From: Gillisia sp. Hel_I_86
Lineage (GTDB): Bacteria; Bacteroidota; Bacteroidia; Flavobacteriales; Flavobacteriaceae
Assembly (NCBI RefSeq): GCF_007827275.1
Contig: NZ_VISE01000001.1
Location: 2,728,001-2,792,000 of the forward strand
DNA: 64,000 bases
Direction of reading: 5' to 3'
Position numbers and translations under genes: made by a program. Numbering within the stretch: the first letter of the stretch is position 1; each line of letters starts with the position of its first letter. Under the pieces are notes generated by a model, which was not told where the DNA came from, did not search any database, and worked only from the letters and a program-made list of their open reading frames with translations. Shown piece by piece: positions 1-64,000 of this stretch.

Positions 1-91
1 TCACAGACCGGAGCATTTTTCGGCTGGTAACAGAGGCAATTGCTGAAACCACCATGATAAGTGCTAAAACATAAAAAACAATTTTTTCCAT
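1..91 (-). CDS. nuoJ: NADH-quinone oxidoreductase subunit J (partial, N-terminus only)
   Basis: The first 30 codons of a membrane protein run off the left edge of the window, starting at the ATG at 91 and reading MEKIVFYVLALIMVVSAIAS. NuoJ is one of the small antiporter-like membrane subunits of complex I, and it follows nuoI in Bacteroidota nuo operons. The hydrophobic N-terminus and the position 4 bp after the nuoI stop support the call. Most of the gene is outside the window, so the identification rests on order plus the short N-terminus. Confidence 0.75.
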   Translation of the reverse strand, partial: MEKIVFYVLALIMVVSAIASVTSRKMLRSV

Positions 92-95
92 AAGC

Positions 96-572
96 TTAAT
101 CTTCTATACCTGCTTTTACTTTGGATCCCGGTTTGTTTAAAACCCTGGTAAGCTGGGTCCTGTCATACACCGAATTTTCATAATTCTGTGCCCATTTAAT
201 CGCATCGGTGGGGCAAGCTTCAATACATAAGCCGCACATGGTGCACATGCCCAAATGATAAATGTGCTTGTCTATCTTTTTTTTCTTTTTACCTGTGTCC
301 TCATCTATAGCACGGTCCCAGATAATTTCAATAGTGCCGTTAGGACAGGCAATTTCACATTTCTGGCAACCAGTGCACTGGTGTTCATTTTTTTCGTCAT
401 GGGGCATTACTACTTCCCCACGAAAACGTTCAAACATTTTTAAGGTGTCCCGGTTGTCTGGATATTGTTGGGTAATTGCCCCTTTTCTGGAATTAAGGAA
501 ATATTTTCCCGTAACGCTCATTCCGGTGAGCAGTGTTTTTATTCCGTTGTATATCTCTGATAAATAACTCAT
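96..572 (-). CDS. nuoI: NADH-quinone oxidoreductase subunit I (2[4Fe-4S] ferredoxin-like)
   Basis: This 158-residue protein is the peripheral-arm subunit that carries clusters N6a and N6b and passes electrons towards NuoB. Two classical ligand sets are visible: C66-x2-C69-x2-C72-x3-C76 and C110-x2-C113-x2-C116-x3-C120, each closed by Cys-Pro. The N-terminal 50 residues are an amphipathic membrane-associated stretch, as usual for NuoI. It lies between nuoH and nuoJ with gaps of 4-5 bp, so it is part of one operon. In an enzyme without NuoEFG this subunit is a plausible docking partner for ferredoxin, which is an inference. Confidence 0.95.
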   Translation of the reverse strand: MSYLSEIYNGIKTLLTGMSVTGKYFLNSRKGAITQQYPDNRDTLKMFERFRGEVVMPHDEKNEHQCTGCQKCEIACPNGTIEIIWDRAIDEDTGKKKKKIDKHIYHLGMCTMCGLCIEACPTDAIKWAQNYENSVYDRTQLTRVLNKPGSKVKAGIED

Positions 573-577
573 AATTT

Positions 578-1642
578 CTAGAATTGAATAGTGAAATTAA
601 GCCATACAATTACCGCCATGATTACAATGTTTACCAGATTGATGGGCAGCAAATACTTCCATTCCAGGGTAAGCAGCTGGTCTACTCTTAACCTTGGGAA
701 GGTCCACCTAAACCACATCATTAAAAATACCAGCACAAAGGTTTTTGCCAGGAACCAGAAAACACCCAACCAGGGTATAGATTGGGTAATGCCAAAAGGG
801 GAAAGCCATCCCCCAAAGAAAACGGTGGTGGCAATTGCCGCAATTATAAACATGTTGATGAATTCTGCTAAAAAGAAATAGGCGAATTTCATCCCTGAAT
901 ATTCGGTATGGAACCCTGCGCCCAGTTCAGATTCGGCTTCAACCATATCAAAAGGGGCTCGGTTGGTTTCGGCGGTTCCGGCAATCATATAAATCATAAA
1001 GGCAATAATGGCGGGAATATGCCCCTGCACAATCAACCATCCGTTTTTTTGAACCTCTATGATCTCTGAAAGTTGTAGGCTTCCGGTGATTAAGATCATG
1101 GTAAGCAGGGAAAGACCTATGGAAAGTTCATAACTTATAGTTTGAACACCACTTCTCATGGCACCTATCAAAGCGAATTTATTATTACTGCTCCAGCCCC
1201 CGAGAAGGATACCTATAACCCCTACCGATGAAATTGCGATGAGGAAGAAAATACCAATATTAATATCGAATGCTTGTAGATCCTTGGTAAATGGAAACAC
1301 GGCCAGTGCCATTAATGAAGAAATAATGACAAAGTAAGGAGCTAAATTGTATAAAAATTTATCGGCTTTTACGGTGCCTGTAAGCTCCTTGGACACAAGT
1401 TTTAAAGCATCGGCCATGGTTTGCAACAACCCATGAAAACCAACCCTGTTTGGCCCAATCCTTAATTGAAACCAAGCGGCTACTTTTCTTTCCATTAAAA
1501 CCAGATATAAGCCCAGAACAGCAAAAAGGGTCAGATAAGCTAGGGCAATCAATGCCATTTCTATAATACCAACGGCCATTGCCGGCATGATATTTAGAAG
1601 CCAGTTGTGAATATTGTTTGCTATACTTAAAGGTATATTCAT
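578..1642 (-). CDS. nuoH: NADH-quinone oxidoreductase subunit H
   Basis: A 354-residue polytopic membrane protein of the normal NuoH length. It carries the conserved cytoplasmic-loop motif EAESELGAGFHTEYSG and the early RIGPNRVGFHGLLQ motif, both at the quinone-entry region where NuoH contacts NuoD and NuoB. About eight hydrophobic segments are readable. The gene starts only 10 bp after the nuoD stop, so nuoE, nuoF and nuoG, which occupy this place in 14-subunit operons, are absent here. NuoH couples quinone reduction to the proton-pumping arm. Confidence 0.97.
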   Translation of the reverse strand: MNIPLSIANNIHNWLLNIMPAMAVGIIEMALIALAYLTLFAVLGLYLVLMERKVAAWFQLRIGPNRVGFHGLLQTMADALKLVSKELTGTVKADKFLYNLAPYFVIISSLMALAVFPFTKDLQAFDINIGIFFLIAISSVGVIGILLGGWSSNNKFALIGAMRSGVQTISYELSIGLSLLTMILITGSLQLSEIIEVQKNGWLIVQGHIPAIIAFMIYMIAGTAETNRAPFDMVEAESELGAGFHTEYSGMKFAYFFLAEFINMFIIAAIATTVFFGGWLSPFGITQSIPWLGVFWFLAKTFVLVFLMMWFRWTFPRLRVDQLLTLEWKYLLPINLVNIVIMAVIVWLNFTIQF

Positions 1643-1652
1643 TGCATTAATT

Positions 1653-2774
1653 TTAACGGTCTATATCGGGTATTACGAGATCCAAGGTTGCCATGGTAGC
1701 CACCAAGTCACCAATTTTCCCCCCTATGCTAATGTGGTTCAACAATGAAAGGTTAGAGAGGCCAGGCGATCTAAATTTCATGCGATACGGATTTTTTGTC
1801 CCAGTACTAATTATGTAAACTCCAAGCTCTCCCCTTGCTGTTTCCACTTTTTGATAAAATTCCCCTTTCGGTAATTTTATTACGGCATTGGTGGGAACTT
1901 GATAATCCCCTTCCGGAATTTTATCTATCAATTGTTCTATTATAGACATGGATTCCCACATTTCCTGGATACGTACCTGGTAACGGGCAAAACAATCGCC
2001 TTCCGTCTTAATGGCTTCATTAAAAGTGACCTTATCAATTGCACTGTAGGGATGGTGTTTTCTCACATCGCAGGAATAGTTGGATCCCCTTCCAACCGGG
2101 CCCGAAGCCCCAAATGATATGGCATCTTCGCGGGTTAATACCCCCACACCTTTGGTGCGTTTCTGAAAAATCACATTTCCGGTCAATAGGCGGTCATATT
2201 CGGGTAATTTGATCCTGAAATGCGTTATAAATTCCTTGACCCTTTTTACGAAATTAGGATGAACATCATGCATTAATCCCCCGGGAATATTGTAGTTCAT
2301 GGTTAAGCGGGCCCCGCAGGTTTCCTCGAAGATATCGTTGATCATTTCCCGGTCCCTGAACCCATAAAAATAAGTGGTAAGGGCACCTACATCCATCCCC
2401 ATAACTCCCCACCACAGGGTGTGTGAAGCAATACGGGTTAACTCGCCAATAATGGTCCTTATTACTTTTACCCTATCGGGAACTTCAAGTTCCAGGGCGT
2501 TTTCTACTGTTAAGCAAACAGCCTCGTTATTGATATGTGACGATAAATAATCCATCCGGTCTGTTAGATGAACAATTTGCTGATAGCTGTCCCGTTCGCA
2601 CATTTTTTCAATCGAACGGTGTATATATCCCAGGTCTGGCTCTACTTTTTTTATAATCTCCCCATCTATGGTTAACAGGAGGCGAAGCACACCGTGCGTT
2701 GCAGGGTGTTGTGGCCCCATGTTAATGAAGTATTCTTCAGATTTAAAGTTGTTATTGACAATCGTTGTTTCCAT
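1653..2774 (-). CDS. nuoD: NADH-quinone oxidoreductase subunit D (49-kDa subunit)
   Basis: A 373-residue hydrophilic subunit homologous to the large subunit of NiFe hydrogenases, without nickel ligands. It forms the quinone cavity together with NuoB. The signature MGPQHPATHGVLRLLL is near the N-terminus, followed by RSIEKMCERDSYQQ, and the C-terminus ends with a typical DLVIPDIDR tail. It is separate from nuoC, unlike the fused nuoCD of enterobacteria. It lies 6 bp downstream of nuoC and 10 bp upstream of nuoH. The start at 2774 gives a short N-terminal extension before the conserved block. Confidence 0.97.
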   Translation of the reverse strand: METTIVNNNFKSEEYFINMGPQHPATHGVLRLLLTIDGEIIKKVEPDLGYIHRSIEKMCERDSYQQIVHLTDRMDYLSSHINNEAVCLTVENALELEVPDRVKVIRTIIGELTRIASHTLWWGVMGMDVGALTTYFYGFRDREMINDIFEETCGARLTMNYNIPGGLMHDVHPNFVKRVKEFITHFRIKLPEYDRLLTGNVIFQKRTKGVGVLTREDAISFGASGPVGRGSNYSCDVRKHHPYSAIDKVTFNEAIKTEGDCFARYQVRIQEMWESMSIIEQLIDKIPEGDYQVPTNAVIKLPKGEFYQKVETARGELGVYIISTGTKNPYRMKFRSPGLSNLSLLNHISIGGKIGDLVATMATLDLVIPDIDR

Positions 2775-2780
2775 ATTCCA

Positions 2781-3257
2781 TTATTTAACGACCATATTAA
2801 CTTCATCTACATAATCTTTTCTTAGCGGAAAGCCTTCCCACTCATCGGTAAGGAAGAGCCTTTTTAAGTTAGGATGGCTATTGAATTTTATTCCGAAGAA
2901 ATCATAGACCTCCCGTTCATGGAAATTGGCAGTAGCCCAGATATCCTGAACCGAATCCACTTCAGGATTTTCACGATCTTCAGTGAGGGTTTTTACAACA
3001 AGGATATGCCTGTGGACAGTAGATTCTAAGTGATAAACCACACCTAATTCTTTTCCCCAGTCAACCCCGGTTAAACAGAATAAATAATCTAAATGGGTTC
3101 CTTTATTGTGTTTTAAGCTCCACATGAGTTCGTGGAGATAGTCTGGGTGGATGCTTATATTTAAAAATTGGGAGCCTTCTTCTGAGAATTCAAGTTTTAC
3201 AGCACCTGGATCTGAAAACCAGCCGCCTATATGTTTTTGTAATGCTTCGTTAGTCAT
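2781..3257 (-). CDS. nuoC: NADH-quinone oxidoreductase subunit C (30-kDa subunit)
   Basis: A 158-residue protein with the NuoC family signature near the C-terminus, WATANFHEREVYDFFGI followed by HPNLKRLFL and a PLRKDY ending. NuoC is a non-catalytic peripheral-arm subunit that packs against NuoD. The protein is on the short side for the family. Order B-C-D with gaps of 6-12 bp places it in the nuo operon. Confidence 0.95.
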   Translation of the reverse strand: MTNEALQKHIGGWFSDPGAVKLEFSEEGSQFLNISIHPDYLHELMWSLKHNKGTHLDYLFCLTGVDWGKELGVVYHLESTVHRHILVVKTLTEDRENPEVDSVQDIWATANFHEREVYDFFGIKFNSHPNLKRLFLTDEWEGFPLRKDYVDEVNMVVK

Positions 3258-3269
3258 AGCTTTCGGGTT

Positions 3270-3851
3270 TTAAAGTCCTTCATCAAAGCCTTCTACAGGG
3301 TTCTTTTTATGCTTCATGCTTTCGGTCCTTATTTTTTCCTGCAGCATTAACATACCTTCCAGTAAAGCTTCGGGACGGGGGGGGCATCCCGGCACATAAA
3401 CATCTACCGGGATCACATGGTCAGCACCTTTTACCACCGAATAGGAGTTGTAAAAAAAAGGGCCTCCGGAAATTGCACACGCGCCCATGGCGATTACGTA
3501 TTTGGGTTCAGCCATCTGGTCGTAGAGGCGCCTTAATACCGGGGCCATTTTATTCACAATGGTTCCGGCAATAATTATCAAATCGGCTTGCCTTGGGGAG
3601 GGGCGGGCGACTTCAAAACCAAACCTGGAATAATCATGGCGGGCAGCCCCTGTTTGCATCATTTCTATGGCACAGCAGCTGGTTCCAAAATAAAGGGACC
3701 AAAGCGAATTTGAACGCCCCCAATTAATGATTTTATCCAGTGAAGTGACAATTACATTTGCCCCGTTTCCTGCCGGAATTACTTTTCCCGGGAAACCTTC
3801 AGGCGTCTTATTGTTGTTGTCTACTCCCATTTTAATGCTCCTTTTTTCCAT
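3270..3851 (-). CDS. nuoB: NADH-quinone oxidoreductase subunit B
   Basis: NuoB carries the terminal cluster N2 that reduces quinone. The unusual tandem cysteine ligand appears as [14 protein letters not shown]. The remaining ligands lie in MGACAISGG and in [15 protein letters not shown]. The protein is 193 residues from the ATG at 3851, which overlaps the end of nuoA by 31 bp. The internal Met at 3830 (MGVDNNNK) would shorten the overlap to 10 bp and is an equally plausible start. The gene lies between nuoA and nuoC. Confidence 0.96.
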
Positions 3852-4171
3852 GCGTAAACCAGTCCTAATCCTAGTATGAGCAGGAAGATGATTATTTCAA
3901 CCAAAGCAACGACGCCCACTTCTTGGTAAACCACCGCCCAAGGAAATAAAAATGCGACTTCCACATCAAAGATTAAAAACAAGATGGCGAATAAATAATA
4001 ACCTACTTTAAACTGAACCCAGGTAGGCCCAATGGTTTCCATACCACTTTCATAAGGTTCCCGCTTTTGAGAATTATCGGATTTTGGTGAAATTAAATTT
4101 GACAGAAAGTTCGCACCGGCTACTAAAACCACCCCGGCAATAAGGAATACTATAAGTGCTTCTGATCCCAT
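3821..4171 (-). CDS. nuoA: NADH-quinone oxidoreductase subunit A
   Basis: A 116-residue membrane protein with three hydrophobic segments and the family motif [14 protein letters not shown], followed by [15 protein letters not shown]. NuoA anchors the interface between the membrane and peripheral arms. It is the first nuo gene of the operon and follows korB by 74 bp in the same direction. A weak hairpin lies in that gap, so the kor and nuo genes could be partly co-transcribed. Confidence 0.96.
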
Positions 4172-4222
4172 ATTTTTATAGACTTAACATGTTTAAAATT
4201 AAAAGTATTTAGGATTTTAATT

Positions 4223-4238
4223 ACTGATAAAAATCAGT
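4223..4238 (-). terminator. weak hairpin between korB and nuoA
   Basis: A 6-bp perfect stem (ACTGAT/ATCAGT) with a 4-base loop lies just after korB on the minus strand. No strong U-run follows. It could attenuate read-through from kor into nuo or be incidental. Confidence 0.3.
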
Positions 4239-4245
4239 TATTTCC

Positions 4246-5256
4246 TTATTTTACCTCATAAGTTTCCCCTGAAAAGAACAGATCATCTGTTTTTCTGAAA
4301 CTGGAATTTGCTTTAACTTCTGCGGTCAGTGCATCTTCCCTTTCTTCTAGGGTTACATCGTTAAAACTTCTAATTATTCCGGTTACTAAAGGGTATTCCA
4401 GCCTCACCAGCATTTGGTGAAGGGTAGGGTCTTTTTCTTTGGCATCATGGACAAGAAAATCTTCTTGGGTAATTCCGTTTTCTCCAATAGTGGCCACTTG
4501 CAGTTTTAAGCCGTTTAGCACAAGACCTTTATTCCGGTTTTTTCCGAATAACATAGGTTTACCGTGTTCCACGAAAAGTTGTTTGTCCTCTCGAACAGAT
4601 TTATCGGTATATTTCACATAGCAACCATCGTTAAAGATTACACAGTTTTGAAGTACTTCTACCAAAGAGGTGCCTTTAAATTTTTCAGCTTGGATAAAGA
4701 TATCGGTCATTTCTTTGGGTGAATTTCCCCCAACCCTGGCAAAAAATCTTGCTTGGGCCCCTAAGGCCAGTTCTCCGGGAGTAAATGGTGGCTGGGTATT
4801 TCCGTAAGGAGACGATTTTGTTTTTTGGCCCACTAGCGAGGTTGGAGAAAACTGCCCCTTGGTCAAGCCGTAAATTTCGTTATTAAAAAGGATAATATTA
4901 AGGTTTATATTCCTTCGCAATACATGTATAAAATGGTTTCCTCCAATGGCCATGCTATCTCCATCCCCGGTAATAACCCATACGCTCAGTTGGGGATTTG
5001 CCAGTTTCACGCCAGAGGCTATCGCGGGAGCCCTGCCATGGATACCATGCATTCCATAGGTGTCCATATAGTATGGAAAACGGGAAGAACAGCCTATTCC
5101 CGAAATAAAGACCACATCTTCTTTTTTCACGCCAACTTCAGGAAGGGCTTTTTGTACCGAACGCAGAATAACATAGTCATCACAGCCCGGGCACCATCTT
5201 ACCTCCTGGTCATTTGCAAAATCTTTATACGTATATTTTTTTACAGCTGTTTCCAT
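4246..5256 (-). CDS. korB: 2-oxoglutarate:ferredoxin oxidoreductase, beta (TPP) subunit
   Basis: A 336-residue thiamine-pyrophosphate subunit of a 2-oxoacid:ferredoxin oxidoreductase. Cluster cysteines are seen at WCPGCDDY and at GIGCSSR. The TPP/Mg motif begins GDGDSMAIGGNHFIHVLRRN and continues to FNNEIYGLTKGQ. The sequence best resembles the 2-oxoglutarate branch (KorB/OorB) found in aerobic Bacteroidota. The enzyme makes succinyl-CoA, CO2 and reduced ferredoxin from 2-oxoglutarate. It starts 2 bp after korA and precedes nuoA, so product ferredoxin and a possible consumer are encoded side by side. Exact substrate preference among 2-oxoacids is inferred. Confidence 0.92.
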   Translation of the reverse strand: METAVKKYTYKDFANDQEVRWCPGCDDYVILRSVQKALPEVGVKKEDVVFISGIGCSSRFPYYMDTYGMHGIHGRAPAIASGVKLANPQLSVWVITGDGDSMAIGGNHFIHVLRRNINLNIILFNNEIYGLTKGQFSPTSLVGQKTKSSPYGNTQPPFTPGELALGAQARFFARVGGNSPKEMTDIFIQAEKFKGTSLVEVLQNCVIFNDGCYVKYTDKSVREDKQLFVEHGKPMLFGKNRNKGLVLNGLKLQVATIGENGITQEDFLVHDAKEKDPTLHQMLVRLEYPLVTGIIRSFNDVTLEEREDALTAEVKANSSFRKTDDLFFSGETYEVK

Positions 5257-5258
5257 AA

Positions 5259-7127
5259 TTATTGGGCTAATTGTTTAAATTTTTCAATGAGTTCATCGTT
5301 GGCAAAGGGTAAGCCCTGTATTTTATTGAATTGTAAAAATTCAATTCCGCTAAAGTTCATTCTTAAAATGTTCACAAATTGACCGTTGTTCAATTCGCAA
5401 ACAATAACTTTCTTGAATTTACTTAGGATTTCCCCTGTGTTCTTTGGCAGCGGATTAATGTAGTTGAAATGTGCGAAGCCAATATTTTCGTATCCTTCTT
5501 CATTTAAATGTTTTACGGCCGAATATAGGGAGCCGAAGGTTCCTCCCCAACCAATTACCAAGAGTTCACCTTGGTTGGCGAATGAAGTTGTTAGAATGGG
5601 AATATTATTTTGAACGCGCTTAATTTTTTCGGCCCGGGTCCAAGTCATTACTTCATGGTTCCCAGGAACGTGCGAAACATCTCCCGTTATATGGTCTTTC
5701 TCAAGGCCTCCAACCCTATGCTCTAATCCAGGGGTACCCGGAATGGCCCAATTTCTGGCAAGGCTATCCTCATCACGATCATAAGGATGCCAGTTTTCTT
5801 TAGCCTCCTTGATAATATGATTTTTTATTTCCGGTAGGTCTGCAATACTTTTTATCTTCCATGGAGCCGAGCCGTTTGCTATATAACCATCGGTCAACAA
5901 AATTACAGGGGTCATATGCTCCAGGGCAAGTTTTGAGGCCTGGTATGCATAATCAAAACAATTGGCGGGTGTACTGGCGGCAATCACTATTACGGGGCTT
6001 TCCCCGTTTCTGCCATACATGGCCTGTAAAAGGTCGGATTGTTCCGTTTTTGTGGGTAAGCCCGTAGAAGGTCCGCCGCGTTGAACGTTTACTACTACAA
6101 GCGGCAATTCTATCATCATGGCCAATCCCAATGCTTCCCCTTTTAAAGCGAGCCCCGGACCTGAAGTGGTCGTGATGGCCAGATCACCGGCAAAAGAAGC
6201 TCCTATTGCCGAGGAAATACCTGCTATTTCATCTTCGGCCTGGAACGCCTTCACACCAAAGTGCTTATGCTTAACAAGCTCATGGAGAATATCCGTAGCC
6301 GGGGTGATGGGGTAGGAGCCTAAGAATAATTCTAGTCCCGATTTTTCGGCGGCTGCGAGAAAACCCCAGGCAGTAGCCGTATTCCCCATAATAATCCTAT
6401 AGGTACCGGGCGCCATTTTTGCGGGGGAAATAGAATAGGCATTAGGTATAAGTTCCAAGGTTTCAGCAAAAAAATACCCTGCATTTAATACTTTGGTATT
6501 GGCTTCAATGATGTGCGGGATGGATTTGAACTTTTTATTAAAAAAATCGATAGTATGGTCTTTAGACCGGTTGTACATCCAATACACCATGCCCAGGGCA
6601 AACATGTTCTTGCTTCGGGTAATGCTTTTATTGTCCAAGCCCTCAATGCCTTTTAAAGCTTCTTTTGTAAGGGTAGTCATATCCACTTCAATAACACGAT
6701 AGTTTTCAAGGCTGCCATCCTCAAGGGGATTGGTTGTATATTGTGCTTTCTCTAAATTCTTTTTATTAAAAGAATCGGCATCCACTATAACGGTATGCCC
6801 TGGTTTTACCGCATATAAATTGGTTTTTAAACCAGCGGGATTCATTGCAACCAGCAAATCAACATTATCTCCCGGTGTGCTCACTTCCACGCTTCCAATA
6901 TGTACCTGAAAGCCTGAGACCCCATATAAACTGCCCTGAGGAGCCCTGATCTCTGAGGGGTAATTAGGGAAAGTTGCAACATCGTTTCCAAACATGGCGG
7001 AAGTATCGGAAAACTGGGTCCCAGTTAACTGCATACCGTCGCCTGAATCACCAACAAACCTGATAACTACAGCTTTTAGAGATTCAGGAAGCTTCCCTTG
7101 ATTGTTTATTATCTTTTCTGTAATCAT
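5259..7127 (-). CDS. korA: 2-oxoglutarate:ferredoxin oxidoreductase, fused gamma-alpha subunit
   Basis: A 622-residue subunit in which the gamma domain (about residues 20-200, opening with VRFVGDSGDGMQLTGTQF) is fused to the alpha domain (about 240-610, with GSYPITPATDILHEL and the QRGGPSTGLPTKTEQ motif). This fusion is usual for KorA of Bacteroidota and Actinobacteria. It forms the catalytic complex with KorB. Translation starts at ATG 7127. The promoter lies in the intergenic region shared with the divergent ferredoxin gene: a perfect TATATTTG -7 box sits 20 bp from a CRP/FNR-like palindrome at 7182-7199. Confidence 0.93.
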   Translation of the reverse strand: MITEKIINNQGKLPESLKAVVIRFVGDSGDGMQLTGTQFSDTSAMFGNDVATFPNYPSEIRAPQGSLYGVSGFQVHIGSVEVSTPGDNVDLLVAMNPAGLKTNLYAVKPGHTVIVDADSFNKKNLEKAQYTTNPLEDGSLENYRVIEVDMTTLTKEALKGIEGLDNKSITRSKNMFALGMVYWMYNRSKDHTIDFFNKKFKSIPHIIEANTKVLNAGYFFAETLELIPNAYSISPAKMAPGTYRIIMGNTATAWGFLAAAEKSGLELFLGSYPITPATDILHELVKHKHFGVKAFQAEDEIAGISSAIGASFAGDLAITTTSGPGLALKGEALGLAMMIELPLVVVNVQRGGPSTGLPTKTEQSDLLQAMYGRNGESPVIVIAASTPANCFDYAYQASKLALEHMTPVILLTDGYIANGSAPWKIKSIADLPEIKNHIIKEAKENWHPYDRDEDSLARNWAIPGTPGLEHRVGGLEKDHITGDVSHVPGNHEVMTWTRAEKIKRVQNNIPILTTSFANQGELLVIGWGGTFGSLYSAVKHLNEEGYENIGFAHFNYINPLPKNTGEILSKFKKVIVCELNNGQFVNILRMNFSGIEFLQFNKIQGLPFANDELIEKFKQLAQ

Positions 7128-7153
7128 AATCTTTAATTAAGATTTATATCCTT

Positions 7154-7161
7154 CAAATATA
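7154..7161 (-). promoter_or_regulatory. -7 box for korAB
   Basis: On the minus strand the sequence is TATATTTG, an exact match to the flavobacterial TAnnTTTG -7 element. It lies 20 bp from the edge of the palindrome at 7182-7199, about 27 bp upstream of the korA start codon. Confidence 0.6.
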
Positions 7162-7181
7162 ATTTTACACTTTATAATGAA

Positions 7182-7199
7182 ATATGATAATCGTCATAT
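7182..7199. promoter_or_regulatory. CRP/FNR-like operator shared by korAB and fdx-nifJ
   Basis: Perfect inverted repeat ATATGA-TAATCG-TCATAT, extendable by one A/T pair on each side. The half-site and 6-bp spacing match the CRP/FNR family layout (compare TGTGA-N6-TCACA). It is centred between two divergent genes, with -7-like boxes exactly 20 bp away on both sides, so one bound dimer could act as a class II activator in both directions. Seven related sites occur elsewhere in the window. Confidence 0.75.
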
Positions 7200-7219
7200 T
7201 ATAGAAGCTTAAATGACTT

Positions 7220-7227
7220 TAATTTTA
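7220..7227 (+). promoter_or_regulatory. -7-like box for fdx-nifJ
   Basis: TAATTTTA matches TAnnTTTG except for the last base and lies exactly 20 bp right of the palindrome at 7182-7199. The same 8-mer occurs in the same geometry at 59474-59481. Confidence 0.5.
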
Positions 7228-7256
7228 TTTCATTATAATCAATAAAACAAGGTAAA

Positions 7257-7607
7257 ATGGCTCTAATCATAACAGACGAGTGCATCAATTGCGATGCTTG
7301 TATTTCAGAATGTCCAAATAATGCAATTTATGAACCGGACCAGGAATGGTCTTATTCAGACGAAACTTCTTTAAGTGGTATGGTAACAACCCCAAATGGG
7401 AAGGATGTTGATGCCGATGCTGAAAACGAACCTATTTCGGATGAATTTTATTTTATTGTGGCCGATAAGTGCACAGAATGTAAAGGCTTCCATGATGAGC
7501 CCCAGTGTGCTTCGGTTTGTCCTGTAGATTGTTGTATACCTGATGGGGACCACGATGAAACCGAAGAACAATTACTGGAGAAAAAGGCCTGGTTACATGG
7601 TGAATAA
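7257..7607 (+). CDS. 2[4Fe-4S] ferredoxin (YfhL/Alvin type)
   Basis: A 116-residue bacterial ferredoxin. First cluster ligands: C9-x2-C12-x2-C15-x3-C19 with a following-type Pro. Second set: C72-x2-C75-x8-C84-x3-C88-P, with extra cysteines C92 and C93. The long spacing between C75 and C84 is typical of Alvin-type ferredoxins. An acidic insertion of about 50 residues separates the motifs and an acidic tail follows. It is the likely electron carrier reduced by NifJ (26 bp downstream) and by KorAB (divergent), and the probable donor to complex I; the partnership is inferred from context. Confidence 0.9.
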   Translation: MALIITDECINCDACISECPNNAIYEPDQEWSYSDETSLSGMVTTPNGKDVDADAENEPISDEFYFIVADKCTECKGFHDEPQCASVCPVDCCIPDGDHDETEEQLLEKKAWLHGE

Positions 7608-7633
7608 AATGGAATGAACTAAATATATGCAAG

Positions 7634-10600
7634 ATGACAAAAGAATTCCCGAAACTTATTTGTGACGCAAACGAAGCGGTTGCAATGGTTGCCCATAAAA
7701 CAAATGAAATTTGCGCTATTTATCCTATAACCCCTGCTTCCCCGATGGGCGAGCATGTAGATGTATATAGTTCTAAAGGAAAAAAGAATATCTGGAACAA
7801 TGTTCCCAGGATTGTTGAAATGCAGAGTGAAGGAGGGGCTGCCGGTGCCGTTCATGGTTCCCTGCAGGCAGGGGCATTGACCACTACTTTCACGGCTTCG
7901 CAAGGGCTTTTGTTAATGATCCCTAATATGTATAAAATAGCAGGAGAATTGTTGCCTACAGTTATACATGTTGCGGCCAGGACCATTGCCACCCATGCTT
8001 TATCCATTTTTGGAGACCATTCAGATGTCATGGCAGTAAGGCAAACCGGGTTTTCCATGTTGTTTGGAGGCTCGGTCCAGGAAGCAATGGATTTTGCATT
8101 GATATCCCAGGTAGCCGCCCTGCATTCCCGGGTTCCTTTTCTGAATATCTTTGACGGTTTTAGGACCTCCCACGAAATTTCCAAGATTGATGGGATTACC
8201 GATGATATTATTAAGGCGATGATGCCGGAAGATAAAATCATGCAGCACAAAAAGAGATCTCTGGATCCTGATAATCCTGTAATAAGGGGAACTTCTCAAA
8301 ATCCTGATGTTTTCTTCCAGGCCCGGGAAGCGGCAAACCTGTATTATGATAAAGTGCCCCAAACCGTTCAGCAAGTCATGGATGAGTTCTACCAGCATAC
8401 CGGTCGCAAATATAAATTGTTTGATTATATAGGTCATCCTAAAGCCGAGCGTGTAATTGTTATTATGGGTTCTGGCGAAGGTGCTGTAAGGGAGGTAATA
8501 GATACTATGGTAGAGCACGGAGAGAAAGTGGGAGTACTGATTATGCGTTTGTACAGGCCATTTTCAATTAAACATTTTATTGATACCCTTCCAAAGACAG
8601 TAAAAAAAGTATCTGTACTGGATCGTACCAAAGAACCGGGAAGTACAGGTGAACCCCTATATTTGGATGTGATTACTGCCTTTGCCGAAAGCGACAGGGC
8701 AATGCCACAAGTAGTTGGGGGCCGTTATGGATTGTCATCGAAAGAATTTAATCCCGCTATGGTAAAAGGAATTTTTGATGAACTTGAAAAAGACCAGCCA
8801 AAAAATCATTACACTATTGGAATTAATGACGATGTAAGCTTTACCAGCTTGTTGTACAATCCGGTATTTAAGACCCGTAAAACAACCTTTAATTGTTTGT
8901 TCTACGGATTGGGATCTGACGGTACTGTTGGGGCCAATAAAAACTCTATTAAAATTATCGGAGAAACCACCAATAATTATGTACAGGGTTATTTTGTTTA
9001 CGATTCTAAAAAAGCGGGTGCCCAAACAGTATCGCATCTTCGCTTTGGACCCGAACCAATTTATTCCAGCTACCTGATAAATACAGCCGATTTTATTGCC
9101 TGCCACCAGTTTAATTTTATCCAGAAATATGATATTCTGAAAAAGATTAAAAAAGGCGGCACCTTTCTATTGAATTCACCATTCTCAAAAGAAGAGATAT
9201 GGAACGAATTGCCGCAAAAAATGCAGGAGGGAATTATAGAAAACGAGTTGGGATTTTATGTGGTAGATGCCACTAAAGTTGCGTATGAAGCTAAACTGGG
9301 CAAAAGAACCAATACGGTTTTACAAACCTGTTTCTTTGCAATTTCAGGGGTGCTGCCAAAAGATGAAGCAATACAAAAAATAAAGGATGCCATTATAAAA
9401 TCTTATTCTCACAAAGGGGATAAGATCGTAAAAATGAATTTCGACGCTGTTGATAAATCCCTTGAGCACCTGCAAAAAGTAGAATATCCTAAACAAATTA
9501 CAAATACCAGAGGCTTAAAACCAATGATGACCGGAGAGGCCGATCCTTTTGTGAAAGAGGTTTTAGGTAAAATCCTTGCGGGTCATGGAGATGAACTTCC
9601 GGTAAGTGCTTTCCCGGTAGACGGCACATTCCCTACAGGAACCACCCAGTATGAAAAACGTGGTATTGCCGACATTATCCCAATTTGGGAAGGGGAAGAC
9701 CTTTGTACACAATGTAATAAGTGTGTGGCTATATGTCCGCACGCAGCCATAAGGGCCAAAGTAGTTCCTAGCGATGAGCTTGCAGATGCCCCGGGTACCT
9801 TAAAATCGGTCCCTGCAAAAGGAAGGCCATTTACAAGTGCGACCGATTCTTATGTGTTACAGGTTTCCCCTGAAGATTGTACGGGCTGTGATCTTTGTGT
9901 GGTCGTTTGTCCTGCTGAAAGCAAAGAAGTTGAAAACTTCAAGGCTATCAATATGAGAAAAAAGCTGGATGTTGCTGCCCAAGAAAACCTTAACTGGGAT
10001 TATTTCATCAACCTTCCAGATTATGACCGTACGGAACTGCAAATAACCAATGTAAAAGGTTCGCAGTTTTTAGAACCGCTGTTTGAATTTTCGGGGGCAT
10101 GTCCGGGATGTGGGGAAACCCCTTACATTAAACTGCTTACCCAGTTATATGGAGATAGTATTTTAATCGCGAATGCTACCGGTTGCTCTTCAATTTACGG
10201 GGGTAATTTACCCACAACCCCATACAAAACCAATGCACTGGGACGGGGTCCTGCCTGGGCCAATTCCTTATTTGAAGATAACGCCGAGTTTGGTTTAGGG
10301 ATGAGGCTGGCCTTGACCAAAAAAGAGGAAATCGCCGTAGATTTATTGAAGTCTTTAGAAGCTGAGGTTGGTAGTGATCTGGTATCGGCAATTATTGAGA
10401 ACCCCGAAGAAACAGAGTTACAAAAGGCCGATAAATTAGCTCAAATAAGATCTTTGAAGAAAATTTTGGATACCCTGGATTCTGAAAATGCCCGTAAGCT
10501 CAATCAATTAACGGAGTATTTGCGCAAGAAGGCTGTCTGGATACTTGGAGGTGACGGCTGGGCTTATGATATAGGCTACGGTGGTGTGGACCATGTGCTG

Positions 10601-11164
10601 GCCTCGGGGGAGAATATCAATATCCTGGTTATGGATACCGAGGTCTATTCAAATACCGGCGGGCAAATGTCCAAAGCTACCCCTCTGGGTGCTAGTGCCA
10701 AGTTTGCGGTTTCTGGTAAACGCACCAGCAAGAAGAGCCTGGCATTACAGGCCGTTTCCTATCAAAACGTTTATGTAGCCCAGATAGCTATTGGGGCAAA
10801 AGATTTACAAACCCTTAAGGCCATTGAAGAAGCTGCTGCGTATCCGGGCCCATCAATAATTATAGCCTATTCTCATTGCGTAGAACACGGTTATGATTTA
10901 AAACACGGAGCTACCCAACAAATCAAAGCGGTAGAAACAGGTTACTGGCCACTGTTCAGGTTTGATCCTTTAAAACCTAAAGGCAAAAAGTTCAAGTTAG
11001 ATTCTAAACCGCCGGCGGCGCCTTTAGAAGACTTTATGTACAACGAAACACGTTTTACAAGGGTTGTCAAAGAGAATGCGGAAATAGGAAAGCAGTTGCT
11101 TGCACAGGCGCAGGAAGAGGTAGAAACCAAATGGGAAAGGTTAGAGCTTTTTAGGGATATGTAA
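7634..11164 (+). CDS. nifJ: pyruvate:ferredoxin (flavodoxin) oxidoreductase
   Basis: A single 1176-residue chain, the normal length for homodimeric PFOR. It oxidises pyruvate with CoA to acetyl-CoA and CO2 and reduces ferredoxin. The N-terminal domain has YPITPASPMGEH. Two internal [4Fe-4S] motifs occur (CTQCNKCVAICP near residue 692 and CTGCDLCVVVCP near 755). The TPP domain has CPGCGETPY (proximal cluster), GDGWAYDIGYGG and a VYSNTGGQMSKATP block. PFOR is oxygen-sensitive in most bacteria, so its presence in an otherwise aerobic-looking flavobacterium suggests a microaerobic mode, consistent with the FNR-like site upstream of the ferredoxin gene. It is very probably co-transcribed with that gene. 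Confidence 0.96.
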   Translation: MTKEFPKLICDANEAVAMVAHKTNEICAIYPITPASPMGEHVDVYSSKGKKNIWNNVPRIVEMQSEGGAAGAVHGSLQAGALTTTFTASQGLLLMIPNMYKIAGELLPTVIHVAARTIATHALSIFGDHSDVMAVRQTGFSMLFGGSVQEAMDFALISQVAALHSRVPFLNIFDGFRTSHEISKIDGITDDIIKAMMPEDKIMQHKKRSLDPDNPVIRGTSQNPDVFFQAREAANLYYDKVPQTVQQVMDEFYQHTGRKYKLFDYIGHPKAERVIVIMGSGEGAVREVIDTMVEHGEKVGVLIMRLYRPFSIKHFIDTLPKTVKKVSVLDRTKEPGSTGEPLYLDVITAFAESDRAMPQVVGGRYGLSSKEFNPAMVKGIFDELEKDQPKNHYTIGINDDVSFTSLLYNPVFKTRKTTFNCLFYGLGSDGTVGANKNSIKIIGETTNNYVQGYFVYDSKKAGAQTVSHLRFGPEPIYSSYLINTADFIACHQFNFIQKYDILKKIKKGGTFLLNSPFSKEEIWNELPQKMQEGIIENELGFYVVDATKVAYEAKLGKRTNTVLQTCFFAISGVLPKDEAIQKIKDAIIKSYSHKGDKIVKMNFDAVDKSLEHLQKVEYPKQITNTRGLKPMMTGEADPFVKEVLGKILAGHGDELPVSAFPVDGTFPTGTTQYEKRGIADIIPIWEGEDLCTQCNKCVAICPHAAIRAKVVPSDELADAPGTLKSVPAKGRPFTSATDSYVLQVSPEDCTGCDLCVVVCPAESKEVENFKAINMRKKLDVAAQENLNWDYFINLPDYDRTELQITNVKGSQFLEPLFEFSGACPGCGETPYIKLLTQLYGDSILIANATGCSSIYGGNLPTTPYKTNALGRGPAWANSLFEDNAEFGLGMRLALTKKEEIAVDLLKSLEAEVGSDLVSAIIENPEETELQKADKLAQIRSLKKILDTLDSENARKLNQLTEYLRKKAVWILGGDGWAYDIGYGGVDHVLASGENINILVMDTEVYSNTGGQMSKATPLGASAKFAVSGKRTSKKSLALQAVSYQNVYVAQIAIGAKDLQTLKAIEEAAAYPGPSIIIAYSHCVEHGYDLKHGATQQIKAVETGYWPLFRFDPLKPKGKKFKLDSKPPAAPLEDFMYNETRFTRVVKENAEIGKQLLAQAQEEVETKWERLELFRDM

Positions 11165-11195
11165 ATTAATTTAGGGAAATAAAATATTTCCTGAA

Positions 11196-11226
11196 CCCGA
11201 CTCTCCTGGAGGCGGGGGGTGTCGGG
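11196..11226. repeat. inverted repeat downstream of nifJ
   Basis: CCCGAC at 11196-11201 pairs with GTCGGG at 11221-11226 around a GC-rich loop, in otherwise AT-rich DNA 30 bp after the nifJ stop. No T-run follows, so it is more like a flavobacterial intergenic repeat than a classical terminator, though it could block transcription. Confidence 0.45.
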
Positions 11227-11277
11227 GAATTATTGAAATTAAATACTTTCTAAGTTTAACTTTAAAAATTATTCACC

Positions 11278-11655
11278 ATGGAACAGGAAGCCAATAGATT
11301 ATTTGATGATGGAAGGGAAAAACTAAATGAAGCAAATAATGAGTTGTATAAACCAAAAGAAGATGTAGTATCTTATTTAGTATGTAAGAATGCCCAACAT
11401 GTTATTGAAAACTATTTAAAAGGATTTCTATTGCAAAAAGGGATAGATCCAACCAATTATAAAACAATTGATAGTCTTTATCAACAATGTAAAACCATCA
11501 ATAAGAATTTTGAGAAAGTTGAATTATCCCATATGGAATGTAATTCCGAGCTAAGGAATTCAAAATCTTGTAATGAAGTTTCAAAAGTGAGTAAATGTTT
11601 CGAGGCAGCAAGCAATTTAGATACTTTTTTTAAACAGGAGAAAATCATTTCCTAA
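11278..11655 (+). CDS. HEPN-domain protein
   Basis: A 125-residue all-alpha protein whose N-terminal half (GREKLNEANNEL, VSYLVCKNAQHVIENYLKG) has the pattern of HEPN domains, helical bundles found in RNases, nucleotidyltransferase partners and sensor proteins. The catalytic R-x4-6-H motif of HEPN ribonucleases is not evident, and no MNT or other toxin-antitoxin partner is next to it. Five cysteines occur in the C-terminal half. It sits alone after nifJ; function is unknown. Confidence 0.6.
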   Translation: MEQEANRLFDDGREKLNEANNELYKPKEDVVSYLVCKNAQHVIENYLKGFLLQKGIDPTNYKTIDSLYQQCKTINKNFEKVELSHMECNSELRNSKSCNEVSKVSKCFEAASNLDTFFKQEKIIS

Positions 11656-11698
11656 TATCATATCTAAACCCTTAAATCCAAAATTTATAAATAAAACC

Positions 11699-11797
11699 AT
11701 GGATCAAATTTATAGTGCGGTATCCAACCTTTTTAGAATTTACAAAGAAGTTCGGAAAAATGATTTAAAAGAAAAACTCCATACTTCTTCGTATTAA
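11699..11797 (+). CDS. possible 32-residue small protein
   Basis: An ATG-initiated frame encodes a charged, potentially helical 32-residue peptide starting MDQIYSAVSNLFRIYKEV. It fills the gap between the HEPN gene and pdxH and is collinear with both. I recognise no family; it may be a real small protein, a remnant, or chance. Confidence 0.25.
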   Translation: MDQIYSAVSNLFRIYKEVRKNDLKEKLHTSSY

Positions 11798-11818
11798 ATT
11801 CAGTAAATATGGGAGGTA

Positions 11819-12508
11819 ATGAAACTTAACCAAAATATTAAAAAACATTTACAAGGCATTTCTATTCACCAATTGATTGCTAACTTTAGAACGGAATATA
11901 TCTCTAAAGGCATCAATGAGAAAGCTCTTGCTAAAAATCCAATTGATGAATTTGAAAAATGGTTTTATAAAGCTGTAAAAAATAAAGTTAGGGAACCTAA
12001 TCTCATGCACTTATCTACTGCTAACCTTCAGGGAAAACCAGCAGGAAGGATTATATTGCTCAAAGATTTTGATGAAAATGGTTTTGTTTTTTTTACCAAC
12101 CTTGAGAGTAGAAAGGCTAAGGAATTAAGAGAAAACAATTTTGCCGCATTAACCTTTTTGTGGCTCGAACTAGTTCAACAAATTAGAATAGAGGGGGTGG
12201 TTACTCCCATTTCCAAGGAAGAATCAGATAAATATTTTAATAGTCGACCTCGAGGGAGTCAAATTGGGGCATGGGCTTCCTCTCAAAGCCATGAAGTTGC
12301 TGATAGAACAGAAATAGAAAAGAGGGTAAAGGAATTTAAGGTGCTATTTAAGAATAAACCAATCCCCCGTCCAGAAAATTGGGGAGGATTTTGTTTATCG
12401 CCAAAAATCATGGAATTTTGGCAGGGGCGGGTTAATCGTTTACACGATCGCATCCAGTACCAGCTCGAAGAAGATACTACTTGGAAAGTGAAACGACTTT
12501 TTCCTTAA
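11819..12508 (+). CDS. pdxH: pyridoxamine 5'-phosphate oxidase
   Basis: A 229-residue flavoprotein of slightly longer than usual length. It oxidises pyridoxine or pyridoxamine phosphate to pyridoxal 5'-phosphate using FMN and O2. Diagnostic motifs are GRIILLKDFDENGFVFFTN (FMN site), RPRGSQIGAWAS (PLP site) and the C-terminal FWQGRVNRLHDRI active-site block. The start follows a GGGAGGT sequence. The ending KVKRLFP is close to the usual W-x-x-x-RLAP terminus. Confidence 0.95.
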   Translation: MKLNQNIKKHLQGISIHQLIANFRTEYISKGINEKALAKNPIDEFEKWFYKAVKNKVREPNLMHLSTANLQGKPAGRIILLKDFDENGFVFFTNLESRKAKELRENNFAALTFLWLELVQQIRIEGVVTPISKEESDKYFNSRPRGSQIGAWASSQSHEVADRTEIEKRVKEFKVLFKNKPIPRPENWGGFCLSPKIMEFWQGRVNRLHDRIQYQLEEDTTWKVKRLFP

Positions 12509-13724
12509 GCGGATAATGATTGCCTGGTTTTTTATTGTTTTTTATTCGTTCAGAGAGACATCACATACAGCCGGCATATCCACTTCTTGAGGCATCCAAC
12601 TTTTTCAAACTAGAGTGCGCAGCAATATAATTTAAAAAACCAAAAAAGTAGTACGTGTTATTATTTAGAAATGATTTTAGCACAGGTTTTTATATTTCCC
12701 TATGTTCACCTTACGGCATCCATCTTCAATAAATTTGTTAGCGGGGTGTAAACTTGGTGACACTTCCTAAACCCTTTTAAAACCCAAACCTTGATTTTTT
12801 TTTCATTTTCGCAATTATTTCCCACAAAGAAAAACCAGTTTGTCCTAGAAGTTTTAAATAGTGGCCAGAAAGGTAATATGAAGGCTCGGAGAGTAGTAAT
12901 AGAGAAGAGGGTTCTTTTCCGTTCGGTCTACCATTGAACTTGAAAGTTATTTCCTATGCACTATCTCACCCAAAATTTTCTGTGAATTATTAAATTTCTT
13001 TAGTGTCTTTCGCAATATTTGACATGAAAAACTAGAAATCTGCGTTTCTGGGAAAATCTGCAAAACCCAAGTGTGTCAGTGAAGGATAAAAATTAACACT
13101 TCATCGAGAGCGCTATAATTTATTCTCTGCTGTTTATCAAAATAACGATATTATCTAATAATTTATTTATCTAAATACTCTTAAATATATACGTTAAATT
13201 TATAAATTTATAATTTTTTATAAATATTTTTAAAAAAATGTTTATTTTTATAACAATAAATCAAAAAAAATATTTATTTTTTTTATTTTAATTTTTTTAA
13301 CATTTAAGATTGTGAATGTTGAAAAAAATAAATGGATATTTGATTTGACTTATAGCTGTCCCCCCACACTTAGCATATAATTCATCCTTAACTTTTATAT
13401 TTATTTCCCCAAATTTAATTATTTAAATTAATATTTCTTGCTGGTTCAAAATGAAAACCATAAAAGATTTATATTAAATAGTAATACGATAATTTAAAAA
13501 TAGATTATAAAAGTTGATTTTTGAACATTTGAATATCAGTTTAATTATTCTTCAATTCCAGTAATTGATTTGTTAAAAACTTATGGAACTAACCTACGAC
13601 CTTTTTGATTTTGAAAATTATCCCTTTGTTGGTTTTACTTCTTTAGCAGAACAAATTTTATTGGACTATATCCCGAAGAGAATATTAATCTTGTTTTCTG
13701 AAATATAAATCTAATACGAAAATT
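12509..13724. other. 1.2-kb gene-poor, AT-rich region upstream of the exopolysaccharide locus
   Basis: No convincing protein gene or structured RNA was found. The stretch 13130-13330 is extremely AT-rich with long A and T tracts. A 41-codon frame at 13583-13708 (starting MELTYDLFDF) ends 17 bp before the sugar transferase and could be a small leader peptide or chance. The region probably holds the promoter for the exopolysaccharide genes. Confidence 0.6.
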
Positions 13725-15074
13725 GTGAAGGGTTCTTTTTTAATAATTCCGTTCTCTGTTGTTTTTCATCTATTGATAATCAATTTAACACTCTATGTTT
13801 TAACACCAGAGACATATGCTAATTATACGGTGGCAATATTTGTAAATTTGGCATGGTCGTTTATTGGAATTGGTCTTAACTTTTATAGTATAGACAGAAA
13901 AGAGAAGTTTATAAATAAATTTCATAAGTTCTTACGCCATTATTTCGTCTTTTCACTTTCCTACTTTACGCTTTTAGCTTTCACAAAAACAGAATTCTAT
14001 CCACAGGAACAAATCCTTGTTCTTTTAATACTGCTTATTTTATTATCTACATACCGATGGTTGTTTTTTGAGTCCCGCAAATTGTACCGGAAAGGTGGTG
14101 GCAATTTTTTAAATGTGGTGATTTTAGGGAAAGATAAAAATTTACCCAGTCTTGTACGTATATTTAATAAACCAGATTATGGTTATAGATATCTAGGATA
14201 TTTCCATAATAAAGATGAAAATGTAACAGATAGCATGCATTTAGGTCCTTTTGAAGATTCTTTTAATTATATTTTAAACAAGGGAGTTGATGAAATTTAT
14301 TGTTCAGTGAGTCAGTTCTCTTATAAAGAATTAGTAAGACTTAGGACCTTTGCCGATAATAATTTAATAAAATTAAAATTAGTACCAGATAATAAAGGAT
14401 TTTACTCCAGTTCCATGGAATTTGAGCTTTTTGAAAACGTGCCCGTTCTCAACTTGCGTAAATCCCCACTGGATAAAAATTATGCTAAATACGGCAAACG
14501 CATTTTCGATATTCTAGCTTCTTCTTTTATGATTGTATTTGTGCTTTCATGGTTAATACCGGTTTTATTTTTATTGAATTTGTTAGAATCCAAAGGACCG
14601 GTAATATTTAAGCAATTGCGACATGGTGAGAAGAAAAGATCTTTCTGGTGCTATAAATTTAGATCTATGGCAGTAAACAATGATGCCAATAAACAAATGT
14701 GCACCCGTAACGATATAAGGGTTACTAAAATTGGGAAATTTATTAGAAAAACCAGCATTGATGAATTACCTCAGTTTATAAATGTATTTTTAGGGGATAT
14801 GAGTATTGTTGGACCACGGCCACATATGGAGGCGCATACAACACAATATCAAAGATATGTAGACAAATATTTGGTAAGACATTTTGTTAAGCCTGGAATA
14901 ACTGGACTTGCACAGGTAAATGGCTACCGTGGAGAAATTGTGAAAAAATCTGATATTGTTAATCGTATCCGGATGGATATCTTCTATCTGGAAAAATGGA
15001 CTCCTTGGTTGGACCTTCTAATAATTTATGAAACCATAATCAATTCGGTTAAAGGAGATGATAAAGCCTATTAA
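13725..15074 (+). CDS. exopolysaccharide-initiating sugar-phosphate transferase (WcaJ-like)
   Basis: A 449-residue polyisoprenyl-phosphate hexose-1-phosphate transferase. The N-terminal half has four hydrophobic segments, then a CoA-binding-like domain (VVILGKDKNLPSL). The C-terminal catalytic domain begins near residue 255 with KRIFDILASSFMIV and contains KFRSMAVNND, RKTSIDELPQF, GDMSIVGPRPH and GITGLAQVNGYRGE. It loads the first sugar onto undecaprenyl phosphate at the inner membrane. The start is a GTG at 13725; no better ATG lies in frame nearby. It is the first gene of the polysaccharide operon. Confidence 0.92.
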   Translation: MKGSFLIIPFSVVFHLLIINLTLYVLTPETYANYTVAIFVNLAWSFIGIGLNFYSIDRKEKFINKFHKFLRHYFVFSLSYFTLLAFTKTEFYPQEQILVLLILLILLSTYRWLFFESRKLYRKGGGNFLNVVILGKDKNLPSLVRIFNKPDYGYRYLGYFHNKDENVTDSMHLGPFEDSFNYILNKGVDEIYCSVSQFSYKELVRLRTFADNNLIKLKLVPDNKGFYSSSMEFELFENVPVLNLRKSPLDKNYAKYGKRIFDILASSFMIVFVLSWLIPVLFLLNLLESKGPVIFKQLRHGEKKRSFWCYKFRSMAVNNDANKQMCTRNDIRVTKIGKFIRKTSIDELPQFINVFLGDMSIVGPRPHMEAHTTQYQRYVDKYLVRHFVKPGITGLAQVNGYRGEIVKKSDIVNRIRMDIFYLEKWTPWLDLLIIYETIINSVKGDDKAY

Positions 15075-15106
15075 TATTTTTAATATTTCATAAGAAAATA
15101 GAATAA

Positions 15107-16218
15107 ATGAAAGTTGCTTTTATTACTGGCGTTACAGGTCAAGATGGTGCATATTTAAGCGAATTCCTGCTGAGAAAAGGCTCTACAGTACATGGACTAA
15201 AAAGAAGGGCTTCCCTTTTTAATACAGATCGTATAGATCATGTATATCAAGACCCGCATGTAGAGAACAGAAGATTTATTCTACACTATGGGGGTATGAC
15301 TGATAGCACCAACCTTATCCAGCTCATACAGGAAATCAAACCAGATGAAATTTATAATCCGGCGGCTATGAGCCATGTGCAGGTTTCTTTTGAAATTCCT
15401 GAATATACAGGGAATGCAGATGGTTTGGGTACATTAAGAATTTTAGATGCAGTAAGGCTTCTAGGCATGGAAAAAAAACAAGGGTTTATCGGGCTTCAAC
15501 TTCAGAATTATATGGGAAGGTACAAGAGGTTCCACAATCTGAAACAACTCCTTTCTATCCACGAAGCCCTTATGCCGTTGCCAAAATGTATGTGTATTGG
15601 ATTACCGTAAACTACCGGGGAGCTTATAGAATGTTTGCCTGTAACGGGATTCTTTTTAATCATGAATCACCAATTAGGGGTGAAACTTTTGTTACCAGAA
15701 AAATTATGCGTGCCGTTTCCAGGATCGCGTTAGGATTACAAGATAAAATCTATTTGGGCGATTTGGATTCAAAAAGGGATTGGGGGCATGCAAAAGACTA
15801 TGTGAGAATGATGTGGATGATATTGCAAGCGGAAAAAGCGGAAGACTGGGTAATAGCTACTGGGAGAGCTACCACGGTAAGGGAATTTGTTCAATTGGCA
15901 TTCCATGAAGTGGGAATAACGGTACGTTTTGAAGGAGAAGGGGTCGAAGAAAAAGCTTTTATCGTTTCATGTAACAATCCTGATTATATTATAGAGGATG
16001 GCAAAGAAATTCTATCTGTAGATCCTATATATTTTAGGCCTACGGAGGTAGAATATTTGTTGGGAGATCCTTCAAAAGCTAAAAACGAATTGGGTTGGAC
16101 GCCCGAATATGATTTAAAAGATCTGGTTACCGAAATGATGGAAAGTGATATGAAACTCATGGGAAGGGATCATTTTTTAAAGGAAAATGGATATTATGTC
16201 AACAACTATTATGAATAA
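15107..16218 (+). pseudogene. gmd: GDP-mannose 4,6-dehydratase, frameshifted
   Basis: Two overlapping frames (15107-15610 and 15586-16218) together encode a full-length GMD. The N-terminal frame has [15 protein letters not shown] and loses homology after LLGMEKK. The second frame resumes with the ASTSELYGK and [12 protein letters not shown] catalytic blocks. The break falls in a run of eight A at 15471-15478; a ninth A would restore one frame. Several residues also differ from those I recall as invariant (YNPAAMSH where NLAAMSH is usual, VYRAST for YQAST, YRGAYRM for YREAYGM), which suggests decay rather than a sequencing error alone. Transcriptional slippage on the A-run remains possible. 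The gene supplies the substrate of the adjacent fcl product. Confidence 0.85.
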
Positions 16219-16267
16219 AAAATAATTACTGGATTCCTAAGTAATTAATTCTTTAATCATTCAAAAA

Positions 16268-17392
16268 ATGAACACGAACTCTAAAATTTATATAGCTGGT
16301 CATACAGGGTTGGTAGGCTCTGCAATTTTGAGCAAATTGAAATCCAAAGGATATTCCAACCTTTTGTTGAGGACCCATAAGGAACTGGATTTAACAAATT
16401 CTGGCACGGTTTCAAAATTTTTCAAAAAAGAAAAGCCCGAATATGTTTTTCTTGCCGCAGCAAAAGTTGGGGGTATTTCGGCCAATAACGAATACCGTGC
16501 GGACTTTATTTATGTTAATTTAATGATTCAAAACAACATTATCCATAACAGTTATTTAAACAATGTAAAAAAATTATTGTTTTTGGGGAGCACCTGTATT
16601 TATCCTAAAAACTGTCCTCAACCCATGAAGGAAAGCTACCTGCTTACCGATGTCCTCGAATATACAAACGAACCTTATGCTATAGCCAAAATAGCCGGAA
16701 TCAAAATGTGCGAAAGCTATAATGTGCAGTACCAAACCAATTTTATTTCAGTGATGCCCACGAATTTATACGGGCCCAATGATAATTTCGACCTGGAAAA
16801 ATCGCATGTCCTCCCGGCGCTGTTAAGAAAAATGCATTTAGGAAAAGCCTTGGAAGATAATAACTGGGGTGGTTTACGAAATGACTTTGAAAAATTTCCG
16901 ATAAACGGGATTTCCAAAAACGCAACCCAAACCGAAATTAGGAGGATTTTAGCACAGTATGGAATAATAGAAGAGGATAATAAAGTCAAGATTGAAATTT
17001 GGGGCAGTGGCAATCCAAAAAGGGAATTTTTATGGAGCGAAGATATGGCCGATGCCTGTGTGTTTTTAATGGAAAAAGTAAACTTTAAAGATATTCCAGA
17101 AGTTTCATCTTCTATAAAGGAAAATGTAAAAAAAGAGATTAGGAACACCCATATTAATATTGGTACAGGAGAAGAAATTTCAATTAAAGAACTCGCTTGT
17201 TCCATTCAGGATATTGTTGGTTTTAAAGGAGAACTTTTTTTTAATGAAAATAAACCAGATGGCACCATGAGAAAACTAACCGATCCTTCAAAATTGAAGA
17301 AATTAGGGTGGAGCTTTAATACTAGCCTGGATGAAGGTATAAAAAAAGTGTATGATTGGTATTTAAATCTTAATTTGATCATAATCCTCTGA
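16268..17392 (+). CDS. fcl: GDP-L-fucose synthase
   Basis: A 374-residue short-chain dehydrogenase-like epimerase/reductase that converts GDP-4-keto-6-deoxymannose to GDP-L-fucose. It has the NADP motif GHTGLVGSAIL, the LFLGSTCIYPKNCPQPMKESYLLT block and the catalytic YAIAKIAGIKMCE (Tyr-x3-Lys). Length is slightly above the 310-residue norm because of an insertion around residues 200-250, common in flavobacterial homologues. The gene looks intact although the upstream gmd is broken. Confidence 0.94.
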   Translation: MNTNSKIYIAGHTGLVGSAILSKLKSKGYSNLLLRTHKELDLTNSGTVSKFFKKEKPEYVFLAAAKVGGISANNEYRADFIYVNLMIQNNIIHNSYLNNVKKLLFLGSTCIYPKNCPQPMKESYLLTDVLEYTNEPYAIAKIAGIKMCESYNVQYQTNFISVMPTNLYGPNDNFDLEKSHVLPALLRKMHLGKALEDNNWGGLRNDFEKFPINGISKNATQTEIRRILAQYGIIEEDNKVKIEIWGSGNPKREFLWSEDMADACVFLMEKVNFKDIPEVSSSIKENVKKEIRNTHINIGTGEEISIKELACSIQDIVGFKGELFFNENKPDGTMRKLTDPSKLKKLGWSFNTSLDEGIKKVYDWYLNLNLIIIL

Positions 17393-17486
17393 TCGCTATA
17401 TTCGTAGTGTTTTAAAATCATTAAAAAGATCAAATTTAATGGACGGAATAATATATATTTACCCACATAAATAAAATAAGTTGTTC

Positions 17487-18383
17487 ATGAAGAAAAAACT
17501 AACATTTAATACAATCTTATTGGCAGTAACTCTAAGTTTTATTTTATTGGGTTGCAACAAGACGGATGATACCATAGATGAGGGTACTGGGGAAGAAAGG
17601 ACAAAAATAATAATGGAAATTCCCAGCGGGGGAAATCTTGATAGTTATAACTGGAACAATGCCACACTGGTTTGGAGTCAAGATTTTGATGATTTCTCCT
17701 TTAAGGACAACTGGGTTTTTGAAAAAAATTACAACAATCCCGGCAATAATGATCAATTGCAAAAATATACAGAAGAAAATGTAGAGTTAAACAATGGAAC
17801 GTTAAAACTATATGCTAAAAAAGTTGGTGTAGGTCAAAACAAAGGAGACTATACTTCTTCCAGGTTAAGCGGAAAATTTGCATTTCAATACGGTCGCATA
17901 GAAATTAACGCTAAACTTCCTACAGGTGAAAAGCCTGGAATTTGGTTTAAATTAGCATTACTTGGTAATAATATAGATGTTGTGGGCTATCCAAACAGTG
18001 GTGAAATTGATATAATGGAATATTTTAGTTCTTTGCCCAATACCTATAATGTTACCGTACATTCTGCAGCGAACAACGAAAATAACGGTAATTTAATAAG
18101 CTCAAGAAATGTGCTGGAGACTTTGGAGGAAGAATTTCATACCTATGGAATTTTATGGACCAATAATTATATTAAATTTTATATGGACCAGCCAGAAAAT
18201 ATAGTTTATACGCTGGACCGTCCATCCAATGCCACAGAATTCAATTGGCCCTTTGACCAGCCTTTTTATCTTTTAATAGATACGGTTGTAGGGGGAAGAT
18301 ATGCCGGAGCCCAAGGAGTGGATGACTCTATGTTTCCAGCGGTTATGGAAATAGATTATATAAGGGTATACCATGCCAAATAA
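17487..18383 (+). CDS. GH16-family glycoside hydrolase lipoprotein
   Basis: A 298-residue secreted enzyme. The N-terminal signal ends in a lipobox with Cys23 (FILLGC), so it should be lipid-anchored. The GH16 active-site motif GEIDIMEYF supplies the nucleophile E173, D175 and acid/base E178, and the protein ends with MEIDYIRVYHAK, typical of the family. GH16 enzymes cleave beta-1,3 or beta-1,4 glucans and galactans. The ATG at 17487 is preferred over an upstream TTG at 17481. Placement between fcl and the export genes suggests trimming or release of the locus's own polysaccharide, which is an inference. Confidence 0.88.
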   Translation: MKKKLTFNTILLAVTLSFILLGCNKTDDTIDEGTGEERTKIIMEIPSGGNLDSYNWNNATLVWSQDFDDFSFKDNWVFEKNYNNPGNNDQLQKYTEENVELNNGTLKLYAKKVGVGQNKGDYTSSRLSGKFAFQYGRIEINAKLPTGEKPGIWFKLALLGNNIDVVGYPNSGEIDIMEYFSSLPNTYNVTVHSAANNENNGNLISSRNVLETLEEEFHTYGILWTNNYIKFYMDQPENIVYTLDRPSNATEFNWPFDQPFYLLIDTVVGGRYAGAQGVDDSMFPAVMEIDYIRVYHAK

Positions 18384-18505
18384 ATAATAATGTCTTCCCT
18401 TATAAGGAATGGATAAATTTATAATTGATATCTTCAGGATATATAGAATACCCAAAAAATCAAATAGTTTTTAATTAGTACTTATAAAATATACCACCTT
18501 CAGCT

Positions 18506-19267
18506 ATGATAAAATTTAAAAAATATTTTTACTTATGCGTTGCGGTTTTATCATTGGCCTCCTGTACAAATCTGAAAAAGGCGACCTACTTCAATAATAT
18601 CCCAGACTCCCAGTTCCAATCGAACATCGAAAACTTGGCACCTGTTTTAAGGGAGAATGATTTGTTAAGCATTTTGGTAAGCAGTTTAAATCCAGGGGCC
18701 ACAGAGGTTTTTAATCCAGTGAATAGTTCAGAAACAGCTAAAAACAATGACAATTGGGCTCCGGAATATTTAATAGATGAAGAAGGTTATATACGTTTTC
18801 CCTTTCTAGGAAAAATTAAAGCTGCAGGTAAAACAAAGCAAGATTTAAGAGAAGAAATTACTAATGAACTAATAAAAAGAAAATTATTGGTAGAACCTAT
18901 AGTGAATATAAGGTATCTGAATTTTAAAGTTTCGGTTATGGGAGAAGTGGAAAACCCTGCGGTTTTGACAATTCCCAGCGAAAAAGTAAGTTTGTTGGAA
19001 GCCTTGAGCTTAGCCGGAGACCTTACCATTTATGCTCAAAGGGACAATGTGCTCTTGATCAGGGAAGAAAATGGCGTTAAAAATCTTATACGAATCGATT
19101 TAACTTCCGATGACATATTTACTTCTCCAAATTATTATTTAAAACCGAATGATGTACTTTATGTGCAACCCAACGAATCTAAAGTAGCGAGTACCTCAAG
19201 ACTTATAGTTTGGCTGCCCGTAATAATTAGTGCGCTGTCTTTTGGGATCATTGCAGTTACTAGATAA
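18506..19267 (+). CDS. polysaccharide export outer-membrane lipoprotein (Wza-like)
   Basis: A 253-residue lipoprotein with lipobox VLSLASC. It contains a polysaccharide biosynthesis/export (PES) domain (LRENDLLSILVSS) and a SLBB domain (VSVMGEVENPAVLTIP), and ends in a hydrophobic segment. Such short Wza homologues are usual in Bacteroidota. It forms the outer-membrane export channel and works with the Wzc-like kinase encoded 21 bp downstream. Confidence 0.9.
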   Translation: MIKFKKYFYLCVAVLSLASCTNLKKATYFNNIPDSQFQSNIENLAPVLRENDLLSILVSSLNPGATEVFNPVNSSETAKNNDNWAPEYLIDEEGYIRFPFLGKIKAAGKTKQDLREEITNELIKRKLLVEPIVNIRYLNFKVSVMGEVENPAVLTIPSEKVSLLEALSLAGDLTIYAQRDNVLLIREENGVKNLIRIDLTSDDIFTSPNYYLKPNDVLYVQPNESKVASTSRLIVWLPVIISALSFGIIAVTR

Positions 19268-19287
19268 TATATCGAAAATTAGATTTT

Positions 19288-21621
19288 ATGTCCTACAATA
19301 ATAAATCGGCCAAAAACGAGAACCTGTTCAGCTCTATGATGGATTTGTTTTTTCCATTTTGGCCGTTGCTTGCAGTAATTTTGGTAGTGGTTTTATTTCT
19401 GGCCTGGGGCTATAAAAATTATGCTACCCCTATTTACGAGGTTTCCGCTACATTGATCATCAAAGATGAGAATAAAGGGGTAGATAATTCAAAAATGGTG
19501 GAATCCATGAGTCCCTTCGATTCAAAAAAAATCGTGGAAAATGAGATCAAGGTAATCCAATCCCCCGATATCATGAAAAAGGTGGTAGATACCCTGAACC
19601 TTTATGCCCCAGTTTATGAAGAAAAGGATTTTTTTGGTTTGAATATAAAATCGGTTTCTGCTTACAATTCTTCACCTATTCAGATTAAGCTTAAAAATCC
19701 AGATGAGATCGTAATTGAAAAAGATGTTCCTGCTGAACATTATTTTACAGTCGATTTTTCCAAAAAAAATGTAAAGGTTGATGGAAGAATCTATCCTCTA
19801 AACGAATGGGTGGATAGTCCTTTTGGAAAAATCATGTTTTATCCCAATAAAAATAAAGTTCAACAGGCCAAAAAACCCCTATACTTTATTTTGATAAACC
19901 CTCGTAGCGTTACCCAAAGTTTACTGAAATCACTTGAAGTTGCCCCGCCAGAAAAATTGTCTACCGTAATCAATCTCTATTTGCAAGATGCGGTGCCCAA
20001 CAGGGGGGAAGATATTTTGAACGGTATAATAGCAGCCTACAACCAAAATGGCATTGAAGACAAGAATATTTTGGCTGCGAACACCATGAAATTTATTGAA
20101 GCCCGCATTCGCAATATAGGAAATGAACTTGATACACTTGAAAGCGAAAATGAGCAGTATCGTTCTTCCAAAGGTGTTGTGGACCTTAGCCAGCAAAGCA
20201 GGATATATTTACAGGATGCCGGGCATAATGACCAACGAATTGCCGATATAAGGCTCAAACTTTCCGTATTGGATAAAGTAGAAAATTATATCTTATCAAA
20301 AGATGGAGGGGGAAGTATTGTTCCTTCTACTTTGGGAATAGATGATCCCGTGTTAACGCAATTGCTCCAGAAGCTTTACAATTCTGAAATAGAGTATGAA
20401 CGCCTAAAAAAAACCACGGCGGTCAATAACCCAATGTTGACTTCACTTGCCGATGAAATTAATAAAATACGTCCCAATATTTTGGACAATGTACAAAGCC
20501 AAAAAAGCAATCTTAATGCAAGCCTTTCCAATCTATACAGCAATTCCGGAAAATATACTTCGGCTTTACAGACCATTCCCGAAAAAGAACGGAAACTTTT
20601 GGAAATTACCCGTAGGAGAGCGGTAAAACAAGAAATTTTTGCTTCTTTATTGCAGAAAAGGGAAGAAATAGCGCTGTCTTTTATGCCTACTAATGGGCAG
20701 GATATAGTAGTTACCAGTGCCCAGGCCTCTTTAGAGCCTGTAAGTCCTAAAGGAATTAAAATTTATGGAATCGCAATTTTTCTTGGAGCAGGCCTATGGA
20801 TTGCCTATGTGACTGGTAAAGAAATGATGAACAAAAAAATTCTTTTCCGTTCAGAAATTGAAGAATCTACCAATTTACCTGTTATCGGGGAATTGTCTTA
20901 TTTAAAAGGAGATAAACAACTATCCTTAAATAAGCCCGAAGATATACCTTTTATTGAGCAGTTTAGGCAGCTGGATGCTCAATTGGGACTTTATAGCAGA
21001 ACCTTTAGGAAAAAGAAAATTTTGGTTACCTCAAGTTTGTCAGGGGAAGGTAAAAGTTTTGTAAGCAAGAACCTGGCATATAGTTTAGCTCAAACAGGGA
21101 AAAAGGTTGTTTTACTGGATATGGATTTTAGAAAGCCTAATGCTACTAAGGCTTTCAACTTAAAGGACCATAAAGGGATAGTAGATTACTTAAAGGGGGA
21201 AGCCAGCCTGGATAGTATTGTAATTACTTCAGAACTGGATACTAATTTAGATATCCTTCCGGCAGGGACCAAAGGAGGTGACCATACCCAATTGCTTTTA
21301 AACGGTAAATTGGAACTCCTTTTTGAGAAATTATCTGAAAGGTATGATTATGTTATTATGGATTCTGCTCCTATTGGATTGATCTCTGATGCAAATTTGC
21401 TTGCCGAATTCAGTGAGATCACCCTATTAGTAGTTAGGCATGGTTTTACTCCTAAAAAAATCGTTCGAAGATTGGATCAAAATCTGGGAGATAAGAACTT
21501 GCAACATATAGGGATAATCTTCAATGGATTGAAAAAAAGAGGTTTAGTGAAGGAAGATAGTGGGTATGGATATGGGTATGGCCAAGCTTATGGATATGGG
21601 GCCTATGTACAAAAAAGATGA
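19288..21621 (+). CDS. Wzc-like bacterial tyrosine kinase and chain-length regulator
   Basis: A 777-residue inner-membrane protein. The Wzz domain lies between a first membrane segment near residue 25-45 and a second near 490-510. A coiled-coil region fills roughly 270-450. The C-terminal BY-kinase domain has Walker A (SSLSGEGKSFVSKNLA, near 582), Walker A' (VVLLDMDFRKP) and Walker B (YDYVIMDSAPIG). The protein ends in a Tyr/Gly cluster (seven Tyr in the last 25 residues) that is the autophosphorylation tail. It controls polymer length and export together with the Wza-like protein. Confidence 0.93.
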   Translation: MSYNNKSAKNENLFSSMMDLFFPFWPLLAVILVVVLFLAWGYKNYATPIYEVSATLIIKDENKGVDNSKMVESMSPFDSKKIVENEIKVIQSPDIMKKVVDTLNLYAPVYEEKDFFGLNIKSVSAYNSSPIQIKLKNPDEIVIEKDVPAEHYFTVDFSKKNVKVDGRIYPLNEWVDSPFGKIMFYPNKNKVQQAKKPLYFILINPRSVTQSLLKSLEVAPPEKLSTVINLYLQDAVPNRGEDILNGIIAAYNQNGIEDKNILAANTMKFIEARIRNIGNELDTLESENEQYRSSKGVVDLSQQSRIYLQDAGHNDQRIADIRLKLSVLDKVENYILSKDGGGSIVPSTLGIDDPVLTQLLQKLYNSEIEYERLKKTTAVNNPMLTSLADEINKIRPNILDNVQSQKSNLNASLSNLYSNSGKYTSALQTIPEKERKLLEITRRRAVKQEIFASLLQKREEIALSFMPTNGQDIVVTSAQASLEPVSPKGIKIYGIAIFLGAGLWIAYVTGKEMMNKKILFRSEIEESTNLPVIGELSYLKGDKQLSLNKPEDIPFIEQFRQLDAQLGLYSRTFRKKKILVTSSLSGEGKSFVSKNLAYSLAQTGKKVVLLDMDFRKPNATKAFNLKDHKGIVDYLKGEASLDSIVITSELDTNLDILPAGTKGGDHTQLLLNGKLELLFEKLSERYDYVIMDSAPIGLISDANLLAEFSEITLLVVRHGFTPKKIVRRLDQNLGDKNLQHIGIIFNGLKKRGLVKEDSGYGYGYGQAYGYGAYVQKR

Positions 21622-21807
21622 ACTAACTATTTGTTTTTTTAGCAATACAATAGTGAATGGTAAAAGCAAAAAAGAGTAGGATCAAACTATTTTTTATGTG
21701 AATGACATATTTTTTAAAGGTGGAGTATTAAGTTATCCCCTATAAAAACCACAATAATAGAAGGTAATCTAGAGGGGAACAGAAAATCGTCCAAAAAAAC
21801 TAAAAGT

Positions 21808-22599
21808 ATGAAAGTGTTAATTTTAGCAGGAGGCTTAGGCTCTAGGCTTTCGGAAGAAACCGGATTAAAACCAAAGCCCATGATAGAAATAGGAAATAAA
21901 CCTATACTCTGGCATATTATGAAAACATATTCCTATTATGGGTTTAATGATTTCATTATCCTTTTAGGATATAAAGGATCCATGATAAAGGAGTACTTCA
22001 GCAATTACTACCTCCACAATTCAGATATTACTTTTGATTTTGCAGAGAACAAAACTATATATAGAAAAAATAAAACAGAGCCATGGAAGGTCACATTAAT
22101 AGATACCGGTCAAGATACCATGACTGGCGGTAGGATAAAACGGGCTAAAGAATATATAGGACACAATACATTTATGCTTACTTATGGAGATGGTGTTTCT
22201 AATATAAACATAAATAATCTTCTAAATTTCCATAAAGCCCACGGCAAGATCCTTACAATTACTGCTGTGCAACCAGAAGGAAGGTTTGGATCCTTGATTA
22301 CAGATAATAATGATAAAGTTCTAAAGTTTACCGAAAAGCCCAAGGGTGATGGAAAATGGATAAATGGAGGTTATTTTATTTGTGAGCCTGAAATAATGGA
22401 TTATATAACTGATGATAATACAATATTCGAGAATGAACCACTTAGAAACCTAGCCAAATCTGGAAATGCTTTTTCATATAAACATTTTGGTTTCTGGAAG
22501 CCTATGGATACTTTGAGGGATAAAAGACAATTAGATGCATTTATTAAAAATAAGACAGCGCCTTGGATAAAATGGGAATCCAGCCCTGAAAAAGCATAG
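21808..22599 (+). CDS. rfbF: glucose-1-phosphate cytidylyltransferase
   Basis: A 263-residue nucleotidyltransferase that makes CDP-glucose from CTP and glucose 1-phosphate. It has the N-terminal signature LILAGGLGSRLSEETGLKPKP, then GNKPILWHIMK, TYGDGVSNIN and the sugar-binding GGYFICEPE. It is the first gene of a CDP-deoxysugar set (rfbF, rfbG, epimerase, C-methyltransferase), preceded by a 186-bp gap after the Wzc gene in which no other gene is visible. Confidence 0.94.
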   Translation: MKVLILAGGLGSRLSEETGLKPKPMIEIGNKPILWHIMKTYSYYGFNDFIILLGYKGSMIKEYFSNYYLHNSDITFDFAENKTIYRKNKTEPWKVTLIDTGQDTMTGGRIKRAKEYIGHNTFMLTYGDGVSNININNLLNFHKAHGKILTITAVQPEGRFGSLITDNNDKVLKFTEKPKGDGKWINGGYFICEPEIMDYITDDNTIFENEPLRNLAKSGNAFSYKHFGFWKPMDTLRDKRQLDAFIKNKTAPWIKWESSPEKA

Positions 22600-22632
22600 T
22601 GAATTTTTAGATAAATTTTTAAATCGAATTTT

Positions 22633-23718
22633 TTGGAAAAAAAGTTTTTTAAGGGAAAAAAAGTTCTCATTACGGGACATACTGGTTTTAAAGGAGCCTG
22701 GTTAAGTCTGTTACTAAATAAATTTGGCGCACAAGTATTTGGTTATGCTTTAAATCCTCCAACCTCCCCTAATCTATACGATTTGGTATATAGCGAAAGG
22801 TTCATCCAATCATATATTGGCGATATTAGGGATTTTGAGCGGTTGAAAGATTTTATTAAGGAAACCCAACCGCAAATCATCATTCATTTGGCGGCGCAGT
22901 CATTGGTAAAGGCTTCATATAAAGACCCTCGTTTTACATTCGAAACAAATGTTATGGGAACAGTAAACATTTTGGAAGCGGCCAGGACCACAGGAACTGT
23001 TAAAGTTATTCTAAATGTTACTACAGATAAATGTTATGAAAATAAAGAGTGGGTTTGGGGATATAGGGAAGATGACGTTCTTGGTGGCCACGATCCTTAT
23101 TCCAATAGCAAAGCCTGTTCAGAACTTATAACTGCCTCTTATCGAAATGCCTTTTTTAAAACAGATGGAAATGATAAAAATGGAATTGCCGTTGCTACAG
23201 CGCGTTCAGGTAATATCATTGGTGGGGGCGACTGGTCCTTAGATCGACTGGTTCCAGATTTCATGAGGTCGATGCAGGCTCTAGAAAATGTGGTTATTAG
23301 AAATCCGGGTGCTACAAGACCTTGGCAATTTATTTTAGATTCCCTTTTTGGGTATTTGATCCTGGTTAAGAAATTATACACAGAAGGTCAAGATTATGCT
23401 GGAAGTTGGAATTTTGGGCCGGGAGAGGATCATAATAAAACCGTTGGATGGGTGGTGTCCCAGTTATGTATAAACTGGGGAGGAAATGCTTCTTATACGA
23501 TAGAAGATACATCGAACGAGCACGAAGCTAAATTTTTAAAACTCGATTCCTCAAAAGCTAAAAGGAGGTTGGCTTGGTCGAATGTTTATTCTTTAGAAGA
23601 AGGGGTTGACAAAACCGTGGAATGGTATAAAGAATATTTAAATGGTAAAATGGTACGTGAGCTATGCGAATTTCAAATTGATGAATTTATGAAAATCAAA
23701 GATTCAAGGGATAAATAA
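22633..23718 (+). CDS. rfbG: CDP-glucose 4,6-dehydratase
   Basis: A 361-residue short-chain dehydrogenase with the NAD motif GHTGFKGAWLSLLL and the RfbG-type blocks NVTTDKCYENKEW, ATARSGNIIGGGDW and RPWQFILDSLFGYL. The catalytic Tyr-x3-Lys is in DPYSNSKACSE. It yields CDP-4-keto-6-deoxyglucose. The start is a TTG at 22633; no in-frame ATG precedes the nucleotide-binding motif. It lies 33 bp after rfbF. Confidence 0.94.
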   Translation: MEKKFFKGKKVLITGHTGFKGAWLSLLLNKFGAQVFGYALNPPTSPNLYDLVYSERFIQSYIGDIRDFERLKDFIKETQPQIIIHLAAQSLVKASYKDPRFTFETNVMGTVNILEAARTTGTVKVILNVTTDKCYENKEWVWGYREDDVLGGHDPYSNSKACSELITASYRNAFFKTDGNDKNGIAVATARSGNIIGGGDWSLDRLVPDFMRSMQALENVVIRNPGATRPWQFILDSLFGYLILVKKLYTEGQDYAGSWNFGPGEDHNKTVGWVVSQLCINWGGNASYTIEDTSNEHEAKFLKLDSSKAKRRLAWSNVYSLEEGVDKTVEWYKEYLNGKMVRELCEFQIDEFMKIKDSRDK

Positions 23719-23723
23719 CAACT

Positions 23724-24248
23724 ATGGAATTTATAGAAACTGCTTTAAAAGGAGCCTATATCATAACACTCGATCCAAAAGGAGATAAAAGGGGTTCATT
23801 TACACGAATATTTTGTGAAAAAGAATTAGCTGAAATTGGATTTGATAAAAAAATAGTACAAATTAACCATTCTATTACCGAGGAAAAATGCACAATAAGG
23901 GGGATGCATTATCAAGTGGGTACCGCATCAGAAATTAAAATTATCAGGGTAATCAAAGGGAGTGTTTATGATGTTATTGTGGATATGAGACCTGATTCTG
24001 ATACCTTTCTAAAGTGGATATCCAATAATTTGTCAGAAGATTCCCCACAAATATTATATGTGCCCGAGGGCTTTGCCCACGGTTTTCAAACCTTGAGCAA
24101 GGATGTAGAAATAATTTATCAGCATTCTTCCTTTTACGATCCTAATTTCGAACGGGGTTTCCCCTATGATGATTCCAAAATAGGGATTTCCTGGCCTTTT
24201 CCTGTATCTGTTGTTTCAGAAAGGGACTTAAACCATCCTAATTTATAA
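23724..24248 (+). CDS. dTDP-4-dehydrorhamnose 3,5-epimerase-like sugar epimerase
   Basis: A 174-residue RmlC-fold cupin. It contains the family pattern RGSFTRIFCEKEL, INHSITEEKCTIRGMHYQ (catalytic His) and VPEGFAHGFQTLS. RmlA, RmlB and RmlD are not nearby, whereas CDP-glucose genes are, so the substrate is probably a CDP-4-keto-6-deoxyhexose rather than dTDP-sugar. The gene starts 5 bp after rfbG. Confidence 0.85.
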   Translation: MEFIETALKGAYIITLDPKGDKRGSFTRIFCEKELAEIGFDKKIVQINHSITEEKCTIRGMHYQVGTASEIKIIRVIKGSVYDVIVDMRPDSDTFLKWISNNLSEDSPQILYVPEGFAHGFQTLSKDVEIIYQHSSFYDPNFERGFPYDDSKIGISWPFPVSVVSERDLNHPNL

Positions 24249-24278
24249 TCTGAATTTTAATAACAAATCTGTTGAACT

Positions 24279-25508
24279 ATGAACTGTCGTCATTGCCAAA
24301 AAAAACTTGAACATGTTTTTTTGGATTTAGGCTTTGCCCCACCTTCGAATGCATATTTAGAGGAAGCAAATCTTAACGAACCTGAAGTGTATTTTCCATT
24401 AAAATTGTATGTGTGCAGCAATTGTTGGTTAGTTCAAATTGCTGATTATGCAAGTAAGGAAGAATTGTTTAAGGACGATTATTCCTATTTCTCATCTATT
24501 TCTAAATCATGGTTGGACCACGCATTCCAGTATTCTGAGAAAATAACTAGTTCCCTTGAATTAAATGCTTCAAGCCAAATAATTGAAATAGGATCCAATG
24601 ACGGTTACCTATTAAAGAATTTTGTGAAAAATGGAATTCCATCTTTGGGTATTGAACCAACCTCCGGAACTGCTGATAAAGCTATTTCTTTAGGTATCCC
24701 GGTAATAAAGCAGTTTTTTAGTCTAAAACTAGCAAAACAATTAGCTGGGAATGGTCAAAAAGCAGATTTGATTGTTGGAAATAATGTTTATGCCCACGTA
24801 CCCGACATAAATGATTTTACAGCTGCCATAAAAATGCTCCTAAAAGAAAGAGGTACAGTAACGCTTGAATTTCCACATTTATTTAATTTGCTGAAATTCA
24901 ACCAATTCGATACCGTTTACCATGAACACTATTCCTATTTATCAGTATTCACAACTTCTAAAATTTTTGAAGAAAATGGGCTAAGGATTTTTAAGGTAGA
25001 AAAACTCCCAACTCATGGTGGAAGCGTTAGGGTATATGGTTGTAACCTTGAAGACTCCCGGGAAATAGAACCGAGTGTAAAAGAAATTATGGACCAGGAA
25101 AAAAATGCAGGAATGCAAGACCTGAAAATCTACGATGCATTTCAGGAAAAAGCCAACACTTTAAAAAATGATTTGATTTCTTTTTTAATTGAAAAAAAGA
25201 AAAAAAATGAACTTGTGGCTGCATATGGAGCCGCAGCAAAAGGGAACACCCTACTTAATTATGCCGGAATTAAAAGTGATTTATTACCTTTTGTATGTGA
25301 TGCCGCCCCTTCAAAACAAGGTAAGTTTATGCCTGGAAGTCATATCCCTATCTTGCACCCTAGTGCCCTTATAAATAAAAATAAACCTAAGTGGCTTTTA
25401 ATCTTACCATGGAATATTAGCAAAGAAATTATACAGCAACAGGCTGAATTAAAAAATACCGGGACGCGTTTTGTTGTGGGAGTTCCAGAATTGAACATAA
25501 TAGCGTAA
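24279..25508 (+). CDS. NDP-sugar C-methyltransferase (TylC3-like)
   Basis: A 409-residue SAM-dependent methyltransferase of the sugar 3-C-methyltransferase type. The N-terminal zinc-binding domain has C3-x2-C6 and C46-x2-C49. The SAM-binding motif IIEIGSNDGYLLKNF lies near residue 105, and the C-terminal domain contains AAYGAAAKGNTLLNY and ends in the family-typical TRFVVGVPELNII. With rfbF, rfbG and the epimerase upstream it predicts a CDP-activated, C-methyl-branched 6-deoxyhexose. Exact methylation position is inferred from the family. Confidence 0.85.
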   Translation: MNCRHCQKKLEHVFLDLGFAPPSNAYLEEANLNEPEVYFPLKLYVCSNCWLVQIADYASKEELFKDDYSYFSSISKSWLDHAFQYSEKITSSLELNASSQIIEIGSNDGYLLKNFVKNGIPSLGIEPTSGTADKAISLGIPVIKQFFSLKLAKQLAGNGQKADLIVGNNVYAHVPDINDFTAAIKMLLKERGTVTLEFPHLFNLLKFNQFDTVYHEHYSYLSVFTTSKIFEENGLRIFKVEKLPTHGGSVRVYGCNLEDSREIEPSVKEIMDQEKNAGMQDLKIYDAFQEKANTLKNDLISFLIEKKKKNELVAAYGAAAKGNTLLNYAGIKSDLLPFVCDAAPSKQGKFMPGSHIPILHPSALINKNKPKWLLILPWNISKEIIQQQAELKNTGTRFVVGVPELNIIA

Positions 25509-25511
25509 TTT

Positions 25512-26642
25512 ATGAAACGATTGCTTGAAATAGTACCATTTTATTCTTTGGACGAAGCATTGGAATACCTTGAAAATGGCGGTGATTTATTGCCGCTGCA
25601 TCATGTGTGGTGTTACGATCAATTCAAAAAGGAGGGATATGAAGTTCTTTTCATTGAAAATAAACCTAGTGGGATCCTTGGTAAAATAGGAAAATTTATA
25701 AAAATCGATAACCTTCAACAACAACTGCAGGTAATACGTAGGGCAAAAGAATATGACGTGATTTTCGATCCTTTTATGCAATTTACTTTTTTAATAGCTC
25801 TTTTTAAAATTTTCTATTTATTTAAAAAACCCATATTAACAATTGCACAGCGGGCCTATGTTGTTAATAAGAAAAATCCATTAAAACGTGCCCGGCAATA
25901 TTTAACGCGGTATGTTTATTTTAAAGGAATAGATAAAATTGTCTTTATCAATCAATCAATTTTCATAGAAAGCAAAAAACACAAAATTGAAGGCAACACA
26001 GATTATCTAAGATTTTGGGGGGTGGACCATTATTTTTTTCAGAATTATAATAGGGCACAAGTAGAACCACCTCATTTAGATTTTATTTATTCAACTGGCG
26101 GGAGTGGACGAGATTATAATACCCTATTAAAATCTTTTAAAAATATTAATTTTGATCTTCATATAACTGCCAGGCCTAATTTTGAAAGTGAACTAAAAAC
26201 CGAAATCCCCTCAAATGTATATGTAGATAATTCTATAATCCCTGGTTTAACCTCTACTGGCCAGCTTCGTGAAGAATATTATAATTGTTTGGCCGTAGCA
26301 ATACCTCTTGAAGAAACCTCCTCTTTCTCACCTTTTGGCAGTACTGTTGTTTTTGAAGCAATGGCAGCTGGCAAAGCTATTATAGCTACAGATAACAAGG
26401 CCTATCCATTTAATATAGAAAAAGAGGGAATTGGGATATTGGTTGATTATTATGATGAGACTGGTTGGGAAAAGGCCATCAATTTTTTGATCAATAATCC
26501 ACAAAAGGCTAAAGAAATGGGGGAAAAAGGTCAGCGGTTAAGTTGTGATATATATAATTATTCTGCATTTTCAAATGAAATATTGACTCATGCAGATACC
26601 TTAATTAAGAAATTCAATTTCCGGGTTCACTCCAATAAATAA
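25512..26642 (+). CDS. glycosyltransferase (GT4-like)
   Basis: A 376-residue soluble enzyme with a GT-B architecture. The C-terminal domain shows IPLEETSSFSPFGSTVVFEAMAAGKAI-type features: the SPFGSTVVFEAMAAGKAIIA block is the nucleotide-sugar binding site of GT4 enzymes. It lies 4 bp after the C-methyltransferase gene. The sugar donor and linkage cannot be read from sequence. Confidence 0.8.
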   Translation: MKRLLEIVPFYSLDEALEYLENGGDLLPLHHVWCYDQFKKEGYEVLFIENKPSGILGKIGKFIKIDNLQQQLQVIRRAKEYDVIFDPFMQFTFLIALFKIFYLFKKPILTIAQRAYVVNKKNPLKRARQYLTRYVYFKGIDKIVFINQSIFIESKKHKIEGNTDYLRFWGVDHYFFQNYNRAQVEPPHLDFIYSTGGSGRDYNTLLKSFKNINFDLHITARPNFESELKTEIPSNVYVDNSIIPGLTSTGQLREEYYNCLAVAIPLEETSSFSPFGSTVVFEAMAAGKAIIATDNKAYPFNIEKEGIGILVDYYDETGWEKAINFLINNPQKAKEMGEKGQRLSCDIYNYSAFSNEILTHADTLIKKFNFRVHSNK

Positions 26643-26722
26643 AGCGAGTTTACAAAAATATCTTCTTTATTTGTCAGAAGAAATCTATTAGCCTACGGTG
26701 CCTAAAAAAGTAATTATTATTT

Positions 26723-28105
26723 ATGATTAAAAGAAATCTTATACCCTTATTTACTTTTTTCCGGAAATTCCTAAATAAAGGTCAGGAACGCAGTATTAAG
26801 GCAAAAAAAAACATTCTTACCTCGCTCTTAATAAAAGGAGGTAGTATAGTCATCAGTTTGGTGCTTGTGCCCCTAACGATCAACTATGTTAATGCGGATC
26901 GTTATGGAATTTGGTTGACAATCAGTTCTATAGTTGCCTGGTTTAGTTTTTTTGATATAGGGCTAACTCAAGGTTTGCGCAATAAATTTGCTGAAGCAAA
27001 AGCTTCCGGTGATGATGAGAGTGCCCAGGTTTTTGTGAGTACGGCCTACGCGATCTTAACCATCGTTTTTTTAAGTGTCTGGATTTTATTTCTTTTTATA
27101 AATCCGTTTTTGGATTGGAGCAACATGCTTAATTTAGCTAACGATTATAAATCAGAACTTTCTATACTTGTTTTGATTGTGTTTACCTATTTCTGCTTTC
27201 AGTTTGTTTTTAAGATAATTACTACGATAATGACAGCAGATCAAGAACCTGCAAAAGCATCTTTGATTGATCTAGTATCGCAAATTCTATCCCTGATCAT
27301 CATTGGTTTGTTGGTGATGACTACATCGGGATCACTGATCTATTTGGGACTTGCTTTATGCCTTTCCCCCTTAGTTACGCTGATCGCTGCTAATTTGCTT
27401 TTGTTTAGAACAAAATATAGACCTTATAGGCCTACATTATCTAAGGTTAAGTTCTCACATGCCAAAAGTCTTTTCAATTTGGGTATGATGTTTTTTGTGA
27501 TTCAAATTGCTGCTATTGTACAATTTGAAACTGCAAATATTATAATCGCCAGGAATTTTGGTCCCTCACAGGTTACTTCCTACAATATTGTTTATAAATA
27601 CTTTAATGTGCTTACGATGGGGTTTGTTATTTTTCTTTCCCCATTTTGGTCAGCTTCTACAGAGGCATATTTAAAAAAAGACATAGAATGGATAAAAAAC
27701 AGCATGAGAAAATACAATTTGTTGAACATCGCATTTGTTTTTATTGGAGGTGTAATGCTAATTTTTTCAAATAAAATCTATGACCTCTGGTTGGGAGCGG
27801 GAACCGTTGAGATTAGCTTTCCCCTTTCCCTTTGGGGGTTTATATATGTGTCTACGATTATCTTTGGTTCTAAATATGTTAGTTTTTTAAATGGAATCAG
27901 TGCATTATATATACAGTTTTGGGCAAGTATTTTTAGCCCCATTATATTCATAGGTTTGGTTTTCTTGTTCCTTAATTATTTTAGGATGGGTGTTTATGCG
28001 CTATTTATAGCTTCTGTTTTAGCCAATATCAATGGATTTATAATAGCTCCACTGCAATATTATATGATAATCGTTAAGAATAAAAAAGGGCTCTGGCTTA
28101 AATAA
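26723..28105 (+). CDS. Wzx-like oligosaccharide-lipid flippase
   Basis: A 460-residue polytopic membrane protein with about 12-14 hydrophobic segments, beginning ILTSLLIKGGSIVISLVLVP, and with YGIWLTISSIVAWFSFFDIG, the typical opening of MOP-superfamily polysaccharide flippases. It would move the undecaprenyl-linked repeat unit to the periplasm. An 80-bp gap precedes it, and the next glycosyltransferase starts 10 bp later. Confidence 0.88.
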   Translation: MIKRNLIPLFTFFRKFLNKGQERSIKAKKNILTSLLIKGGSIVISLVLVPLTINYVNADRYGIWLTISSIVAWFSFFDIGLTQGLRNKFAEAKASGDDESAQVFVSTAYAILTIVFLSVWILFLFINPFLDWSNMLNLANDYKSELSILVLIVFTYFCFQFVFKIITTIMTADQEPAKASLIDLVSQILSLIIIGLLVMTTSGSLIYLGLALCLSPLVTLIAANLLLFRTKYRPYRPTLSKVKFSHAKSLFNLGMMFFVIQIAAIVQFETANIIIARNFGPSQVTSYNIVYKYFNVLTMGFVIFLSPFWSASTEAYLKKDIEWIKNSMRKYNLLNIAFVFIGGVMLIFSNKIYDLWLGAGTVEISFPLSLWGFIYVSTIIFGSKYVSFLNGISALYIQFWASIFSPIIFIGLVFLFLNYFRMGVYALFIASVLANINGFIIAPLQYYMIIVKNKKGLWLK

Positions 28106-28114
28106 AATCTAAAT

Positions 28115-29356
28115 ATGGCTAATTTAAAGATACTTCATCTTCAGTATGGCTCTTCCAAGGCCAGTCCAGGCAATAGACTTCATAAGGCCTTTTTAGAAGC
28201 CGGGGCTAATTCCAGTCTTCTTTCCTTATACGGTGAGATAGACGCGGAAGAGAATATTTGTAGTCTAGAGAGAAAGGCTCGTTGGGTTTCTAAGATGAAT
28301 AACTGGGTCGAATCCTATTTAAAAAGAAGAATGACCTCTCAATTTGGTATTTTTTCCTATCCAGTTATTGGTTCCAATATTTCGGAAATGAATGTGGTTA
28401 GAGAAGTAGATGTCATATATATTCATTGGGTGCTCAACGGTTTTTTAAGCATTAAAAATATAGAGCAATTGGTTAAGCTCAATAAGCCGATAATATTTTT
28501 TATGCATGATATGTGGACTATTACGGGAGGGTGCCACCACAGCTTTGGCTGTGATAAATACATGGAACACTGCCATAACTGCAAATTTTTTATAGGTGAT
28601 AAGAAGAATGATTTATCTACTAGTGAATTTAAAAGAAAGAAAAAATTATTTTCAACATATGATAATGTATATTTTATAGCTCCGAGTAAATGGCTGTTTA
28701 ACTGCGCTAAACAGTCTGCACTTACAAAGGAAAAACCTGTATTTTATATCCCTAATTATTTAGACGATAAAATATTCAAACCATTTGAGAAAAACGTTGC
28801 TAAAAAGATACTTAATATTGATAAAGATGATATTGTTATTGCTTTTGGTGCCATCTCCATTGGTAGTCCCTATAAAGGTTGGGAGTATCTGCAGAAGGCC
28901 TTGGAAATAATGGAAGAAGATGGCAATTTTAAAAATGTGAGTATATTGATATTTGGAAGTGGTTACAACAAAGAGGTTGCCGAAGCGATACCGTTTAAAA
29001 CAAAATTCATGGGATTTCTTACTAATGAATATGCAACAAACCTTATGTATAATGCAGCCGATGTATTCCTCGCACCTTCCCTTGCTGATAATCTTCCTTA
29101 TTCCATATTAGAATCACAATATTGCGGCACTCCCGTGGTTGCTTTTAATACAGGAGGAATACCAGATTTGATCGACCATAAAAATAACGGGTATCTTGCA
29201 AATTATAAGGATTCGCATGATTTAGCTACTGGTATAAAGTATTGTATTGATAATGATGTTAAGGGTTATGCCTTGCCGGAGTTTGAAGGGGATTTGATTA
29301 TGGGGAAACATTTGGGATTAATCGAACAAATTTTGAACTCAGACAGTTGTTTTTAA
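28115..29356 (+). CDS. glycosyltransferase, GT4 (colanic-acid WcaC-like)
   Basis: A 413-residue GT-B glycosyltransferase. The HDMWTITGGCHHSFGCDKY motif, with a following cysteine set, is characteristic of a GT4 subgroup found in capsule and colanic-acid loci. The donor-binding block is PSLADNLPYSILESQYCGTPVVAF. The stop codon overlaps the ATG of the polymerase gene as TAATG, so the two are translationally coupled. Confidence 0.87.
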   Translation: MANLKILHLQYGSSKASPGNRLHKAFLEAGANSSLLSLYGEIDAEENICSLERKARWVSKMNNWVESYLKRRMTSQFGIFSYPVIGSNISEMNVVREVDVIYIHWVLNGFLSIKNIEQLVKLNKPIIFFMHDMWTITGGCHHSFGCDKYMEHCHNCKFFIGDKKNDLSTSEFKRKKKLFSTYDNVYFIAPSKWLFNCAKQSALTKEKPVFYIPNYLDDKIFKPFEKNVAKKILNIDKDDIVIAFGAISIGSPYKGWEYLQKALEIMEEDGNFKNVSILIFGSGYNKEVAEAIPFKTKFMGFLTNEYATNLMYNAADVFLAPSLADNLPYSILESQYCGTPVVAFNTGGIPDLIDHKNNGYLANYKDSHDLATGIKYCIDNDVKGYALPEFEGDLIMGKHLGLIEQILNSDSCF

Positions 29357-30654
29357 TGAACCAGGAAATTTTAGAAGATCATTTATTTTTGGGCCGCAGG
29401 GACAGGCAGGTACTCAATCTTTTCTGGTTTGGGTTTATACTATATACTGCAAGTTATACAATTTCTACTACCGATACTGTAAATTATAATGTGTTTCAGA
29501 CTTTTCAAATAATAGGGATTTTTATTTTTGTCCCTACGGCCATTCATTTAATGAGCTATACTATAAAAAACAGCTATTTACAAGTATTATATACCCTATA
29601 TTTAATATGGTTGCTAGTAATAGTAATAAGGGGTGTTGAGTTTAATTATGATTCTATAAAGTTTATTCTCTTTGATGCATGGTTTGGTGTTTTTTTGTAT
29701 TTAGTCCCACTTTTTTTATTCTTGCCCAAGAAATTGATTTGCTATAAGCAGCTTTTTGATGTTATTATTATTTTAGGGGTAATTTATATTATTTATGACT
29801 TTGTATATATTAAAGAACTCATGCGTGCCGGACAAGACCTGCAAAGTCAGGCCATTGTTGAATATTTTTCTAAAACTTTGGCCACCCCAAGTTTATTTTT
29901 ACTGCTTACCTATAGGTATCATACTTTTCGAAGAAGGGTATTTTCAATAGGCATATTGGTAATAACCTTATTCTTTGCAGTAGTTAGGGCAAGGAGAGGT
30001 TTGTTGTTAATGGAATTGCTTCCATTGGTATTGGTTTATCTTCTCTATCTTTCCAATAATAGTAGTAAATTTTTTATTGTTTTAATGTCAATTTTCCTAG
30101 GGGGATTTTTAATAATGTTCGGAATGGAGTTGTTTAATGCGGAACAAGACGGCCTGTTCGGCAATCTTATGGACCGGGGCTTGGAAGATACGAGATCGCT
30201 TGTTGAAACTTGTTTTTATCAGGATATGAGCGTTAAAGACTGGCTAATAGGCCGCGGATTGATGGGGGAATATTTTTGTCCGGGAATAGATGTTAATGAG
30301 GTGACCGGCTATAGAGGTACTATTGAGACGGATTATCTCCAACTAATCTTGAAAGGCGGATTAATTTCCTTGTCTCTCTTTCTCCTAATAACAATCCCCG
30401 CTATTTTCAAAGGACTTTTCAATTCAAATAATTTGCTTAGCAAAGCAGCAGCTATGTGGATAATATGGGCATTGATAATTATGTACCCTTCAACTATTCA
30501 TACCTTCACCATGCAGTATATTTTATTATGGATAGCTGTTGGCATTTGCTACTCCAAAACTATAAGAAATATCCCAGAACAAATTCTTGTGGATTATTTT
30601 AGAGGTTCTAAAAACACTCATGAGATAGCTGAGGACCTGCAAAATCAAACCTAA
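29356..30654 (+). CDS. Wzy-like polysaccharide polymerase (O-antigen ligase superfamily)
   Basis: A 432-residue integral membrane protein with about ten hydrophobic segments and a long periplasmic loop around residues 250-330 containing the IGRGLMGEYF and ETDYLQLILKGGLISL elements usual in Wzy/WaaL proteins. The ATG at 29356 overlaps the preceding stop codon and is preferred to a TTG at 29347. It would polymerise repeat units delivered by Wzx. Sequence conservation in this family is low, so the role rests on topology and locus. Confidence 0.78.
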   Translation: MNQEILEDHLFLGRRDRQVLNLFWFGFILYTASYTISTTDTVNYNVFQTFQIIGIFIFVPTAIHLMSYTIKNSYLQVLYTLYLIWLLVIVIRGVEFNYDSIKFILFDAWFGVFLYLVPLFLFLPKKLICYKQLFDVIIILGVIYIIYDFVYIKELMRAGQDLQSQAIVEYFSKTLATPSLFLLLTYRYHTFRRRVFSIGILVITLFFAVVRARRGLLLMELLPLVLVYLLYLSNNSSKFFIVLMSIFLGGFLIMFGMELFNAEQDGLFGNLMDRGLEDTRSLVETCFYQDMSVKDWLIGRGLMGEYFCPGIDVNEVTGYRGTIETDYLQLILKGGLISLSLFLLITIPAIFKGLFNSNNLLSKAAAMWIIWALIIMYPSTIHTFTMQYILLWIAVGICYSKTIRNIPEQILVDYFRGSKNTHEIAEDLQNQT

Positions 30655-30666
30655 AAAATTTAAAAC

Positions 30667-31995
30667 ATGCACTTACCCAAAGTCTTGATCATAAACCAAC
30701 CCTTTAATACCAATACTGGGGGAGGGATTACTTTATCCAATTTATTTGCAAAATGGGATAGAGACAAAATTGCAGTAGCCTGTTCGGGTTACTTGCTTAC
30801 CGAAAAGATGGATCCTACGCTTTGCAATAACTATTATCAATTAGGTTCTAAAGAACGTAAATGGATTTTCCCATTTAACCTTTTCAGTCGAAAATATTAT
30901 TCCGGCACTCTAAATATTAGTGACGAAATCAATATTAAAGACAAGATCGTTGTTAATAAATCAAAACTGCGGGTAAAGCTTATAAGGCAATACATGCATC
31001 CTATTTTTGAATCCATTGGGTTTTCACATTTTCATGCCAGAACAAGGTTGTCTTCAGAATTTTGTTCCTGGTTAGATGATTTTGACCCTGATATTTTATA
31101 TATCCAAGCTCATAATAGGGAAGATGTTTTATTTGGAATCGAAATTTGTGATTATTTAAAACGACGAATGGTTTTCCATATGATGGATGATTGGCCAACC
31201 TTAATAGGGGTAAAAGGTATATTGAAAAAGTTTTGGAAAAGCAAAATAAACAATGAATTTAGAGTGTTGTTGGATAGGGCAGACTTGCTTATGGGAATAA
31301 GCGATTATATGTGCGAGGAATATAAAAAACGATATGGGAAAGAATTCATCACTTTTCATAACCCTATAAAACTGGAATTTTGGGAGAAAGAACAAAGGGA
31401 AAATTATGAGCTCCCTGAAACTCCAACAGTATTGTATGCCGGAAGATTAGGCCTTGGTATCGATAAATCATTAAAGAGCATAGCGGAAGCCATAAAAAAG
31501 GTTAATAAAGAACTTCAAACAAATATAAAATTTGTGGTTCAGGCACAAGACGCACTGGATTGGATGAAAAATGATAAAAATATAGAACATCGGGAATTTG
31601 TAAAATATGAAGAACTTCCAAGCGTTTTTGCAAAAGCAGATCTTTTAATCCTCCCTTACGATTTTAGTGTAGAATCTTTAAGTTATATAAAATATTCCAT
31701 GCCCACAAAAGCCCCTGAATATATGGCAAGTGGCACTCCAATTGTTGTTTTTGCCCCTCAAGACACCGCATTGGTACAATATGCTGAAAAATATAAATGG
31801 GCTGCGGTAGTCACAAATAATAATATAGACGTATTGGCTGAAAAGTTAAAGCAATTATTTCTTGAGAAATCCCTTAGGCAGGAAATAGCAAAAACCGCGA
31901 AAACTACCGCTGAAACCCGTCATGATTCAGAACTCGTGGGAAGAGAATTTCAACAAATACTTTTGAATGTAACAAAAAAGAATACCTATGAATAA
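30667..31995 (+). CDS. glycosyltransferase (GT4-like)
   Basis: A 442-residue GT-B protein. The N-terminus has INQPFNTNTGGGITLSNLF, an acceptor-domain glycine-rich opening. The C-terminal Rossmann domain has VLYAGRLGLGIDKSL and SMPTKAPEYMASGTPIVVFA, matching GT4 donor-binding motifs. It starts 12 bp after the polymerase gene. Specificity is unknown. Confidence 0.8.
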   Translation: MHLPKVLIINQPFNTNTGGGITLSNLFAKWDRDKIAVACSGYLLTEKMDPTLCNNYYQLGSKERKWIFPFNLFSRKYYSGTLNISDEINIKDKIVVNKSKLRVKLIRQYMHPIFESIGFSHFHARTRLSSEFCSWLDDFDPDILYIQAHNREDVLFGIEICDYLKRRMVFHMMDDWPTLIGVKGILKKFWKSKINNEFRVLLDRADLLMGISDYMCEEYKKRYGKEFITFHNPIKLEFWEKEQRENYELPETPTVLYAGRLGLGIDKSLKSIAEAIKKVNKELQTNIKFVVQAQDALDWMKNDKNIEHREFVKYEELPSVFAKADLLILPYDFSVESLSYIKYSMPTKAPEYMASGTPIVVFAPQDTALVQYAEKYKWAAVVTNNNIDVLAEKLKQLFLEKSLRQEIAKTAKTTAETRHDSELVGREFQQILLNVTKKNTYE

Positions 31996-32092
31996 ACAAT
32001 CCAACCTCTAATTTTATAAAACAAGAGTAACAATTTCAATTTTTTTCCAGAATTATTCCATCCATATTTTTTTTGTAGATTTATTAATTAAG

Positions 32093-32239
32093 ATTATCCG
32101 TAAAGTGTCATAAAATAATAAATAACCTCATTCTGAACTTGTTTAAGAATCTTATAACACTAATAATCAATATAATAAATTGAGACCCTGAAATAAATTC
32201 AGGGTGACGAAAGAACTATAGTAGATAAAACGGATATAC
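32093..32239. repeat. small inverted-repeat element, copy 1 (MITE-like)
   Basis: About 147 bp bounded by TTATCCG at the left and CGGATATA at the right, which are inverted copies of each other. Inside are an ATTCTGAACTTGTTT arm and a hairpin ACCCTGAA/TTCAGGGT. The same element recurs at 34501-34663 in the same orientation with high similarity. No coding capacity. Confidence 0.75.
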
Positions 32240-32361
32240 ATAAGATTTTTTAAAACCTCGAATGGCTTCCATTTTAGCTTCTAAGAATATCTACTCATTT
32301 AAATGGGGTTCCCAAAATCAAATAACAAAAAATTAATCTCGGCATTACCTAAAAAATTAAA

Positions 32362-33495
32362 ATGAAATTATTGTTTATATGTTCAAATAACTTCAAAACC
32401 AATTCTGGAGGTGGTGGTTCCCAATGTACCAATAGGAATTATCTGTCGTTTTGCGATATCCTTGGAGAAGATAACGTTGATGTTGTTCAATTTGCCACTT
32501 CGCTAGGAAAAAACCTATACTCCATATTGTCCAGGTTTAGGAACTATTCTAGAGGATACAATGCTGGATTATCAAAACAGCAAGTAACAAGTATTCTGGA
32601 GCAGGCATTTAAATATAATTATATTTTTATAGATTCATCTTATTATGGAATACTTTGCAAGTACCTAAAAAAAAATAATTACAAAGGACAAATACTATGT
32701 TTTTTTCACAATGTAGAGCACAAGATGTACCTTCAGGAAGTGAGAGCAAACCCCTTAAAGTTTTGGAGAAGCTTTATTATCTATTACAATGAAAAAAATG
32801 CCGTAAAATTTTCGGATCAAGTCATTGTCTTAAATGAGAGGGATTTAATGGAGCTGGGTCAAATTTATAAAAAGTTGCTCAAATTTAAGACCCATGTCAT
32901 CCCCATAAGTTTTAAAGATAGTTTTCCTGCTGGGGAAATAGACCTTCAGGAGCAATCTAATTTACCACCGGTTTTTTTGTTTGTAGGGAGCGATTGGTTT
33001 GCCAATGTTCATGGAATTACGTGGTTTGTGAAAGAAGTTCTGGACAATGTGGATATAAAGCTGCAAATAGCGGGAAGTGCGTCCAATGTTTTGAAGAAAA
33101 AATTTGTTGATCCTAAAATAGAGTATTTGGGATTTGTTCCTGATCTCTCTTCTGTTATAATGAATGCCGATTTTATATTAGCTCCTCTTTTTAAGGGAGG
33201 AGGAATGAAAGTGAAAATTTGCGAAGCATTAATGTATGGAAAAAATATTGTGGGCACCAAAGAAGCTTTTGTGGGCTATAATTTGGATTTGAATAAAACG
33301 GGAGCAGAATGCAACAACAAAAGTGAATTTATCCATGTACTCAAAAAATGCTCCTCTTCAAAGAGGCTAAAGTTCAACATGTACAATAGAAATCGTTTTT
33401 TAGAATCTTATTCTTTTGCCGCCACATTAGAAAAATTTAAAAAGGTGCTCCAAAATTCAGAAGTTCCTGCGTCAAATAGTCACACCAAATTATAG
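32362..33495 (+). CDS. glycosyltransferase (GT4-like)
   Basis: A 377-residue GT-B protein beginning MKLLFICSNNFKTNSGGGGSQ. It has an acceptor-domain glycine-rich loop, a VFLFVGSDWFANVHGITWF start of the donor domain, and APLFKGGGMKVKICEALMYGKNIVGT as the donor site (written here in overlapping parts: APLFKGGGMKVKICEA, then LMYGKNIVGT). With the next gene it forms a two-gene glycosyltransferase cassette bracketed by two copies of a repeat element. Confidence 0.82.
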   Translation: MKLLFICSNNFKTNSGGGGSQCTNRNYLSFCDILGEDNVDVVQFATSLGKNLYSILSRFRNYSRGYNAGLSKQQVTSILEQAFKYNYIFIDSSYYGILCKYLKKNNYKGQILCFFHNVEHKMYLQEVRANPLKFWRSFIIYYNEKNAVKFSDQVIVLNERDLMELGQIYKKLLKFKTHVIPISFKDSFPAGEIDLQEQSNLPPVFLFVGSDWFANVHGITWFVKEVLDNVDIKLQIAGSASNVLKKKFVDPKIEYLGFVPDLSSVIMNADFILAPLFKGGGMKVKICEALMYGKNIVGTKEAFVGYNLDLNKTGAECNNKSEFIHVLKKCSSSKRLKFNMYNRNRFLESYSFAATLEKFKKVLQNSEVPASNSHTKL

Positions 33496-33503
33496 TTGCA
33501 CAA

Positions 33504-34409
33504 ATGAAGGGTATAAGTATAATCATACCTACGTATAATAGGGCAGAACTTGTAAAAGACGCTTTACAAAGTGTGATGGAGCAGGACTTTCCAGGACCCC
33601 TGGAAATTATCGTTTCAGACGATGGCTCTACAGATGGGACCCTGGCCGTGGCATCTTCTTTTGGCAACAAGGTGAAAATTCTAAAAAAACCAAACGACTG
33701 TAATTCACAAGGAGCTTCTGGTGCGCGTAATCGAGGAATCTTAAAAGCGACCCAAGCCTTTATCTGCTTTTTGGATTCAGATGATTTATATCTTCGTGGA
33801 CACCTGCAAAAAATGGTAATTGCCATAGAATCGGATCCTGAGTTAGGGTTTGCTCTCTGTAATTCTTTGGTAATGCTGGATATTGATGAGGAAAATAAAT
33901 TTAAACGCTGGACGAAAACCAATATCGAACCCAGGGATATTAACAATCTTTCCATTTCAACTTTTCATTTTGCAAACACCAACGGTTTTATTTTTAAAAA
34001 GGAGGTTTTTGAAAAGGTCGGTTTATTTGATGAACACTATAAAAATGCGGAAGATACGGATATGTGGATGCGTATCAATGAAAATTTTAAAGGCATTCAT
34101 GCGGTCCACTATGGTACAGTAATTCGTCTTCATAATCTGCACCGCCTTACGGATGTTCCCAAACAAAATTTACTGCAAAATCATTATAATGTTTTCCGCA
34201 ATGCTTTAAGGCGTTATCATGCCAAAGGTTTAAATGATCCGTATAGGTTGCGGGCTCTTTGGATGCTTTCAATAAAATATAAGATAAGTCAGTGGCCAGT
34301 TTTTAATAAAATGTACAAAATTATCAGTGAACAAAACTCTCAAGGACCTGTTTTAGAAGCAGATGATCCTTCTTGGAAATCTTTGGAATATTTTACCAAT
34401 TCCCAATAA
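33504..34409 (+). CDS. glycosyltransferase family 2
   Basis: A 301-residue GT-A enzyme. The N-terminus reads ISIIIPTYNRAELVKDALQS, followed by IIVSDDGSTDGT, GASGARNRGI and the metal-binding FLDSDDLYL. Tryptophan and acidic residues near AEDTDMWMRI form the usual catalytic region. It starts 8 bp after the previous gene. Donor sugar unknown. Confidence 0.9.
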   Translation: MKGISIIIPTYNRAELVKDALQSVMEQDFPGPLEIIVSDDGSTDGTLAVASSFGNKVKILKKPNDCNSQGASGARNRGILKATQAFICFLDSDDLYLRGHLQKMVIAIESDPELGFALCNSLVMLDIDEENKFKRWTKTNIEPRDINNLSISTFHFANTNGFIFKKEVFEKVGLFDEHYKNAEDTDMWMRINENFKGIHAVHYGTVIRLHNLHRLTDVPKQNLLQNHYNVFRNALRRYHAKGLNDPYRLRALWMLSIKYKISQWPVFNKMYKIISEQNSQGPVLEADDPSWKSLEYFTNSQ

Positions 34410-34500
34410 TTACTTTTCTTAAAGCTTATTAGGGAATGAGTGTCCAGCCCAAAACATATTAAAAAATGAAACAATTGGCCAAAGGCTTAAATATTTAATT

Positions 34501-34663
34501 GTATATCCGCAAACTGTCATAAAATAATAAATAACGTTATTCTGAACCTGTTTTGGAATCTTATAACACTAAGAATCAATGCAGTAAATAGAGGCCCTGA
34601 AATAATCCCGAAAGCTTTCGGGACAGGGTGACGAAACATTTATAGGACATAAAACGGATATAC
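34501..34663. repeat. small inverted-repeat element, copy 2 (MITE-like)
   Basis: About 163 bp with terminal inverted repeats GTATATCCG (34501-34509) and CGGATATAC (34655-34663). It is a direct-orientation relative of the element at 32093-32239, with an additional perfect 18-bp palindrome TCCCGAAAGCTTTCGGGA at 34606-34623 inside the central hairpin. No coding capacity. Confidence 0.78.
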
Positions 34664-34753
34664 AAATATTTAAATAACCAGTTCCACATTATATAACAAT
34701 TATCATTTGGGATTGGCGATTAATATAAATAAATTGGTTAAAATTAAAATAAC

Positions 34754-35197
34754 ATGAAAATTATGGCAGTTGCCTCGGTAGGAGGACATTGGGTTGAACT
34801 CTTACGACTGGTACCAGCTTTCGAGGGCAATGAGATTATATTTGCATCCACGAAACAAAGTGTTGCAGAAACGGTGGCGCTCTCTAAGTTTCATAGGATT
34901 CCAGATATAAATAGGAATGAAAAATTGAAGCTCCCGAATGCGATATATAAAATATTTTCCCTGATAAATTCTATCCGACCCAATGTTGTTATTTCTACTG
35001 GGGCTCTTCCAGGACTTATCTCCATATTTGCTGGAAAGATGTATGGTGCAAAAACAATTTGGGTGGATAGCATAGCCAATGTAGAAGAGCTTTCCCTTAG
35101 TGGAAAAGTTGCTTCTGTTTTTGCCGATAGGACCTATACACAATGGCCCGATCTCGCCAAAAAAAAATGTTTGTTTCACGGAAATGTTCTTTCATGA
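34754..35197 (+). CDS. PssD/Alg14-like glycosyltransferase subunit
   Basis: A 147-residue protein similar to Alg14 and PssD, the membrane-anchoring, acceptor-binding half of a split GT28 glycosyltransferase. It opens with VASVGGHWVELLRL and contains PNVVISTGALPGLISIFAGK. It works with the catalytic half encoded immediately downstream; the stop codon overlaps that ATG as ATGA. The pair usually adds GlcNAc or a uronic acid to a lipid-linked intermediate; the exact sugar is not determinable. Confidence 0.85.
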   Translation: MKIMAVASVGGHWVELLRLVPAFEGNEIIFASTKQSVAETVALSKFHRIPDINRNEKLKLPNAIYKIFSLINSIRPNVVISTGALPGLISIFAGKMYGAKTIWVDSIANVEELSLSGKVASVFADRTYTQWPDLAKKKCLFHGNVLS

Positions 35198-35679
35198 TAT
35201 TTGTAACTGTTGGTACTCAAGAACCATTTGATAGACTTATAAAAGCTGTTGATGAAATAATCCCAGAGTTGGAGGATCAAGAAATAATTGTCCAGGCTCC
35301 AATGAAATCCTACAAACCCATTCATTTTAAAACGTTTAAGTTTATCGATCCCATAAAATATAATATGATTTTCAATCGAGCCGATTTTATTATAAGCCAT
35401 GCTGGAATGGGCACTATATTATCTGCAATGACAACTGGGAAAACTTTAATAATAATGCCAAGACTTATTAAGTATGGTGAACATAGGAATGAGCATCAAC
35501 TTCATACAGCCAAAAAATTTAAATCCTTGAACTATATTAATGTGGTTGATGATGAAAACGAGCTAAAAGCAGTACTGCTAGGCAAAAATAAACAACAATT
35601 ATTAGTTTCTAAAAGAATGGGGGAATATGCCTCAGATGAATTAATAGATTCTATAAGAAAATACATAAATCCTAAGTAA
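35194..35679 (+). CDS. PssE/Alg13-like glycosyltransferase subunit
   Basis: A 161-residue GT28 C-terminal domain protein starting MIFVTVGTQEPFDRLIKAVDE-like (first 20 residues shown as MIFVTVGTQEPFDRLIKAVD). The donor-binding stretch is ADFIISHAGMGTILSAMTTG followed by MPRLIKYGEHRNEHQ. The ATG at 35194 overlaps the stop of the PssD-like gene and is preferred over the upstream 35143 start, which would add 17 residues without homology. Last gene of the polysaccharide locus. Confidence 0.87.
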   Translation: MIFVTVGTQEPFDRLIKAVDEIIPELEDQEIIVQAPMKSYKPIHFKTFKFIDPIKYNMIFNRADFIISHAGMGTILSAMTTGKTLIIMPRLIKYGEHRNEHQLHTAKKFKSLNYINVVDDENELKAVLLGKNKQQLLVSKRMGEYASDELIDSIRKYINPK

Positions 35680-35730
35680 GTAGGATTAGCATAGTTACTA
35701 AGTTAGCGTTTAAATAGTGATGAGTGAATT

Positions 35731-35760
35731 ACATTGAATGCATCCTATCATCTTCAATGT
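35731..35760. terminator. hairpin between converging operons
   Basis: ACATTGAA at 35731-35738 pairs perfectly with TTCAATGT at 35753-35760. It lies between the end of the polysaccharide locus (plus) and the end of the beta-helix operon (minus). No clear T-run, so a terminator role is only suggested by position. Confidence 0.35.
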
Positions 35761-35879
35761 ATGATGGCCCTTCTGCAATTATATTTTCGAAACAAATAAC
35801 AATTTGAACTTAATTTACTGGATTAGGACACGTAGGAAACACACGTTGAAGTTTCCAATTGAATCTTGGTGTTAAAATG

Positions 35880-37097
35880 TTAATTGGATAGATCTAAATT
35901 ATAATTACCTCCATCCATATCGTTATAGGACATTCCTCCATTTCCCTTTTTTAAAATTTCATTTCTTTGTAATGTATTGCCTGTTGCGCCTGAAAAGAAA
36001 GCTACGGTATCTGCGTAATCCCTAATGGTGACAAAGGTATTATCGTAAAAGGAATTGTTAGTGCTTTTATTCTCCACATATAAGCCTATTCCCCCATCGG
36101 AATAATGAAAGTTATTCGTGAAAGATGAGTTTTTAACATCAAATAAATGTAGGGCATCTGCATAAAATGAATTTTTTGAATATTCCAATCCATCGCAATT
36201 ATAAATTTCGTTCAAATGTGGGGCATTTCCTGAGACAGTTCCAGAATTTCCAATTACAGAGACATTTGTCATATATTGACTTCCTCCAGCTCTTCTATTC
36301 ATGGTTATAGGATTATAGGCGTTTTTTATGGAAGAGAAAGTGTTGTTTGCTATTACTACATTATTCCAGGCCACATTTTCAATTGCACGATCCTTGGCGT
36401 CCACAATAATATTATTCAATATCTCAGCATTATTTCCGGTGCCACTTATACTTATTGCCATTCCATAAATAGACGCCGTGCCCAGATTGTTAAAATAGCA
36501 GTCCTTTACTGTTATATCTTCAAACCTCACAATATCATCTCCGTCATGGTTTACGGTCTCAATGGCCATTCTTCCTATATCCTGAAATTTACAATTAATT
36601 ATTTCTATTTTTTTGGACCTATAAGGCCCCTGGGAAACAAATTTTAGACCATTTGTATCTGTATTGGGAGAAGAAAAACTGCACCTATCAAAAAGGATGT
36701 TTTCCGCATTTGTCTGACTAAAATTAACAAGGCCACCAAAATTTATTGCTTTAGCAGTAGAGGTGGAATTAAAACTTATATTCTTAAAAGAAATGTTATT
36801 TGCGTCTTCTTCAAATTGTATTAAGGTTTCCAGGTTACCCGAAATTACCACACCATCAGCCCCTGAAATATTTAGGTTGTAGATGTTCCTTAAGTTAATC
36901 CTAGCGTTTAAGGTATAAGTACCGGGAAGTAAATATAAATTTGCATCAGATTTGAGTCCGGCAATTAACTCACCAACATTACTGATCGTGGTTACATTGG
37001 GAGGAATAGCTTCTTCCTGTTCCTCTAATGCATAATGATAGTTTTGCGAAAATGCGCTAACAGAAAAAAGGAATAATATATAAAAGATATATTTCAT
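35880..37097 (-). CDS. secreted right-handed parallel beta-helix protein
   Basis: A 405-residue protein with a Sec signal peptide (cleavage likely after AFS). The body is a run of short imperfect repeats rich in Asn ladders (EIINCKF, VKDCYFNN, EILNNIIVDA, VIANNTF, VIGNSGT), the signature of pectate-lyase-like parallel beta-helices. No catalytic residues are recognisable and no T9SS C-terminal domain is seen. Its start overlaps the end of the upstream fibre gene by one base, so the two are translationally coupled. A polysaccharide-binding or structural surface role is inferred. Confidence 0.8.
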   Translation of the reverse strand: MKYIFYILFLFSVSAFSQNYHYALEEQEEAIPPNVTTISNVGELIAGLKSDANLYLLPGTYTLNARINLRNIYNLNISGADGVVISGNLETLIQFEEDANNISFKNISFNSTSTAKAINFGGLVNFSQTNAENILFDRCSFSSPNTDTNGLKFVSQGPYRSKKIEIINCKFQDIGRMAIETVNHDGDDIVRFEDITVKDCYFNNLGTASIYGMAISISGTGNNAEILNNIIVDAKDRAIENVAWNNVVIANNTFSSIKNAYNPITMNRRAGGSQYMTNVSVIGNSGTVSGNAPHLNEIYNCDGLEYSKNSFYADALHLFDVKNSSFTNNFHYSDGGIGLYVENKSTNNSFYDNTFVTIRDYADTVAFFSGATGNTLQRNEILKKGNGGMSYNDMDGGNYNLDLSN

Positions 37098-39346
37098 TAT
37101 AATACAATATAAGAATTGTTACCGGTTTTTCTAAGGATCCCACCAGTATAAAATTCATTGTTTCCAATGCTGGTATTACCACCTGATTTACCGTTGATCA
37201 AAACACCTGAAGCACCTTTTACGGTAAAAGTGGTACCGTGCACCTCTAAATTAATCACATCACCAACCTCCATAGCCGAAAAACCGGAACTTATAGTTAG
37301 GGTTGCTGTGGAAGTACAGGCAAGAGTATTGCCAACATCATTATTGTTTATATTTCTAGACGATGAAAATGGTACAACAATAGCTTTTTTGGCATAATTG
37401 TCTTCAACCTGCTTTAGTATTTCTGCCTTGATATTATTAACCTCGTCCTGAGTATAGATTTTAGGTGATCCGGTTAAACTGGAGTAAGCTCCATCAAAAT
37501 CATCATTGGCATTGGTGTCCCATTGGTCAAAAGAAATGGAATTCCCCCCTGAAATAGATAAAGTCGTTTGGTCCAGATTTAGGTTCTGTGAAACCCCACC
37601 AGTGGTTTCGATACCTGCAATTAAGTTGTCAATTTCCGTTTTACTGTACAACTCTGGTTTATTCTGAAGGTCATCGTACATTCCCGAGAAATCATCGGCT
37701 ACATTGGTATCCCATTGGTCAAAAGAAATGGAATTCCCCCCAGATATAGATAATGTATTTTGATCAAGGTTGAGGTTTTGTGGAACTCCTCCAGTTGTTT
37801 CTATTCCGTTTATAAGATTGTCAATTTCAAGCTTATTGTACAACTCTGGCTTATTTTGAAGGTCATCGTACACTCCCGAGAAATCATCGGCTACATTGGT
37901 GTCCCATTGGTCAAAAGAAATGGAATTCCCCCCAGATATGGATAATGTATTTTGATCAAGGTTGAGGTTTTGTGAAACCCCACCAGTGGTTTCGATACCT
38001 GCAATTAAGTTGTCAATTTCCGTTTTACTGTACAACTCTGGTTTATTCTGAAGGTCATCGTACATTCCCGAGAAATCATCGGCTACATTGGTGTCCCATT
38101 GGTCAAAAGAAATGGAATTCCCCCCAGATATGGATAATGTATTTTGATCAAGGTTGAGGTTTTGTGGAACTCCTCCAGTTGTTTCTATTCCGTTTATAAG
38201 ATTGTCAATTTCAAGCTTATTGTACAACTCTGGCTTATTTTGAAGGTCATCGTACACTCCCGAGAAATCATCGGCTACATTGGTGTCCCATTGGTCAAAA
38301 GAAATGGAATTCCCCCCAGATATGGATAATGTATTTTGATCAAGGTTGAGGTTTTGTGAAACCCCACCAGTGGTTTCGATACCTGCAATTAAGTTGTCAA
38401 TTTCAAGCTTATTGTATAACTCTGGCTTATTTTGAAGGTCATCGTATACTCCAGAGAAATCATCGGCTACATTGGTGTCCCAATTATCGAAAGAGATAGA
38501 ATTTCCGTTAGAAATATTAAGAGTAGTATTCTCTAGGCTTAAATTTTGTGGAACTCCTCCAGTTGTTTCTATTCCGTTTATAAGATTGTCAATTTCAATT
38601 TTATTGTACAACTCTGGCTTGTTTTGAAGGTCATCGTATACTCCAGAGAAATCATCTGTAACATCGGTGTCCCATTTGGTTAAGGTAATACTGTTGCCAC
38701 CTGAGATCGAGAGGCGATCGTCATTCCATTCCAAAGTTTGTACTAGCCCTCCTTCTACGTCTACATCTATAAAAAGTTTATCTATTTCCTCCCTTGTGTA
38801 TAAATCGGGAAGATTGGTCAAATCTTGATAATCACCAGAAAAATCATCATCGCTATTTTTATCCCAACCATTAAAAGCAGAATTATTATTTACTTTAAAA
38901 TCCAAATCTGAAATTTGAGATCCAGAAATGGTACCGGTGAAGATTTCTGCAGATTTTGCATGCAATGCATACGGCACACTAAGCATTTGGCTAATACCTG
39001 AAATTGTATAATTTCCACCTCCATTAGGATCTACCCGACTTTCTACAAAATAGGGACCCTCTGACCAGTTGATTTCTCCAAATTTTCCATTTTTACGTGT
39101 TCCTGTTCCAATTTGTAACGAAACTAGTCCATTGCCATTGGTTTTTGTATAATGAGATTCTTCATAAACAACTGAACCATTTGCTGAGCCTTGTTTAACA
39201 AGTATTTTAAGGGCAACATCCGATGCATTTACGAGTTGATTGGAGCTATTTCGTATAACACCTTGATAACTCATTTTTTCAGGTGCCTGGGCAACAACCG
39301 CTACAGTTGTTAAAGCTATCAGTATAAAGCTAAATATCCATTTCAT
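37097..39346 (-). CDS. secreted repetitive fibre-like protein
   Basis: A 749-residue protein with a signal peptide ending AVVAQA. Residues 25-135 form the YQGVIRNSSNQLVNASDVAL-type domain common in Bacteroidota surface proteins, ending in SVPYALHAKSAE. Residues about 170-650 contain eight copies of a 64-residue repeat, six nearly identical, each with SISGGNSISFDQWDTN, DDFSGVYDDLQNKPELY and EIDNLI-GIETTGG elements. A short helical linker (AEILKQVEDNYAKK) and a beta-rich C-terminal domain follow. The layout resembles trimeric or tail-fibre-like adhesins. No T9SS sorting domain is apparent. Confidence 0.75.
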   Translation of the reverse strand: MKWIFSFILIALTTVAVVAQAPEKMSYQGVIRNSSNQLVNASDVALKILVKQGSANGSVVYEESHYTKTNGNGLVSLQIGTGTRKNGKFGEINWSEGPYFVESRVDPNGGGNYTISGISQMLSVPYALHAKSAEIFTGTISGSQISDLDFKVNNNSAFNGWDKNSDDDFSGDYQDLTNLPDLYTREEIDKLFIDVDVEGGLVQTLEWNDDRLSISGGNSITLTKWDTDVTDDFSGVYDDLQNKPELYNKIEIDNLINGIETTGGVPQNLSLENTTLNISNGNSISFDNWDTNVADDFSGVYDDLQNKPELYNKLEIDNLIAGIETTGGVSQNLNLDQNTLSISGGNSISFDQWDTNVADDFSGVYDDLQNKPELYNKLEIDNLINGIETTGGVPQNLNLDQNTLSISGGNSISFDQWDTNVADDFSGMYDDLQNKPELYSKTEIDNLIAGIETTGGVSQNLNLDQNTLSISGGNSISFDQWDTNVADDFSGVYDDLQNKPELYNKLEIDNLINGIETTGGVPQNLNLDQNTLSISGGNSISFDQWDTNVADDFSGMYDDLQNKPELYSKTEIDNLIAGIETTGGVSQNLNLDQTTLSISGGNSISFDQWDTNANDDFDGAYSSLTGSPKIYTQDEVNNIKAEILKQVEDNYAKKAIVVPFSSSRNINNNDVGNTLACTSTATLTISSGFSAMEVGDVINLEVHGTTFTVKGASGVLINGKSGGNTSIGNNEFYTGGILRKTGNNSYIVL
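37500..38670 (-). repeat. 192-bp tandem repeats with a 384-bp higher-order unit
   Basis: The fibre gene's repeats are 192 bp (64 codons). Alternate copies are more alike than neighbours, so the effective unit is 384 bp: 37681-38064 and 38065-38448 are almost identical in DNA, including synonymous positions. Outer copies are more diverged. This indicates recent duplication of a two-repeat block and potential for length variation. Confidence 0.9.
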
Positions 39347-39349
39347 TTT

Positions 39350-39865
39350 TTATCTCTTTAATATTTTTAATGTTTTCATGTGTCGACCATCTTCTACAAG
39401 ATAAAGAAGATACAGTGCTGCTTGAAGATTATATGCATTTACTCGTGTTCGTGTTTTTTCTAAATTGTCTTGTACAATTAATTTACCAGAAAGATCAAGT
39501 AATTTATAAGAAATATTTTTGTCTTTTAGGTCGGAAGTTTCAATTATAAAAAAGTCGTCTACGGGATTAGGATAGGTAGATATTTTTATTTGAGTTTTAG
39601 GTAGAGCTAACGGCTGGGACTTATTTACGGGTATGGGTTGCTGAACTCCTTCACGGATAGAAAAATCTTGGTTCATATCTTCATTATAAAAAACCTGTCC
39701 AACAGAAAAAGCGATTGAACCACCTTCGCCAATACCATCACCGCCAGCGGCATCGATTATTGCCAAAGAAGAATTGGAAGATTTGGTATTACCGGCAAAA
39801 CCAGTATTTTGACATTGGGGTATAGCATACAATAGTAAAGCAAATACCAGGGGTAAATATTTCAT
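39350..39865 (-). CDS. small T9SS-sorted secreted protein
   Basis: A 171-residue protein with an N-terminal signal peptide, a middle segment with GGDGIGEGGSIAFSVGQVFY, and a C-terminal type A sorting domain of the type IX secretion system (TYPNPVDDFFIIET, YKLLDLSGKLIV, LYLLYLVEDGRHMKTLKILK). It is almost only signal plus sorting domain. It is the first gene of a tight three-gene operon (3-bp gap to the fibre gene). Its GQVFYNED region resembles that in many flavobacterial proteins paired with fibre-like proteins. Confidence 0.85.
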   Translation of the reverse strand: MKYLPLVFALLLYAIPQCQNTGFAGNTKSSNSSLAIIDAAGGDGIGEGGSIAFSVGQVFYNEDMNQDFSIREGVQQPIPVNKSQPLALPKTQIKISTYPNPVDDFFIIETSDLKDKNISYKLLDLSGKLIVQDNLEKTRTRVNAYNLQAALYLLYLVEDGRHMKTLKILKR

Positions 39866-39961
39866 AGATGCGGAAGTAGGTTGGGGTACTTATATTCCAG
39901 AAGGAACTTAAACCATGGGTATTAATTCTTTTAATTAAAATAATAAATACCCGAAAAATGC

Positions 39962-40477
39962 TTAAAAAAGTCCTCTAAAACTTTTAATTTCGGGTTTGAA
40001 TATATATTCGACCATCGCTTTACCATTGGCATCATAACATAGATCCCTTAGGAAAATGCCCAATCTATCTCCTCTAAATTCTAAAATATAATCACCAGGA
40101 AAGTCCTCGTGATATATTTTATTGCATTCTTGGGCTGCTTCTGATAAAGCTGTAGAATTGGGTTCTAAATTCAACTTTTGAGAAAGTACGGTATTTATCA
40201 TATTAGAAGAAGAAATCCCTTTTTCTTCTTCGAGAATAGTACTTATTGAAGTACTAGAGTGCTGGCTGAAGCTTTCGGGCGTGGAAATCAACCTATTCCA
40301 GAAATTGGATAAAAAGTTAGACCCACCAGCATTCTCTTTTTGAGAATTTTTATTAAATGTTTGAGCAAAAGACGATGAAGATTCATCCTCATTTTCTGTC
40401 TCTTGAGACAGCCCTCTATTTAATATATAGTGAGAAACAAAGTTATTTTGATCTAGTGTAAAAGAAATGTCTTTCAT
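39962..40477 (-). CDS. hypothetical protein, 171 residues
   Basis: No family recognised. The protein is soluble with no signal peptide. Residues 20-100 are low-complexity, rich in Ser, Asn, Gln and Glu, and probably disordered. The C-terminal 60 residues (AAQECNKIYHEDFPGDYILEFRGDRLGIFL) look folded. It precedes the T9SS/fibre operon by 97 bp on the same strand and could be co-regulated. Function unknown. Confidence 0.55.
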   Translation of the reverse strand: MKDISFTLDQNNFVSHYILNRGLSQETENEDESSSSFAQTFNKNSQKENAGGSNFLSNFWNRLISTPESFSQHSSTSISTILEEEKGISSSNMINTVLSQKLNLEPNSTALSEAAQECNKIYHEDFPGDYILEFRGDRLGIFLRDLCYDANGKAMVEYIFKPEIKSFRGLF

Positions 40478-41233
40478 AGTTTTAAGCTTTTGATCCGATC
40501 AAATATACGAAATAATCGTTAAAGTGCACATTTTTGTTAATTTTTAACATTTTTAACTTTTTTATTGATTTTATATTTAAAAATTTGTAGGAGCGATTAC
40601 ATGGTCTATCCCTAAAATGACTGTCAAAATCACCTTAAAAACTATTATCAATAAGTTTGAAAAGCAATATTTTAACGTACAAAATATTCAGTATCAATCA
40701 ATGGGGTCTTTTAAAACCTAATTTATTCAGAAAAAATCTTCTTTTTTTGAATGAATAACATCCTTATCTATTTACTGACAAAACCTTATTTCCAAAAATA
40801 ATACCGATTATCGGCAATCTTCTTAGATGTAGTACAAAGGGATGGATATGTAGCGAGGTTATTAGGTTCAGGCATCAATTCCAAGCTTGGATTTATTTTG
40901 GTTACTTCTTTATGCCAATTTTTAATATAAATATTGCCCTATATTTCCACATAAATTTTAGAAATTCCCCAATTGCCATTTTCTTATTATTTATGAAAAA
41001 TCCAGATACATTAGAATCCCATGGAATATTAATAAAGGCTACTAATGTTATTTTATAGAGATTTATCAGTTATGTTCATCGTAAAATTATAAGGTGTAGT
41101 TGGGACGTCCGGTGGAGCAGGCTGGAAACATTTTTTATTAAGCCAAGAAGTTCTCGAATGCGCCCGAACGGACAAAACGAAATATTTCAACTGTTTAAAA
41201 ATAAACAAAATGAATCCTGAAGATCAAATGCAG

Positions 41234-41275
41234 TTATCTACTGCCTTTTATTGTTTTGCAGAGGTCAGTAGATAA
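41234..41275. repeat. 42-bp hairpin, left of REP-like palindrome
   Basis: TTATCTACTG pairs perfectly with CAGTAGATAA around a 22-base loop containing TATTGTTTT. A related hairpin of the same length lies at 41438-41479 and shares TATCTAC and TATTGTTTT. Confidence 0.55.
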
Positions 41276-41340
41276 ACACATATCTAATCTAAATAAGATG
41301 ATTATCCTGTTAATAATCAGTATTTTAATCTTTACCACAA

Positions 41341-41406
41341 TGTCAGTTCGCAGTCGAGAACTCTTCGTCCTCCAAATAAAGGTTTCGACTACGCTCAACC
41401 TGACAG
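41341..41406. repeat. REP-like palindrome
   Basis: An imperfect inverted repeat: TGTCAG-TTCGCAGTCGAGAAC on the left and GTTTCGACTACGCTCAAC-CTGACA on the right. Sequences of this type are frequent intergenic repeats in Bacteroidota genomes, often near gene ends. Confidence 0.6.
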
Positions 41407-41437
41407 ATAGCGACATTGATAAATTTTCCAATAGGTG

Positions 41438-41479
41438 ACTATCTACGGACCTCTATTGTTTTAATTTTCTGTAAATAGT
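41438..41479. repeat. 42-bp hairpin, right of REP-like palindrome
   Basis: ACTATCTAC and GTAAATAGT form a stem with one mismatch. It is a direct-orientation relative of the hairpin at 41234-41275. Confidence 0.45.
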
Positions 41480-41800
41480 TAAGTGCAATGTATAATCATT
41501 GATTTTTATAGTTAGTTTAGTCTAAGTTATCACTTCAAATAGTCAAGAACATCGAGGGGAAAATCCACGAGGTATGTCCCGATAATTCAGTAGAAATGGA
41601 CTTTTAAAAATTTGAAGTGGTCTTTAGGGAGGTAGGCCGTAATGAAGGAATAAAATGTTAAAGCCTTCATGGGTTGGTTATTTTGAAGGCTGTATTTCGA
41701 GAATTATATATTTCAAATTTCCACTACATCGGGAATGTGCAAAATCCTTCTTATAATAAAGAGTATAAAACCATCTAAAATAGGAATGGTATTTTTTTAT

Positions 41801-42271
41801 CTAATTTTGCTCCCAGAAGGGATCTGCATATTCTTCTTTTGAACCTGCATCAAAATGGATTTCATCAATTTTTGTGAGTTCTTCTTTAGTGGCCATCTCT
41901 TGAATTTCAGTGAACAAAACCCTTTCTTCAAAGCGGATGTGTGCCTCCAGTTCTTCTTCTAAAAGACTTAGGGAATTTTGGGGATCTTCGCGATCGCGGA
42001 AAAGGCGTTCAATATGCCGGTGTTCTTTTAAAGCACGTTCTATTAAAGGATGCTCGGCACCTAAAATTGGAAAAATATAATCTTCTTCCAACTTAAAATG
42101 AGGTTTGATTTCTTGTAGAAAAAACCAGTCTGCATAAATTTTTAACCTATCAACAGAAATATTTTCTGCAAATCCTTTTCGAATTTTCCACGAAAACAGC
42201 AAGCCAAAATGATGTTGGCGGCTAAGTGGCTTTAATGCTTCGTGGCGTTTTATTGGTTTTTTATTATCCAT
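41801..42271 (-). CDS. hemerythrin HHE-domain protein
   Basis: A 156-residue four-helix protein. Candidate diiron ligands are H19-H20 (SRQHHFGLL), the HFKLEEDYIFP block (His and Glu), EHRHIERLF and HIRFEERVLF. Such proteins bind O2 or NO or act in iron-sulfur repair. It lies next to the relic of an NO/Fe-S-sensing Rrf2 regulator and near the nos genes, which suggests an NO-related role by context. No FNR-like operator was found upstream. Confidence 0.85.
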   Translation of the reverse strand: MDNKKPIKRHEALKPLSRQHHFGLLFSWKIRKGFAENISVDRLKIYADWFFLQEIKPHFKLEEDYIFPILGAEHPLIERALKEHRHIERLFRDREDPQNSLSLLEEELEAHIRFEERVLFTEIQEMATKEELTKIDEIHFDAGSKEEYADPFWEQN

Positions 42272-42339
42272 AATTTAGTTTCGATTTAGAGTTTTAAAAA
42301 TATGGGCCTGATTCTAATTTTCCAGCTAGACTCATAATT

Positions 42340-42695
42340 TCAATATTTTTTCATCATTTCTTTTATATTGTTGCGAATGGATACAAATCCGTCATGGAAA
42401 GGGCAGGGGCGAACTTCCGAACATTCTGCCAATCCCACTCCGCAGGGGTTATAGATCATACTCCCATCAATTGCCTGTATACCTTCTATAAGTTTCATTT
42501 TGCTGGCAGGGTCATAAAATAACCTGCCAGTAGACCCTTTTTAGGATTCAAGCACTCCATTTTTGGCAAGTTTTCGCATAATTTTGGCAGTAAAAACTTT
42601 TGGGAAATTAACAACTTTAGCTATTTCATTAAGGCTGGACCGCATTCCACTTTTGGATTGTTGGGCTATATATAAGCTCAGATACCGTATTCACA
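42340..42695 (-). pseudogene. Rrf2-family transcriptional regulator, degraded
   Basis: Translating the minus strand gives recognisable Rrf2 sequence: IAQQSKSGMRSSLNEIAKVV, then VFTAKIMRKLAKNGVLES, an in-frame TAA (42541-42543), then KGSTGRLFYDPASKMKLIEG and the Fe-S motif PCGVGLAECSEVRPCPFHD (C-x6-C-x5-C). At the N-terminus CEYGI is followed by a TGA (42678-42680) where Arg is usual, then a frame change before IAQQ. So there are at least two stops and one frameshift. Rrf2 proteins with this cysteine motif (IscR, NsrR) sense Fe-S status or NO. The locus has lost it. Confidence 0.85.
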
Positions 42696-43028
42696 GACTT
42701 TTTAGTTTTTTTATAATAATAACTGATGTTACGCACTTAAATACTGAAAACTAGAACTTAATGTTGATAATTGCATAAGATACTGAAAATGAATTTATTA
42801 TACTTGTGAATATTTTTAATTTTTATATTCGCTTTGGATCATAGACTAAAATTAGAACGTTAAAACAGCTTAAAATGTTACAAAAAGTTAAGAAAAACGA
42901 GGTTGTCAACAGCTTTTTTGTTAAAATGGGTGAAATCATCTGAATCCTTGCGTAACATCAGATAATAAAATAAAATTGCACTTTAAGCCAATTTTGGCCT
43001 AAAAAAAACAGGGAAACTATTCAGTTCT
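42696..43028. other. 333-bp stretch without genes
   Basis: Nothing convincing is seen: AT-rich sequence, no operator match, no tRNA. It separates the Rrf2 relic from the thioredoxin-fold gene and may hold remains of the Rrf2 promoter. Confidence 0.5.
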
Positions 43029-43640
43029 CTATACATTTATTGAATTTTCTTCGCAGAGGGTTAATGCCTGAAGTTCGCTTAATATGGCTTCCCCTTTATT
43101 TTTGTTGTACCATATTTGAAGTTCTGTTTTAAGTTGGTCGTCAACTGCACCCCGGACTTGAATATAGTCATCCACCACTTTGGCCGTGGCATTGGAACGC
43201 GGTCCCCAGTGGGCAATTGGCTGTAAATTTTTATCGAGAACGATTAGTTTGGGGATAGAACGTGAACCATTGGTCAAAAAAACATCCATGAGTGCTGGGT
43301 TCTCATCGCGCAAAACAATTTTTAATTCCACATTTTCTGAACTTTCAGCAATGTGATTGAAGAAGGGAAGGCTTTGGGCGGCATCCCCACACCAAGGCTC
43401 GGTAATGACCAGCCAGATTTGCTTTTCATTGATATCCTGAAAACATTGCTTTTGTGCTTCTAAAAGTTTTATGGTTTTATCAAGGCGTTTGCTCCTGCTA
43501 AAGTTGAGCTTGGTATAGTCTATTTTCTCTGAAGTAGGTTCACCAGTAGTCCTTCCTTCAGTTACCAATTGTTTAAAAAGCAAATTATATTCGGCATAGC
43601 TTATTGCTTTGGCAACCGAATTTTTTATTATTTGTTCCAT
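43029..43640 (-). CDS. thioredoxin-fold protein with WCGD motif
   Basis: A 203-residue protein with a thioredoxin-like domain in which the active site reads EPWCGDAAQSLPFF, having one cysteine where classical thioredoxins have CxxC. A downstream GSRSIPKLIVLD gives the cis-Pro loop. This family is common in Bacteroidota and not functionally defined; a monothiol role is inferred. The ATG at 43640 (MEQIIKNS) is preferred over a TTG five codons upstream. It follows the 602-residue gene by 131 bp on the same strand. Confidence 0.85.
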   Translation of the reverse strand: MEQIIKNSVAKAISYAEYNLLFKQLVTEGRTTGEPTSEKIDYTKLNFSRSKRLDKTIKLLEAQKQCFQDINEKQIWLVITEPWCGDAAQSLPFFNHIAESSENVELKIVLRDENPALMDVFLTNGSRSIPKLIVLDKNLQPIAHWGPRSNATAKVVDDYIQVRGAVDDQLKTELQIWYNKNKGEAILSELQALTLCEENSINV

Positions 43641-43771
43641 AGTTATAGATTTCAAATCGATGTTGTCCTATATAATTGTTTTTGTTAATTTTTTCCACTG
43701 ATTAAAACATGCGTTCCTCTCTTCGGGTGTCGCATGCGAGTAAAATCCAGGTTTGAAAAACTTATCGAATT

Positions 43772-45580
43772 TCACGAATTGGTTTCATGTAAATTGGTCT
43801 TGGTGCTGCAAATTGTTCTTTCGGCATTTTCCAAAGATTTTTCAAATGCCATTAAATTGCTGCCTACTACTTGTTTATTCACCAATTCCCGATAGTATTC
43901 GATGCCCTCTAACATGTTGTTACAAAAACCTTCCCAGTTTTTAAGCATCCGTTTATCAGGATTTTGTGTACGGGCAATTTGTTTTTCAAGGAAATCGATA
44001 TAAAGTTCCAACTCCCGAACGAACATATGGGGCCTGTCTGTTTGGTACATAAGGTTGCGACGGCCATAAATATGTTCCGTCATTTCACGTAAAGTGGATA
44101 CCTGTGAAAAATTGACAATATTGGGACCGGGACATATAGTAACCGACTTTTGTTTTTTTAGGAATGGCACGTCATAATTGAGTGGGGCCGCGTTGCTAAG
44201 CCCAACGCAGAGGCATTCCTTACTAAGCAAATCTTCTTTTTGTTGTTGGTACTCTGTTTCAGGTAAACCGCTATCTTCCAACTGCTTTAGCTTCAATTTT
44301 TGATATTTTCGGGAAGCAGTGCAGATTGGCTTTTTGGTGAATTCTGTATTGGAAACCAAAAATTTCTCTGTACAGGGACTTCCAGGAACCCCTTTTTCAA
44401 TGCGGTTGAGCCTTTCCGTTTCTGCACTTGTACCTTTTAAATAATTAAAACCTACCCCAAGTGGGGATGACTGGCTCCTAATCACATCTTTTTCTTTAGA
44501 ATTTAACAGCAATTGCAACGTGTCCTTATCTACCGTAGTAGCTTCTGGACAAAGCAAGAATGGTGTTCCCCAACCTGTACTATCCACATTGTAATAATTG
44601 TGCAGCAAACTATCTTCCTCAGAGGTGCCAATTCCACCCTGTACGGTAATTTTTATGGGGTGGGGCTTGGAAAAGCCTTGTTGCCCTTTAGCCAATATAG
44701 CTGGGTTGTATAGGCTGAACAGGCTTTCCTGAAGGTCCTTCTTCTTTTCTTTAAATTCATTTAAAATTGGGCCCATTAGTAATCCTTGGGTTGCAAAAAC
44801 ATGCCCGCCACAGTTCAGCCCAGATTCAATCCTGAATTCGCTTACCCAAATCCCTTTTTTCGCCAAATATTTGCCCTGAATAAGCGCAGACCGGTAATCG
44901 CTTACCTTTATCACCACTTTTTTATGAAAATGCCCCCAGGAAATTGCATCAAATTCCCTGAAATCTTCCATATAATTGAACAATTTGGGGTTCATGCCCG
45001 CAGAGAAAATAACAGCAGAATTCTTTAAATCACTGGTAGCATAGGCCTTTAAAGCGGTAAGCGCATCTGAAGCATTCGGGATTGGGAGATCATCTTTGCC
45101 CAGATTGTCCTTGTCTACTTTGGTCATTATATTGACCTCTATTGCCCCGGGCTTCATTTTTTCTTTGAGTAGGTTCCCCAGGTTTTCCTTTTCTAAAGCA
45201 CTTTCTGTGAGTAGAAAATTTTGAAAAGCTTTTTTGAGGTCCCCGGTATCTGGAAGCATCTCAAAATACTTCATTATATCTGAACCCAGTGTGAAAGTAG
45301 AAGACTTGATTTTTTCAAATTCAGTATTCACCAGCCTTTGCATCAGGTTGAGGTAATTCGTAATTCGCTTTATACGGTAATCTTTTTCTTTGGTGCTTAT
45401 AGGTACATAGGTTTCGCCATTTTTCTGGGTATAATGCTTCCGCATTGTCTCTATTAAATTATCTTCAATGATGGAAATGGCTGAATTTATGCCAAAACAA
45501 GCCACTTTTATTGGGGAATCTATGGAATATGCCAGACCCATAACGGGTATGTGAAAATTGTGGGGTGATGATATTTGCAT
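43772..45580 (-). CDS. 602-residue protein of unknown function, possible FMN TIM-barrel
   Basis: No characterised family is recognised. The N-terminal two thirds begin IPVMGLAYSIDSPIKVACFG and include SGLNCGGHVFAT, ITVQGGIGTSEEDSLL and STGWGTPFLLCPEATTVD. The last two resemble the phosphate-binding loops of nitronate monooxygenase and other FMN TIM-barrel enzymes. The C-terminal third is Lys-rich and contains several cysteines (KPICTASRK, KECLCVGLSN, VTICPGPN). No signal peptide, so cytosolic. A perfect CRP/FNR-like palindrome lies 49 bp upstream. Context beside the nos genes suggests a role in nitrogen-oxide or anaerobic metabolism; this is inference. Confidence 0.6.
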   Translation of the reverse strand: MQISSPHNFHIPVMGLAYSIDSPIKVACFGINSAISIIEDNLIETMRKHYTQKNGETYVPISTKEKDYRIKRITNYLNLMQRLVNTEFEKIKSSTFTLGSDIMKYFEMLPDTGDLKKAFQNFLLTESALEKENLGNLLKEKMKPGAIEVNIMTKVDKDNLGKDDLPIPNASDALTALKAYATSDLKNSAVIFSAGMNPKLFNYMEDFREFDAISWGHFHKKVVIKVSDYRSALIQGKYLAKKGIWVSEFRIESGLNCGGHVFATQGLLMGPILNEFKEKKKDLQESLFSLYNPAILAKGQQGFSKPHPIKITVQGGIGTSEEDSLLHNYYNVDSTGWGTPFLLCPEATTVDKDTLQLLLNSKEKDVIRSQSSPLGVGFNYLKGTSAETERLNRIEKGVPGSPCTEKFLVSNTEFTKKPICTASRKYQKLKLKQLEDSGLPETEYQQQKEDLLSKECLCVGLSNAAPLNYDVPFLKKQKSVTICPGPNIVNFSQVSTLREMTEHIYGRRNLMYQTDRPHMFVRELELYIDFLEKQIARTQNPDKRMLKNWEGFCNNMLEGIEYYRELVNKQVVGSNLMAFEKSLENAERTICSTKTNLHETNS

Positions 45581-45628
45581 TATAATTAAGTTTTAATTTG
45601 TAAAGATGCTCAACCTTCCCTATCTATT

Positions 45629-45646
45629 ATATGACGTTGGTCATAT
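45629..45646. promoter_or_regulatory. CRP/FNR-like operator upstream of the 602-residue gene
   Basis: Perfect palindrome ATATGA-CGTTGG-TCATAT. On the minus strand a weak -7-like CATCTTTA (45601-45608) is exactly 20 bp away. It is the only site of the set whose -7 box lacks the initial T. Confidence 0.65.
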
Positions 45647-45841
45647 TTTGGCGGATTTATGATGATCCTTTCACACTATTTAGTTTGTATTTTATACCAG
45701 ATAAAAAATTAGGTAAAAATTGTATGTCCAGAATGTATTCTTCGAAAGATTTCTTCGCCTTATCGACAATTCCATAAATAACAGGGCCGAAATTATAATA
45801 CCTGTAAGTTTTATAAACCTTGCATGAAAAATTCTTGAACT

Positions 45842-46624
45842 TTAAAAATCCTTTCGTTTGGCCATCCTGTAAATAATTCCAGTTGGGATCAATACCCACA
45901 ATATCAACATGCCAATGGAAATTATTAACCCCAGGTTTGTGCCAAAGAATTTCTGAAAAACCGCACCGGTATATCCCAAAAGTGCCGAAATATCCAGTTT
46001 TAGTAAAATTAGTACCCGAGAAAGGTCCACGGGATTCAGCATGGTGGCAACAAGGGAGAATTTATCCAGCGGGTAATTTTCAAAATAAACCAAGGACATT
46101 AGGAACAGGCCATCATAGATTACTGCCATAAACAACCATAACAAAATTGCATATCCAAAACCTTTGATTTTATTTTCGTTGGCCAGCGCAATCACAAATG
46201 CCAGCGCGGTGAAAATAAAAGTAAGAAATGCCCCTGTTATCAGTAACAACGAAAAGTCCCAAATTGCGCTGCTGTTATATATACCGTAGAAAACAAAAGG
46301 CAGTCCCAGACCAATCACCAAACTCATGGCCAGCGAGGATGCCACCCCAAAATACTGCCCTAAAAAGATGGAACTACGCTTCACCGGTTGTGCAAGCAGG
46401 AGTTCGGTAAATTCCCGTGAATTATAATAATACATCACCCCAAAAATGGTTCCAATCAAAGGTACCAGGATAATGATCACATTCATTAATGTTATTACGG
46501 CTTTGGAAAGGTCGTTGTTTAGAAACAAGAGTACGATCCCCAATAATAAGTAAAAGAGAAAATATACGTAACTCCATCGGCTGCGTACCAAGTCAAAAAA
46601 ACTGTATTTTAATATTTTAAGCAT
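45842..46624 (-). CDS. nosY: nitrous-oxide reductase maturation ABC permease NosY
   Basis: A 260-residue membrane protein with six hydrophobic segments, the ABC-2 type permease that works with NosF and NosD to deliver sulfur for CuZ assembly in NosZ. The motif YYYNSREFTELLLAQPVKRSSIF-type loop is present (YNSREFTELLLAQPVKRSS). The ATG at 46624 overlaps the nosF end and is preferred over a GTG one codon earlier. Last gene of the nosDFY set. Confidence 0.9.
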   Translation of the reverse strand: MLKILKYSFFDLVRSRWSYVYFLFYLLLGIVLLFLNNDLSKAVITLMNVIIILVPLIGTIFGVMYYYNSREFTELLLAQPVKRSSIFLGQYFGVASSLAMSLVIGLGLPFVFYGIYNSSAIWDFSLLLITGAFLTFIFTALAFVIALANENKIKGFGYAILLWLFMAVIYDGLFLMSLVYFENYPLDKFSLVATMLNPVDLSRVLILLKLDISALLGYTGAVFQKFFGTNLGLIISIGMLILWVLIPTGIIYRMAKRKDF

Positions 46625-47327
46625 CACTTGTAGTTAAAATGGAGGCAATGGCATGTTCAAAGTCGGGCTGTTCGGTTTTGGTCTTTAATTCCCTGATACT
46701 GCCTTTAAAATATATTTTTCCTTCCAAGAGAAATACGATCTCGTCGGCTATTTCTTCCACAAAACCCATAATGTGGGAAGTGATGAGGATGGTTTTTCCT
46801 TTGGCTTTTTCGGCTTTAACAAGTTCTTTTAACCGAAGGTGCGAGATGGGGTCTAATCCTGATGTGGGTTCGTCCAAGATAATCAACGGACTATCGAACA
46901 TAAAGGTAAGCAACAGGTTTACTTTTTGTTTGGTGCCGCCGGAAAGGTTGCTTAATTTCTTATCCATAAAAGGACCTAAACGGAACAGCTCCATCAAATG
47001 CTGGTCTTCGGCTTTTTTTCCGGTGCGAAGGTCTTTAATCATATCAATGAGTTCCTTTACCTTTAAATTTCCAGGAAAATTCGCTATTTGCGGAAGGTAG
47101 TTGATCTCATTGCGATATTTCCAATGGTTTGTAACCATTTTGCCCGATAACTTAATATTCCCGGAATCTGGGATCACCATCCCCAATATGCTTTTTATCA
47201 GGGTTGTTTTTCCTGAACCATTAGGTCCCAACACCGCAAATATTCCACCCTGTTCAATTTCCAGGTCAATGCCTTTTAGCACCTGATTGGTGCCGAATTT
47301 TTTATGTAAATATTCAATTTGAATCAT
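46617..47327 (-). CDS. nosF: nitrous-oxide reductase maturation ABC ATPase NosF
   Basis: A 236-residue ATPase with Walker A LGPNGSGKTTLIKS, signature LSGGTKQKVNLL and Walker B LIILDEPTSGLDP. It overlaps nosD by 14 bp and nosY by 8 bp, so translation of the three is coupled. It powers the NosDFY transporter required for the CuZ centre of NosZ. Confidence 0.93.
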   Translation of the reverse strand: MIQIEYLHKKFGTNQVLKGIDLEIEQGGIFAVLGPNGSGKTTLIKSILGMVIPDSGNIKLSGKMVTNHWKYRNEINYLPQIANFPGNLKVKELIDMIKDLRTGKKAEDQHLMELFRLGPFMDKKLSNLSGGTKQKVNLLLTFMFDSPLIILDEPTSGLDPISHLRLKELVKAEKAKGKTILITSHIMGFVEEIADEIVFLLEGKIYFKGSIRELKTKTEQPDFEHAIASILTTSDA

Positions 47328-48576
47328 GGCGAACAGGTTTTAGCAGTGGATGTTCATCTAACAGGTCATTGGGTGTGAAGATGGGCGATACTTTTTCGGA
47401 AAAATCAATGATATCAATAAACAAACTGCGCAACAAAATGATTGTTTCGGGGGTACGGTTTACGATATACGAAAACAGTTTTACAGGCCGGTAAGGTACA
47501 TCTCCAATCCCATTTCGGTTTAAATCGTAGCCCGTATAATTGCTCCAGTGATTACGGTCGAATTTATTATCGTTGAGCCTGCTATTATAGGAAACATCAA
47601 AAGAATTGGAGAGAAAATTGTTCTCCTTAAAGATGTTGTGGTAGCAGGCACCACGTACTTTTACCGCCCAGCCGTTATTTTTAAAATCATTATGGGCATA
47701 GTTCACCCGGTTGGAGCCTTCAACATTGATCCCCACCGTGTTTTCTTCAAAAGTGTTGTGTGAGATTTCAGAATCGTTTATTTCTTTAAGCAACAATCCA
47801 AAAGCAGCCGAACCCCAGTTTTTTTTGAAAGTATTGTTTTTCATTATTATAAATTTGGAGAACATTACTGCCACGCCCGCGCCGTTATTTTCAAAAAGAT
47901 TATTTGTGTACGTGTCGTTGTTGGAAAACATAAAGTGCAAACCATACCGAAGATTTTCTGAACTTATATTTTCGTTAATTATGATTTCATCTGAAAATTC
48001 CAAATAAATACCGTCCCTAACTTTTTTGATTTTATTGCCACGAACTTCTACATTCCTGCAATACCAAAGCTGGATTCCGTTCCCAGAACTATATTCATTC
48101 TTCGCATCGCCAACAATAGTATTGTTAAAAACTTTACCATTCTTTGATTTTTCCAGATAAATGCCGAAAAAGAGACGTTCCAGTTTTAAATTTTGTAGTA
48201 GGAAATTTTCACTTTTTACTACCCGAACCGCAGCAAAATCTGTAGTGTAACTGGTTCCAACATTTACAATAGTTAGTCCGTCTATAGCAACATTATTAGC
48301 TTGAACAGTGATGATTTCCCCTTTGTTTTGCCCATCGATTACTGGATTGTTTATGCCTATAATTGTGAGTGGTTTAATAATCTCTATATTGAATTCATTG
48401 TAAATTCCTTTTTTTACGTAAATCGTATCGAAAGCAGTTGCTTTATCTACAGCTTCCGTGATGGAAGTAAATTCACAGGAAGCGCATACCTCTAGGTTTT
48501 GTGCAAAGGATGGTGAAAGCGAAAGCTTCAGTGTAATAATTGATATGTAGAGGAAGTTTTTCAAGATTTCGAGCAA
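47314..48576 (-). CDS. nosD: nitrous-oxide reductase maturation protein NosD
   Basis: A 420-residue periplasmic beta-helix protein with a Sec signal (SLSPSFAQ). Repeats of the NosD/CASH type run along the middle (EVRGNKIKKVRDGIYLEFSD, NNTFKKNWGSAAFGLL, GSNRVNYAHNDFKNNGWAV), then NHWSNYTGYDLNRNGIGD, which is typical of NosD. It delivers the sulfur or cofactor component to NosZ together with NosF and NosY. Confidence 0.93.
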   Translation of the reverse strand: MLEILKNFLYISIITLKLSLSPSFAQNLEVCASCEFTSITEAVDKATAFDTIYVKKGIYNEFNIEIIKPLTIIGINNPVIDGQNKGEIITVQANNVAIDGLTIVNVGTSYTTDFAAVRVVKSENFLLQNLKLERLFFGIYLEKSKNGKVFNNTIVGDAKNEYSSGNGIQLWYCRNVEVRGNKIKKVRDGIYLEFSDEIIINENISSENLRYGLHFMFSNNDTYTNNLFENNGAGVAVMFSKFIIMKNNTFKKNWGSAAFGLLLKEINDSEISHNTFEENTVGINVEGSNRVNYAHNDFKNNGWAVKVRGACYHNIFKENNFLSNSFDVSYNSRLNDNKFDRNHWSNYTGYDLNRNGIGDVPYRPVKLFSYIVNRTPETIILLRSLFIDIIDFSEKVSPIFTPNDLLDEHPLLKPVRHDSN

Positions 48577-48676
48577 ATTACAAGCTGCTATATGTTAATC
48601 CTATGACGACGGACAGGTTTTAAAATGCTTTTTTGGTTTGTGTGTGATGGACGTATTCTAAAAAAGAATTAGAACA

Positions 48677-48987
48677 TTATGTAGTTAGGTTGTATCCAAC
48701 TATCAAAAATTTGAAATTTTCAATAGCTTCTACCCAAAGCGGGTGATCTTTTTCAAAACTAAAATGTTGGTATCTGGCTAAGGTATAAACTTCTGCCATT
48801 ATATGAAAGCGTGTTTTTCTTTCAACATAAATAGATGGGCAGCCCTGGGGGAGCAATGTTTGGGATAAACCACTCCTTTTCTAAGGCTGTTAGATAAAAT
48901 ATCTAAATCTTTACCAGTTTTAATCTTTCCAATCCTTGGTTTATCGAAAGATTGTAGTTCTATAAGTTTTTCTATGCTGTACAACAT
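48677..48987 (-). pseudogene. small cupin-like protein, frameshifted
   Basis: The first frame from the ATG at 48987 reads MLYSIEKLIELQSFD... and LRKGVVYPKHCSPRAAHLF before a stop near 48799. The following sequence in another frame continues as EVYTLARYQHFSFEK and HPLWVEAIENFKFLIVGYN. Together they match the length and pattern of a small single-domain cupin (K-x4-P-x-H and a final HxxEA strand) with one frame change around 48800. It lies between nosL and nosD. Confidence 0.65.
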
Positions 48988-48997
48988 GCTTATTCTT

Positions 48998-49420
48998 CTA
49001 TTTATTAGTAATAGCTTCCCAATTATAAAGCTCCCCACCATATTGATTTTTGGCCCTTTTCGCATCTCCTTCTGAAGCAAACCCGGAAAGATTGGCACCC
49101 ATAGGGCTTGGTAATTGAGGACTGACCAAATATGTAGCCGTTTTGGCATTTATTAAAACTCCTGGATTTTCAAAATCATTGATTAGGTAAAGTTCATGAG
49201 AGGTGCCCTTGTTTTCTTCAGTATAATTGATCATGCATTCTATCGCATCAAAGTTGTAAGCTTTCCCTTTGGAATTTACCAGTTGGCCGGCATGTTGCTT
49301 ATCCACAATAGTCATTCTGCAAAATTCACAAGCTTCATTTCCATAATTTATTGGTTGTGGGCTAATTTCACAAGAAATCAATAATAGTGCGACTATTACT
49401 AAATAAATAGGGCTCTTCAT
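48998..49420 (-). CDS. nosL: copper chaperone lipoprotein NosL
   Basis: A 140-residue lipoprotein with Cys17 in the lipobox LLLISC. The NosL domain has the Cu(I)-binding region EACEFCRMTIVDKQHAGQL and a later YNFDAIECMINY and a YNWEAI end. NosL supplies copper to NosZ. The ATG at 49420 overlaps the upstream stop (TAATG) and places the signal peptide at the N-terminus, so it is preferred over the start at 49444. Confidence 0.93.
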   Translation of the reverse strand: MKSPIYLVIVALLLISCEISPQPINYGNEACEFCRMTIVDKQHAGQLVNSKGKAYNFDAIECMINYTEENKGTSHELYLINDFENPGVLINAKTATYLVSPQLPSPMGANLSGFASEGDAKRAKNQYGGELYNWEAITNK

Positions 49421-50040
49421 TATCTTGATTTTATTTGCTTCCATTCTTTTTTCCCTATAAAAAAAGCTACCAACGTGAGTAACATACCTGCAAACATAAG
49501 GTAAGCTCCTAATGAAGGAAAAGAATCCACATCAAAATTCAGCATTTTCTGGTGTCCAAAAAGGGGGGGCTTATAAGACATTGGCGTACCATCTGGATTC
49601 GTCATCTTCATAATTGCTCGGGGATCTAGATTAGTTCCATAATCTGTCAACCAGGTATTAAAATCGTACATTCCCAAAACTCCCAAAACAAACATTAATA
49701 CCAGCCAGCCCAAAACCCCCCAGTAATTTATTTTTCCGAAGAAACCTAAAATTCCTATAATTACCCCTAAAGCGGCCATGCCCCCGATAACGAGTGGGAA
49801 AATCCTGAATTCCCACATGGCTTCTGGCTTGGGTATTTTTTGCATACCTATGTAATGGTTTATCCCATCTATGTTTTGAATATCGAATTCTTGTACTCCT
49901 TTTATTCCTTCAATATAAATATCCATACCTAGGGGTTCTGGATATTGTGGAGCACCCAGCATAATGTTCCAAAGGGGAAATTTAAATAGCCCCAATAACA
50001 ATAAAGAACCAATGATCATTATGATACCTGCTTTTTTCAT
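49420..50040 (-). CDS. membrane protein of Bacteroidota nos clusters
   Basis: A 206-residue protein with about four hydrophobic segments (IIMIIGSLLLLGLF, FPLVIGGMAALGVIIGIL, YWGVLGWLVLMFVLGVLGM, AYLMFAGMLLTLVAFFIG) and a periplasmic loop after the first. I recognise it only as a conserved neighbour of clade II nosZ; a role in electron or copper supply is inferred. Coupled to nosL by TAATG. The ATG at 50040 (MKKAGII) is chosen because it puts the first membrane segment at the N-terminus. Confidence 0.75.
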   Translation of the reverse strand: MKKAGIIMIIGSLLLLGLFKFPLWNIMLGAPQYPEPLGMDIYIEGIKGVQEFDIQNIDGINHYIGMQKIPKPEAMWEFRIFPLVIGGMAALGVIIGILGFFGKINYWGVLGWLVLMFVLGVLGMYDFNTWLTDYGTNLDPRAIMKMTNPDGTPMSYKPPLFGHQKMLNFDVDSFPSLGAYLMFAGMLLTLVAFFIGKKEWKQIKSR

Positions 50041-50200
50041 GCTTTTTAAATTTGAACCTAAGTGGTACAAAGGTTGATCCTTAATGCCTCATCATTGAGG
50101 ATCCAATCCCCCAAGGCCTGCCTTGATTTTTTTAAAAGTATATTTCTCCCGAATTATCAAGACATACCTCGTGGGCTTGCCCGAGGCTCTTTATTAATCA

Positions 50201-50243
50201 TTTTTAAAAAAGACGGGGGCAATCATCAAAAAACCCCCGTCTT
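50201..50243 (-). terminator. intrinsic terminator of the cyc-fas1-nosZ transcript
   Basis: AAGACGGGGG (50210-50219) and CCCCCGTCTT (50234-50243) form a perfect 10-bp stem. On the minus strand the stem is followed by a run of T, so it terminates transcripts coming from nosZ, 57 bp upstream. It separates nosZ from the maturation genes. Confidence 0.85.
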
Positions 50244-50299
50244 GGGTACCACATGGAAATCATGGGGAACATGCATGTGGATTTTCAACTAATTATCTG

Positions 50300-52264
50300 T
50301 TAATCGTCCCCAAGGGACCAGCTAAGCTCAATATTGGAACTTTTTGGTGAAACTCTCACATAACCTTGCATTTCTTGGTGTAAGGCAGAACAGAAGTCTG
50401 TACAATAGAATGGCCATACCCCAACTTGTTTAGGTTCCCATACCAGGGTTTTAGTTTGACCTGGCATAATAAGCAACTCTGAATTGTTTGCACCAATCAT
50501 GGCAAAACCGTGTGGCACATCAAAATCTTGTTCATGGTTGGTAATATGGAAATACACTTTATCTCCTACTTTTATTCCTTCTATATTATCTGGAGTAAAG
50601 TGGCTACGTATCATGGTCATGTAAACATGTACTTCGTTACCATCCCGTTCTACCTTGGCATCATTAACAGAAAGCGCTGCGTATTCGTGCTTGTTTTCGG
50701 CCAATTTAAAGATCTTCTGAGAATTTTCTTTAATGATGCTTGCTGGAATTCCTGCTGCATAATGAGGCTCCCCATGGGTAGGGAAATCCAATAAGAGCTC
50801 CATTTTTTCTCCAGAGATATCAAATAATTGAGCTGAATGTTCTAATTCCGGTCCTGTTGGCAAATAACGATCTTTCGTGATTTTGTTCATAGAAACTGCA
50901 TACTTGCCAAACGGTTCTGCCGAATTCCCTCCAGGAATCATTACGTGTCCTACAGAATAATAATTTGGTTTACGGTCTATCACCTCACGCGTTTCCACAT
51001 CCCATTTTACAAGTTCTGAAGAGATAAAGAATGTTGTATAAGCATTTCCTTTTCCATCAAATTCTGTATGTAGGGGCCCTAATCCAGCTTGTTTTACTGT
51101 GCCCGATAAAATATCCTCAAAATTCAAGATTGGAATTCCATAAGCATCCCCGTCAAATTTCTTGTTTTCTATGGCATCAATCATTTTAGTAAAGGAATGT
51201 ACCGTTAGGTCGGCAGAAAGTTTTCCGTTCCCAATAATATATTCACCCGATGGATCTACATCTACGCCATGTGGGGATTTAGGGGTTGGAAGTAGGAATA
51301 CAGCACCTGGAACTTCTAGTGGATCTACTACCAAGACTTCTTTCATCATGGTTGAAGTGGCATTGTGCGTTTCATCGTCATATACATTGTGCGCATAATT
51401 TGCTGGCATTGTTTTTCCACCACCGTTGTTTACATATTCTTCGATTTTTTTCCAGTTTATCGCTGCAATAAAATCTTTGTCATTTTGAGAAGCGTTTACT
51501 TCCAAAAGGCTATTGGCCTCTTCGGTATTATACGTAGTAAAAAAGAACCAACCATGGGATTTTCCTCGTCCCGGGTGGGCAAGATCATAATTGAACCCAG
51601 GCATCAATAATTGGAACTTAATGTTCATCCTGCCTGTTTCCGGAGCTACACTAATAAAGGAAAGCGCACCTTTAAATTTTCCTTTATACTCCTTAATAGG
51701 CATATCTTGTTGGGGTACCGGTACCGAGAACCTGGTCCCTGCGACCACATATTCGGTATTTTCTGTCACGAAGGAAGAACTGTGGTTACCCGCAGAATTT
51801 GGAACCTCGATAATTTCGGTGGTTTCAAAAGTTTTCAAATCTATTTTTGCGATACGCGGGGTATTGTTCCCGTTTATAAAAATCCAGCGCCCATCCAGCT
51901 TTCCACTGGTTTGTGAAATATCGGGGTGGTGGGAATCGTCCCATGGAATAAAACCATGGGAAGTATTAAGCATTGGTTTTGTTTCTTCTGAATAACCATA
52001 CCCATTGGTGGGGAATTGAGAGAAAACGGGAATCTCTTTGAACATTCTACCAGATGGCAATCCGTAAACTGTTAAGTTACCACTGTACCCACCTGAAATA
52101 AAGGCGTAGAACTCATCATGGTCCCCTGGTGCCACATATACCTTTTCGGCTGCATTCGAAGCTAAAGCCCCACGATTGCCATCCTTTTTCTTGTTGTCAT
52201 TATCGCAACCAAAGAGACCAATTGTAAGCAAGAGCGATGCTATAATTTTTATTGATTTTTTCAT
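50300..52264 (-). CDS. nosZ: nitrous-oxide reductase, clade II, predicted lipoprotein
   Basis: A 654-residue periplasmic enzyme reducing N2O to N2. The N-terminus is a Sec signal ending in a lipobox with Cys20 (TIGLFGC), not the Tat signal of clade I. CuZ ligands visible include H112-H113 (DSHHPD), H161, H332 (KSPHGVDV), H399 (LGPLHTEFDG) and H476, with another His around 237-300. The C-terminal CuA domain has H585 (VPHGF), C621-x3-C625, H629 and M632. It lies after a FAS1 and a cytochrome c gene in one operon and ahead of a strong terminator. Confidence 0.97.
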   Translation of the reverse strand: MKKSIKIIASLLLTIGLFGCDNDNKKKDGNRGALASNAAEKVYVAPGDHDEFYAFISGGYSGNLTVYGLPSGRMFKEIPVFSQFPTNGYGYSEETKPMLNTSHGFIPWDDSHHPDISQTSGKLDGRWIFINGNNTPRIAKIDLKTFETTEIIEVPNSAGNHSSSFVTENTEYVVAGTRFSVPVPQQDMPIKEYKGKFKGALSFISVAPETGRMNIKFQLLMPGFNYDLAHPGRGKSHGWFFFTTYNTEEANSLLEVNASQNDKDFIAAINWKKIEEYVNNGGGKTMPANYAHNVYDDETHNATSTMMKEVLVVDPLEVPGAVFLLPTPKSPHGVDVDPSGEYIIGNGKLSADLTVHSFTKMIDAIENKKFDGDAYGIPILNFEDILSGTVKQAGLGPLHTEFDGKGNAYTTFFISSELVKWDVETREVIDRKPNYYSVGHVMIPGGNSAEPFGKYAVSMNKITKDRYLPTGPELEHSAQLFDISGEKMELLLDFPTHGEPHYAAGIPASIIKENSQKIFKLAENKHEYAALSVNDAKVERDGNEVHVYMTMIRSHFTPDNIEGIKVGDKVYFHITNHEQDFDVPHGFAMIGANNSELLIMPGQTKTLVWEPKQVGVWPFYCTDFCSALHQEMQGYVRVSPKSSNIELSWSLGDD

Positions 52265-52274
52265 GATTTAAAAT

Positions 52275-52859
52275 TTAATTTGAATTTTCGGGTAGGATTA
52301 CTTTATCTACTACGTGTACAATTCCATTTCCCGCAGGTACACTTGCCAATATTTTTGCGCCGCCCACATATACATCATCGCCTTTTACTTCCACCGGAAT
52401 ACTTTGATCACTGGCCTGGCCTAATTTTTTGAACTTTTTAAGGAATTCCTTATTATAATTCCCAGGGGTTACGTGATGTTTAAGGATATATGCCAGTTTT
52501 TCTTTGTTTTCTGGTTTCATTAAATCGTTCAATGTTTCTTCGGGCAACTCTTTAAAAGCTGCATCAGTAGGTGCAAACACCATAAGTGGCCCGGCATTTA
52601 CAAGGACATTTTCCAATTGGGCGGCCTGCACCGCTTTAACCAATATGGTATGATCTTTACTTCCAATGGCAATATCCAATACGGTAGGTTGAGACTCATC
52701 GTCTTTAATAAATGCCTGGCCTTGTCTTTCAGGAGCTTCAGAATTTGAAACTTCTGTAGGGTTTGTATCATCATTTTGTCCCGATTCCTTTTTCTCACCA
52801 CAAGAGATGAACAATAAAATCATCGCAAGAAGAAAGAAGGTTTGAAGTGTTGTTTTCAT
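52275..52859 (-). CDS. FAS1 (fasciclin) domain lipoprotein
   Basis: A 194-residue lipoprotein with Cys20 in LLFISC, an acidic linker of about 40 residues, then one FAS1 domain with the H1 and H2 blocks (VNAGPLMVFAPTDAAFKELP, YILKHHVTPGNY, IVHVVDKVILP). FAS1 domains mediate adhesion or protein assembly. It sits between the cytochrome c gene and nosZ (10 bp before nosZ), so a role in assembling or anchoring the N2O-reducing complex is plausible but not shown. Confidence 0.9.
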   Translation of the reverse strand: MKTTLQTFFLLAMILLFISCGEKKESGQNDDTNPTEVSNSEAPERQGQAFIKDDESQPTVLDIAIGSKDHTILVKAVQAAQLENVLVNAGPLMVFAPTDAAFKELPEETLNDLMKPENKEKLAYILKHHVTPGNYNKEFLKKFKKLGQASDQSIPVEVKGDDVYVGGAKILASVPAGNGIVHVVDKVILPENSN

Positions 52860-52882
52860 GGTTAGTTATATTTAGTTGAACA

Positions 52883-53383
52883 TTATTTTAGTGTTCTAAA
52901 ATATTCCAAAATTTGTCTAGCTTCCTCCTCGGTTAACCCTTGATTAGCCATTGGAGCTCCGTTATAGTCAATAAGTAATTGTTTGGCCACAGGATCGTTT
53001 TGAACCATCTCCACGGGGTTTAATATCATGTTCATTACCCATTCCGGCGATCTTCTTTCTAGAACACCAATGGGCGCCGGACCTATAAATTTCTTAGTTG
53101 GTTTGTGACAGGCAAGACATTTAGAATCAAATATCGCTTTTCCCTTAGCCACCATTCCCTGATCTATATTTTCAGGAAGCTCCAAATTCTTAACAGGCCC
53201 AATACCTTTATTGGACATATCAATAAGATCTGCTTCCGGAGGAGCGGCCTCTGGTTCTTTTACCACATTTTTTTCATAATCGCCCAATTGGATTTCTTCT
53301 TTTTCTTTTTTGTCCCCTTTTCCGCCGCAACTAACAAGCAGTGCAAATCCGAAGAGGAAGAGGCTTTTAAATACATATTTCAT
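52883..53383 (-). CDS. monohaem cytochrome c lipoprotein
   Basis: A 166-residue lipoprotein with Cys19 in LLVSC, an acidic/proline-rich linker to residue 70, and a class I cytochrome c domain with the haem motif C89-LA-C92-H93 and a C-terminal axial Met candidate in PMANQGLTEEE. It is the first gene of the nosZ operon and the likely electron donor to NosZ. A CRP/FNR-like operator lies 52 bp upstream with a perfect -7 box between. Confidence 0.92.
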   Translation of the reverse strand: MKYVFKSLFLFGFALLVSCGGKGDKKEKEEIQLGDYEKNVVKEPEAAPPEADLIDMSNKGIGPVKNLELPENIDQGMVAKGKAIFDSKCLACHKPTKKFIGPAPIGVLERRSPEWVMNMILNPVEMVQNDPVAKQLLIDYNGAPMANQGLTEEEARQILEYFRTLK

Positions 53384-53406
53384 AATGATATAGATTAATT
53401 AGGAAC

Positions 53407-53414
53407 CAAAATTA
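53407..53414 (-). promoter_or_regulatory. -7 box of the nos operon
   Basis: TAATTTTG on the minus strand, an exact TAnnTTTG match, exactly 20 bp from the palindrome at 53435-53452 and 24 bp upstream of the cytochrome c start codon. Confidence 0.6.
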
Positions 53415-53434
53415 AAAGTATAGAATAGAACAAA

Positions 53435-53452
53435 ATATGACGATAATCATAT
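53435..53452. promoter_or_regulatory. CRP/FNR-like operator of the nos operon
   Basis: Perfect palindrome ATATGA-CGATAA-TCATAT, extendable by one A/T pair. It fits class II activation of the minus-strand nos promoter. Confidence 0.75.
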
Positions 53453-53783
53453 TAAAGATAAAATTATCGTTTATTAATTGTTGCTCTTATCCATATCATC
53501 ATTTTTTCATTCTGATCTATATAGCAACATTCGATATTCTAGTTGTTTTTTACGGTGTTGGAGCCGCGCATTACCTTTTTCCCTCCATGGGAGTCCATTA
53601 AAATTAAATTTGTTTTTATATGTATGGTGTCCCTTTTATTATGTCTTTTATTTTAAAATAATCCTGAACCCCATTACCAGAATCTAAAACGAAGTATCAC
53701 CCTACAAACACCTCATTAAAGAAAGCAAGTAATTTGATAGCTTTATATTTATTGTCTAAAGTATCGCTTTGTGCTGGTTGGGA

Positions 53784-53801
53784 ATATGATAAATATCATA
53801 A
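53784..53801. promoter_or_regulatory. second CRP/FNR-like site in the nos-mla intergenic region
   Basis: ATATGA-TAAATA-TCATAA, one mismatch from perfect. On the minus strand TACTTTAG (53756-53763) lies 20 bp away, which would start a transcript running into the nos operon. No gene lies between, so it may be a second nos promoter or a leader RNA. Confidence 0.5.
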
Positions 53802-53968
53802 GGGTCATTTTATTTCTTATAAAACAACTGCATAAGCTTGGTGAAGTACCCATTCATCTTTGTTGAATAATTCTTTTTTCGCAAGTAAACAAGACTGTTG
53901 TATTAGAATTCCACATTCCCTTCTGTTTTTGGATCATGTTTTATCATAAGCCCACCTATTCTCCCTTC

Positions 53969-53986
53969 ATATGATCTATATCATTT
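53969..53986 (+). promoter_or_regulatory. CRP/FNR-like operator and promoter of the mla operon
   Basis: ATATGA-TCTATA-TCATTT, with two mismatches in the right arm. An exact -7 box TATATTTG lies 20 bp downstream at 54007-54014, and the mlaE start follows 22 bp later. Confidence 0.65.
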
Positions 53987-54036
53987 CTATTGGCACCAAC
54001 CCCTTTTATATTTGAGTTTGGAATAAATTTAGTTCT

Positions 54037-54816
54037 ATGGGGAGAGAGAAAACCATAATGGATAGTTCAAAAGTGTTTTTTGCTGAAATAGGTGACATGA
54101 CTTATTTCACTGCCCGATTCTTTCGGGAGGCCTTTAAGCCACCTTTTGAGTTTAAAGAATTATTGCGGCAATGTTATAACATGGGCAATCGTTCGCTATT
54201 ATTGGTAGGGGTTACGGGCTTTATTTTAGGTTTGGTATTTACCATACAGTCTAGGCCAACGCTAATGGAATTTGGCGCAGAATCTTGGATGCCTTCCATG
54301 GTTAGTATCTCAATCGTTAGGGAGATAGGCCCGGTTATAATCGCTCTTATTTCTGCAGGAAGGATAGGATCAGGCATCGGTGCAGAACTTGGATCCATGA
54401 GGGTTACAGAGCAAATTGATGCTATGGAGGTTTCGGGCACCAATCCATTCAAATACCTGGTGGTTACTCGAATATTGGCTACTACCTTAATGTTGCCATT
54501 ACTGATTCTTATAGGTGATGCCATAGCACTTTTCGGTTCAGCGATCATCGAAAATCTAAAAGGTGAAGTTTCTTTCCAGCTCTATTTCAATCAGGTTTTT
54601 GATGCACTTAGCTTTGCCGATCTAATTCCCGCCACCATAAAATCCTTCTTTTTTGGATTCGCTATAGGCTTGGTGGGATGTTATAAGGGATATTATTGTT
54701 CCAAAGGTACAGTAGGAGTGGGAGAGGCTTCTAATGCCGCCGTTGTCTATACATCCATGTTATTGTTTGTAATAGATTTTATAGCTGTTTTTGTAACCGA
54801 TATATTTTATGGATAA
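54037..54816 (+). CDS. mlaE: MlaE-family ABC permease
   Basis: A 259-residue inner-membrane permease with about five hydrophobic segments and the family elements GFILGLVFTIQSRPTLMEFG, ISAGRIGSGIGAELGSMRVT and SGTNPFKYLVVTRI. It forms the membrane core of an MCE-type phospholipid transporter between inner and outer membrane. A second in-frame ATG seven codons later (54058) is possible. Its stop overlaps the next start (TAATG). Confidence 0.92.
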   Translation: MGREKTIMDSSKVFFAEIGDMTYFTARFFREAFKPPFEFKELLRQCYNMGNRSLLLVGVTGFILGLVFTIQSRPTLMEFGAESWMPSMVSISIVREIGPVIIALISAGRIGSGIGAELGSMRVTEQIDAMEVSGTNPFKYLVVTRILATTLMLPLLILIGDAIALFGSAIIENLKGEVSFQLYFNQVFDALSFADLIPATIKSFFFGFAIGLVGCYKGYYCSKGTVGVGEASNAAVVYTSMLLFVIDFIAVFVTDIFYG

Positions 54817-55568
54817 TGCAAGATCCTATCAACATAGCACCCGTCTTGGAAGTAAAGGATTTAAAAAAATCTTTTGGCGGTCAAGCAGTGCTCAACGGTT
54901 TTAACTTGAAACTTTTTAAAGGTGAGAGTCTGGTGGTAATGGGCAAATCGGGTTCGGGGAAATCTGTAATGATAAAGTGCCTGGTTGGTTTAATACAAGC
55001 CGATAGTGGAAGTATTAAGATCAAAGATCATGACATTACCAAGTTGGGTCAAAAAGAATTGGATATTTTGCGAACAGAGATTGGATTTTTATTTCAGGGA
55101 AGTGCCCTTTATGATTCCATGACGGTTCGCGAAAATCTGGAATTCCCCTTGAGACGCCATAAAAAAATGCTTAAATTAAAAGAACATACAGAAACCCTGG
55201 TTTTGGAAGCATTGAATAGCGTAGGGCTGGCGCATGCCATAGATCTTATGCCAGCAGAACTTTCTGGCGGAATGCAGAGGAGGGTAGCCTTGGCAAGAGC
55301 CCTTATTTTAAAGCCAAAAATAATTTTGTATGACGAGCCCACAACGGGTCTGGACCCCATAACGTCCAAGGAAATAATTGAGCTTATGCGAACTATTCAA
55401 GATACATATAATACTTCTTCGTTAATCATAACCCATGATGTGGACTGTGCACGAGTAATTTCCAATAGGATGATATTATTGGTAGATGGGATTAATTATG
55501 TAGAAGGCACTTATCAGGAATTATTAGCTTCTAATGATCCAAAAGTGAAAGCATTCTTTAAAAATTAA
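54816..55568 (+). CDS. mlaF: MlaF-family ABC ATPase
   Basis: A 250-residue ATPase with Walker A MGKSGSGKSVMIK, signature LSGGMQRRVALARAL and Walker B IILYDEPTTGLDP, followed by the H-loop ITHD. It energises the MlaE permease and is translationally coupled to it. Confidence 0.93.
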   Translation: MQDPINIAPVLEVKDLKKSFGGQAVLNGFNLKLFKGESLVVMGKSGSGKSVMIKCLVGLIQADSGSIKIKDHDITKLGQKELDILRTEIGFLFQGSALYDSMTVRENLEFPLRRHKKMLKLKEHTETLVLEALNSVGLAHAIDLMPAELSGGMQRRVALARALILKPKIILYDEPTTGLDPITSKEIIELMRTIQDTYNTSSLIITHDVDCARVISNRMILLVDGINYVEGTYQELLASNDPKVKAFFKN

Positions 55569-55573
55569 TAGAT

Positions 55574-56557
55574 ATGAACAAGTCAACTTCACAAAAAATA
55601 AAATTGGGGGTATTTGTAGTTGTAGGATCGCTTCTTCTTTTTGCTGCCCTATATTTTATAGGAAATAGACAGTATTTATTCAGTAATAACATTCAGATCT
55701 ATGCGGAATTTGCCAATGTGAATGGTTTGCAACTAGGGAATAATGTGCGCTATTCTGGAATTAATGTGGGAACGGTAGGTAAAATTGAAATGCTAGGGGA
55801 ATCAAAAATCATTATCGAGATGGTGGTGGAAGAAAAGACGGGCAATTTTATTCGGAAAAATGCTATTGCTACTATTGGTTCAGATGGTTTGGTTGGAAGT
55901 ATGGTAGTGAATATACTTCCCGGAAAAGGAGAGGCTCCATTTGTAACTTCTGGCGATACTATTGTATCCTATAGTAAAATTGGGGCAGACGATATGCTAT
56001 CTACTTTAAATGTCACCAATGAAAATGCAGCATTGCTTACTTCGGATTTATTGAAGATCACCAATAAAATCCTGGAAGGTAAAGGAACGCTTGGGGTTTT
56101 GATCGCAGACACCACAATGGCAGGGAACATTAAAGAAACCATAGAGAAACTCAAAGCAACTACTATAAGTACTTCTAATACCATGCACAAATTAAATAAA
56201 GTGATTGCTAAAATAAATATGGAGGGAAGTGTGGCCGGTGTCCTTCTTAATGATACGGTCACTGGGCAACAATTAAAAACAGTGCTCAATAATTTAGAGC
56301 AATCCAGCGACGATATAAATGGTACGACAAACAACTTAGAAGGGATTGTTGCGGAAATAAAAAATGGGGAAGGCGCTCTAAATTACCTAACAACAGATGA
56401 GGAGTTGGTGAAGGATATAGACTCCACCATGCTATATATAAAAGAATCGACTTTTAAGTTGAACCAAAATATGGAAGCCTTAAAACACAATTTTTTCTTT
56501 AGGGGGTATTTTAGAAAGTTGGAAAGACAAAAAAAGAGAGAAAATAAACGCAATTAA
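55574..56557 (+). CDS. mlaD: MCE/MlaD-family periplasmic lipid-binding protein
   Basis: A 327-residue protein with one N-terminal membrane anchor (residues about 10-30) and an MCE domain (about 37-115, FANVNGLQLGNNVRYSGINVG). A long helical region with repeated GTLGVLI and GSVAGVLLND motifs follows, as in Bacteroidota MlaD homologues, and a basic tail. It forms the periplasmic ring of the lipid transporter. Confidence 0.9.
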   Translation: MNKSTSQKIKLGVFVVVGSLLLFAALYFIGNRQYLFSNNIQIYAEFANVNGLQLGNNVRYSGINVGTVGKIEMLGESKIIIEMVVEEKTGNFIRKNAIATIGSDGLVGSMVVNILPGKGEAPFVTSGDTIVSYSKIGADDMLSTLNVTNENAALLTSDLLKITNKILEGKGTLGVLIADTTMAGNIKETIEKLKATTISTSNTMHKLNKVIAKINMEGSVAGVLLNDTVTGQQLKTVLNNLEQSSDDINGTTNNLEGIVAEIKNGEGALNYLTTDEELVKDIDSTMLYIKESTFKLNQNMEALKHNFFFRGYFRKLERQKKRENKRN

Positions 56558-56561
56558 TTCG

Positions 56562-57068
56562 ATGAACATGAAAATAGAACATCTAGAGGAACGAATTGCC
56601 GACTATAAAAAGTCCATCAAGACAGTAGTAGATAAAAAAGTGTACTGGACCGAGCGAGCAAAACCACTTTTACATAAAACCTTAAAGGGTATTACAGCCC
56701 GATATGAGTTGGGATGGAGAGTACAGGAGCTAAACTGGATTCATAATAACGAGGCTATAAATATTTCGTTCGATTCCTTTCCTAAAGACCTCATAGATTG
56801 TACAAACCAGATCCCTGCATTTCAATTTATCCCGGGAGGTGCTTTGGTTTTTTCCCAAACCTATAGTGGGGATGTATTTATATTCATCCTTTTTCCTGAA
56901 ATTGATTTGTTGCCCACAGAAAACAATATTATAGAGATGGGACTATTTAATCCAATAGATATAAATGAAAAGTTTCTTATAGAAAAAGTAGATGAATTTT
57001 TGAAGGAGATGATCAATTGGGAGCTTCCAAATAAACCTAGAAAGTTGGGTTTTAATCAATCTGCTTAA
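56562..57068 (+). CDS. conserved hypothetical protein of the mla operon, 168 residues
   Basis: A soluble protein without signal peptide or membrane segment, starting 4 bp after mlaD. It contains an N-terminal helix rich in Lys/Glu and a beta-rich core (INISFDSFPKDL, GGALVFSQTYSGDVFIFILF). I do not recognise the family. Co-transcription with mlaEFD is the only functional clue. Confidence 0.65.
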   Translation: MNMKIEHLEERIADYKKSIKTVVDKKVYWTERAKPLLHKTLKGITARYELGWRVQELNWIHNNEAINISFDSFPKDLIDCTNQIPAFQFIPGGALVFSQTYSGDVFIFILFPEIDLLPTENNIIEMGLFNPIDINEKFLIEKVDEFLKEMINWELPNKPRKLGFNQSA

Positions 57069-57082
57069 ATTTTAAATAGGAT

Positions 57083-57844
57083 TTATATCATGTGTTTGTG
57101 CATTTCCAATTCTTTTATTGCGGCATTGTAACCTATATCCAAAATAATGTCTAAAGTTTTTAAATTGAAGATTCCGTACTTAGTAAGGCCTGTTGGAGAA
57201 ATAACGAAATCACAATCTTTAAATTTATGCCGTGATTGATTTCCCAAACTTATTTGCAAGGACCTATTTATTATATTATAGGAATGGCTTAATTCTTTAA
57301 TTTGAATGGTCTCTACTGGATTTACGAACACTCCAATTATTTTGTCGCAAATAGATTTTAGAGGTTCCACCGGGAAATTATTAAGGATCCCACCATCTAC
57401 ATAAACCCCATTATTAATAGAAATAGGAGTAAACACGCCTGGAAAAGAGGCCAAAGCTAATACCGGTTTTATTAATTCTCCAGAACTGAAAATCTTAATT
57501 TTACCATCCAACAAATTGGTAGCGGTAACAAATAGCTTTTTTTCCAAAGAAGCGAAATCATCTTTTTTAAAAAAGCCTTCAAAGTCTTTATAAAATTTTA
57601 GCGTGTCTATAAACCCTGGTTTGTTTATCGCATAGCGCCGATAATTGAAAACAGGAACTACCTTAAAGAATCTAAAAATATCTTGCCAGGAATTTCCAGC
57701 AGCATACATTGCTCCAACGATTGCTCCAGCACTGGTGCCCGAAATGTGGGTTATTTCAATATGATACTCCTCAAAGGCTTTGAGCGCTCCAATATGTGCG
57801 ACACCGCGCGCACCTCCACCCGATAGAACCAATCCAGTTCCCAT
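57083..57844 (-). CDS. patatin-like phospholipase
   Basis: A 253-residue cytosolic-type patatin. The oxyanion hole is LSGGGARGVAHIG, the nucleophile serine is in GTSAG (residues 38-42) and the catalytic Asp is in VDGGILNNFP. It is convergent with the mla operon, ending 14 bp from it. Phospholipase next to a phospholipid transporter suggests linked envelope-lipid turnover, by context. Confidence 0.92.
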   Translation of the reverse strand: MGTGLVLSGGGARGVAHIGALKAFEEYHIEITHISGTSAGAIVGAMYAAGNSWQDIFRFFKVVPVFNYRRYAINKPGFIDTLKFYKDFEGFFKKDDFASLEKKLFVTATNLLDGKIKIFSSGELIKPVLALASFPGVFTPISINNGVYVDGGILNNFPVEPLKSICDKIIGVFVNPVETIQIKELSHSYNIINRSLQISLGNQSRHKFKDCDFVISPTGLTKYGIFNLKTLDIILDIGYNAAIKELEMHKHMI

Positions 57845-58189
57845 ATTTAAAAATTTATGCGCTTATTTTTTTTGATTAAGTCCAGAGCCCTTCTTTAATA
57901 AAGCCTCCATAGCTTAAGCGCTGGAAATAATATAATGATATTGCCCCTAATATACTATTTGTTTTCAGCAAACTTTTCTAAGCCACCGTGTTCTACCATA
58001 GGATCCCACGAATTTTTGAAAAAATTATAAGGAAGAAAAGCAGTAATGTGATAGCCTCTAAAACTTATTGGTTATTAAAACCAAACAATGAAAATAGGAT
58101 AAAAAAATCTAATGTTGCTTTAGTTGTGAAAATGGCTATAAAATTGGGGACTAAAATCAACAAACGACTTAAAGATTAAATTATTTTTC

Positions 58190-58238
58190 AAAACATGACA
58201 ATTGTCATGTTTTAAATAGAAGAGCTTATGTATCTTAG
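58190..58238 (+). promoter_or_regulatory. CRP/FNR-like operator and -7 box for a non-coding transcript
   Basis: A perfect 24-bp palindrome at 58190-58213 is centred on ACATGA-CAATTG-TCATGT. TATCTTAG (58231-58238), one mismatch from TAnnTTTG, lies 20 bp downstream of the 18-bp core. No substantial gene follows before a terminator, so the promoter seems to drive a small RNA or a very short peptide. Confidence 0.65.
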
Positions 58239-58410
58239 TAATCTAGTTGAAAATAATAGTTCTTTGATACTTATAAAAGCATTGGTTCTTATTGCAGCAA
58301 TGCAGTAAAAATCATTAGGAGGCAAGTTTGTTCTTGAAGAAGTGATGAGGCATTTTCGTAATGGAGTGTCTAACATACTCTCTATTAATAGGACATTTTT
58401 AGTCTTCTAT

Positions 58411-58444
58411 AAATCGGGGGAGTCTTTAGGGATTTCCCCGATTT
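58411..58444. repeat. hairpin inside the candidate small RNA
   Basis: AAATCGGGG (58411-58419) pairs with CCCCGATTT (58436-58444). No T-run follows, so it is more likely a structural element or early weak terminator. Confidence 0.6.
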
Positions 58445-58574
58445 AAAATTATAAGCCTTAAATTTTATATAATAGCCGATTTTGAAACGTCTGTAAAGAT
58501 TCATTTTTCTTGATTTCTAGATTAATTTGTAGAGGTTGTCAAGATAATTAATCAACTGCAGTTCGTTTTAAAGA

Positions 58575-58609
58575 AACAGGGGTCTTACTTAAGGTCCCTG
58601 TTTTTTTTT
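58575..58609 (+). terminator. intrinsic terminator, plus strand
   Basis: AACAGGG (58575-58581) pairs with CCCTGTT (58596-58602); the loop can extend the stem (CTT/AAG). Nine T follow from 58601. Orientation fits a plus-strand transcript coming from the operator at 58190, not the minus-strand peroxiredoxin gene. Confidence 0.8.
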
Positions 58610-58637
58610 AATCCCTCTGGCCAGCTTGGCAAGTTCC

Positions 58638-58671
58638 CCCGAGGTCTGCCCGTAATGTTTAGGCGTACTTG
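58638..58671. repeat. 34-bp intergenic repeat, copy 1
   Basis: CCCGAGG-CTGCCCGTAATGTTT core, repeated at 62491-62524 in the same orientation with about five mismatches. A related GC-rich hairpin (CCTCG/CGAGG) is at 50167-50186. Confidence 0.5.
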
Positions 58672-58702
58672 CGTCAAGGTTCTTTATTGCGTATAGAATT
58701 AC

Positions 58703-59368
58703 TTAGTCTAATTTCAGATCTTTTTTAGCCAAATAGAAGTCTACTTTCTCGTAGGAGTCATCCTTGATTCTTTTTTCCATTTCTTTCAACGTTTTTGGTG
58801 GTGGTACAATTACTTTATCTCCTTTTTTCCAGTTTAAGGGTAAGGCCACACTATATTCATCGGAAATTTGTAGTCCCATTAGCGCTCTTAAGATTTCATC
58901 CATATTTCGTCCTACATTCAAAGGATAGTACATTATCAATCTGATTTTGAAATAGGGATCAATAAAAAACACAGCTCTTACTGCTGCTGTTTCGCTTTCA
59001 TTTGGTTGTAGCATTCCATACAACTTTGCCACCTTCATATCTATATCTGCAATAATTGGAAAATCCAGGTAGACTCCGGTTTTTTCTTTTACATTGTTTA
59101 CCCACGCCAAATGAGAGTGGATACTATCTATGCTCAAACCTATTAGTTTTGTATTGAGCGCATCAAATTCATTTTTTCTTTCTGCAAAGCCACTTAGTTC
59201 AGTGGTGCATACTGGGGTGAAATCTGCAGGATGTGAAAATAAGATCACCCATTTCCCATCGGCAAAATCTGAAAATTGGAGTTTTCCATGGGTCGTTATT
59301 GCTTCAAAATCTTCAGCATTATCGCCAATTCGAGGCATGTAGTACAGTTGCTTTTCTTCAGTTTCCAT
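58703..59368 (-). CDS. 1-Cys peroxiredoxin (Prx6 type)
   Basis: A 221-residue peroxiredoxin. The peroxidatic cysteine is in the motif HPADFTPVCTTELSGF, and the Prx6-type C-terminal domain has YPLNVGRNMDEILRAL and PLNWKKGDKVIVPPP. No resolving cysteine is seen. It reduces H2O2 or organic peroxides using an external thiol donor. The promoter carries a CRP/FNR-like palindrome 67 bp upstream. Confidence 0.94.
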   Translation of the reverse strand: METEEKQLYYMPRIGDNAEDFEAITTHGKLQFSDFADGKWVILFSHPADFTPVCTTELSGFAERKNEFDALNTKLIGLSIDSIHSHLAWVNNVKEKTGVYLDFPIIADIDMKVAKLYGMLQPNESETAAVRAVFFIDPYFKIRLIMYYPLNVGRNMDEILRALMGLQISDEYSVALPLNWKKGDKVIVPPPKTLKEMEKRIKDDSYEKVDFYLAKKDLKLD

Positions 59369-59435
59369 GACTATTTAATTAAATGGTTATTTTTTTTTAA
59401 CTCCTATTAAATATAATTTTCATGTATCTGGATTC

Positions 59436-59453
59436 ATATGACTTTAATCATAT
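59436..59453. promoter_or_regulatory. CRP/FNR-like operator shared by peroxiredoxin and ArsC-like gene
   Basis: Perfect palindrome ATATGA-CTTTAA-TCATAT, extendable by a C/G pair. -7-like boxes lie exactly 20 bp away on both sides: TATATTTA (minus strand, 59408-59415) and TAATTTTA (plus strand, 59474-59481). This is the same bidirectional layout as at 7182-7199. Confidence 0.72.
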
Positions 59454-59584
59454 GGAAATTGCGGGATAGTAAGTAATTTTAAATACCTGTTTAAAGTCTG
59501 GTTTATTAATGGTAGAAGTCCTAAAACAAAAAAAAACCGGGTTTAAAGGAGAAGAGCATATTCAACAAAAATCATTGTTAAAAA

Positions 59585-59950
59585 ATGGGAGAAATAGCCA
59601 CATCAAAAAGACAAATCACCTTGTTTTATAATCCCAATTCTATTCGGGCAAAGAAAACATTGGCATTTGCCAAAGCTGAAGGTTTTCCTATCCTGCAAGT
59701 AAACCTCCTTAAAACCAAACTTACAGGTACACAAATTGCAGAATTGGCAAATAAACTGAATTTGGAGATTAAGGATCTAATTAACCAAGAACATCCCTCT
59801 TACAGCTCCCATTTTAAACCCCATGAACTTTCTGGGGAGGATTGGGTGAAAATGATACAGCATCAACCAGAAATCATGAAGCAACCCGTTGCATTGCGAG
59901 GTGACATAACCATACTTATAGAAACCCCTACAGATATTATAAAAATTTAA
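59585..59950 (+). CDS. ArsC/Spx-family-like protein lacking the catalytic cysteine
   Basis: A 121-residue protein with the ArsC thioredoxin-like fold. Where arsenate reductases have a Cys after the first strand (NPxCSKS), it reads FYNPNSIRAKKTL, with Ser, and it contains no Cys at all. The middle YSSHFKPHELSGEDW and the C-terminal QPVALRGDITILIETPTDI match the family's RP-type block in position. A redox-enzyme function is therefore unlikely; a binding or regulatory role is inferred. It starts an apparent plus-strand operon. Confidence 0.75.
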   Translation: MGEIATSKRQITLFYNPNSIRAKKTLAFAKAEGFPILQVNLLKTKLTGTQIAELANKLNLEIKDLINQEHPSYSSHFKPHELSGEDWVKMIQHQPEIMKQPVALRGDITILIETPTDIIKI

Positions 59951-59961
59951 TAGTTGTTGTT

Positions 59962-60609
59962 ATGAAAAAGATCTTTATACTTTTGAATATTTTGATGCTT
60001 TCTTCCTGTTCTTCCACGCAATTTGTAGATAGTTGGAAAAATAAGGAACTAAGGGAATTTCAACCTCAAAAGACATTGGTAATAGGGGTTACCCAGAATT
60101 TAACCGCGCGTAAAATTTTTGAAGAAAATTTAACAAAGGAATTAGTGAGAAGGGGGTTGCCAGCTGTAGAGGGTTTATCTGTTTTGGAACCATCTTTTAT
60201 AAATTCGGAAAAAACGGAAGAGGAAATAAACCGGATGATTGAGGGACTTTCAGATGCAGGTTTCGATGCCGTTATAGTAACTGCTTTAAAAGGGGTGGAA
60301 GATAAGAAAAACTATAACCCAGATTATTATATCACCAATTATAGATGGACAAGGTTTGGAAGGTACTACTATAGATACCAGGATATATATTATAATCCAG
60401 GTTACTACAATAATTATAAAGTATTTCATGTAGAAACATCTATCTATAAATTGCAACAGACGGAGGGCAAATCTTTAGTTTGGGTAGGAGCATTTAATAT
60501 TGTAAACCCACAAACCATAACTTCTACTCTAAACGATTATATCAAAGCAATTATTAAAAAACTGGAAAAAGATAAGGTTATACCTAGTGTAAATGAATGG
60601 AATATCTAA
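59962..60609 (+). CDS. conserved lipoprotein of unknown function, 215 residues
   Basis: A lipoprotein with LMLSSC lipobox (Cys16). The body begins VDSWKNKELREFQPQKTLVI and has a central Tyr-rich stretch (GRYYYRYQDIYYNPGYYNNY). It resembles DUF4136-like Bacteroidota lipoproteins in outline. Starts 11 bp after the ArsC-like gene, so it is probably in the same operon. Function unknown. Confidence 0.75.
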   Translation: MKKIFILLNILMLSSCSSTQFVDSWKNKELREFQPQKTLVIGVTQNLTARKIFEENLTKELVRRGLPAVEGLSVLEPSFINSEKTEEEINRMIEGLSDAGFDAVIVTALKGVEDKKNYNPDYYITNYRWTRFGRYYYRYQDIYYNPGYYNNYKVFHVETSIYKLQQTEGKSLVWVGAFNIVNPQTITSTLNDYIKAIIKKLEKDKVIPSVNEWNI

Positions 60610-60691
60610 CAAATATTTCCCTCCAAGATACTTTACCCTATAAAAAACTATAGATTTTCTAAAAAAAAAATCATTTCTTAATTCTAATAAA

Positions 60692-61525
60692 ATGGATAAA
60701 ATTCTTGTGCCTATAGATTTTTCCGAGCACTCAGAATTCGCATTGCGGGTAGCAGCGGCTATTGCAAGGAAAAATAATCGTGAAATCGTAGCACTCCATA
60801 TGTTAGGGCTCTCCGATGAAGGTCTTACCAAGGTGGAAACCCAAGAACTGCAAGAAGCGATTTTAAATTTAAAATTTTCTGATAGTAAGTTTACAGATTT
60901 CCTGAACCGTGTATATCTAAATGGAGTTAAAATTCAGCATGCGGTGCAGCGAAATAAAGATTTTTTTGAAATCGATGCTATTGCAAAAAAGTTTGGAGCC
61001 GATTTAATAGTTATGGGTTCCCATGGCAGTAAAGGCTTAAGCGAGGTTCTTGTTGGATCTAATACAGAGAAAGTAGTGCGCACATCTAGTTTGCCTGTTT
61101 TAGTTATTAAGAGTCCTGTGGTGAACTTTAAATTTAAAAAAGTTGTATTTGCCTGCGATTTCAAAGAAGATTATATTGAACCATTTTGCAAGGCTTGGAA
61201 CTTTTTTAAACCTTATAAAAGTTTATTTAAGATCCTTTATATAAATCATCCAGAAAACTTTTTGAGCAATCAAGAAATGGAGGAAAAAGCGATGGAATTT
61301 ATTAAACAGGCCGGGATAAAGGATCTAAATTATTTAGAAGACATCATTTTTTACAACGATTATAATTTAGAAGAAGGGATCTACCGTTTTAGCAAAAAGT
61401 TCGAGGCAGATGTCGTTGCAATCCCTACACGTGGGAGAAGGGGGATAGCTCACTTTTTTTCAGCAAATAAAGGGGAATCCTTGGTGAACCATTCAGATAT
61501 ACCCATCATGACTTTTAAAAAATAG
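60692..61525 (+). CDS. tandem universal stress protein
   Basis: A 277-residue protein with two USP domains. The first has the ATP-type motif GADLIVMGSHGSKGLSEVLV-then-GSNTEKVVRTS; the second has ADVVAIPTRGRRGIAHFF and ends in SDIPIMTFKK. Two-domain USPs are common in Bacteroidota. It follows the lipoprotein gene by 82 bp, likely as the last gene of the operon under the bidirectional operator at 59436. Confidence 0.92.
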   Translation: MDKILVPIDFSEHSEFALRVAAAIARKNNREIVALHMLGLSDEGLTKVETQELQEAILNLKFSDSKFTDFLNRVYLNGVKIQHAVQRNKDFFEIDAIAKKFGADLIVMGSHGSKGLSEVLVGSNTEKVVRTSSLPVLVIKSPVVNFKFKKVVFACDFKEDYIEPFCKAWNFFKPYKSLFKILYINHPENFLSNQEMEEKAMEFIKQAGIKDLNYLEDIIFYNDYNLEEGIYRFSKKFEADVVAIPTRGRRGIAHFFSANKGESLVNHSDIPIMTFKK

Positions 61526-61576
61526 AATTGCTTTTGGCTATCTAGTTTTTCTTAAATCAATTAGGTCGGACACCCA

Positions 61577-62455
61577 TTATAATAACAATGGATTGGAATT
61601 ATGCTGTTTTAATACAGGTTTCAATAATTCTAGGGGAATGCTAACAGAAAAAGTTCCCGTATAAGCCGGACAGATAACACAATCATCAAAGAAATATTCT
61701 ACGGTTAAATTGTTGATCACAAAATTATCTTTACTGCTATAAAAATCTTCTGCTGAAATTTCCCAACAGTCATAATAAATTTCTCCAGATTTTATTTTTT
61801 TGGAGAGCACTTCATTTAATATTTCCCTAAGCTCTTCTTCAGATCCTGTATTAAAGAAATCTTCATATTTCATAAACTTGGAATTCACCAAATCATAATT
61901 AAAGCTATCGAAAGAATAAGAAGGATAGGGCTTTCTGTGGTAATAGGTCTCATTATAGAAGAGCACGCTGATCAACTTATCATCTAGGCTAAAAATTTTA
62001 TAATCGACCATCTTTTTGGATCTATCATCACGCGTTCGTGTAGAATCACAAACCACTTCTCCCTCTTCCAAAATAGCTTTCTCCACGCCTTCTATATCCA
62101 AATAATCTTTTTCTAAATAGCTGTTGAAATTGGCGTGGGACTGGTTGATTCCTTCATTTAAATAAGGATATTTAAAAGTGATTAGATAACAGTCTTCATC
62201 TTTTAAAAATGATTTGGATAAAACGAGTTCTTTCAATTCCTCTTGGTCATCCTCTTTTTTAAGTATTGATTCTCTTTTGATTTTTAAAGATTGTTCTCTC
62301 TGAAATTCAATTTCGTCCAAGCCGGTTATAGAGTCATTGCTTTTTGTATCGCGCTGTTTCTCTAATTGAATACGCTTGTATTCCATTTGCTTGGACGTCT
62401 CTTTTTTACATGCCAATAAACTTATGCAGATTACCAGTATTATCAGGATTTTCAT
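61577..62455 (-). CDS. DUF3298 (RsiV-like) domain lipoprotein
   Basis: A 292-residue lipoprotein with Cys16 in SLLAC, a charged linker to about residue 75, a first domain with ITFKYPYLNEGI, and a C-terminal DUF3298-type region (YDLVNSKFMKYEDFF, EELREILNEVLSKKI, FSVSIPLELLKPVL). This domain occurs in the anti-sigma factor RsiV, but here there is no N-terminal anti-sigma segment, so a different envelope role is likely. Confidence 0.75.
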   Translation of the reverse strand: MKILIILVICISLLACKKETSKQMEYKRIQLEKQRDTKSNDSITGLDEIEFQREQSLKIKRESILKKEDDQEELKELVLSKSFLKDEDCYLITFKYPYLNEGINQSHANFNSYLEKDYLDIEGVEKAILEEGEVVCDSTRTRDDRSKKMVDYKIFSLDDKLISVLFYNETYYHRKPYPSYSFDSFNYDLVNSKFMKYEDFFNTGSEEELREILNEVLSKKIKSGEIYYDCWEISAEDFYSSKDNFVINNLTVEYFFDDCVICPAYTGTFSVSIPLELLKPVLKQHNSNPLLL

Positions 62456-62490
62456 AAAAGATGTATTTAATCTTTATTGAGGTTTAATTT

Positions 62491-62524
62491 CCCGAGGCCT
62501 GCCCGTAATGTTTGGGTGGGCTTG
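62491..62524. repeat. 34-bp intergenic repeat, copy 2
   Basis: Same family as 58638-58671 (CCCGAGGCCTGCCCGTAATG and following), in the DNA upstream of the DUF3298 gene. Confidence 0.5.
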
Positions 62525-62605
62525 TAAGGGGATTCTTGATTCTAAAAACGCCGTTAAAATTCTATGTACGTTTTTAGGTACTTATAAAATTCAAATTCTG
62601 TTTAA

Positions 62606-62890
62606 TCAATAAAGGCCATTTACTATGATTATTAGGCTGTTCACAACGACACTTAACAAGAGCAGGTCTAATATTAATTTTGGTTTTTGAATCGTAAGAA
62701 TAGCAGCATTATGGGTATTGCATACAATTACTGTAATAACCACCATAAACTTATGCAGAAATCCATTGCCATGCATTAGGGAGGTCACTACAGCAATGGA
62801 GCCTATACCCGTAGAGGCAATAATTCCTATAGAAGAATACCCGATTACGTTCTCAGAAAAGTCGATTTTCATTTTTGTGTAAAGTGTCAT
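62606..62890 (-). CDS. small membrane protein, 94 residues
   Basis: Starts MTLYTKMKIDFSENVIGYSS and has about three hydrophobic segments (IGIIASTGIGSIAVV, FMVVITVIVC, LLLLSVVVNSLIII). No recognised family. The ATG at 62890 is preferred over a TTG at 62917. It lies 68 bp after the TerB-like gene on the same strand and is probably co-transcribed with it. Confidence 0.6.
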   Translation of the reverse strand: MTLYTKMKIDFSENVIGYSSIGIIASTGIGSIAVVTSLMHGNGFLHKFMVVITVIVCNTHNAAILTIQKPKLILDLLLLSVVVNSLIIIVNGLY

Positions 62891-62958
62891 ATCGATTTTG
62901 TTTAGTGATACCGGCAACTCGAAAGGCTGTCTTCTCTCGAAATATTAAAATAATCACT

Positions 62959-63369
62959 TTACTGATTTCCTTCAAATAATAATTTAAGTTTAGCAAGGAT
63001 CATAAGTTCTGCCTTGTTTTTTCCTGCAAATTCATTTGCAATTGCATTTGCGGTTTTTAAAATGAGCTGTTTTCGTTCTTTAGTGAATAATTTAGGGTGT
63101 TTTTCAAAATAGTCTTTAAAGCTCTCATAACATTCTTTCGCATCGGCTTGTTCATGGTCAAACCATTCAAAAACAATTTCAATTTGATAGGCTGCATTTG
63201 TACCAAATTCATCTTTGGAATTTTCCGGTTTTCGCCAATTGGATATAACAAGTTCACATAAGCGTTCATATTCCTGCTCCCTAACTACTTTATCTACTGC
63301 AGCAATGGCATAGAATAATTCCCCCAATTTTTGATAGAATATTAATTCTGGTTCTATAATTTTCTGCAT
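62959..63369 (-). CDS. TerB-like protein
   Basis: A 136-residue all-helical acidic protein. Its N-terminal half (FYQKLGELFYAIAAVDKVVREQEYERLCELV) follows the TerB-like pattern of helices with acidic residues; shown in parts: ELFYAIAAVDKVV, REQEYERLCELV. TerB-like domains occur in tellurite and stress-response modules. A CRP/FNR-like site lies 49 bp upstream. Specific function unknown. Confidence 0.65.
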   Translation of the reverse strand: MQKIIEPELIFYQKLGELFYAIAAVDKVVREQEYERLCELVISNWRKPENSKDEFGTNAAYQIEIVFEWFDHEQADAKECYESFKDYFEKHPKLFTKERKQLILKTANAIANEFAGKNKAELMILAKLKLLFEGNQ

Positions 63370-63417
63370 GGTTAAAGGATTTTATTTTATAAATTTACCA
63401 GCCTCTATGGATAGTAA

Positions 63418-63435
63418 CAATGATAATTATCATTA
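63418..63435 (-). promoter_or_regulatory. CRP/FNR-like operator and promoter of the TerB-like operon
   Basis: AATGA-TAATTA-TCATT core palindrome, with the 18-mer CAATGA-TAATTA-TCATTA. On the minus strand TAAATTTA (63390-63397) lies exactly 20 bp away. Divergence at the outer base pairs makes it the weakest palindrome with good spacing. Confidence 0.55.
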
Positions 63436-63647
63436 AGTACAATACCAGTGGAATATTGGACTCATTTTGACTTTCTGTTTGGAACCGGGAATTAAGGATT
63501 TTATTTATTAAAGAAGGCTTTATTGAGTAGCATAGCCATACCTACGGTACACTAAAAAGATGAGATTAAGGAGCAAAATGTAAAATTCGTAGGTAAAAGA
63601 AAAAGTCGAGAGGAGTTCATTATAATAATAATGGGTATTTTTGAATT

Positions 63648-64000
63648 ATGGAAGGTTTTAAACGGGAGAGTGATGTATTCAGGATTCTTTCTGAAGCAGT
63701 TTCAGAAGGTATTATTGTGGTTGACAAAGCCCAGCAAATTGTAACCACTAATAAAGCTGCCGATGCAATTTTTGGCTATGCAAAAAATGAGCTTATTGGA
63801 AAATCCTTGGATGTTTTAATTCCCATGAAGTACCGTCATTCACATCCTAAGCAGGTGAAGACTTTTTTAGAAGATAGCGATAAACGGCAAATGGGCCATG
63901 GGAGGGATCTATATGGGTTGCGGAAAGACGGCTCCCAATTTCCGGTAGAAGCAGGATTAAATCCTTTTAATATAAATGGGAACATGTATGTCATGGCATT
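63648..64000 (+). CDS. PAS-domain sensor protein (partial, N-terminus)
   Basis: The first 117 residues of a protein running off the right edge, starting MEGFKRESDVFRIL. They form a PAS domain with IVVDKAQQIVTTNKAADAIF, then FGYAKNELIGKSLDVLIP, YRHSHPKQV and GHGRDLYGLRKDGSQFPVEA. The His at residue 66 and Arg at 86 line up with the haem-proximal His and distal Arg of FixL, although many non-haem PAS domains share this pattern. The output domain (histidine kinase or other) is outside the window. Confidence 0.85.
   Translation, partial: MEGFKRESDVFRILSEAVSEGIIVVDKAQQIVTTNKAADAIFGYAKNELIGKSLDVLIPMKYRHSHPKQVKTFLEDSDKRQMGHGRDLYGLRKDGSQFPVEAGLNPFNINGNMYVMA

Follow-up and report, generated by a model that had tools for sequence, protein, structure and literature searches.

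The 64,000-nt stretch of the Gillisia sp. Hel_I_86 genome analyzed here (the window) carries one palindrome in front of several operons, including that of the Sec-dependent nitrous oxide reductase, which raises the question of whether these genes form a regulon and which protein reads its sites. A sequence-only reading of the window had claimed eight intergenic palindromes of the form ATATGA-N6-TCATAT or close variants, four of them perfect, as the sites of a shared CRP/FNR-type regulon with class II geometry. Re-scanning recovered all eight where they had been placed, four with perfect arms (Table 1), and none lies within an ORF longer than 150 aa. Perfect palindromes number 4 in the window versus about 0.07 in simulated sequence, and of the 6 perfect copies in the whole genome 4 fall in this window, which makes up 1.5% of it (binomial 7.6e-7). 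Loose palindromes (≤3 mismatches) are not above chance in the window (73 versus 70.4 expected), so their counts were dropped as evidence.

With at most one mismatch allowed, a TAnnTTTR box lies exactly 20 bp from the palindrome on 10 of 16 palindrome sides, the same count as in the sequence-only reading, versus at most 3 of 16 sides at any other distance from 0 to 49 bp; perfect boxes on these sides number 7 at 20 bp, 1 at 14 bp and 1 at 37 bp. The ten boxed sides are spread over all eight palindromes, the weakest being that at 45629 (CATCTTTA, 2 mismatches to TAnnTTTG). Across the whole genome, ATGA-N6-TCAT followed by TAnnTTT gave 32 matches over 21 gap lengths, with 16 of the 32 at a single gap that equals 20 bp when measured from the 18-bp palindrome (binomial 2e-13; 4e-12 corrected for 21 gaps). 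These 16 pairs are not all independent, because two have their palindrome in common (both-sided) and two lie within a 300-bp duplication, in an appraisal covering all but the two pairs at 4.11 and 4.17 Mb. Around 80 loci that encode a receiver-CRP fusion protein (REC-CRP, described below), we counted 464 matches at 20 bp, whereas the 44 remaining distances averaged 4.8 and none exceeded 24; every one of the 80 loci carries at least one site. Eight control palindrome patterns showed no 20-bp peak, one of them having 14 sites only and zero box matches. Random spacing, which would have spoken against the regulon, thus failed by a wide margin (16 of 32 at one gap). The sites combine dimeric TGA-N6-TCA half-sites with a fixed distance to a -7 box, the first base of the box lying 29.5 bp from the palindrome centre; relative to the predicted transcription start, this equals the geometry of a class II activator near -41.5. 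We conclude that the observation of repeated palindromes with fixed box spacing is confirmed, and that sites and spacing support a shared CRP/FNR-type regulon.

Table 1. Palindromes, boxes, genes and candidate regulators in and next to the window (window coordinates; strand "." marks sites between divergent genes).
Feature	Position	Strand	Details
Palindrome, perfect	7182..7199	.	between divergent kor and ferredoxin/PFOR genes; boxes at 20 bp on both sides, 7154-7161 TATATTTG (-) and 7220-7227 TAATTTTA (+)
kor genes	5259-7127; 4246-5256	-	left of palindrome 7182
ferredoxin/PFOR genes	7257-7607; 7634-11164	+	right of palindrome 7182
Palindrome, perfect	45629..45646	-	5' of 602-aa protein, unknown family (43772-45580, -); weak box at 20 bp, 45601-45608 CATCTTTA
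Palindrome, perfect	53435..53452	-	5' of cytochrome c, fasciclin protein and nosZ; box 53407-53414 TAATTTTG
cytochrome c; fasciclin protein; nosZ	52883-53383; 52275-52859; 50300-52264		behind palindrome 53435; nosZ, Sec-dependent nitrous oxide reductase
Palindrome, 1 mismatch	53784..53801	-	weak leftward box 53756-53763 TACTTTAG; without clear target
Palindrome, 1 mismatch	53969..53986	+	5' of Mla genes; box 54007-54014 TATATTTG
MlaE permease; ABC ATPase; MlaD	54037-54816; 54816-55568; 55574-56557		behind palindrome 53969
Palindrome, 2 mismatches	58193..58210	+	5' of structured RNA candidate; box 58231-58238 TATCTTAG
Candidate structured RNA	58240..58612	+	about 370 nt; ends in hairpin with U tract
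Palindrome, perfect	59436..59453	.	between divergent peroxiredoxin and ArsC/Spx-like gene; boxes 59408-59415 and 59474-59481
peroxiredoxin	58703-59368	-	flanks palindrome 59436
ArsC/Spx-like gene; next gene; USP	59585-59950; 59962-60609; 60692-61525	+	flank palindrome 59436
Palindrome, degenerate, 4 mismatches	63418..63435	-	5' of 136-aa protein (62959-63369, -); box 63390-63397 TAAATTTA
Histidine kinase, FixL/DosP-type PAS	63648..64000 in window, ends 64811	+	387 aa
REC-CRP1, receiver-CRP fusion	64818-65873 (L027:1818-2873)		351 aa; next after kinase, beyond window

The predicted targets hold in part: boxed sites precede the Kor, ferredoxin/PFOR, nos, Mla and peroxiredoxin genes and the run from the ArsC/Spx-like gene to USP. 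The 602-residue protein, with a perfect palindrome but a weak box (2 mismatches), is a less certain target, and the label "TerB-like" for the 136-aa protein found no support in Pfam or NCBIfam. The palindrome at 53784 may be non-functional or auxiliary. Sites near ackA-pta (about 3.105-3.109 Mb) do not directly precede these genes, which we therefore do not claim as targets.

Conservation in relatives was followed at kor, nos, ccoN and the genes near REC-CRP, each kor and nos locus being oriented by tblastn. A site with a perfect box at 20 bp lies 5' of nosZ in 29/30 loci and a site lies 5' of kor in 15/20, our genome included in both; the 5 kor loci scored as lacking one include a locus (L179) in which the site overlaps the aligned gene start. 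For ccoN, of the cbb3 oxidase, the site is found in 9/10 loci and is absent from one. Homologues of the 136-aa protein follow 57 of 455 sites in 80 loci, and the both-sided site at 59436 recurs in locus L064. Near REC-CRP the distal half-site reads CTGA in 257/385 sites and the proximal half TCAT in 384/385; we did not take this asymmetry as a REC-CRP signature, because most of the sites at nos and kor are symmetrical.

The "possible small RNA" that had been suggested at 58193 stands as a structured RNA candidate that is conserved in Gillisia mitskevichiae together with the arms and box of its palindrome. The plus strand contains no ORF of at least 35 aa between 58240 and 58612, and the fold of this segment has a z of -6.58 that none of 100 shuffles reached. 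A homologue in L064 is 85% identical, and the two sequences share 110 consensus pairs, none broken; their covariation is not beyond shuffles (54/500 reach it), two sequences being weak evidence. A search of 461 bases against Rfam returned no known RNA family at gathering score, the best sub-threshold match being isrP (33.4 bits versus 45 required, E 9e-5 for 461 bases). The RNA probably belongs to the regulon.

Which protein reads the sites? The sequence-only reading had inferred one low-oxygen or N-oxide regulator and suggested looking for a Crp/Fnr gene marked by conserved cysteines or haem binding; on this point the genome disagreed, yielding no Fnr orthologue and, in REC-CRP1, a protein without a cysteine cluster. 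HMM and protein searches of this one assembly found no standalone Fnr: an Fnr query matched only two REC-CRPs (E 1e-25), and the five full Crp proteins examined among six HTH_Crp_2 matches (the sixth being a 63-aa frame at the contig start) include no Fnr. The best candidates are these two fusions, each with a paired histidine kinase: REC-CRP1, whose gene begins 0.8 kb past the end of the window, and its paralogue REC-CRP2 elsewhere in the genome; either may read the sites. REC-CRP1 consists of a Response_reg domain (8.8e-29) followed by cNMP_binding and HTH_Crp_2. Its receiver carries the phospho-acceptor Asp, acidic pair and Lys of response regulators, and D9, D10, D52 and K104 as well as the recognition helix ATE-x-LIR occur in 78/78 orthologues examined, which had passed a filter (78 of 80 loci) that itself required D-x-MMP, including D52, and ATE or TES/TET. 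The helix core ATE-xx-IR is common to REC-CRP orthologues, REC-CRP2 and a standalone Fnr. The only Cys of REC-CRP1 lies inside the receiver, and 55/78 orthologues have none after residue 130; sensing therefore probably resides in the partner kinase rather than in REC-CRP1. A forward site precedes the kinase/REC-CRP1 operon in only 1/72 loci, and thus we saw no sign of autoregulation.

We consider it probable that the palindromes are dimeric CRP/FNR-type class II activator sites, read here by REC-CRP1 under a FixL/DosP-like haem kinase that senses low oxygen. On this model, a dimeric activator of the CRP/FNR type would bind the palindrome at about -41.5 and contact a polymerase whose flavobacterial sigma reads TAnnTTTR, and a palindrome with boxes on both sides could drive a pair of divergent promoters. 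Many relatives have the box together with a standalone Fnr; in our genome the sites would most likely be read by REC-CRP1, in which a FixJ-like receiver and a FixK-like DNA binder appear joined in one protein. The partner kinase would sense low oxygen through its PAS haem and phosphorylate receiver Asp52, upon which the CRP part would bind and activate the kor, PFOR, nos, cbb3, Mla, peroxiredoxin and USP/Hsp20 genes, with the structured RNA as a probable further target.

Chance or a repeat artefact, to which the window total of loose palindromes would be congenial, has a negligible claim against exact spacing and conservation far beyond chance, the spacing histograms having already refuted it. 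A more serious alternative, though an unlikely one, is an ordinary FNR regulon in which a standalone Fnr, missed here, reads all sites and REC-CRP controls something else. A standalone Fnr carrying CxxC in its N-terminal part does exist in Flavobacterium-like genomes (L144-L147, L149); in L144 it adjoins cbb3 genes bearing the same palindrome. The 49 Fnr-only genomes hold 220 site matches versus 21 in the control, which means that REC-CRP is not the only regulator to go with this motif. Against this, our genome offered the Fnr query nothing beyond its two fusions, six genomes with a full REC-CRP and no detected Fnr (ours included) keep 73 matches versus 2, and the site stands before ccoN in all four REC-CRP-only genomes with a ccoN match, ours among them. 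The 85 genomes with neither regulator show a small excess (25 versus 14, p 0.018), and two REC-CRP genomes outside family f1 (G141, G177) show none. It is more doubtful still that another Crp-family protein of the genome is the activator: proteins of the L023, L024 and L026 types are present, the L024 type at 2.809 Mb, close to where the sites cluster, but their recognition helices differ (SRVVISR, TRAVVNR) and the three fall outside the group formed by REC-CRP and Fnr (100/99). The L024 type was rejected because it also matches in 16 genomes that have neither REC-CRP nor Fnr and that together hold only 5 motif matches (control 0).

REC-CRP could also read the sites in response to a signal other than oxygen, such as redox, light, nitrite/NO or energy state, with a kinase PAS that resembles FixL in sequence but not in function, a possibility to which we give an appreciable minority share. 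The kinase paired with REC-CRP2 carries a domain of the LOV type (YtvA family, 5e-51), making light a possible input to this paralogue; the targets include the stress proteins USP, Hsp20 and peroxiredoxin; and the FixL-like haem assignment of the PAS domain rests on sequence, with the solved PAS kinase 10jx also matching (4.6e-11), between the FixL/DosP and LOV matches. Yet the nearest solved PAS domains are DosP (7e-17) and FixL (2e-16), with E-values about ten orders of magnitude below that of the top LOV match (3e-6), and the targets include several enzymes of low-oxygen metabolism (cbb3, nos, PFOR, Kor). At the positions of the haem-ligand His and the distal Arg of FixL, the kinase orthologues have His in 73/73 and Arg in 69/73, consistent with a FixL-type sensor and with low oxygen as the predicted signal to REC-CRP1.

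Extending this reading, we lean slightly towards the view that in much of Bacteroidota the low-oxygen regulon is run by a FixL-FixJ-FixK pathway compressed to a single receiver-Crp/Fnr protein behind the kinase. On this view the sites stay while Fnr serves them in some lineages and REC-CRP in others (or both do), a paralogue paired with a LOV-type kinase may add light, and a new structured RNA takes part. The sites provide a cis-code for the control of low-oxygen genes in Flavobacteriaceae that is precise and testable and takes in Sec-dependent nitrous oxide reductase operons, relevant to N2O turnover, and the strict 20-bp rule makes such regulons readable straight from genomes of this group. 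REC-CRP is named as a concrete regulator family for these and other low-oxygen operons, and the exchange of Fnr for a two-component fusion on standing sites would be a natural case testable over many genomes. Among titles and opening lines of abstracts in the open-licence literature, we found none that described this motif or a comparable fusion of receiver and CRP domains.

The system resembles alphaproteobacterial FixL-FixJ-FixK (PMC4999443) in having a FixL-type PAS kinase beside a response regulator and, as output, a protein of the Crp/Fnr type acting on cbb3 and further low-oxygen genes; in either group, a lineage that lacks Fnr has a two-component route. The alphaproteobacterial proteins act in series, FixJ being a response regulator that itself binds DNA and FixK a separate Crp/Fnr protein (PMC4999443). 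Here, in contrast, one 351-aa protein joins the receiver to cNMP_binding and HTH_Crp_2, so that no separate fixK step is needed.

FNR, ANR and FnrN regulons use class II sites at -41.5 with two TGA-N6-TCA half-sites and target cbb3, nos and anaerobic energy enzymes. Our sites are alike in half-sites, placing and targets such as cbb3 and nos, but differ from the FNR consensus in their outer bases ATA; they work with the flavobacterial promoter element TAnnTTTR, and the candidate regulator has a receiver and lacks the cysteine cluster in a sensory domain that marks FNR proper. In mycobacterial DosRS, a haem-type kinase is coupled to the response regulator DosR, which is of the NarL type, recognizes a different DNA site and controls universal stress proteins, Hsp20 and ferredoxin. 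The kinase (haem-type by prediction here), the response regulator and the stress-protein, Hsp20 and ferredoxin targets are alike, whereas our output domain is HTH_Crp_2 and not of the NarL type. The standalone Fnr proteins of Flavobacterium-like genomes share the palindrome, the 20-bp geometry and the helix core ATE-xx-IR with REC-CRP but lack the receiver, their N-terminal CxxC suggesting direct sensing.

All eight palindromes of the ATATGA-N6-TCATAT family, predicted CRP/FNR-type sites, that had been named as the basis of a shared regulon in the sequence-only reading were confirmed, four of the eight being perfect. The claim that TAnnTTTR boxes, the flavobacterial -7-like promoter element, lie exactly 20 bp away was borne out on 10 of the 16 palindrome sides (at most one mismatch), and at any other distance from 0 to 49 no more than three sides in the window carry a box. 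Palindromes with up to three mismatches occur in the window at chance level (73 found, 70.4 expected). The whole genome, a single contig of 4,245,106 bases, contains six perfect palindromes, four of them inside the window. A genome-wide search for ATGA-N6-TCAT with TAnnTTT 12-32 bases further on (21 gap lengths) upheld the fixed distance, with 16 of 32 matches sharing the one gap that corresponds to 20 bp from the 18-bp palindrome; these 16 are not all independent, two being copies in a 300-bp duplication and two pairs each sharing one palindrome. The palindrome centre lies 29.5 bp from the first base of the box, and if this base were -12 the centre would fall at -41.5. This is the class II position of CRP and FNR. 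At sites 7182 and 59436 (named by their start in the window), which separate divergent genes, a perfect box flanks the palindrome on either side, so that a single site can serve a pair of promoters. The spacer of the sites found holds little information past its first four bases, and palindrome and box are sharp, core and box being partly fixed by the selection of sites.

Candidate target genes, regulators and neighbouring features (L-numbers denote stretches of this genome)
Feature	Position	Remarks
Eight palindromes	window 7182, 45629, 53435, 53784, 53969, 58193, 59436, 63418	
Kor subunits	window	target
Ferredoxin and PFOR	window	target
MlaE/ATPase/MlaD	window	target
Cytochrome c-fasciclin-NosZ	window	target; NosZ Sec-dependent type (TIGR04246, 6e-289)
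Peroxiredoxin	window	target; 1-Cys-type C-terminal domain
ArsC/Spx-like protein	window	target
USP	window	target
136-aa protein	window	target; no family
602-aa protein	window 43772-45580	directly behind a perfect palindrome; no Pfam/NCBIfam match
Stretch without long ORF	window	target
USP genes	contig 2793883, 2794883, 2797520, 2803231	right of window; box at 20 bp (one mismatch at 2793883)
Hsp20	contig 2800379	right of window; one-mismatch box at 20 bp
WG-repeat protein	contig 2803362	right of window; box at 20 bp
Acetyl-CoA hydrolase/transferase	contig 2806848	right of window; one-mismatch box at 20 bp
Multicopper-oxidase-cytochrome c protein	contig 2715452	one-mismatch box; looks like a nitrite reductase
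PEP-synthase-like enzyme	3.10 Mb	second site group; alcohol dehydrogenase further off
387-aa PAS histidine kinase	starts inside window	directly before REC-CRP1
REC-CRP1	0.8 kb beyond window end	351 aa; receiver, cNMP_binding, HTH_Crp_2
REC-CRP2	3.83 Mb	356 aa; paired with the 1086-aa kinase
1086-aa kinase	L030:5848-9108	PAS, GAF, LOV-type domain
Transposase-like gene (518 aa)	L030:2227-4492 (contig 3828226-3830491)	flanked by a pair of identical 300-bp direct repeats, with two family palindromes per repeat
ORF inside USP cluster	L027:7886-8731	weak ATP-cone-like and Mrr-type endonuclease-like matches; same place kept in Gillisia mitskevichiae
Transposase-looking ORFs (by eye)	L029:1659-4611	left of window, near nirK-like gene
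HTH_Crp_2 matches at contig ends	contig 1-1676 and 4234764-4237886	nearly equal scores

The sequence-only reading had called for a check for a Crp/Fnr gene with conserved cysteines or a haem motif elsewhere in the genome. Two fusions of a receiver to a CRP-type output (REC-CRP) were found; a Flavobacterium-like Fnr query matched nothing in this genome beyond them, so that no standalone Fnr orthologue was detected with it. The best named match of REC-CRP1 is in Gillisia mitskevichiae (81% identity; records very near this genome were perhaps omitted). A site with a perfect box lies about 310 bp before the ORF of the kinase paired with REC-CRP2, whose LOV-type domain (residues 386-513) matches the YtvA family at 5e-51 and, judged by this family match, might possibly bring blue-light input into the same regulon. 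The 300-bp repeats near REC-CRP2 are an unusually long duplication around an apparent insertion sequence. The HTH_Crp_2 profile has six matches in the genome; the two at the contig's ends, and one motif-like site found near both ends, putatively represent an overlap or duplication of the ends.

Among solved structures, the closest relatives of the PAS domain of the REC-CRP1 kinase are DosP (6.8e-17) and FixL (1.6e-16 to 1.8e-13), followed by the multi-sensor kinase PAS 10jx (4.6e-11), with LOV entries beginning at 3.1e-6. Its alignment to FixL 1d06 is gapless across the region in which FixL carries its haem-ligand His and distal Arg, and residues of both kinds are present at these positions in the kinase. 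The His is found in 73 of 73 kinases and the Arg in 69 of 73, the set comprising 72 kinases from 80 REC-CRP loci plus this one, after exclusion of six loci in which an earlier filter had recognised no REC-CRP ORF and two without an upstream kinase.

The same geometry recurs around REC-CRP genes of relatives. In 80 such loci (the best 80 of 546 confirmed matches, 1.59 Mb), TGA-N6-TCA and TAnnTTTR occur together 464 times at 20 bp, compared with 4.8 times on average at the other 44 distances, of which 21 bp has the most (24); none of eight control palindrome patterns gave a peak at 20 bp, one of them having just 14 sites and zero box matches. With a perfect core, at most four arm mismatches and a perfect TAnnTTT required, the count is 455 site-box pairs, located at 438 places, with at least one in each locus; 47 lack an ORF in the next 400 bp downstream, and for 89 the downstream ORF has no counterpart in the stretches read from this genome. 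Upstream of nosZ, 30 loci were compared (those of the best 30 among 97 matching genomes, out of 199, this one included): 29 have a palindrome with a perfect box at 20 bp and the remaining one has a weak match. Upstream of korA palindrome and box at 20 bp occur in 15 of 20 loci (20 of 120 matching genomes, this one included). The two halves of sites near REC-CRP differ: among 385 one-sided sites, 257 have CTGA as the distal half and 384 have TCAT as the proximal half. Most nos and kor sites are symmetric.

Site numbers were then compared with regulator content in 196 Flavobacteriales genomes, using regulator classes made by hand and a reversed-pattern control. Matches numbered 73 versus 2 in the control for REC-CRP only (6 genomes), 259 versus 11 for REC-CRP with an Fnr of at least 39% identity (16 genomes), 220 versus 21 for Fnr only (49 genomes), 38 versus 3 for REC-CRP with a weaker Fnr-like protein (7 genomes) and 169 versus 6 for the weaker protein only (33 genomes); the 85 genomes with neither regulator had 25 versus 14, a small remaining excess (p = 0.018). 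Within one family (f1), genomes with a REC-CRP orthologue of at least 51% identity average 16.6 sites (14 genomes), those at 40-45% identity 12.7 (9 genomes) and those without an orthologue 6.6 (17 genomes), with control means of 0.4-0.9. Another Crp protein of this genome, the L024 type, was considered as the reader of the sites; it is an unlikely one, since the 16 genomes that have it without REC-CRP or Fnr total five matches. Full-length REC-CRP relatives extend to several other families of the class and were present in 43 of the 296 Bacteroidota genomes sampled.

That REC-CRP and Fnr read one DNA code is consistent with their recognition helices. The receiver residues and the helix ATE-(S/T)-LIR are invariant in the 78 of 80 REC-CRP loci passing a filter that itself demanded D-x-MMP and an ATE or TES/TET string (two failed), so the invariance arises partly by selection; ATE-xx-IR is common to REC-CRP2 and standalone Fnr. 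In CRP numbering, Glu181 and Arg185 are kept and Arg180 is absent, in keeping with a TGA core that lacks the CRP site's outer G. A 26-sequence tree separates REC-CRPs, Fnrs and three standalone Crp proteins of relatives from this genome's own L023-, L024- and L026-type Crp proteins (100/99), with several forks open and a warning for long branches. In a Flavobacterium-like stretch (L144) the standalone Fnr adjoins cbb3 genes, and the same sites occur there. ccoN was matched in 10 of 12 chosen genomes and has an upstream site at 20 bp in 4 of 4 genomes with REC-CRP only (this one included), 3 of 3 with Fnr only and 2 of 3 with both; this distribution across regulator classes is what one would expect if the regulator had changed while the sites stayed.

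The stretch downstream of site 58193 (58240-58612) is a candidate structured RNA, with a fold z of -6.58 (0 of 100 shuffles as good) and a strong hairpin plus U tract at its end. Gillisia mitskevichiae (L064) has a homologue that is 85% identical, at the corresponding position ahead of the peroxiredoxin gene, with palindrome arms and box TATCTTAG identical to those of site 58193; it is the only clear homologue among the loci compared, most of which may not extend to this position. Every one of the 110 consensus pairs holds in the two-sequence alignment, three through changes on both sides, a level of covariation that 54 of 500 shuffles of the two sequences reached. The stretch might encode a small protein, as both homologues have three short ORFs, two of them (26 and 34 aa) on this strand and the third (54 aa) on the opposite one.

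The REC-CRP1 system would work like FixLJ-FixK of alphaproteobacteria. Passages of one account describe FixL as sensing O2 by haem and FixK as controlling cco and other redox genes, and propose loss of FnrN and gain of fixLJ-fixK in Caulobacterales (PMC4999443). In contrast to FixLJ-FixK, REC-CRP unites receiver and Crp/Fnr output in one protein; no description of this architecture or of its sharing of Fnr sites was found in the literature searched. The type of regulon is already known, and the new part would be the architecture of the regulator and its proposed use of Fnr sites.
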